Of a stretch of DNA of 23,654 nt, positions 1-23,654 are shown piece after piece. Position 1 is the stretch's first letter; every line of letters starts with the position of its first letter. A program made the translations under genes and the position numbers. The notes beneath the pieces were generated by a model, which saw only the letters and a program-made list of their open reading frames with translations, had not been told where the DNA came from and searched no databases. Source of the stretch: a virus; the IMG/VR virus record IMGVR_UViG_3300006793_000287, positions 1 to 23,654 of that record. One strand, given 5' to 3'.

Positions 1-1451
1 AGCAAATCACCGAAATGAAGTCCAATACAGAAACGCAAAGCAAGGCAATAGTACAGGCCATGACGGTAGCGGCAAGGGAACTTGCACAAGCCTACGGTCT
101 TGACGAAGATGCAATTATGAAGATGCTTCCTAAAATGAAAATTTTTGCTCAAGGGTTTTCCGAAATCGAAGCAAAACAAAAGGCAACGGTCGCCGCAAGT
201 ATGAGGTTGCAGGGAATGCTGATGAAGACCTCCGGAGTATTGAGCGGATTGGCTATGGGATTCAGTACCTTTGGTGATAGCGAAAGGTCGGCAAGAGCGA
301 GCATGATTTTAATGAACATCGCTATGGTTCCCTCCACTATTCAAATGCTCGCTATGACCAAATCATCTATTGGTCTTGCGGCAGGTATGAACGGTGCCGC
401 CGTTGGAGTGAATAGACTTTCCTTTTCTCTTGCGGGACTAAAGAGCGCATTGCTAAAAACAGGCATAGGAATTGCGGTTGTCGCTATTGGTTCTCTTGCG
501 GCATGGTTGTTCGCAGGCGCAGACGAAGCGGATAATGCGGCAGACTCGATGAAGGAATTTGGACAGGCCATCAATTACACTGCCGAGCAATACAAAGAAA
601 TGGCTGATGCTTATCAAGGTGTTGATAGTGCTACAATGGCTTCGGATGTGGCGACAGTAACTTCGGAAATTGCCGAACTGCAAAAATTGAAAGCAGGTAC
701 AGACGACGATTCCCTACTAAAGTCTTACACAAACAGAATCGAGGCTCTAAAGGAAGAGCGAGCAATACTTCTCGATATTCAAAACATCAACACGGCGACT
801 TCGTTAGTAGGAGATACCGCCTCCGCAACAGAAGTCTTTGATATGGTTAAAGACTATCAACAAGCAGGTCGAGATGCGAAAGCGGCGGCAGAAGCCAACA
901 ATTTCCTTGATGCGCCAAACAATTTCCTTGCGGATAGAGATGTGTACAGTGAAATGTCTTTCGGTCTTTTTGACCCCGAATCAGCAAAGCAAAAACAGGC
1001 AAGGTTAGAGGGAGTCTATGCAGATGCGTTCGCCGCTATCCCTCAAGAATTTCAAGGGGCTATCATGGAGTTAGCAGAAAATGCTGATACGGCAGAAGAT
1101 TTTATCGCTGACTTGGCAGACTTTATTGCCTCGGACATTAACGGTATTCAGTTAGACCAATTCGGAGCGACAGTTCAAGAAGACATTATCGGACCAATCG
1201 AAGCGGCAAAGGAGGCGGCATTTGAGTTCGCTAACTCAAGAGAAGAAATGTTCTTCGGTATGGCAAAAGGAAACATTACAGGCGACATGGTAAAGCAAGT
1301 CGTCAACAAGGGCGTTGAAACGCTCATAAACACTACGGAAGTGATTATGACAAACAATTTCAACGGCATGACCACAGGACAAGCGGCAAACGAAATCACT
1401 AAGCAAGTGGTTAGAGAACTAAACGCCCGTGGTCTAAACATTACAGTGTAG
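1..1451 (+). CDS. Tail tape-measure protein, C-terminal part (5' end outside window)
   Basis: The frame is open from the left edge (codons before the first ATG at 15 read Q-I-T-E), so this is probably the 3' portion of a longer gene. From the ATG, 478 residues are visible. They are Ala-rich and helical, with one clear hydrophobic segment at about residues 148-167 (core GIGIAVVAIGSLAAWLFAG) and a weaker one near 95-112, flanked by Gln/Glu/Ala-rich helices. A long helical protein with one or two membrane-like segments just upstream of a large tail protein is typical of tape-measure proteins, which set tail length and may help deliver DNA across the envelope. No peptidase or lysozyme motif is seen in this part. 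The stop TAG (1449-1451) is 16 bases before the probable ATG of the next gene, so the two are co-transcribed. The family call rests on composition and position, not on a signature motif. Confidence 0.6.
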   Translation, partial: QITEMKSNTETQSKAIVQAMTVAARELAQAYGLDEDAIMKMLPKMKIFAQGFSEIEAKQKATVAASMRLQGMLMKTSGVLSGLAMGFSTFGDSERSARASMILMNIAMVPSTIQMLAMTKSSIGLAAGMNGAAVGVNRLSFSLAGLKSALLKTGIGIAVVAIGSLAAWLFAGADEADNAADSMKEFGQAINYTAEQYKEMADAYQGVDSATMASDVATVTSEIAELQKLKAGTDDDSLLKSYTNRIEALKEERAILLDIQNINTATSLVGDTASATEVFDMVKDYQQAGRDAKAAAEANNFLDAPNNFLADRDVYSEMSFGLFDPESAKQKQARLEGVYADAFAAIPQEFQGAIMELAENADTAEDFIADLADFIASDINGIQLDQFGATVQEDIIGPIEAAKEAAFEFANSREEMFFGMAKGNITGDMVKQVVNKGVETLINTTEVIMTNNFNGMTTGQAANEITKQVVRELNARGLNITV

Positions 1452-1467
1452 TAGAGAAGTGAAGAAC

Positions 1468-4400
1468 ATGTCAAGAACAGCAACAAGCAAGTACGGGTTT
1501 TGGCTCGCAGGCTCATACGAAGATTGGGTTGGGTCAAAAGTAATCGCAGACGATGCAAACCAACCATCGAGCGCAGGCACATACGACGCTGACAAAACAC
1601 ACTACGGCAACATCCTAAACGGCGAAGCGACCCTAAGTCCCCGATACCGATGGAGTATTCGGGACCGAGCCAACAATAACGAGTTCTCAACAGCGACCAA
1701 TTACTTAGCCTCTAACGACGGCATTTCTCGCTGGGCTACCCTTGACCCTATTCGGCTCGGAAAGGGCGAGAATTGGGGTGGGAGAGCGCAATTACAGTAC
1801 CCTAACTCATTGACCAACGCCAACAGATTCCGATACGACAAGGCAGGCAACAATAACGCCGACGATGCGTACATGCTTATGTCGTCTTCATACAATTCCT
1901 CAAACCGTTACTACATCCCCACCGGAGATACTGATTCCTCTTTTGGTCGTGAGTCACTATACGATTGGAATGGTAGGAATTGGACTGCGTTAATCGCTGG
2001 GCAAATTACCGGTGGTACCGCTCCCGAATTTATGCAACACGCAAGCCTAACCGGAGTATGGATGGGAGAAAGAATACAATGCAACGCATACAGTCTAACG
2101 ACAGGGGCGGCAACGACTCACGAAGACACACCCGAAGTTATTTTTTCCCCGATAAAAAGTAATTCCGGAAAACCATTCCTGTGCGTCACAACCTATCTTG
2201 CTGACGCTACGGCCAACCAAATCAACAATGTAGCACCAAGCGGAGCATACCGACCAGTGATTGCATCTTCCGCTAACCTCAACACCAAGTCCGATGGCGA
2301 CTTTTTCACAATCCGAATGTGTACTCAAGCCATGCTTGGTTTTGCCTCAATAGTACCCGATGAAAGTGTGGAGTCCGGCGCACCCGTTAGTTACACTTTG
2401 AAAATAGGCTTCCCAACATCAACGACCTTTGGTACAGCAGGTTCCGGTGGAGCGACACCAGCAATCAATTGGACTTTTAGACCCCAAAGTGGAGAGGGTT
2501 TAAGCGAAAATGAAAACCTGTATCATGTCGATTGGTTGGCAAGCCAAGACCTGCGCGACCCAAACCGTGACCCGTGGTACGACTTGGATTTCAAAATAGA
2601 CTACACCAACAATAAGTTCAAGGTGTACCACGAAGGAACCGAAGTCACAGCCACTAACCTAACAGCAGGCGCATACACTGCCGGTGCCAACGGAGGGTAC
2701 GATATGGCGAACAACAGTGATACCTCCGCCGCATTCAAAGCAACAGAAATGACAGGATGGGAACTTTTCGTAGCCCCCCTCGGAACGGCGTCAAACAAGT
2801 GTATTGTTGCGACAATGATTGACCGCTTTGCGGTTTATCGACCACTCACTGATACTCCCGACAATCGCGGTGACCGCTCTCCCGTAGCGGAGTGGCAGTG
2901 CAACACGCCCGTCAACGGGATTAGCGACGGAACGATTAAGATTCTTGACGACGACAGTGAACAAAATCTAACCCCGTGGTTTCTTAGCGACGAAATTACA
3001 GATTGGAGATTGCTCATGTTTAGCGGCAATATCCACAGACCTCTTTGGAATGGTATTATCGAAGGAGTAAAGGTTGCTCAAGTGGCCTCGGATAGAACAA
3101 GGGAAATAACAGTTACCGCGCGTGACTCACTTTCTGTTCTCGATAGACAAATTTCATCTTGGGAAGTAGGTCAAGTAGGTCTTGGTAACCAAGACCAAGT
3201 TCTTGCACGAAAGGAAGAAATAGCACTATTGTCCGACACAATGTTCTTCGGTGCCGCTCGTCTTGAAGACAGACAACCGACACTTGGGTTTGAATCGGGA
3301 ACAGGGTACAAACAACTGGAAGGACAGCGAGCGACTTTGTTTTCGGCTCACCCAATCCAAATGTACAACAACGAAGATGTGGCCGGACCCAACAATGTTG
3401 AAGACGGTTGGTTAGGCTACGAAGTGGCCGGTATTACCCAAGCGACGGCCAGTGGTGATGCACAGGTTATCTTGCGACATACTGGAACCTCATACACCAC
3501 AAGCGACACTCCGGATTTGTTTTCGTTTGACGACCACAATGAAAACGGCGTGACAATCAGTGCGGTGGGTTCCGGACCCACAGGCTTTGGTCAATTACTT
3601 ACTATTTCGGGAATGACATACACGGGTGAAACATCAGCGAACTTCACGGGCTACCAATCAACATCCCCAAGAACAGCCGCCGAATCCGGCTACCTCATAC
3701 TTCGCTTTTCTTCGGCACCAAGTCGCAACGACAACACTTTCCTTTCGACAGGGGATTTGGTCACAATCCCAGCAAGCGAAACCCAAGTCGGAACATCGTT
3801 TCGCAACAAGGTACATACGGTTATTGCCACCCAAACCATAGGTGGGGTGTTTTATGCTAAAACGCAAACGACAACCGGAGCATTGACACCAGTCACTTTT
3901 TCGACAGGTAAGTACACCATCGAACAAGGTAAAATTTCCGGAACAGCACAGGACTTAACACATCGTGACGCTCACGCTATTTGGATGCGTGACCTTCCAA
4001 AATCAGCATGGTTCAAAAAGCATTTTTCTGTTTATGGATTCTCGTTTGTCGATGCTGGAACAGCATCAGCATCCTTCACGGCAGACTCCAATGTTATCCA
4101 AGTAGGGTCTTCGTTCATTGATTCTTCGGAGAGTCACGGCGTAGGCCAAGTCGTCAATAGCGCAGGGTTCGTTGACACCTTCACTTACAACGGCTACATC
4201 AGCCCAGCAGACGACGGCAACCATTATCTTGTCGGAGTCAAGGGACTATCCATTGACCACGATAGCGGGGAAACGGTGTACACTCTTTCTGCCGGTACGG
4301 ACTACAAGCACCTTTGGTTGCAGTGGGCCGACATGCGAAACAACGGTGACGCTAACGCAGACGGTGGGTGGAGAAACAAGGCCTTCGGACTGCTCAAGCC

Positions 4401-7400
4401 CGTCAAGGACAATTACGATGTGTCAATTTCATTCACAGACCAAACAAACAACAACGGAGAGTACGATTCATTTATCTCCATGAACATCGGACAGGACTTG
4501 GACATTTGGGAACTCGACGCAACCACAGACCCAACAACAAACGCTCCGTGGTCAACCCCGTTAGGTGGTGGCGCAACAATCCAATTGACTAATGGGTATT
4601 CCGGTGATTCTATTATTAGTGACGGCTCAACAGGTATTAAGTTCAAGGTTCTCAACGCTGACTCCGGCGTATCGGATTTAGCGACTGGCGACAAAGTGAT
4701 TATCTTCAACAGCGATAACTACGACGGAATCCATACTATCTCCGGAATCACAGGCACTACCACCAAAGAAATCACATGTGCCACAAGTACATACACTACG
4801 ACGGAAACATACACTGCGACCGGTCCATTTGTACGGAAAGCGGAACAGGAGCATCGTGTTTCCGAACTTCAAGGCTGGGAGCAACAGGCCGGAGCCTTGT
4901 TGGTGTACGACTGTTCAAAGTTCTTTAACCTCAATACTTTTATCAACAAGGGTACTATCAATCAGCGTAGTGGTGGCACAGTTAGCGTGGGCGAATACGA
5001 AACCGAGTATCATGGCTTCCCCGTATTGATGGATAACTATTGGGTCCAAGCCACGAGTACCAATAACAACAACGCCGAACCATTCGCATTCAACCCTAAC
5101 TTCCGAAGATGGGTCAACGCAAGCGCAGAACTCAATCGAACAATCGAGGTAGGTGACAAGGTAATCGAAACCAAACCCTCGACCTCGCTGGTCGCCGACT
5201 TCCCCGAATTTGGTTATGGTAAAATTAAATGTACGAGAGATGCGAGCGGACAGAACCCATCCACTGAAATCTTTTGGTACACCTACGACGGCAAGTTAGA
5301 TGATGCGGTTGTCGAAACAGCCACATCAAATTCGGCGGTCGCTGGCGCACTAACCATCTTTTGCAGTGGTGCCGACTTCGTAAATGACGGCATAAAGGTA
5401 GGTATGCGAGTTAGAAATGTGACCGCTAAGTGGGTTGCCCAAATTACTTCTTTAACGGCAACAACAATAGTCGTTGACGACAGTATTGCTGGTGCAGAAA
5501 CCGGCAGTACACGGCAGAATGTCAACATCGGAGATAGCATTAGCATTCCACAACAATTGTACGGAATTTACACGCAGTCCGATGCGGCAACGAACTACAC
5601 AGGTGAAACGGCGGAAGCCTTGCTTGAAGGGATTCAAATGGATGATGTTATCAAAGCCAACGGAAGCACTGCCGAAATAGCAGTCAATCTGCCTAACCAA
5701 AGCCAAGTGAGCGGAGCATATGACGAAGTGGTAATCAGCGGTAGTGCGGCACCACGATATGCTCTTCGCTTCTTGATGAGAACAGAAGGGTATGTGTCAA
5801 GCCCGAACCTCGGAACCTTCATGGTACACGACAAATTACGCTTCCTGTGGTCTTTCACGCTGTCCGATACATGGCTGACCCAATCAGCAAGTCCTTGCTG
5901 GTTTGACCTATCATCGGTACCGCAGACGAACAACATGACGCTTGATGGCACTGACGCCGATTGGGATTCTTTCGGTGGCATATACGACGGTCGGGGTGGC
6001 AAGTCCCTATTGTCTTTGGTCCGTGAATCGACAGAAGCAAGTGGCGTAGGTCGAGAGAACGGCAAGAGGCTCGGACTCACATACCAAATGGGAAGAGATA
6101 ACAAATTGGAACTCCGCCCGTCATACAGTCTTGGGGAAGCATTGACACGAGATAGTATGAATGTCAACAGTCTTGACGCTTCGATGGCACAACAAATTAC
6201 AAATGTTCGAGTCTATTACAATAACGGTGGCTCTTTTTCGGACTACCCAGCACCATCCCTCAACCAAACCTACCGATGGAAGATTATCGAAGTTCCGGAA
6301 ATCGGAGTGGAAGAAGAAGCGAATTTGGTGGCCCAAGAAGAATACTATAAAGCCAAAACAAAGTCTATCCGCATCACTGGAAATGTGATGAGAGATTTGA
6401 CTCACGACGACAAAATGCTTGCCGGTGGTCGCTATGGATATATCGCTGACCCAACCCGTTTCGCAGAAAGAAGCGTTACTCAACAATACGCATTCGGACC
6501 TGCTTACCCTGCTGTATCGAACTCACTTAACTTCCAATGGTCTTCTCTCAACGGAAGTCTTGCGAACGGACAGTGCAACGCCTTAGATGGACACATGAGT
6601 ATCAACGGCGCAGACACCTTGAATCGTGACCGCTACGGTAAAGGACATGTCCCCCCAGCAGGTAGCAGTGCCGGTACCAACCACACCTACGACAAATCGT
6701 ATTGGTGGTGGGGAGCGCACAGTCTTAGTCACGCTGTCGGTATCGTTCACATACCAACAGATATGCCTTTGGTGAGCGACGGTAGCAACGAGGACTTGCG
6801 AATTTGGGTCGCCCTAAAAGACGGGCAAACCGGAACCGACATTGATAACGCCGAGTTCACGATTGGACTCACTGACCCTTCATTCGACACAACCGAGTCA
6901 GCCAAATTTAATTCGCATGGTGGAGCGTCGGTGCGTTACGCCCCAACATACGCTAATACTTCCGGAGGTGCCTTTGTCACCACTGTCAATGTCAAGCGTA
7001 ACGGATTTTACCAAATCGAAATCCCACCGAACTATTGGTCTTCTTTGCCATCCGGAGCAAGGATTACTATTTCGGTAAATGTTGACTATCTCAAGGAATT
7101 GCTACGACACCGTTGTGGCGACCCATCAGCATCGGGAATTTTGCACAACGCTCACGATATAACGGAAGCAGGTGTGCCGACATGGACAGCCACTAACACC
7201 GACTCAATCTTCCCGCTGGGGCTTCGCAAGTACGAAAACATGTCCGGACTGTGGGGTGTGAGAAATGTGTACTACTGTCCACGCATCCACATCACCAACG
7301 ATGTTCGATGGCGACCCGCAACGACTGTCGAGTTCACAGACTCCGGACTCGGTTTGTCTAACGAAACCCTAACCATCCAAAATATCCAGTGGAGTGTTTC

Positions 7401-8322
7401 GGGTCGAGATATTGAAGATGTGGCCTTGAGTATGGAAAGGGACCAAACAAAGAGTCTTGGCGGACTCGGTGCTTATCTTTACCCCAGTGTTGCTCGTGGT
7501 CGTGGACAAGGTAGCGGCAGTGGTACCGTCGGGGGGTCCAACGGTGGCTCAAGCAACCGACCACAATTACCACCACCAATGGTCCCACCATCGGGCGGAC
7601 CTGTGGGTACCAACCCCGTCGCACCCGGACAACAAGAAGGTGGGAGAAATCCATTTGAAGGTAATGGCACCTTCACTAACAGCGTGGGAAGCAACCAATT
7701 GGCATCCGGAGTTCACGGAAGAATGACCGGCAGAATGGACTTGCTCAATAATGGCGTTAGCGACTCTTCCTACGGCATTCTTGGACAAACAAGGGTTGCA
7801 CCCCCTCTCAACGCACAAAGGGCCGTAGATGGGCTGGGAGATAACATACAGGCCACTTCCGGAACTGCTGTCGTATCGGGGGAAGGAATGGTCTTCACAG
7901 GAATTGTTGACCCCGACTCATCGACCCGACTGACGCAGACCCACAACATAAGCGTAAAGGTACCCGACGATGTTGCCGACGAAATCATCAGCGTCACGGC
8001 TGTCTATTCCCTCGCTAATACAAGACCGGAACTGACGGCAGTCTTGACAGCGACAGTCACAGAAGAATTGTACGGTAATTCTGTTTCGAGAACATTTGCT
8101 TTAAGCGGAGGGGCTACCCGACGAACAACGGCAATCTTGGGAGGGACACCGCTGACAGGAGCGAACACCGAAGGTAATACCATCAACATCGAATTGAAGC
8201 GTACTCCGGGTACTGGCGAAGATGATGCTCTCTACGCCTCACTGGTAATCCATTCAATCAAGGTGAACTTCCAACGATACAGCATGAAGGGCATTGTCGG
8301 GAATGGACTGAACCCCTACTGA
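1468..8322 (+). CDS. Giant tail/baseplate protein, about 2,284 residues
   Basis: A single uninterrupted frame. An upstream GTG at 1459 exists, but it lies inside AGAAGTGA (1455-1462), which looks like the ribosome-binding site for the ATG at 1468. The protein is rich in Thr, Ser, Asn, Gly and Tyr and poor in Lys, as in beta-rich virion proteins. Near residues 545-565 the stretch REITVTARDSLSVLDRQI resembles the 'T..A.D....L' strands of baseplate/hub proteins, and near 1565-1605 a segment (NKLELRP, then ITNVRVYYNNGG) looks like a second hub-type domain. Around residues 2010-2065 there is a low-complexity Gly/Ser/Pro/Gln linker, followed by a beta-rich C-terminal domain of about 220 residues ending at GNGLNPY. 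I infer a tail tip, baseplate or fibre protein, possibly carrying receptor binding beyond the linker. Its 3' end overlaps the convergent nuclease gene. Confidence 0.6.
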   Translation: MSRTATSKYGFWLAGSYEDWVGSKVIADDANQPSSAGTYDADKTHYGNILNGEATLSPRYRWSIRDRANNNEFSTATNYLASNDGISRWATLDPIRLGKGENWGGRAQLQYPNSLTNANRFRYDKAGNNNADDAYMLMSSSYNSSNRYYIPTGDTDSSFGRESLYDWNGRNWTALIAGQITGGTAPEFMQHASLTGVWMGERIQCNAYSLTTGAATTHEDTPEVIFSPIKSNSGKPFLCVTTYLADATANQINNVAPSGAYRPVIASSANLNTKSDGDFFTIRMCTQAMLGFASIVPDESVESGAPVSYTLKIGFPTSTTFGTAGSGGATPAINWTFRPQSGEGLSENENLYHVDWLASQDLRDPNRDPWYDLDFKIDYTNNKFKVYHEGTEVTATNLTAGAYTAGANGGYDMANNSDTSAAFKATEMTGWELFVAPLGTASNKCIVATMIDRFAVYRPLTDTPDNRGDRSPVAEWQCNTPVNGISDGTIKILDDDSEQNLTPWFLSDEITDWRLLMFSGNIHRPLWNGIIEGVKVAQVASDRTREITVTARDSLSVLDRQISSWEVGQVGLGNQDQVLARKEEIALLSDTMFFGAARLEDRQPTLGFESGTGYKQLEGQRATLFSAHPIQMYNNEDVAGPNNVEDGWLGYEVAGITQATASGDAQVILRHTGTSYTTSDTPDLFSFDDHNENGVTISAVGSGPTGFGQLLTISGMTYTGETSANFTGYQSTSPRTAAESGYLILRFSSAPSRNDNTFLSTGDLVTIPASETQVGTSFRNKVHTVIATQTIGGVFYAKTQTTTGALTPVTFSTGKYTIEQGKISGTAQDLTHRDAHAIWMRDLPKSAWFKKHFSVYGFSFVDAGTASASFTADSNVIQVGSSFIDSSESHGVGQVVNSAGFVDTFTYNGYISPADDGNHYLVGVKGLSIDHDSGETVYTLSAGTDYKHLWLQWADMRNNGDANADGGWRNKAFGLLKPVKDNYDVSISFTDQTNNNGEYDSFISMNIGQDLDIWELDATTDPTTNAPWSTPLGGGATIQLTNGYSGDSIISDGSTGIKFKVLNADSGVSDLATGDKVIIFNSDNYDGIHTISGITGTTTKEITCATSTYTTTETYTATGPFVRKAEQEHRVSELQGWEQQAGALLVYDCSKFFNLNTFINKGTINQRSGGTVSVGEYETEYHGFPVLMDNYWVQATSTNNNNAEPFAFNPNFRRWVNASAELNRTIEVGDKVIETKPSTSLVADFPEFGYGKIKCTRDASGQNPSTEIFWYTYDGKLDDAVVETATSNSAVAGALTIFCSGADFVNDGIKVGMRVRNVTAKWVAQITSLTATTIVVDDSIAGAETGSTRQNVNIGDSISIPQQLYGIYTQSDAATNYTGETAEALLEGIQMDDVIKANGSTAEIAVNLPNQSQVSGAYDEVVISGSAAPRYALRFLMRTEGYVSSPNLGTFMVHDKLRFLWSFTLSDTWLTQSASPCWFDLSSVPQTNNMTLDGTDADWDSFGGIYDGRGGKSLLSLVRESTEASGVGRENGKRLGLTYQMGRDNKLELRPSYSLGEALTRDSMNVNSLDASMAQQITNVRVYYNNGGSFSDYPAPSLNQTYRWKIIEVPEIGVEEEANLVAQEEYYKAKTKSIRITGNVMRDLTHDDKMLAGGRYGYIADPTRFAERSVTQQYAFGPAYPAVSNSLNFQWSSLNGSLANGQCNALDGHMSINGADTLNRDRYGKGHVPPAGSSAGTNHTYDKSYWWWGAHSLSHAVGIVHIPTDMPLVSDGSNEDLRIWVALKDGQTGTDIDNAEFTIGLTDPSFDTTESAKFNSHGGASVRYAPTYANTSGGAFVTTVNVKRNGFYQIEIPPNYWSSLPSGARITISVNVDYLKELLRHRCGDPSASGILHNAHDITEAGVPTWTATNTDSIFPLGLRKYENMSGLWGVRNVYYCPRIHITNDVRWRPATTVEFTDSGLGLSNETLTIQNIQWSVSGRDIEDVALSMERDQTKSLGGLGAYLYPSVARGRGQGSGSGTVGGSNGGSSNRPQLPPPMVPPSGGPVGTNPVAPGQQEGGRNPFEGNGTFTNSVGSNQLASGVHGRMTGRMDLLNNGVSDSSYGILGQTRVAPPLNAQRAVDGLGDNIQATSGTAVVSGEGMVFTGIVDPDSSTRLTQTHNISVKVPDDVADEIISVTAVYSLANTRPELTAVLTATVTEELYGNSVSRTFALSGGATRRTTAILGGTPLTGANTEGNTINIELKRTPGTGEDDALYASLVIHSIKVNFQRYSMKGIVGNGLNPY

Positions 8323-9032
8323 TGGGTGTAGTCCTTTCTCAACGCCAAGACTTTCTTGGCCTGCTTGCTCGTGATGTTAGCACAGGCAACCATGTCCTTC
8401 TGCCGAGTCTTCTTTCTTAGAATTGCGGGAATACTACCATACTCCAACAGGAGAGCAGTGGCCTGTTCTCGATTGATTCCGCAAGTCATTAGACACTTGA
8501 TTCGGTCGTCGTCGTTGATATTGACAACCTGTTTCGGCAAGTGGCTCTTTGGTGGTTTTATTTTTGCGATAACATTTTGCCTGTGATTGGTGTACAACCA
8601 TTCGACAAAATCATCCATCGTGGTCAATTGCAAAAAGTGGAGATTAGGAAACCGTTGGTGCATGGTCATTTTGAACGAGTTAATGACAGCCGCCATCTTC
8701 TTGCGCTCTTCGGACAATTCCTTAGCAGAAGGTCTGCGACCGTGGAACCACGGCTTAAGTTCGGTATTGTACACGACGAGGAATGGTCGTTCATAGGTTT
8801 CGCATAAGTCCTTCAATTGGCCGACGATGGTTCGGGAGCGGCCAATACCGAGGATGCTACGGTAAAGGTCATTGATTTCTTTTGCCTCAATACCCCAACC
8901 ACCAATGACATAATCACCGGACTTCATCGAGAGAACTCGTGCCTGTCCCTTCGGGTTGTTATCTGCGTCACCCATCTTGACAAGTAATTTGTGGATTAAC
9001 TTGGGGTTTTCTCGATGGTCAACAAGGAGCAT
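8316..9032 (-). CDS. XPF/ERCC4-family structure-specific nuclease with C-terminal helix-hairpin-helix
   Basis: This 238-residue protein has the ERCC4 nuclease core: VDHREN at residues 4-9, GDYVIGG at 39-45, then E49-A50-K51 with D55, corresponding to the family motif ERKxxxD, and a strand FLVVYN. The usual Arg of ERK is Ala here. The C-terminal region (about 175-238) carries two helix-hairpin-helix-like segments (CLMTCGINREQATALL and ACANITSKQAKKVL) that would bind DNA. Archaeal XPF/Hef and Mus81 relatives cut flaps, forks and 3' overhangs, so a role in processing replication or recombination intermediates is likely. The ATG at 9032 is preferred; a GTG at 9044 would add four residues but falls in a GAGTGG stretch that may be the ribosome-binding site. 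The gene follows the primase, 24 bases after its stop. Its stop TAG overlaps the stop of the convergent tail gene. Confidence 0.8.
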   Translation of the reverse strand: MLLVDHRENPKLIHKLLVKMGDADNNPKGQARVLSMKSGDYVIGGWGIEAKEINDLYRSILGIGRSRTIVGQLKDLCETYERPFLVVYNTELKPWFHGRRPSAKELSEERKKMAAVINSFKMTMHQRFPNLHFLQLTTMDDFVEWLYTNHRQNVIAKIKPPKSHLPKQVVNINDDDRIKCLMTCGINREQATALLLEYGSIPAILRKKTRQKDMVACANITSKQAKKVLALRKDYTHQ

Positions 9033-9056
9033 TAGCAACGCCACTCAACCAATGGT

Positions 9057-10064
9057 CTATGAACCTATTGTTCCGTCGTATTTCCAACACTTGCCAGCAC
9101 ACATACCTCGCAGGTTGTACCAATTGCACGATGGGGCGTTGGCGTAGTTTAGATTAGTCCTAATACCTTGTCGGGTGTAATACTCGTTGAAGTCACGCCA
9201 GCCCAATGATTTAATGTATTGGAAAATCGTTTCTTCAATTGACTTTCGCTGTTCTGTCGATAGACTCTTGGGGTCAGCAAACCACCGCAATTCCTGTGCC
9301 ATGTGTTGCACGAGAGCGACACGAATAGGATGTGTTGGGTTCGGAACTTCAATTGCTTTTTGCAAACATGGCATGATTGGAACATCACCAGCCAATTCGA
9401 TTTCCCCATTGAACTCTTGAAGTTCAACCTTTGGTTCGGGGTTGTCAGCGGCCCACTTAACAAAGTCAAAGTCGCTGTTGTTTGGTTCGCCAAAGAAGGG
9501 ACAGAACTGAATCCACAAGTCCTGTGGCTTGTTCGGTATCTTGAAGGAATCATCCAACAAAGCCTTCGGGGGAATGACAACGGCGTAGCGGCCACGGGTC
9601 ACATTGTATGTGTTTGGAAGGCGAGTTAGTTTAGCCGGAAAAGCAAACCCATCAAGGGTCTTGAGTCCGTCTGCCATCAATCGTTGATAGCGAGAAAGGT
9701 GTCGGTGGAACTCACTGCCCATAACAGAACGGGAGAACAATTGGTGGATATGGAACCCTCGACCAGTAGCCACGACTCTAACATCTCCGGCCAATCGAGA
9801 GAGAAGAATACATACCTCGCTCTTAACCTTCTCGATTCCGCCGTTATTTCCAGCATCGAAGTCCCACCACGCTCGGTCAATAATGGCCGAAGAAGCGTCA
9901 TACTTCCACGGCGCATTACGGTCCTTGTCACGAAATGAGTACAGGGAAGTGTAAAGGTTTGCTTTACCGTTTAACTTATTTATGTAAGAGCGTAACTGTT
10001 TTTCGGAGGTACAGTGACTACGCTTCAAACCAATCTCACGAGGCATATTCAAGAGGTTGTCCAT
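9057..10064 (-). CDS. Archaeo-eukaryotic primase with PriL-like Cys-containing C-terminal domain
   Basis: The 335-residue product shows the AEP catalytic motifs: WWDFDAG with D68 and D70 (metal binding), GRGFHIH at 101-107 (nucleotide binding His), and RLPNTYN from R148. The C-terminal part resembles the Fe-S domain of archaeal PriL: a first Cys at 233 (MPCLQKA), a basic helical stretch with HPIRVALVQHM, then C313, C322 and C326 (CNWYNLRGMCAGKC). It therefore looks like a single-chain fusion of a PriS-like catalytic domain with a PriL-like initiation domain, making primers for the viral polymerase. Start choice: ATG 10064 follows AAGGGTGTGG, a plausible ribosome-binding site. ATG 10085 would add seven residues and overlap the zinc-ribbon gene by 37 bases. 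Cluster binding is inferred from spacing only. Confidence 0.85.
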   Translation of the reverse strand: MDNLLNMPREIGLKRSHCTSEKQLRSYINKLNGKANLYTSLYSFRDKDRNAPWKYDASSAIIDRAWWDFDAGNNGGIEKVKSEVCILLSRLAGDVRVVATGRGFHIHQLFSRSVMGSEFHRHLSRYQRLMADGLKTLDGFAFPAKLTRLPNTYNVTRGRYAVVIPPKALLDDSFKIPNKPQDLWIQFCPFFGEPNNSDFDFVKWAADNPEPKVELQEFNGEIELAGDVPIMPCLQKAIEVPNPTHPIRVALVQHMAQELRWFADPKSLSTEQRKSIEETIFQYIKSLGWRDFNEYYTRQGIRTNLNYANAPSCNWYNLRGMCAGKCWKYDGTIGS

Positions 10065-10186
10065 TGTGTTCCACACCCTTGACATTTATTTACAGTGATT
10101 GATTCGGGAGCCAACCCTTGTTGACCCGTTACTCTCCACATTACTTCTGTCTTAATATCTCCACTATCACATTTCTTACAATTCAT
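10049..10186 (-). CDS. 45-residue zinc-ribbon protein
   Basis: A small protein with two Cys pairs, CKKC near the N-terminus and CQGC near the C-terminus (NKCQGCGTQW), about 30 residues apart, the pattern of a zinc ribbon. The ATG at 10186 sits seven bases after GGAGTGG, a good ribbon-binding-site match, and overlaps the last 11 bases of the nuclease gene. Its TGA lies inside the 5' end of the primase gene. The tight overlaps on both sides and the good ribosome-binding site argue for a real gene. Zinc ribbons of this size occur in transcription factors (TFIIS/TFB-like) and as accessory nucleic-acid binders; nothing in the sequence decides which. A longer frame reaching back to 10234 lies within the nuclease gene and is not favoured. 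Confidence 0.7.
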   Translation of the reverse strand: MNCKKCDSGDIKTEVMWRVTGQQGLAPESITVNKCQGCGTQWTTS

Positions 10187-11096
10187 CGTTGTCCACTCCA
10201 ATAAGTTCTTCGTTGCACGACAAATGGAAGTCACACCATTGGGTGCAAAAGTATTCGTTCCACTTGATAGGCCACTGTTGGGTCATAATGCCGTGTACGG
10301 AGTTATTTAACTTCTTCTCCATAGCGGTGATACTACGCGTGTTAATTTTCTCGTACACACCAACGCCCTGCATCAAACCGCAGTAAATCTCGGTGTTTCT
10401 TTTCCCTTCTAACTTAAGCATGAACTCGGCGTCGTCGGAGTCGGGGAAGATGGTCAAGAAGTGAGTCGGTTCGTCGTAACCTGCGAGCATCAACAATTTG
10501 CGATAGTAGCACAGTTCCCCACGGGTGCGGGATAACTTGCTCATGTTGGCGTTGCCGGTCTTCAATTCGACAACGACAAGGTGACCGTCGGGATGTCGGA
10601 AAACGCCGTCAATCATGCCGACGAGTTCCACCGAGTAGGTGACAGTATCGACGCCATCCTCGGCCTCGTTAGGCACCAAGACTTCGATTGTGTGAGGGAT
10701 GATGTGCTTGTCCTCAAGTTCAACAATTTCAAAGTGACCCCAAGCATTAGCAACCTCGCCAAGAATCTCACAAAGAGCATCAACACCGACTTCGGTTTGA
10801 ACATCTTGAGCGACAGCGTGTTTGTCGAATACATTGTGCATCTGCGTATTGACGCCAACTTCAACAGTCTTGTTCAAAGACACTTCCCGTAGCGAATCCT
10901 CCATAACTTGGTGGATAGCAGTACCACGAATAGCGGCGTCGCTGGACTTGAACTCCAAGTCCGGAAGTGCTATCTTGTTCCACCAATACTGCCGAGGACA
11001 CATGGCGTACTGCGTGTACGAAGACTTGCTAACGCGCAAGCACATTTCGTCAGTGACCTTAGTAGGGTCATATGTCGAGTTCTTTACTTCTCCCAT
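10176..11096 (-). CDS. Cas4/RecB-like PD-(D/E)XK nuclease with predicted Fe-S cluster
   Basis: The 306-residue protein has the order of motifs of RecB-type nucleases: RGTAIHQVMED with H62, GMIDGVF with D163, VVVELKTGN with E177 and K179, and a helix GELCYYRK in the position of the QxxxY motif. C33 (AMCPRQYW) together with C284, C288 and C294 (CTQWCDFHLSC) matches the four-Cys Fe-S arrangement of Cas4/AddB nucleases. It probably degrades or resects DNA ends in replication, recombination or packaging. The ATG at 11096 is chosen because a TATA box (TATAAA on the plus strand at 11120) is 24 bases upstream, as expected for a leaderless mRNA; an in-frame start at 11150 lies upstream of the promoter. 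No CRISPR or other cas gene is nearby, so a CRISPR role is not supported. Confidence 0.85.
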   Translation of the reverse strand: MGEVKNSTYDPTKVTDEMCLRVSKSSYTQYAMCPRQYWWNKIALPDLEFKSSDAAIRGTAIHQVMEDSLREVSLNKTVEVGVNTQMHNVFDKHAVAQDVQTEVGVDALCEILGEVANAWGHFEIVELEDKHIIPHTIEVLVPNEAEDGVDTVTYSVELVGMIDGVFRHPDGHLVVVELKTGNANMSKLSRTRGELCYYRKLLMLAGYDEPTHFLTIFPDSDDAEFMLKLEGKRNTEIYCGLMQGVGVYEKINTRSITAMEKKLNNSVHGIMTQQWPIKWNEYFCTQWCDFHLSCNEELIGVDNDEL

Positions 11097-11118
11097 GTAT
11101 ATACATACACGGGCAGGC

Positions 11119-11129
11119 ATATAAAGGTT
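11119..11129 (-). promoter_or_regulatory. Archaeal TATA-box promoter for the Cas4/RecB-like nuclease
   Basis: On the minus strand this reads AACCTTTATAT. The first T of the plus-strand TATAAA is 24 bases from the A of the ATG at 11096, so transcription should start at or next to the start codon, giving a leaderless mRNA. Confidence 0.7.
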
Positions 11130-11146
11130 GGGATAGGCGACTAAAG

Positions 11147-11416
11147 TCACTCTTCCTTCTTAGAAGAAGGTTTCTTGGCAGGTGCTTTCTTGGCAGGCAC
11201 CTTCTCAACCCAAATGGCACCGTGTTCCCCAAAGAGAGCGAGAGCAGACTCCGCTGTAAAGTTCTGTTTAGCAAGCATACGGCTGTTAGGGAGGCCCAAA
11301 AGAGTAGCCTCACGGGAGCGGGTCGAATCAGCAAGCCACCACACATTAGGGTGACCGTGTTGAGCAATGGCTTTCTCCAAGTCGGAAATTTCTGCGGAGT
11401 CAACAATGTATTGCAT
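11147..11416 (-). CDS. Small protein with Lys/Pro/Ala-rich C-terminal tail, function unknown
   Basis: An 89-residue protein starting at ATG 11416, eight bases after AGAGGTGA, a strong ribosome-binding site; upstream in-frame codons run back into the neighbouring gene. The first 70 residues are a compact domain with mixed helices and strands (DLEKAIAQHGHPNVWWL, then FGEHGAIWVEKV) that I do not recognise. The last 19 residues are a basic tail with a repeat (PAKKAPAKKPSSKK) ending in Glu-Glu, encoded by an imperfect 15-bp direct repeat around 11171-11200. Such Lys/Pro/Ala tails occur in DNA-binding proteins such as linker-histone-like proteins, so nonspecific DNA binding is a reasonable guess. 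It lies between a zinc-ribbon protein and the nuclease. Confidence 0.7.
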   Translation of the reverse strand: MQYIVDSAEISDLEKAIAQHGHPNVWWLADSTRSREATLLGLPNSRMLAKQNFTAESALALFGEHGAIWVEKVPAKKAPAKKPSSKKEE

Positions 11417-11441
11417 AAGTAATTTCACCTCTAAAGTGTTG

Positions 11442-11447
11442 TATAAA
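11442..11447 (-). promoter_or_regulatory. Possible TATA box upstream of the Lys-tailed protein gene
   Basis: The minus strand reads GATTTATACAAC, with the box 26 bases before ATG 11416. It begins at the stop codon of the preceding gene. A ribosome-binding site also lies between box and ATG, so both leaderless and leadered expression are conceivable. Confidence 0.45.
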
Positions 11448-11765
11448 TCATTCCTCGGAGTCAAGCATCTCACCGGTAAATGCTTCTTCCGGCAGTGGGT
11501 CGATACGGTGACCGCATTCGACACAGTGAGGGTCAATCTCAATACCGGTCAGCATAGGTCGCATATTCACAACCTCACACGCCGGACACTCTTTCTTGTC
11601 GGCAAAACCGAGTTCTTGCAATAGAGAAAACATCACCACATTGACCCGTTGCATGTCGTTAGACACAGCAGTGGAAAGCATGTGGACCCTCGCATTCAAT
11701 TCAACCAACGCTTGCGTCAATTGATTTTGGCTCATTTTTTTGATTCCACGAACGCCGTTTGCCAT
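11448..11765 (-). CDS. Small protein with helical N-terminus and C-terminal zinc ribbon
   Basis: A 105-residue protein. Residues 1-55 are predicted helical (LTQALVELNARVHMLSTAV, then MFSLLQELGF), suited to a coiled coil or dimer interface. The second half has CPAC and CVECGHRI about 20 residues apart, a likely zinc ribbon, and an acidic end DSEE. The start at ATG 11765 is supported by a TATA-like element 33 bases upstream; a second Met at 11735 is possible but has no better ribosome-binding site. It follows the polymerase gene in the direction of transcription. The combination suggests a nucleic-acid or polymerase-associated adaptor, but I do not recognise the family. Confidence 0.7.
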   Translation of the reverse strand: MANGVRGIKKMSQNQLTQALVELNARVHMLSTAVSNDMQRVNVVMFSLLQELGFADKKECPACEVVNMRPMLTGIEIDPHCVECGHRIDPLPEEAFTGEMLDSEE

Positions 11766-11797
11766 CCTCTATCAACCCTTCCCAAGTACCGCCTTCT

Positions 11798-11803
11798 TAT
11801 AAA
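11798..11803 (-). promoter_or_regulatory. TATA-like element after the polymerase gene
   Basis: The minus strand reads AGGTTTATAAGAAGG in the 54-base gap between the polymerase stop (11820) and ATG 11765. The box is 33 bases from the ATG, leaving room for a short leader. Confidence 0.5.
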
Positions 11804-11819
11804 CCTGTCTAACCGGCAC

Positions 11820-14063
11820 TTAGAACCACTGTACCTTCGACTTACCGTTCATGGCTCGGTGCAACGGTTCTATGTCCCAATTAGCCACTTTGTAATAAGG
11901 TAAAACCTTGTTGATGATGAAGCGTTCGACCATGACCTGCCGACCAATCTCGGCAATACCTTCGATTTCGGATGGGTTGTCAAAGGCTATGTAATTCCCA
12001 TCCTTATCAATACTACAAAGGAAATAATCACCACCTCGGTAACCTTTACCCAACACACGGTTGGCCCACTGTGCGCCTGCGGCTGGGCCAGCAACGCTCG
12101 TATATTGCTTCAAGTCCTTCGTCAATTTACCCTTCATACACAAGTCTTCATCGGGGAACTTCTTCTCCATGACGCCTTCAATAAGTTCAGTCAGTTCAGC
12201 GTTCACATCATCGGAGCAGTAGTGCTTTAGCACCGAGTCAATGACAAGACCCATCGCATTCTTCATCACGCTCGGCATCCTTGATTGCTTCATTTCTATT
12301 CCCTTAACATAACGCTTGGGTTCGTGAAGTTCCCCATCGGTCCAAGTCACCAAACCGGCGTACCGATTCTTCTCCATCAGTAGGAATGACTGCGACCACT
12401 TTTCAAATTGCACAATGATTGGGTACATACGCTTGTTCATTTCAATGACCGATTGCATTCCTTCTTCGGGACTATGTACTTGACACATCACCGAGTCCGT
12501 GTGACCGTACACAACAGGGTGACCCATGTCTTCTGCGACGGATGCTAATTTCAGCAAGGTCTGTCGAGAGGTGTATGTGATGGCCGAAGCGATTTCGGGG
12601 TGGTACAGCCCGTATTTGCTGTCACCGGCCACACCGTACATCGAAGCGACGAGGGACTTTGTAGCGTACTGCAAGGCGTCGTATCGGACCTTTTCTGCTT
12701 CGCTCGTAGCCTCCTTCATCAAGCCCTTGTAGTGGTCACGCAAGACAGTCATTTTGTCCATTTGTCGCACCAACAACCCCTTCTCATCCTGTGAGAAACA
12801 AGTCCCATTCCCACAGTCCTTCCCACCCTCGGAGAGTGTGTCCCATGAAATGTTATGCAAAGCGACATTGCTGTGGTACATTGCTTTTATGTCAAAAATA
12901 CCAATGGCGTCATACACACCTTTCTCACCATCCATGACAATCGCACCTTCATACGCCTCGGCTTGAAATCGTGGCTCACTTGGCAATTGTTTTTTGAACT
13001 GTGGGTCACTCAAAGCAAGGCACGAGAAAACCTGCGTGATGTGTGGTGTCGAGCGAATCTCGCATTGAGCAATGTGCTGTACAGCGATGAAGTATTCCAA
13101 AGCGTTCACCATCTTGTCTAACTTCGGAAGGAGTTCAACATCTATGCGGTTGTAGTGAAGATACAGAACGGGGTCAGTGTAGTAGGTATCGTGACCATCC
13201 TTGAGTTCGACTTTCTTTTCCCCCAATGCTTCCCAAGCAACATCATCCAACTTGTAGTTCGGTAACTTGCCATTCTTCAACTCGTACAACTTGGGGAATG
13301 CGAGGCGCAAGTCGATAATATTCCGACCAACGATTGGTTGCGACCAATCCCTGTACTCGTAGCGTAACTTGTTCATTGGCGACATAGTGCTGGCACGAAC
13401 GCCGGTTTTGCCACAGCGTTCGATGATTTGCTTTATGTCGGCTCCCGTGACATACCAACCGGTGATAATGTCGGGGTCATGCTTCCGCATGAAAGATACA
13501 AAATGCGACAAGAGTTCAGCCTCGGTGTCGAAGAGAATGACGGGTGTTTCGTAGTGGTACTCCTTACCGTCTTCACCCTTGAGCATGTTGTATTTCCCTT
13601 TGCCGAGAGAATCCCAATAAGCACCTTTAGGCATCACAGCCCACGAGTATAGTCTTTCGGTAAAAGAATCATAGACCGAGAGCATTGTGATTTCGCCACT
13701 GTTGATTTTCCACTCACCGTCAAGGTACCAAACCCTGTGGTTGTAGGAATCAAACGGCTTTTCGCCAGCCTTAACTCTTGCACTCAATGCTTGGTTTGTG
13801 AAGGGGATGTTCCCTTCCCAAGTGTGACCAGTCTTGTTGATTTCACGAATGTCCCAAGTGGAATAACCCTCAATTTTCACGAGGGGCGTACCAAAGACTC
13901 CTGTGAATCCGTTGGTCTTAGTATAACCGTGAATGTACTTTGAGTCTTCTTCACTAACATAACAGTACGGAAGATACTTCTTGATTACTGTTTCCTGTCG
14001 CTTACCGTCTTTGTCACGATAGCGAACGACCACATCGTTCTTACCTTTCTGTTCAACAATCAT
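11820..14063 (-). CDS. polB: B-family DNA polymerase with 3'-5' exonuclease
   Basis: The 747-residue replicative polymerase has a proofreading exonuclease domain with D115-x-E117 (YLDGEW), a second-motif Asp at 209 (TGWYVTGADI) and Y304xxxD308 (YNRID). The polymerase domain shows YEGAIV at 371-376, motif A FDIKAMYHS with D391, motif B K469xxxASMYG (the usual Asn is Ala473), and motif C YGHTDS at 519-524. Later it has NRYAGLVTW and KGIEMKQSR, matching the KKRY and downstream thumb motifs. Motif C reads His-Thr-Asp-Ser, where most family members have Asp-Thr-Asp-Ser; the second Asp (523), the main metal ligand, is kept. The ATG at 14063 follows GGGGTGA and overlaps the previous stop as ATGA. 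At 747 residues it is slightly shorter than typical archaeal PolB. It should copy the viral genome with the clamp and clamp loader encoded upstream. Confidence 0.95.
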   Translation of the reverse strand: MIVEQKGKNDVVVRYRDKDGKRQETVIKKYLPYCYVSEEDSKYIHGYTKTNGFTGVFGTPLVKIEGYSTWDIREINKTGHTWEGNIPFTNQALSARVKAGEKPFDSYNHRVWYLDGEWKINSGEITMLSVYDSFTERLYSWAVMPKGAYWDSLGKGKYNMLKGEDGKEYHYETPVILFDTEAELLSHFVSFMRKHDPDIITGWYVTGADIKQIIERCGKTGVRASTMSPMNKLRYEYRDWSQPIVGRNIIDLRLAFPKLYELKNGKLPNYKLDDVAWEALGEKKVELKDGHDTYYTDPVLYLHYNRIDVELLPKLDKMVNALEYFIAVQHIAQCEIRSTPHITQVFSCLALSDPQFKKQLPSEPRFQAEAYEGAIVMDGEKGVYDAIGIFDIKAMYHSNVALHNISWDTLSEGGKDCGNGTCFSQDEKGLLVRQMDKMTVLRDHYKGLMKEATSEAEKVRYDALQYATKSLVASMYGVAGDSKYGLYHPEIASAITYTSRQTLLKLASVAEDMGHPVVYGHTDSVMCQVHSPEEGMQSVIEMNKRMYPIIVQFEKWSQSFLLMEKNRYAGLVTWTDGELHEPKRYVKGIEMKQSRMPSVMKNAMGLVIDSVLKHYCSDDVNAELTELIEGVMEKKFPDEDLCMKGKLTKDLKQYTSVAGPAAGAQWANRVLGKGYRGGDYFLCSIDKDGNYIAFDNPSEIEGIAEIGRQVMVERFIINKVLPYYKVANWDIEPLHRAMNGKSKVQWF

Positions 14064-14419
14064 TCTTCTTCACCCCTTACAGTGAATTGAATTGATTCAT
14101 TTGATACTTTGGTTTCATCATCCCATTTGTATGAGTATGGAATAAACATGGAAATTGAACCACCATCGGGTGAGGTATAAACACCATACTCATTCAAGAA
14201 TTGAAAATGTAAATCATGCTTGGACATGAAGTTCATAGCACAATGGGCAAAGCGGTTCAGCCGCTTGACTTCTTCAAGGAGAAGTGGTGCGTCGTTCAGT
14301 AGAAAGGCTGTGGTCGTGTGTTGGTCAACCGTTTCAGCGTTCTTTAGCATCCACTTAGACCAAGCCCAAGTCTGTCCTTCGCTTGCTAAGTGTCCTTTGT
14401 ATTTGGTCAAGTCAATCAT
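14060..14419 (-). CDS. Hypothetical protein, 119 residues, coupled to the polymerase gene
   Basis: I do not recognise this protein. It has an aromatic N-terminal helix (TWAWSKWMLKNAE), a helical segment APLLLEEVKRLNRFAHCAM of the kind seen in small phage proteins, and a beta-rich acidic C-terminal half ending RGEEE. No signal peptide, membrane segment or metal motif is visible. The ATG at 14419 lies 35 bases from a TATA box that starts in the preceding gene's stop codon. Its own stop overlaps the polymerase start as ATGA, and the last codons supply the polymerase ribosome-binding site. Co-expression with the polymerase suggests an accessory or regulatory role; this is inference from position only. 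Confidence 0.75.
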   Translation of the reverse strand: MIDLTKYKGHLASEGQTWAWSKWMLKNAETVDQHTTTAFLLNDAPLLLEEVKRLNRFAHCAMNFMSKHDLHFQFLNEYGVYTSPDGGSISMFIPYSYKWDDETKVSNESIQFTVRGEEE

Positions 14420-14452
14420 CTGTCTGCCCCAATATACCCTTGTATTGTAGGC

Positions 14453-14463
14453 ATATAAAGGTT
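14453..14463 (-). promoter_or_regulatory. TATA-box promoter for the hypothetical-polymerase unit
   Basis: The minus strand reads AACCTTTATAT, identical to the elements at 11119, 18450 and 21349. Its first bases belong to the TAA stop of the upstream HTH gene. The box is 35 bases from ATG 14419, consistent with a leader of about 10 nucleotides. Confidence 0.7.
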
Positions 14464-14791
14464 ATTGACGGCGACCACGAGGTCGTGCGGGGATGTTCAA
14501 TTTCACGAGCCACTGGTGAATACTCATCGGGGTGATATTGAAAATTGATGCTATTTCCTTGAGCGTTTTACCTTTGGTGACATACTCGTTATACAACCAA
14601 TCTCGGTCCCTGTACAATTTGTCCTTTGGTATTTCGGTAATTTTAACCGAAGCAACAATTGTTCGGCCACCATAATCGAATTGAAATTCTGTTTCGCAAT
14701 TCGGGCTGACATCCTCGTCAACATCCATCATTCTAATGGTGTTGAGAATTAGATTTTCCTTTAGGGCTTCGGTTAGCGGGTACTGCGCCAT
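14462..14791 (-). CDS. Helix-turn-helix DNA-binding protein
   Basis: A 109-residue protein. The C-terminal part holds a homeodomain-like HTH: DWLYNEYVTKGKTLKEIA, then FNITPMSIHQWLVKLNI, followed by a basic tail PARPRGRRQ. This resembles the domain found in phage small terminases, HNH-associated proteins and transposase-type regulators. The N-terminal half is acidic (DVDEDVSP) with a short beta segment. Its ATG at 14791 is 24 bases from the TATA box at 14814-14820, predicting a leaderless mRNA. It sits between two promoters and could regulate them, or act as an accessory DNA binder; the sequence does not decide. Confidence 0.75.
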   Translation of the reverse strand: MAQYPLTEALKENLILNTIRMMDVDEDVSPNCETEFQFDYGGRTIVASVKITEIPKDKLYRDRDWLYNEYVTKGKTLKEIASIFNITPMSIHQWLVKLNIPARPRGRRQ

Positions 14792-14813
14792 GATACTTGA
14801 TTAGGGCGGGGGG

Positions 14814-14820
14814 ATATAAA
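14814..14820 (-). promoter_or_regulatory. TATA-box promoter for the HTH gene (leaderless)
   Basis: The minus strand reads TGACTTTATATCCCC. The box begins beside the stop codon (TGA) of the upstream mini-gene and lies 24 bases from ATG 14791, the same spacing as for the two other predicted leaderless genes. Confidence 0.65.
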
Positions 14821-14821
14821 G

Positions 14822-14983
14822 TCACTGGTCAGCCATATAAACCCGAATCACTTCTTCATCACGAACAACACGCTGGGTTCCGCAGTATTTCCGCTCCCCG
14901 TTGATGCTAACACGGTGATTGTTGGCGGCGGACATAACTACCCGACCGCAACCGTTACATTTACGAAGACAGTTCCGTGGCAT
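14822..14983 (-). CDS. Mini Cys-containing protein, 53 residues
   Basis: A small gene whose ATG overlaps the methyltransferase stop as TAATG, a common translational-coupling arrangement. The product begins MPRNCLRKCNGCGRVV and has four Cys (5, 9, 12, 34), so it could bind one zinc ion, with CxxxCxxC and a distal Cys. The C-terminal half is charged (RVVRDEEVIRVYMADQ). No other similarity is recognised. The tight junction with the methyltransferase gene and the Cys pattern are the evidence that it is real. Confidence 0.6.
   Translation of the reverse strand: MPRNCLRKCNGCGRVVMSAANNHRVSINGERKYCGTQRVVRDEEVIRVYMADQ
14835..14841 (-). promoter_or_regulatory. Second TATA-like element upstream of the HTH gene
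   Basis: The minus strand reads GGGTTTATATGG within the last codons of the mini Cys gene, 21 bases upstream of the other TATA box and 45 bases from ATG 14791. It may be a tandem promoter giving a leadered transcript, or a chance match. Confidence 0.35.
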
Positions 14984-15951
14984 TAGAACCACTCCCTGTC
15001 CTGTTTGTCAAGCCCCACCTCTTGGCGATACGCCAGTATTCGCTTCTGCGCTATCTCGCTGTATTTTTCACTGTACTCAAGGAGCAAGGCATTGCGACCA
15101 TGCTTAATGGATGCGATGGCGGTTGTCCCAGCACCCCCAAAAGGGTCCAGTACGGTGCCGTCGAGGGGACAGCCAGCGAGGATGCAAGGCTCAATCAGTT
15201 CGACGGGAAACACTGCGAAATGCGCTTCGGGGAATGGCTTGGGGCCGACCCACCAAACACTGCGCTTGTTTCTTTTATCGTATTGTTTAACACGAGCATC
15301 TGCGATTCCTTTCGCCTTGCTTGTGCGGTTGGGGTCGCCTGCGGCCCATGCCTCATTCTCGGCGTACTTGTTGGCAGACTTGTTCTTATCCGGCTTGCTC
15401 ACAGTAGGCTCTTTGATGGCTTCGTGGTCGTAGTAGTAATCTTTACTTTTCGATAAAAGAAAGATATACTCATGGTTTTTCGTACATCGGTCACGAACAG
15501 ACTCCGGCATACAATTTGGTTTAGCCCAAATAATATCCTGTCGCAAATACCAACCATCAGCACGAAGAGCAAATGCGAGCATCCACGGGATGCCGACCAA
15601 ATCCTTCTGCTTGAGGTCGCCGGAGGCTTGGTTGCGTTGAGTAGTAGGAAGTCCACGGTCGCCACCGGCATTGTCCGGCACTCCGGACTTGCGGGAACCT
15701 GCACAATACGAATCACCAATGTTGAGCCACAGCGTACCTTCGGGCTTGAGTACACGCTTGACTTCACGGAATACTTTTACCATATTATCAATGTACTCTT
15801 CGGGCGTGGCTTCAAGTCCCAATTGACCTTCACCACCACCGTAGTCACGAAGTCCCCAATACGGAGGGGAGGTCACGCAGGTGTCAACGGACTCATCATC
15901 CATGTGCGCCATCAGTTCGACACAATCTCCGGTGCGTATTTCAAAATTCAT
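14983..15951 (-). CDS. DNA (N6-adenine or N4-cytosine) methyltransferase, beta-type motif order
   Basis: The 322-residue enzyme has the catalytic motif TSPPYWG at 27-33 near the N-terminus and the AdoMet-binding motif DPFGGAGTT at 269-277 near the C-terminus, the permuted beta order. The middle holds the target-recognition region (DSYCAGSRKSGVPDN, Lys-rich KPDKNKSANK). SPPY enzymes methylate exocyclic amino groups, either adenine N6 or cytosine N4; the sequence alone does not settle which. The ATG at 15951 is preceded by GGTGG six bases away and overlaps the upstream stop by 11 bases; the longer frame to 15993 is therefore not favoured. No restriction endonuclease partner is next to it, so a solitary viral methyltransferase protecting viral DNA is likely. 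See the palindrome-avoidance finding. Confidence 0.92.
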   Translation of the reverse strand: MNFEIRTGDCVELMAHMDDESVDTCVTSPPYWGLRDYGGGEGQLGLEATPEEYIDNMVKVFREVKRVLKPEGTLWLNIGDSYCAGSRKSGVPDNAGGDRGLPTTQRNQASGDLKQKDLVGIPWMLAFALRADGWYLRQDIIWAKPNCMPESVRDRCTKNHEYIFLLSKSKDYYYDHEAIKEPTVSKPDKNKSANKYAENEAWAAGDPNRTSKAKGIADARVKQYDKRNKRSVWWVGPKPFPEAHFAVFPVELIEPCILAGCPLDGTVLDPFGGAGTTAIASIKHGRNALLLEYSEKYSEIAQKRILAYRQEVGLDKQDREWF

Positions 15952-16270
15952 GCTTCCACCAATATGTATGAGGTTTGTCGTATGAGCGGTCAATCAAACC
16001 CATACGGGCTAACATTCCGAGAATACTTCCCACCACTTGATTCGACCACCCTTGTCCGTTAGGGATGTATTTGTCACCCAACGCACGAACTTGTCGTGCG
16101 CTCAACGGTCGCCCGTTGCTTTGATATTTGAGAACAGCAAGACAGGCCAATTTAAGGTATATTTTCCTACCCTTGAGGCGACCGCCAGTGTGGTCGTACA
16201 TTTCCTGTACTTGTTCGATTGATAGCCCTTTGAGGCTACCATTGAGAGTGTTGATGGTATTGTCTTCCAT
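15941..16270 (-). CDS. Winged-helix-like small protein
   Basis: A 109-residue protein starting at ATG 16270, just after TTTGGTGATTGTC, a good ribosome-binding site. It has a helical core (YLKLACLAVLKYQSNG, LSARQVRALGDKYI, VVGSILGMLARMGLI) followed by a short hairpin (RSYDKPHTYWWKHEF). Three helices followed by a wing describe a winged HTH, so DNA binding is likely, though the family is not recognised. Its last 11 bases overlap the methyltransferase start, so the two are translated together. It may be a regulator or an accessory of the methyltransferase. Confidence 0.7.
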   Translation of the reverse strand: MEDNTINTLNGSLKGLSIEQVQEMYDHTGGRLKGRKIYLKLACLAVLKYQSNGRPLSARQVRALGDKYIPNGQGWSNQVVGSILGMLARMGLIDRSYDKPHTYWWKHEF

Positions 16271-16275
16271 GACAA

Positions 16276-16383
16276 TCACCAAACGATACGACGGCGGCGG
16301 GGCGGGTACGGAAGAGAAACACAAATCTCCCTCATGCGTCGGAGGTACACTTTTACCCTTTTTCGAGGTGCAAACCCCACCAT
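16276..16383 (-). CDS. Possible 36-residue basic peptide
   Basis: The 120-base gap between the clamp-like gene and the winged-helix gene contains one short frame. It begins MVGFAPRKRVKVYLRRM and ends PPRRRRIVW, with 11 Arg or Lys. Its stop lies in the ribosome-binding site of the next gene, which fits the compact layout, but there is no convincing ribosome-binding site before its ATG. It may be a real basic micro-protein or just spacer. Confidence 0.25.
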   Translation of the reverse strand: MVGFAPRKRVKVYLRRMREICVSLPYPPRRRRIVW

Positions 16384-16390
16384 GTCGTAA

Positions 16391-17284
16391 TCAATAAGTA
16401 AGAACTCCCGCTTGGAAAGCAAAGAACTCACTGGCACCCAAAATGTTAGGCCAGTGCATGAAGATTCGCATACCTTGTCCGTATTCACGGAAGTCGTAAA
16501 TGTAGAGGTCGCAAGTGGATGGCATGAATTTGAACACTTCATCAAGACCACCGTCGAACTGCCATTCCCATGTTTCTTTTGCCATTGTTTCAAGTGCAAC
16601 ATTGGTCGTGGTTTGTCCGAGGTGCATATCGCCGACTTGAATTTTCAAGTGGTGAGAGCCGTATTCCGCACCAATAGTGTAGCGGTTGAGTCGTTGACCG
16701 TTCATGGTGTCGCAACGCAAAGCCTCGTACATTTGTGTCGAATCAACACTGTATTTGGCGAAAGGTTGGATGCGCTGTCCGGTACCACTGATGTAATACA
16801 TACCGTCATTGTGCCAAATACGGTTCGTAAGTTCAATACCTTTCATGTGGAACTCCAAGATAGTGTCCGGACTGTGGGAGAATGCCTTAGCGTTCTTTGA
16901 AGCGTCGAGCGTTGTTTGTTTTCCCGTACTTTTAATCTTCAAACGATTCTTCTCTTCATCGAAGATGAGCGTTAATTGAGTACCGTGGTACTTGATGATT
17001 CCCAGCATATTGTCAATGCTTTGGATGGGAATGCTACAAACATCGGACCCGTTGACAGTGCAAGGCATGGTGACCTGTGTCAATCCCGACAAGTCCCTCG
17101 TTAGGCTCGTGGCAATTGCTTGTCCACCCTTGCCTTCCGCCTTGTCGTAGCCGGTGTGCATACAAGTCAAGAGTAGTGACTCAACCTGTGACTGTTGCTT
17201 TCCGTTCACAGTCTGCTTGCGCTTCATAACCGTCAAGAGGCGAGCGAGGTCAGCGTTGGCGATTTCAACGGAGCAATTGCTCAT
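16391..17284 (-). CDS. Sliding-clamp-like protein (PCNA-type candidate)
   Basis: A 297-residue protein without strong catalytic motifs. It is beta-rich with two similar halves suggested: strands such as QLTLIFDEEKNRLKIKSTG in the first part and NRYTIGAEYGSHHLKIQVG in the second, and a C-terminal segment STCDLYIYDFREYG then MRIFMHWP. Length and strand pattern fit a processivity clamp (PCNA about 250 residues, T4 gp45 about 228) with extra loops. The replication context (polymerase, clamp loader, RecA-like ATPase in the same array) supports this. The ATG at 17284 overlaps the previous stop as ATGA. Clamps diverge strongly, so the call rests on pattern and context; a structural prediction could overturn it. 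Confidence 0.55.
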   Translation of the reverse strand: MSNCSVEIANADLARLLTVMKRKQTVNGKQQSQVESLLLTCMHTGYDKAEGKGGQAIATSLTRDLSGLTQVTMPCTVNGSDVCSIPIQSIDNMLGIIKYHGTQLTLIFDEEKNRLKIKSTGKQTTLDASKNAKAFSHSPDTILEFHMKGIELTNRIWHNDGMYYISGTGQRIQPFAKYSVDSTQMYEALRCDTMNGQRLNRYTIGAEYGSHHLKIQVGDMHLGQTTTNVALETMAKETWEWQFDGGLDEVFKFMPSTCDLYIYDFREYGQGMRIFMHWPNILGASEFFAFQAGVLTY

Positions 17285-17493
17285 TGCTTCGCCCCCGAAA
17301 TGTAGTGTGTGAACTTGGAAGCGGGTGCTTCGTGAACTTCTTGAAGTTCTTGGACTGCGGCGACAATGTTGCCTATTTCGGGAAGTTCATCAAGCGTGAA
17401 CTCCAAATCAGCAAGGCGAGATTCAATCGCTTCGATTCTGTCTTTCAGTGCGATGATAACACCTTGCAACGCTTCAAACAATTCACTGTTCAT
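17281..17493 (-). CDS. Small coiled-coil protein, 70 residues
   Basis: The product begins MNSELFEALQGVIIALKDR and continues with IEAIESRLADLEFTLDELPE, a heptad-like pattern of Leu/Ile suggesting a coiled coil of about 30-40 residues, then a second helix and a short tail. The ATG at 17493 lies eight bases after GGGGTG, which sits in the last codons of the RecA-like gene (stop 17495). Its own stop overlaps the clamp-like gene as ATGA. Position between a RecA-like ATPase and a clamp-like protein suggests a bridging or accessory subunit; there is no recognised family. Confidence 0.7.
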   Translation of the reverse strand: MNSELFEALQGVIIALKDRIEAIESRLADLEFTLDELPEIGNIVAAVQELQEVHEAPASKFTHYISGAKQ

Positions 17494-17494
17494 T

Positions 17495-18427
17495 TCAAGC
17501 ACCCCATGTGAGCATTGGAAGTCCAGTCCATTGTACTTTACCCTTGATAATAGAGAGGATGGTGTTGGTCTGTCCGATGAACTCCATGTGTTGCCCCTTG
17601 ATTTCTTCAATGGTAGCCTTGACAACCCAATCGTCGTCATTCTTGAGAGTCGGGTCAGCCTTGACGCCAGCGGCGGTATCAGCCTTCTTCATGTAGCGTG
17701 ACAAGAAGATTTGCTGGGAGAACAAGCGCATGGTACCTTTGTCCCATTCCGGTCGCTCGCCGACCTTCATTAGAACCTTGCCACCGGAGCCGTTGTCAAC
17801 ATAGTTCGACACATCTTTGAGGTGGAAGGTGAAGAACACACAAGGCACAGCAAGACCGTGAAGTCGAGTCATAACTTGGCGGAACAATTGGTTGCGGGTG
17901 CGCCATTCTTTTTGGTTGAAGGAGTCGCCTTCTTCTTTGATAACACCCTTTCGGAGCAGAACATCAGTCATTGCGAACTCGCACCACTTCAAGAAGGTCG
18001 AACCGCCGTCGAATACAATTCCGGCAATATCTTCTCCTTCCTTTGACTTGTCAGCGACAATGTTCACGAAGTAGTTCACCTTGTCAATCAAGTTAGCGTA
18101 GTTCACAGTAGCATCCCCGTTGAAGATACTGTCGTCACGCTCGTCAAGAAGGGGAAGGACTGTGATTTCATCGTCGCCTGCGTATGCGGAGTCGATGGTG
18201 GCCTTCGCCGAGTTATCAACATCGAACACATAGATGCGACCCTTCGGTCGTACCTGTCGGCAAATGCTGATGGCTGTACCGGTCTTGGCACAGTTCTCCT
18301 TACCGATTAGTGCCATGCGTACAGGCACCGATTGTGCGGTGTTGTTCTCAAAAAGACCACGGTAGTAGTCCTTGTCAAATCCCGTTTTAGTGACGGTCGC
18401 TTCTGTTGCTTTAGTTCCCCAAGACAT
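17495..18427 (-). CDS. RecA/Sak4-like P-loop ATPase
   Basis: A 310-residue protein with a P-loop region MALIGKENCAKTGTAIS (G42 to K48-T49) and a Walker B strand IAGIVFDGG with D140. The Walker A motif is unusual: the Gly normally before Lys is Ala (GKENCAKT). The layout matches the single-domain RecA-like ATPases of phages (Sak4 and related 'AAA_24' proteins), which promote strand annealing or recombination with an SSB. The ATG at 18427 is favoured over 18451 because the latter lies inside the TATA box. Between box and ATG is AGGAGG (18436-18441), a perfect ribosome-binding site. It likely acts with the putative SSB encoded two genes upstream. Confidence 0.75.
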   Translation of the reverse strand: MSWGTKATEATVTKTGFDKDYYRGLFENNTAQSVPVRMALIGKENCAKTGTAISICRQVRPKGRIYVFDVDNSAKATIDSAYAGDDEITVLPLLDERDDSIFNGDATVNYANLIDKVNYFVNIVADKSKEGEDIAGIVFDGGSTFLKWCEFAMTDVLLRKGVIKEEGDSFNQKEWRTRNQLFRQVMTRLHGLAVPCVFFTFHLKDVSNYVDNGSGGKVLMKVGERPEWDKGTMRLFSQQIFLSRYMKKADTAAGVKADPTLKNDDDWVVKATIEEIKGQHMEFIGQTNTILSIIKGKVQWTGLPMLTWGA

Positions 18428-18449
18428 ATTATTTCCTCCTGTTGTAGCC

Positions 18450-18460
18450 ATATAAAGGTT
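18450..18460 (-). promoter_or_regulatory. TATA-box promoter for the RecA-like ATPase unit
   Basis: The minus strand reads AACCTTTATAT; the box is 24 bases from ATG 18427, the leaderless spacing. It lies between the chaperonin stop (18469) and the ATPase start. Confidence 0.7.
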
Positions 18461-18468
18461 GGCTTCGC

Positions 18469-20055
18469 CTATTCTTCGCCCACCAAAACGATTCGGTCGG
18501 TGAGTAGCATGAGCCGAGCAATTGATGCGGCGGCTTTGATTGAGTTCACAAGCACAAGCGTAGCGTCGTACACATCACAAGCGTCTTGTGTTTCGATGCT
18601 GAACTTCGCCTTGTGAAGATTGGAATAGTAGTGTTTCTGTACGAATAACTTCCTAATATCTGCGAGCGATTGCTCGCTTCCAGCGTTCTTGGTCAGCACA
18701 CGAACCGGTTCAAGGAGAACCTTCTCCCATCGCTTGTCAGCGCGTGTGAAGGTGTCGGAGGTGGCGGCGGTAGTCATTCGTGCGAGAGTCACACCAGCAC
18801 CAAGAACAGTACCGCCCTTCATGGCGAGTCGGGTGGCGTTGACAGCATCGTCAACCCTTTCCCTCGTTTCACGAATTTCAGCCTCGCTGAATCCTCCGAT
18901 GTGAATGTTAGCAATCTTTGAATTTAGTCTTGCGGCACGAGTAAGCAATTTCTCTTTGGTGAAAGAATGAGTGGAAGCGGCGGCTCGCTTTTGCAGACTC
19001 AAGACATGAGCAGGCAACAAGTCCTTCCCAACCTCACCAGCGATGATAACGGTTTCTGTTTCGGTAATCCTAATTGTGTCGGCGGAACCAATCATTTTGG
19101 AACCAGCGACAACATCGGCGATAGTGTGACCTTCGGCATCGAAGAAGTTCTTACCACCCACAAGGGCTTGAATGTCTTCAATCCAAGCGAGAGGGTCGGC
19201 GTAGGGAACCTTGATGGCACACGCCTTGACAACACCACCGATATGATTGGCGATGAGGTTTGACAAAGCAATACCCTTAATGTCTTGACAGACGATGATG
19301 AGAGGCCGGTTGTTCTCGACTGCGATTTCAAGAGCAGGCATCAAATCCTCAAAGTCTTCAATTACTGTTTGGGTAAGAATAAACAGCGGGTTGTGATACT
19401 CCACAGTTCGCTTGTCCGTATTGCAGAACATCGGAGAAACGAATGTTGTGGGAATACTCGTACCGACAGCGTGTGACCAAATCGTGTGGTCGAGAGAGCC
19501 GACCTTGAGATTGACAAGTGCGTCGGGACCGAGTTCGGTGAAGATTTCAGCAACCAGTTCACCGAGAGGTTCGTCGTTGTTAGCGGCAACAGTAGCCACG
19601 AACTTTAACCGCTGTTCTAACTCATCCCACTCATCTTCGTCAGTGAGCGCACCAAAGTCTATCTCTTCACTTTGCATTTCGATGTATGCAACGGTTGCGT
19701 CTGTGAATTGAGCGATTTCTTGGGCGGCTCGGACTTTGTTGGGATGGTCGGCGTATGCGTTGCAGATTGCACGAGCAAGTAGTGTTGCCGTTGTAGTACC
19801 GTCACCGGAAGCCTGTTGAGCCTCAAGTGCGGCCTGTCGGAACAATTGCACTGCGGCTTGTACCGCAGGCTTTTCGGACTTGACGGAGGAAACAATCTTC
19901 ACGCCGTCGTTCAGCACCGTCGGTGGTCGTTCGGGATGCGTGACGAGAACAGTTCTCGCTTGCGGTCCCAGCGTACCTTCAACAGCATCAGCGACAAGGT
20001 TGATTGCTTCCAAGAGAGCGGCTTGCGCCTGCTCACCCATAACTACATTTGACAT
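18469..20055 (-). CDS. groEL: Group I chaperonin (GroEL-like, HSP60 family)
   Basis: The 528-residue protein follows GroEL from end to end: TLGP at 28-31, LNDGVKI with D50, GDGTTTA at 84-90 with D85, apical segment FVSPMFCN at 205-212, PLIIVCQDIKGIALSNL from 251, GGVVKACAIKVP, and VDDAVNATR at 401-409 with D403. These correspond to the nucleotide-binding and catalytic residues of GroEL. The apical domain resembles GroEL and lacks the long helical protrusion of the archaeal thermosome. The second Gly of the GGG turn is Ala (LGAGV), and there is no GGM tail. Length is close to GroEL (about 548). No GroES is seen in the window. GGGGGGT lies about 10 bases before ATG 20055. It probably folds virion or replication proteins during infection. 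Confidence 0.92.
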   Translation of the reverse strand: MSNVVMGEQAQAALLEAINLVADAVEGTLGPQARTVLVTHPERPPTVLNDGVKIVSSVKSEKPAVQAAVQLFRQAALEAQQASGDGTTTATLLARAICNAYADHPNKVRAAQEIAQFTDATVAYIEMQSEEIDFGALTDEDEWDELEQRLKFVATVAANNDEPLGELVAEIFTELGPDALVNLKVGSLDHTIWSHAVGTSIPTTFVSPMFCNTDKRTVEYHNPLFILTQTVIEDFEDLMPALEIAVENNRPLIIVCQDIKGIALSNLIANHIGGVVKACAIKVPYADPLAWIEDIQALVGGKNFFDAEGHTIADVVAGSKMIGSADTIRITETETVIIAGEVGKDLLPAHVLSLQKRAAASTHSFTKEKLLTRAARLNSKIANIHIGGFSEAEIRETRERVDDAVNATRLAMKGGTVLGAGVTLARMTTAATSDTFTRADKRWEKVLLEPVRVLTKNAGSEQSLADIRKLFVQKHYYSNLHKAKFSIETQDACDVYDATLVLVNSIKAAASIARLMLLTDRIVLVGEE

Positions 20056-20083
20056 TTACTTTACCCCCCAAAGTTATAGCGAC

Positions 20084-21310
20084 TCAATCCCAGCCGTCGT
20101 CACCTTCGCCAGTGTCAGCAAGCGGAGCGATTCGGTTCATGCACCACCAAGCGGAGGTCATAAAGCGAGCCTCGCCGTCACGGGTGACCCACGGAGAGCC
20201 AACAACAACGAGTTCCGAACCAACGCCGAAGTCAACCGAGGTTTCCTCGGAGGCACCGACATAGACTTCGATTGGTGGTGTTTCCGACATAATATCGGCA
20301 TCAGCCACGGTAACGATGAAGCCACCGTTTTCACGAGGGTCGATGTGAACGACTTCGACAACGGTAGCGTAGGTGGTGTTCCACTTTGCTTTGTCGTCAA
20401 GAGTCCCGTAGTGTTCGTGACACTTGTCGAGAGAAGGCATGAGTGTTTCCCCAAGCCAATCAGCGACGAGTCCACTTGCACCGTTTTCATCAACCATGAG
20501 AGGTGGGGCGGTGAAGATTGAAGAGAGTTCAGCATCAGCGGTGAAGGCAGTGACCTTCGTACCGTATGCCATTCCCTCACGGTTGGCAGGCTTCATACCG
20601 ATGGTACCGGTGGTGAAGGTCGGCCAAGATTGCTTTGCCAAAGCACCGTTGTATCGGAAGTCGTGGAGGCTTGGTGCGTCGTTGGAACCAGCCTTGCGAC
20701 CCAAGAATTGACACGAGCGGTCGGGTTCTTCAAGCGGTCGAGCGGAGCCGTACTTGAAGTTCGGCTTGCCGTTTGCGAAGTGAGTGGTTGCCTTGTCCCA
20801 AATGAGCGAGAACGAGGTGTTCGCATCAAGAACCACATGGCGTGGTGGGATTTGGGTGATTTCGTCGGAACGGGTACCTTCGGCGAAGTCCTGTTGGTTC
20901 AACAAAGATGGGTTGGCGTGACGAGTCCACGAACCGTCGTGGTTGTTCTCGTAGATGATGAGCGCACCTTGACCAACGAGAGCGAGGCGTTGTGCCATGT
21001 CCGGCATAGCCTTGAGCGTCTTGCTCATCTTGTTGTAAGCCATCTTAGCCCAATCCTTTTCACGAGGGACATTGACGAACATACCTTCGTACATCGTTGC
21101 GCCACTGCGGGTCAATTTTGCCTTTTCAGCCACCAATTGTCGTGCCGATACTCGTAGGGCAAGAGTCTTGCGTTGTTCTTCGTTCTTGCCGGATGCTTCC
21201 CAGCCTGCGCCTTCTTGGGCGAGGATTGCCTCGGCTTTCGCCGATAGCGTCTTGGGGTCAGTTCCGACTTGCTTTGCTACTTTTTCAATCATCTGTTCGT
21301 ATGCTACCAT
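20084..21310 (-). CDS. Putative single-stranded DNA-binding (RPA/SSB-like) protein
   Basis: A 408-residue protein with a helical N-terminal region (residues 1-70) and a beta-rich remainder. The C-terminal part has strands typical of an OB fold (ELVVVGSPWVTRDGEARFM) with aromatic residues, and the chain ends in an acidic tail (DTGEGDDGWD) like that through which SSBs contact partners. The position between clamp loader and chaperonin/RecA-like ATPase in a replication array fits an SSB. No zinc motif is visible. ATG 21310 is chosen because GGAAGTGA lies just before it; the in-frame GTG at 21319 is inside that site. It is transcribed from the TATA box at 21349. The function is inferred from context and composition and could be wrong. 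Confidence 0.45.
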   Translation of the reverse strand: MVAYEQMIEKVAKQVGTDPKTLSAKAEAILAQEGAGWEASGKNEEQRKTLALRVSARQLVAEKAKLTRSGATMYEGMFVNVPREKDWAKMAYNKMSKTLKAMPDMAQRLALVGQGALIIYENNHDGSWTRHANPSLLNQQDFAEGTRSDEITQIPPRHVVLDANTSFSLIWDKATTHFANGKPNFKYGSARPLEEPDRSCQFLGRKAGSNDAPSLHDFRYNGALAKQSWPTFTTGTIGMKPANREGMAYGTKVTAFTADAELSSIFTAPPLMVDENGASGLVADWLGETLMPSLDKCHEHYGTLDDKAKWNTTYATVVEVVHIDPRENGGFIVTVADADIMSETPPIEVYVGASEETSVDFGVGSELVVVGSPWVTRDGEARFMTSAWWCMNRIAPLADTGEGDDGWD

Positions 21311-21348
21311 TAGGTTCACTTCCTGTATTTTGTCGTCATGTTGTGGGG

Positions 21349-21359
21349 ATATAAAGGTT
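21349..21359 (-). promoter_or_regulatory. TATA-box promoter for the SSB-like/chaperonin unit
   Basis: The minus strand reads AACCTTTATAT directly after the clamp loader stop (TAA at 21361-21363). The box is 40 bases from ATG 21310, leaving a short leader that contains the ribosome-binding site AGGAAGTGA. Confidence 0.7.
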
Positions 21360-21360
21360 G

Positions 21361-22266
21361 TTACTGGCTCCCTCCGACCAGCATACGGACAAAATTGTAG
21401 CGCACTACCTCTTCATCCACACCGTTGATTATGTCACGCTCGGCGGTAATCGCCGCTTCAATAACACGCATCTTGGACTGTACTTTTGCGCCGGATTCGA
21501 CGGCGTATTGGAAACACGCTCGGACTTGGTACCGAACATCACCTGTCAACATCTTGACTGCTGTTTCAAAGTTCTTTTCCCGAAAACATACAATGAGCAT
21601 TTTCGAGAAGTCGATGTGAGGTGCAGTCAAACCGTCGAGGAATGATTCAGCAGTTCGACCAGTCAAACCACAGTATGTTTGCAAAGCACCGATAGCGTTC
21701 CGCAAATCACCGTTGTGCGCCCTTGCTATAACCTCAACAGAAGTCTTGGAAATGTCACCGTTACCTGTTTGCACAGCAATAGAGGTCAAGCGTTCTGTCA
21801 TATCCAAGATTGGTATTGGGTTAAAGGTACGCACTTGGCACCGACTTTGTAGCCAGCGAGAAACCATCGGAAGGCGATTGCAAGTGAGAATAAAATAACC
21901 GTTAGCGTTTTCAATCACACCCTTGAGAGCCGACTGTGCGGCGGGAGTTAATTGGTCTGCTTCATCGAGCAAAAAGATTCTCTCCTTAATACCACTTCGG
22001 GTCATAGGGATGAGAACATCCTCAACGAACTCGATACCACGCTCTCTCTTGGAGGATGCGTTGAAGGTAACCAATTGCCAACCCAAGTCCTTTGCAAGAG
22101 CATAAGCGACGGAGGTCTTGCCAGTACCAGCCTCCGGAGAGAAGAACAGGTAGTGTTGCATCGGCAGTTCGCCGAGAACGATTTGATGCAATTCTGCGAT
22201 GAGTTCCGGCTGACCTACTATTCCCGTAAGACTTGTAGGTCGGTGGTGTGTAGCCCAAACGCTCAT
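21361..22266 (-). CDS. Clamp loader ATPase (RFC small subunit / T4 gp44-like)
   Basis: The 301-residue AAA+ protein has Walker A SPEAGTGKTS at 43-52, Walker B IFLLDEADQL with DEAD at 101-104, sensor 1 FILTCNR near 126-131, and the SRC motif LQSRCQV at 139-145, which is diagnostic for clamp loaders. The N-terminus (WATHHRPTSLTGIVGQ) matches the RFC box region. Details such as SPxxGTGKT and LQSRC-V-TF are closer to T4 gp44 than to host archaeal RFC. It would load the clamp onto primed DNA. ATG 22266 overlaps the preceding stop as ATGA and follows GAAGAGGA. No RFC large subunit or gp62-like partner is recognisable in the window. Confidence 0.92.
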   Translation of the reverse strand: MSVWATHHRPTSLTGIVGQPELIAELHQIVLGELPMQHYLFFSPEAGTGKTSVAYALAKDLGWQLVTFNASSKRERGIEFVEDVLIPMTRSGIKERIFLLDEADQLTPAAQSALKGVIENANGYFILTCNRLPMVSRWLQSRCQVRTFNPIPILDMTERLTSIAVQTGNGDISKTSVEVIARAHNGDLRNAIGALQTYCGLTGRTAESFLDGLTAPHIDFSKMLIVCFREKNFETAVKMLTGDVRYQVRACFQYAVESGAKVQSKMRVIEAAITAERDIINGVDEEVVRYNFVRMLVGGSQ

Positions 22267-22469
22267 TCCTCTTCCCCCGTTAGGTCGGTAATCACTTTCT
22301 GTGCGGCACATAACTTGCAGTGGTGGCGACCTTCAAATTGAGGGAAGCACTTCTCCGGTCGTGTGCATTTGACGCAGTGAGGGCAGGGGATTCTGCCGAT
22401 GATTTTGTCCCTGTAAGACCTGCCGCAATGTTGGCATAGAGTCCATCGACCAAGAACCTTGTATGTCAT
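22263..22469 (-). CDS. Cys-rich zinc-binding small protein, 68 residues
   Basis: The protein contains eight Cys in pairs: CQHC (with GRSY), CPHC, CTRPEKC and CKLC, enough for two zinc sites. The C-terminus is acidic (LTGEEE) and encodes the ribosome-binding site of the clamp loader gene, whose ATG overlaps the stop. ATG 22469 follows GAGGTGAAAGT, a strong site. The pattern is that of paired zinc knuckles in nucleic-acid-binding or adaptor proteins. I do not recognise a specific family. Confidence 0.75.
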   Translation of the reverse strand: MTYKVLGRWTLCQHCGRSYRDKIIGRIPCPHCVKCTRPEKCFPQFEGRHHCKLCAAQKVITDLTGEEE

Positions 22470-22624
22470 ACTTTCACCTCAATACCAAAGGTTGCGTCGA
22501 GAGTACAAATCATACAAGCGTGTTCTTGGTTTCCGATAACTGCGTCGTCACATAGAGGACAAAGCCTCATACCTTTCGACTCAAGAACCCGACGAGTAAA
22601 GTATCGTGCGACCTTGTTAATCAA
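22466..22624 (-). CDS. Small zinc-finger-like protein with probable TTG start
   Basis: A 52-residue product if translation begins at TTG 22624. That TTG overlaps the upstream TGA as TTGA, the same geometry as the ATGA junctions in this array, and GGGTG lies six bases before it. The stop overlaps the next gene as ATGA. The protein has a basic N-terminal helix (KVARYFTRRVLES) and two Cys pairs, CPLC and CMIC, about 12 residues apart, a compact zinc-finger pattern. A shorter version from ATG 22570 (34 residues) would keep both Cys pairs but has a weak ribosome-binding site. Confidence 0.6.
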   Translation of the reverse strand: MINKVARYFTRRVLESKGMRLCPLCDDAVIGNQEHACMICTLDATFGIEVKV

Positions 22625-23061
22625 TTGCCACACCCGCCATGTTTGCAGATTTCGATGTAGTCACAAAGCAACCTTATCTTGTCGCTTGAGCAAGAGTACA
22701 TGAATCCGAGTCTGTCGTTGTTCCACAAGAGCCACTTCTCATCGAGGTAATCTTCCGTAGCCTGTGGGAAAAGTAGATTCTTAAAAGTAATGTATTCGAG
22801 GCGACCGAGGTACTTCAAATCCCCAATCACTCGATTGACTTCACAAAACATTTCACTTGGTCGGGTTTCGTTGGCCCATCCAATTTGAAGGGTACAGTCC
22901 CAATTGTTATTCCGTTCACACGCCACAAGGAATGCGACAACGGTATCGACGCCACAATCGTCACACATTTGTTCAATGAACGGTCTGCTGATTTCGCTAC
23001 CAACCCGTATTCCCGCAATAGTAGCGGCGAGTTCCGTCATGCCACTTAGCGTGACACTCAT
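22621..23061 (-). CDS. Hypothetical protein, 146 residues
   Basis: I do not recognise this protein. It begins MSVTLSGMTELAATIAGIRV, contains nine Cys (among them CDDCG near residue 33 and a C-terminal CKHGGCGN), and many aromatic residues in the second half (EKWLLWNNDRLGFMYSC). The region of residues 70-110 looks helical and charged. It could bind metal, but the Cys spacing does not match a ribbon I know. ATG 23061 lies five bases after GAGGTGA and overlaps the preceding stop as ATGA. Confidence 0.75.
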   Translation of the reverse strand: MSVTLSGMTELAATIAGIRVGSEISRPFIEQMCDDCGVDTVVAFLVACERNNNWDCTLQIGWANETRPSEMFCEVNRVIGDLKYLGRLEYITFKNLLFPQATEDYLDEKWLLWNNDRLGFMYSCSSDKIRLLCDYIEICKHGGCGN

Positions 23062-23210
23062 TCGCTCACCTCGATGGAGTCAACAATATCATCCATGTGA
23101 TTTGACGAAAGAATGTTGTAGATAGTGTCCCTCAATGATAACCCACCCATGAGTTCATCAAGGTCAATCTCAAGGTCAAGGCTTAGGTCAATTCTTACTG
23201 TTATTTTCAT
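23058..23210 (-). CDS. Hypothetical acidic small protein, 50 residues
   Basis: This small gene starts at ATG 23210 after GGAGGAATAAAT, an excellent ribosome-binding site, and ends with ATGA shared with the next gene. The product begins MKITVRIDLSLDLEIDLDEL, with alternating hydrophobic and acidic residues suggesting a beta strand, followed by a helix (LRDTIYNILSSNH) and an acidic end (DDIVDSIEVSE). Such short acidic proteins can act as inhibitors, antirepressors or DNA mimics, but there is nothing specific here. Confidence 0.75.
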   Translation of the reverse strand: MKITVRIDLSLDLEIDLDELMGGLSLRDTIYNILSSNHMDDIVDSIEVSE

Positions 23211-23212
23211 AT

Positions 23213-23635
23213 TTATTCCTCCAAAAAGTCTGCGAGTACGATGCCTTTGTATCTTCGTGTCCCAGCCGGTTGCGTTTTGCTCGCAGGGGCTTCATGTTGC
23301 CTTTCACTGCGAGGGGTATAAGGCTTCTGTTCCGCCTCCGGCACGAGTACACGGAAGGCCGAGAAGTATTGTTTCCTTGAAACCATTTGGTTTCCGTTCT
23401 TGGCCCGACGGCGTGGGTGCATGAGGTGCCAAGCGACTTCGACCTTGCGACCGTTGACGGAGCGAACCGACTCGGCGTTGAAGAGATAGCCACCACTGGA
23501 ATGATTAGTGTTCACCACTGCGGTGATGATGAACCCACCGGTCTTGGAGGGGACAGGCGCACGACCAGCACACACCTTGATTTGAGCGACGGTCAATTTC
23601 TCGCCGACCTTGAATGGACTTCGTGTTTCGCTCAT
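23213..23635 (-). CDS. Hypothetical basic protein, 140 residues
   Basis: The product has a compact beta-rich first half (GEKLTVAQIKVCAGRAP, GGFIITAVVNTNHSSGGYLF) and a basic second half with a low-complexity stretch (residues about 105-125, Pro/Ser/Gln/Ala rich), ending ADFLEE. I do not recognise it; the fold pattern could be a small beta-barrel binding nucleic acid. ATG 23635 follows GAGGGTGATGAAGA. The stop at 23213 lies in the sequence that supplies the next gene's ribosome-binding site. Confidence 0.7.
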   Translation of the reverse strand: MSETRSPFKVGEKLTVAQIKVCAGRAPVPSKTGGFIITAVVNTNHSSGGYLFNAESVRSVNGRKVEVAWHLMHPRRRAKNGNQMVSRKQYFSAFRVLVPEAEQKPYTPRSERQHEAPASKTQPAGTRRYKGIVLADFLEE

Positions 23636-23654
23636 TCTTCATCACCCTCACAAT
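23632..23654 (-). CDS. 3' end of a further minus-strand gene (partial)
   Basis: Only the last codons are in the window. In one frame they read C-E-G-D-E-E-stop and the TGA overlaps the next ATG as ATGA, the same junction as elsewhere in this array. The acidic end also matches its neighbours. Function cannot be judged. Confidence 0.4.

Follow-up and report, generated by a model that had tools for sequence, protein, structure and literature searches.

The stretch of DNA analysed here (23,654 bp; the window) carries tail-like genes on the plus strand and replication genes on the minus strand. The protein of 2287 residues encoded at 1459–8322 (+) found no match in a Pfam search. It is kept in relatives, with 28–30% homologues in three of them (L062, L099 and L130), and from its size and position it probably has a role in the tail. 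The minus strand encodes an ERCC4-type nuclease (8316–9044; Pfam PF02732, E = 3.7e-08), a Cas4-like PD-(D/E)XK nuclease (10176–11150; PF12705, E = 4.8e-15; PADLOC Cas4), a family B DNA polymerase (PolB; 11820–14063; PF00136, E = 5.7e-35), a Type II-like DNA methyltransferase of 336 residues (14983–15993; PF01555, E = 6.5e-53; PADLOC MTase_II, E = 1e-101), a RecA/RadA-like AAA_24 ATPase (17495–18451; PF13479, E = 8.1e-08), a group II chaperonin or thermosome (18469–20055; PF00118, E = 1.3e-31; 10 viral loci) and a clamp loader similar to the RFC small subunit (21361–22311; Pfam AAA, E = 4.3e-12, and DNA_pol3_delta2), which resembles the RFC region of HCTV-5. The methyltransferase has the m4C-type catalytic motif TSPPYWGLRDYGG, and its relatives in the PDB include cytosine-N4 methyltransferases and M.PvuII.

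The thermosome is a gene that we take to be of the magrovirus type; a search for it in genome contigs gave a single match, to an unrelated bacterial contig, which was judged to be spurious. Magroviruses (order Magrovirales, Caudoviricetes) have linear genomes of 90–110 kb and infect Poseidoniales. Their replication and structural modules are opposed (PMC12999244), and the window contains a replication module of this type, with an archaeal-type PolB, the RFC-like clamp loader, the PD-(D/E)XK nuclease and the thermosome opposite the structural genes. PolB, thermosome, RFC small subunit and ERCC4 nuclease mark the window as part of a magrovirus-like tailed archaeal virus; it is 23.7 kb in length and has no magrovirus-type major capsid or portal genes. 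In a megablast search against GenBank phages nothing matched the window, and no named magrovirus record was matched.

Exact scanning of the window returns zero copies of GATC, AGCT, ACGT and CTAG, as the original prediction had claimed, and among all 256 tetramers only these four have a zero count. A second-order Markov model predicts 69.9, 71.8, 69.8 and 30.7 copies, respectively. Shuffling of synonymous codons (22.9 kb of coding sequence, 300 shuffles) gives 76 ± 7, 81 ± 8, 70 ± 6 and 34 ± 5, and the lowest count of any of the four over the 300 shuffles is at least 22. The absence is reproduced by neither null. A third-order Markov null is an unfair test because the missing tetramers are inherited by the model, a fault that the second-order null lacks. 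The 80–95 copies originally expected for each tetramer are too high in the case of CTAG (31–34 expected), and CGCG, which had been described as simply present, is itself depleted, with seven copies against 67–74 expected. The flanks of the residual CGCG sites were compared and none are in common. The avoidance shapes codon choice as had been proposed: Asp before a codon starting with C is encoded by GAC 56 times and never by GAT, and Asn, Asp or Tyr before GT- has a T-ending codon in 54 cases and a C-ending codon in none. Likewise, Glu before CT- is GAA in 34 cases and GAG in none.

While the loss of these four palindromes stands, the avoidance reaches beyond palindromic tetramers. The window lacks GCWGC (39 expected), CCWGG (14), CTSAG (15.5) and TCWGA (15) as well as GAGAC (32), CGTCC (26) and CAGAG (18), and counts are also zero for GDGCHC, CYCGRG, CCWWGG and several 6 bp words. 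In total, roughly 17 testable specificities are avoided in the window and about 30 in longer relatives. Degenerate classes vanish whole (GDGCHC, CYCGRG, CTRYAG, CTGRAG, CCWWGG, RAATTY, RCATGY and RGCGCY), and GCWGC is lost but GCSGC is not. Several hexamers that at first had no known specificity are members of GDGCHC, CYCGRG, CTRYAG or CCWWGG. Similarly, GCAGC, CCAGG and GGACC are halves of GCWGC, CCWGG and GGWCC, and CACTG, GTCAC and CTCAG are halves of CASTG, GTSAC and CTSAG, so that they do not count as independent asymmetric pentamers.

Relatives were placed by their PolB; 73 related viral loci were found and the tree has 52 rows. AGCT is avoided in all 52, GATC in 51, ACGT in 49 and CTAG in 44, with CCWGG avoided in 34 of 36 and GCWGC in 39 of 46. 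CGCG, GGWCC, GTAC and others change state 10–11 times on this tree, and avoidance of CGCG, GTAC, GGWCC and TCGA flips between close relatives, largely via synonymous change. Between the window and a sister that is 81% identical, none of 25 ACTGG sites is conserved and 13 are lost without an amino-acid change, while the control word GGTCA is conserved at 36 of 73 sites. The same comparison with another relative (G003) covers 47 TCGA sites, of which none is conserved and 25 differ synonymously. Site loss between relatives thus proceeds largely by synonymous change, and the control word is partly conserved. The avoidance spans whole records of up to 86 kb, which bears out the earlier view of a genome-wide property, and it covers both modules, the region of the probable tail protein also being devoid of the sites. 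Counts of exactly zero occur even for words with tens to hundreds of expected copies (in one record of 67.6 kb, 0 GATC against 196), and up to 30–50 words are avoided per virus. An assembly or library artefact was considered and rejected, because many IMG/VR records that are independent of each other share these absences, whereas L099, which belongs to that collection too, contains the words.

The avoided words are nearly all restriction specificities rather than arbitrary words. In the 28 records that reach 25 kb or more, 47 asymmetric hexamers are avoided, of which 37 belong to known 6 bp specificities in REBASE, compared with 184 of the 1825 hexamers that are not avoided (odds ratio 33, p = 5e-27). 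The odds ratio for asymmetric pentamers is 6 (p = 0.002). Reversed decoy sites are avoided less than the real sites (164 versus 415 cells). A few avoided words, GTAAAC, GCAGGA, GTAGA, CCTGA, CAGAG, CGTCC and AAACT, have no specificity in the list that was used. Avoidance specific to one orientation, as for Type III restriction, was sought in records of at least 30 kb and found in none. That a bias in mutation or composition, arising from the viral or host replication machinery, stripped the genome of these words can hardly be credited. CTAG is scarce in many genomes, which would suit such a bias, but the remaining evidence has no need of it; the Markov and codon-shuffle nulls contradict it, the missing words differ between very close relatives of equal composition, degenerate classes go as units while their near neighbours stay (GCWGC but not GCSGC; CASTG; GTSAC), and the avoided words are enriched for REBASE specificities.

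The relatives that keep GATC tend to have extra methyltransferases, although the numbers are small. G052 and G053 encode Dam-family enzymes, and G049 and G050 a cassette of three methyltransferases. Dam-family or tandem methyltransferases are thus present in four of the six GATC-keeping records, these records being incomplete and the targets of the enzymes unproven. G041 keeps GATC as well, and a search of its 32.6 kb fragment found no methyltransferase. Among the 34 GATC-purged records searched, also incomplete, none has a Dam-type match over the cut-off. Sites are still purged in several viruses that encode two or three methyltransferases. The methyltransferase of the window presumably targets a word that is still in the genome; TCGA and GTAC look unlikely, because the words purged differ among relatives that have similar enzymes. 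A parallel exists in haloarchaeal tailed viruses, where those with a Dam-type methyltransferase keep GATC and those without it lack GATC (Liu et al., 2021; PMC8651126), as in G052 and G053. Unlike these viruses, the magrovirus kin purge dozens of other words simultaneously, and the non-purging G049 and G050 have three-methyltransferase cassettes.

It is very improbable that the words are missing for self-protection against virus-encoded nucleases that cut host DNA. Magroviruses are reported to encode nucleases resembling restriction enzymes (PMC12999244), some archaeal tailed viruses carry restriction–modification systems (PMC8651126) and the window has ERCC4, PD-(D/E)XK and possible HNH nucleases. 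The number of words avoided per virus is, however, far beyond what viral nucleases could explain, and none of the window proteins that were scanned was recognised as a Type II restriction enzyme.

The best explanation, and very probably the correct one, is that selection by many Type II restriction systems of the hosts has purged the sites, on an extreme scale. Host restriction, or a defence that recognises the sites, had been proposed as the simplest driving force in the original prediction, and the specificity match and the synonymous loss of sites in sister viruses support restriction. From the kinship of the virus the hosts are presumably Poseidoniales (MGII archaea), and between them they would carry many restriction systems. 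Almost everywhere the viruses would face a core barrier at GATC, AGCT, ACGT, CTAG, CCWGG and GCWGC, and particular virus lineages would face a shifting set of additional systems. A lineage that gains a matching methyltransferase could keep the site rather than purge it. The existence of host enzymes with these specificities, their cutting of the virus and the identity of the host are inferred; a literature search on restriction systems of Poseidoniales returned nothing usable.

Alternatively, host methyltransferases without a nuclease may mark self, and an effector (Type IV-like, or linked to repair or replication control) may attack DNA that is unmethylated at these words. The selection would be unchanged, but the killing would not be classical restriction. 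We consider this unlikely. Recognition of GATC, AGCT, CTAG, CCWGG, GTAC, CGCG, GGCC and CTNAG by persistent archaeal methyltransferases supports restriction, but many of these enzymes are reported to be orphans that lack a partner nuclease, which counts against it (PMC10609329); GATC, AGCT, CTAG, GTAC, CGCG and CTNAG, as targets of these mostly orphan enzymes, favour the alternative. The avoided set is not confined to orphan targets, however, and also contains words typical of restriction enzymes, both asymmetric ones (Type IIS/IIG) and degenerate hexamers. Methylation at CGCG in an MGIIA genome (PMC9516812) favours restriction, but GGTAG, a further methylated word of that genome, shows no avoidance (2850 copies against 3210 expected), which speaks against both readings. 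The few words that fit no listed specificity, G041 and the viruses that purge sites despite two or three methyltransferases also weigh against restriction.

Avoidance of this kind is already published for the HF1-group haloviruses (HF1, HF2, HRTV-5/7/8, Serpecor1 and Hardycor2; Dyall-Smith and Chiang, 2020; PMC7230728), and the magrovirus-like virus is more extreme. Like the window, these tailed archaeal viruses lack GATC and CTAG; AGCT is absent from HRTV-7, most of them lack GGWCC, and 21 six-base palindromes are missing as well. The absences were ascribed to sequence-specific defences of the host, and non-palindromic words were stated to be outside the focus of that study (PMC7230728). In our analysis, asymmetric and degenerate specificities are avoided in both groups, and an identical word scan over 40 kb finds 26 avoided words in HF2 and 30 in HRTV-8. 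The marine magrovirus kin differ in that their PolB is only 22–24% identical to that of haloviruses, in having more tetramers purged (up to nine) and in that core and accessory word sets are resolved on a tree. In bacteriophages, host restriction leaves Type II sites under-represented (Rusinov et al., 2018; PMC6286503); T7 and Staphylococcus phage K avoid four words each, including GATC, compared with 11–31 in up to 40 kb of the magrovirus kin. About 30 specificities can be purged at once from a 60 kb stretch with little apparent cost to the proteins.

More tentatively, the missing words may be a readable restriction record of the uncultured Poseidoniales, combining a core barrier, new specificities and partners of orphan methyltransferases; taken jointly, this is possible but doubtful. 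If true, the barrier at GATC, AGCT, ACGT, CTAG, CCWGG and GCWGC would be innate and near-universal, new specificities would be predicted at GTAAAC, GCAGGA, GTAGA, CCTGA and CGTCC, and the archaeal 'orphan' methyltransferases at GATC, AGCT and CTAG would act with a nuclease or another killing partner in these hosts. Viruses would then reveal which defences are carried by an uncultured archaeal group that is among the most abundant in the ocean, and would tell sites that are cut almost everywhere from those that vary between host lineages, and both virus–host matches and new enzyme specificities would be predictable from sequence alone.

GATC, AGCT, ACGT and CTAG have no copies on either strand of the 23,654 bp window, and no other tetramer is absent. 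As the original prediction had claimed, tens of copies are expected: a second-order Markov model gives 70, 72, 70 and 31, respectively, and shuffling of synonymous codons in 22.9 kb of coding sequence gives 76 ± 7, 81 ± 8, 70 ± 6 and 34 ± 5, so that the absence persists under both nulls and the avoidance is real. The proposed effect on codon choice is also borne out, with GAC used 56 times and GAT never before C, and with 54 T-ending and no C-ending Asn, Asp or Tyr codons before GT. CGCG had been listed among the palindromes present, but is actually at about one tenth of expectation (7 against 67–74). Its residual copies in the window have no shared flank. This is an intermediate state, in contrast to the all-or-none tetramers, and may reflect a barrier lately encountered or lost.

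When all 4–6-mers are scanned strand-symmetrically against Markov expectations of maximal order, 18 words prove to be avoided in the window. Besides the five tetramers these include (observed/expected) GCAGC/GCTGC (GCWGC, 0/39), CCWGG (0/14), CTCAG (0/15.5), TCAGA (0/15), CCAGA (0/13), CCTGA (0/16), GAGAC (0/32), CAGAG (0/18), CGTCC (0/26) and CCAAGG (0/21). All eight YCWGR words (CCWGG, CCAGA, CCTGA, TCWGA and complements) are at zero, while the remaining N-CAG-N contexts are normal with the exception of GCAGC; this suggests a single degenerate specificity or several overlapping ones.

The avoided words were then compared with known restriction specificities (REBASE as in Biopython). The window avoids 17 of 272 testable specificities, including GDGCHC (0/21), CCWWGG (0/27) and CYCGRG (0/14.5), and the number rises to about 30 of some 300 in longer relatives (32 in the 81% identical sister virus G016 and 30 in G023). 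Across 28 related records of at least 25 kb, 47 asymmetric hexamers are avoided in one record or more; 37 of them belong to known 6 bp specificities, versus 184 of the 1825 that are not avoided (odds ratio 33, p = 5e-27), and exact asymmetric pentamers give an odds ratio of 6 (p = 0.002); these p-values take words rather than records as the unit because the records are related. Degenerate classes vanish whole (GDGCHC, CYCGRG, CTRYAG, CTGRAG, RAATTY, RCATGY, RGCGCY, CCWWGG, CASTG and GTSAC), and GCWGC is lost while GCSGC is retained. Reversed decoys are avoided more rarely than true sites (164/5972 versus 415/6048 cells). Records of at least 30 kb show no orientation-specific avoidance and therefore no Type III signature. 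In the 28 records GTAAAC, GCAGGA, ACATCC, GCGGAC, GTAGA, CCTGA, CAGAG and CGTCC are repeatedly avoided and have no match in the list; they are candidate new specificities.

Over 21.9 kb of orthologous coding sequence aligned between the window and G016, none of the window's 25 ACTGG sites is conserved in the sister (13 are lost without amino-acid change) and none of its 15 GTAAC sites, compared with 36 of 73 for the control GGTCA; in this pairwise comparison either sister may be the one that changed. Against the relative G003, 47 TCGA sites fall to zero, 25 synonymously. Mutational bias is unworkable as an explanation, since relatives so close can hardly differ in composition or host type.

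The window, from an IMG/VR virus record, encodes PolB, a thermosome (a magrovirus gene), an RFC small-subunit-like protein and a RadA-like ATPase. It also carries nucleases of the ERCC4 and Cas4-like types and a single N4/N6 DNA methyltransferase (14983–15993, − strand). Replication genes lie on the − strand and large structural genes on the + strand, the pattern described for magroviruses of Poseidoniales (PMC12999244). The top PolB matches are haloviruses (22–24% identity), GenBank phages give no DNA match and the 23,654 bp contain no capsid genes; we infer the link of virus to host. A 109-residue protein (14462–14791, − strand), kept in distant relatives, has a C-terminal half similar to phage HNH-endonuclease families that resembles a helix-turn-helix domain.

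Searching with PolB, the thermosome and the methyltransferase yielded 132 viral loci, and about 50 of their contigs were examined as whole or near-whole records. Avoidance persists over records of 9–86 kb (GATC 0/196 in G023, AGCT 0/222 in G045). In a 52-row PolB tree, with fewer rows scored for CCWGG and GCWGC, avoidance of a core set is nearly constant: AGCT 52/52, GATC 51/52, CCWGG 34/36, ACGT 49/52, GCWGC 39/46 and CTAG 44/52. Accessory words flip, with 11 changes for CGCG and GGWCC, ten for GTAC, CAGAG and GCTCC and five for TCGA. Nine palindromic tetramers are avoided in each of G042 and G038. Pooled over records, CGCG occurs 923 times versus 4345 expected. Two records, G028 (L174–L176) and G029 (L177–L179), lack CGCG (0/238 and 0/236) and over-represent GCGC (435/352 and 424/333).

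The same scan on up to 40 kb per virus gives 11–31 avoided words in magrovirus kin and 26, 30 and 10 in the haloviruses HF2, HRTV-8 and HCTV-5, versus four in T7 and in Staphylococcus phage K, one in H. pylori phage KHP30 (26 kb) and none in the marine cyanophage-like AG-345-F15. Unrelated viruses sharing only the methyltransferase gene mostly have 0–3 (L131 has five); L109 and L118 from that search are distant PolB relatives.

Some relatives keep GATC. Loci L099 (G049), L107 (G050) and L130 (G051) retain GATC, AGCT and ACGT (in G049 GATC 266/306, AGCT 266/361); G049 and G050 share PolB with the window at 46–47%, and all three a thermosome-like protein. Three tandem methyltransferases (N4/N6, C5, N4/N6) adjoin the thermosome gene in G049 (L230:14017–17914) and G050 (L233:1180–6332). 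Across the whole G049 record (L229–L232) GATC is kept, yet GGATCC is 0/26, TGATCA 0/40 and AGATCC 1/20, as expected if longer sites are separate targets. The distant archaeal-virus relatives G052 and G053 keep GATC partly (80/233 and 142/321) and have purged AGCT, ACGT, CTAG and GTAC. They alone of 40 records carry a Dam-type methyltransferase above the Pfam cut-off (L236:17693–18850 and L240:5831–7201); both enzymes also match the NCBIfam Dam model (TIGR00571), with E-values of 2e-13 and 2e-12 that fall short of its curated cut-off. The four counter-examples with tandem or Dam-type methyltransferases (G049, G050, G052 and G053) would fit a purge-or-methylate model. G041 keeps GATC with no methyltransferase in its 32.6 kb fragment and is unexplained; gene absences are weak evidence because the records are incomplete.

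The kind of phenomenon is already known. In HF1-group haloviruses GATC, CTAG and 21 six-base palindromes are missing, and host defences were given as the cause in a study whose focus was not on non-palindromic words (PMC7230728). Tailed viruses of haloarchaea either purge GATC or methylate it themselves (PMC8651126). HRTV-8 (L215) and HF2 (L220), for which the published study treats mainly palindromes, also lack CTACAG, GAGCAC, GAGCCC, CTCTTC, GCGGAC, CASTG, CCWGG and GCWGC, several of which are also missing from the marine viruses. Persistent archaeal methyltransferases recognise GATC, AGCT, CTAG, CCWGG, GTAC, CGCG, GGCC and CTNAG (PMC10609329), a set that contains four of the six core words. 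Of the two motifs methylated in one MGIIA genome, CGCG and GGTAG (PMC9516812), only the first is depleted here. A magrovirus survey mentions neither restriction nor palindromes (PMC10160649), and no earlier report of such avoidance in magroviruses was found in the open-access papers searched. The novelty lies in the host group, in the breadth and core/accessory structure of the avoidance, and in its extension to degenerate and asymmetric specificities. Restriction as first proposed for four tetramers is supported but too narrow, as words beyond them are also avoided; we infer host restriction systems, and the restriction repertoire of the hosts is the deciding point for this reading.
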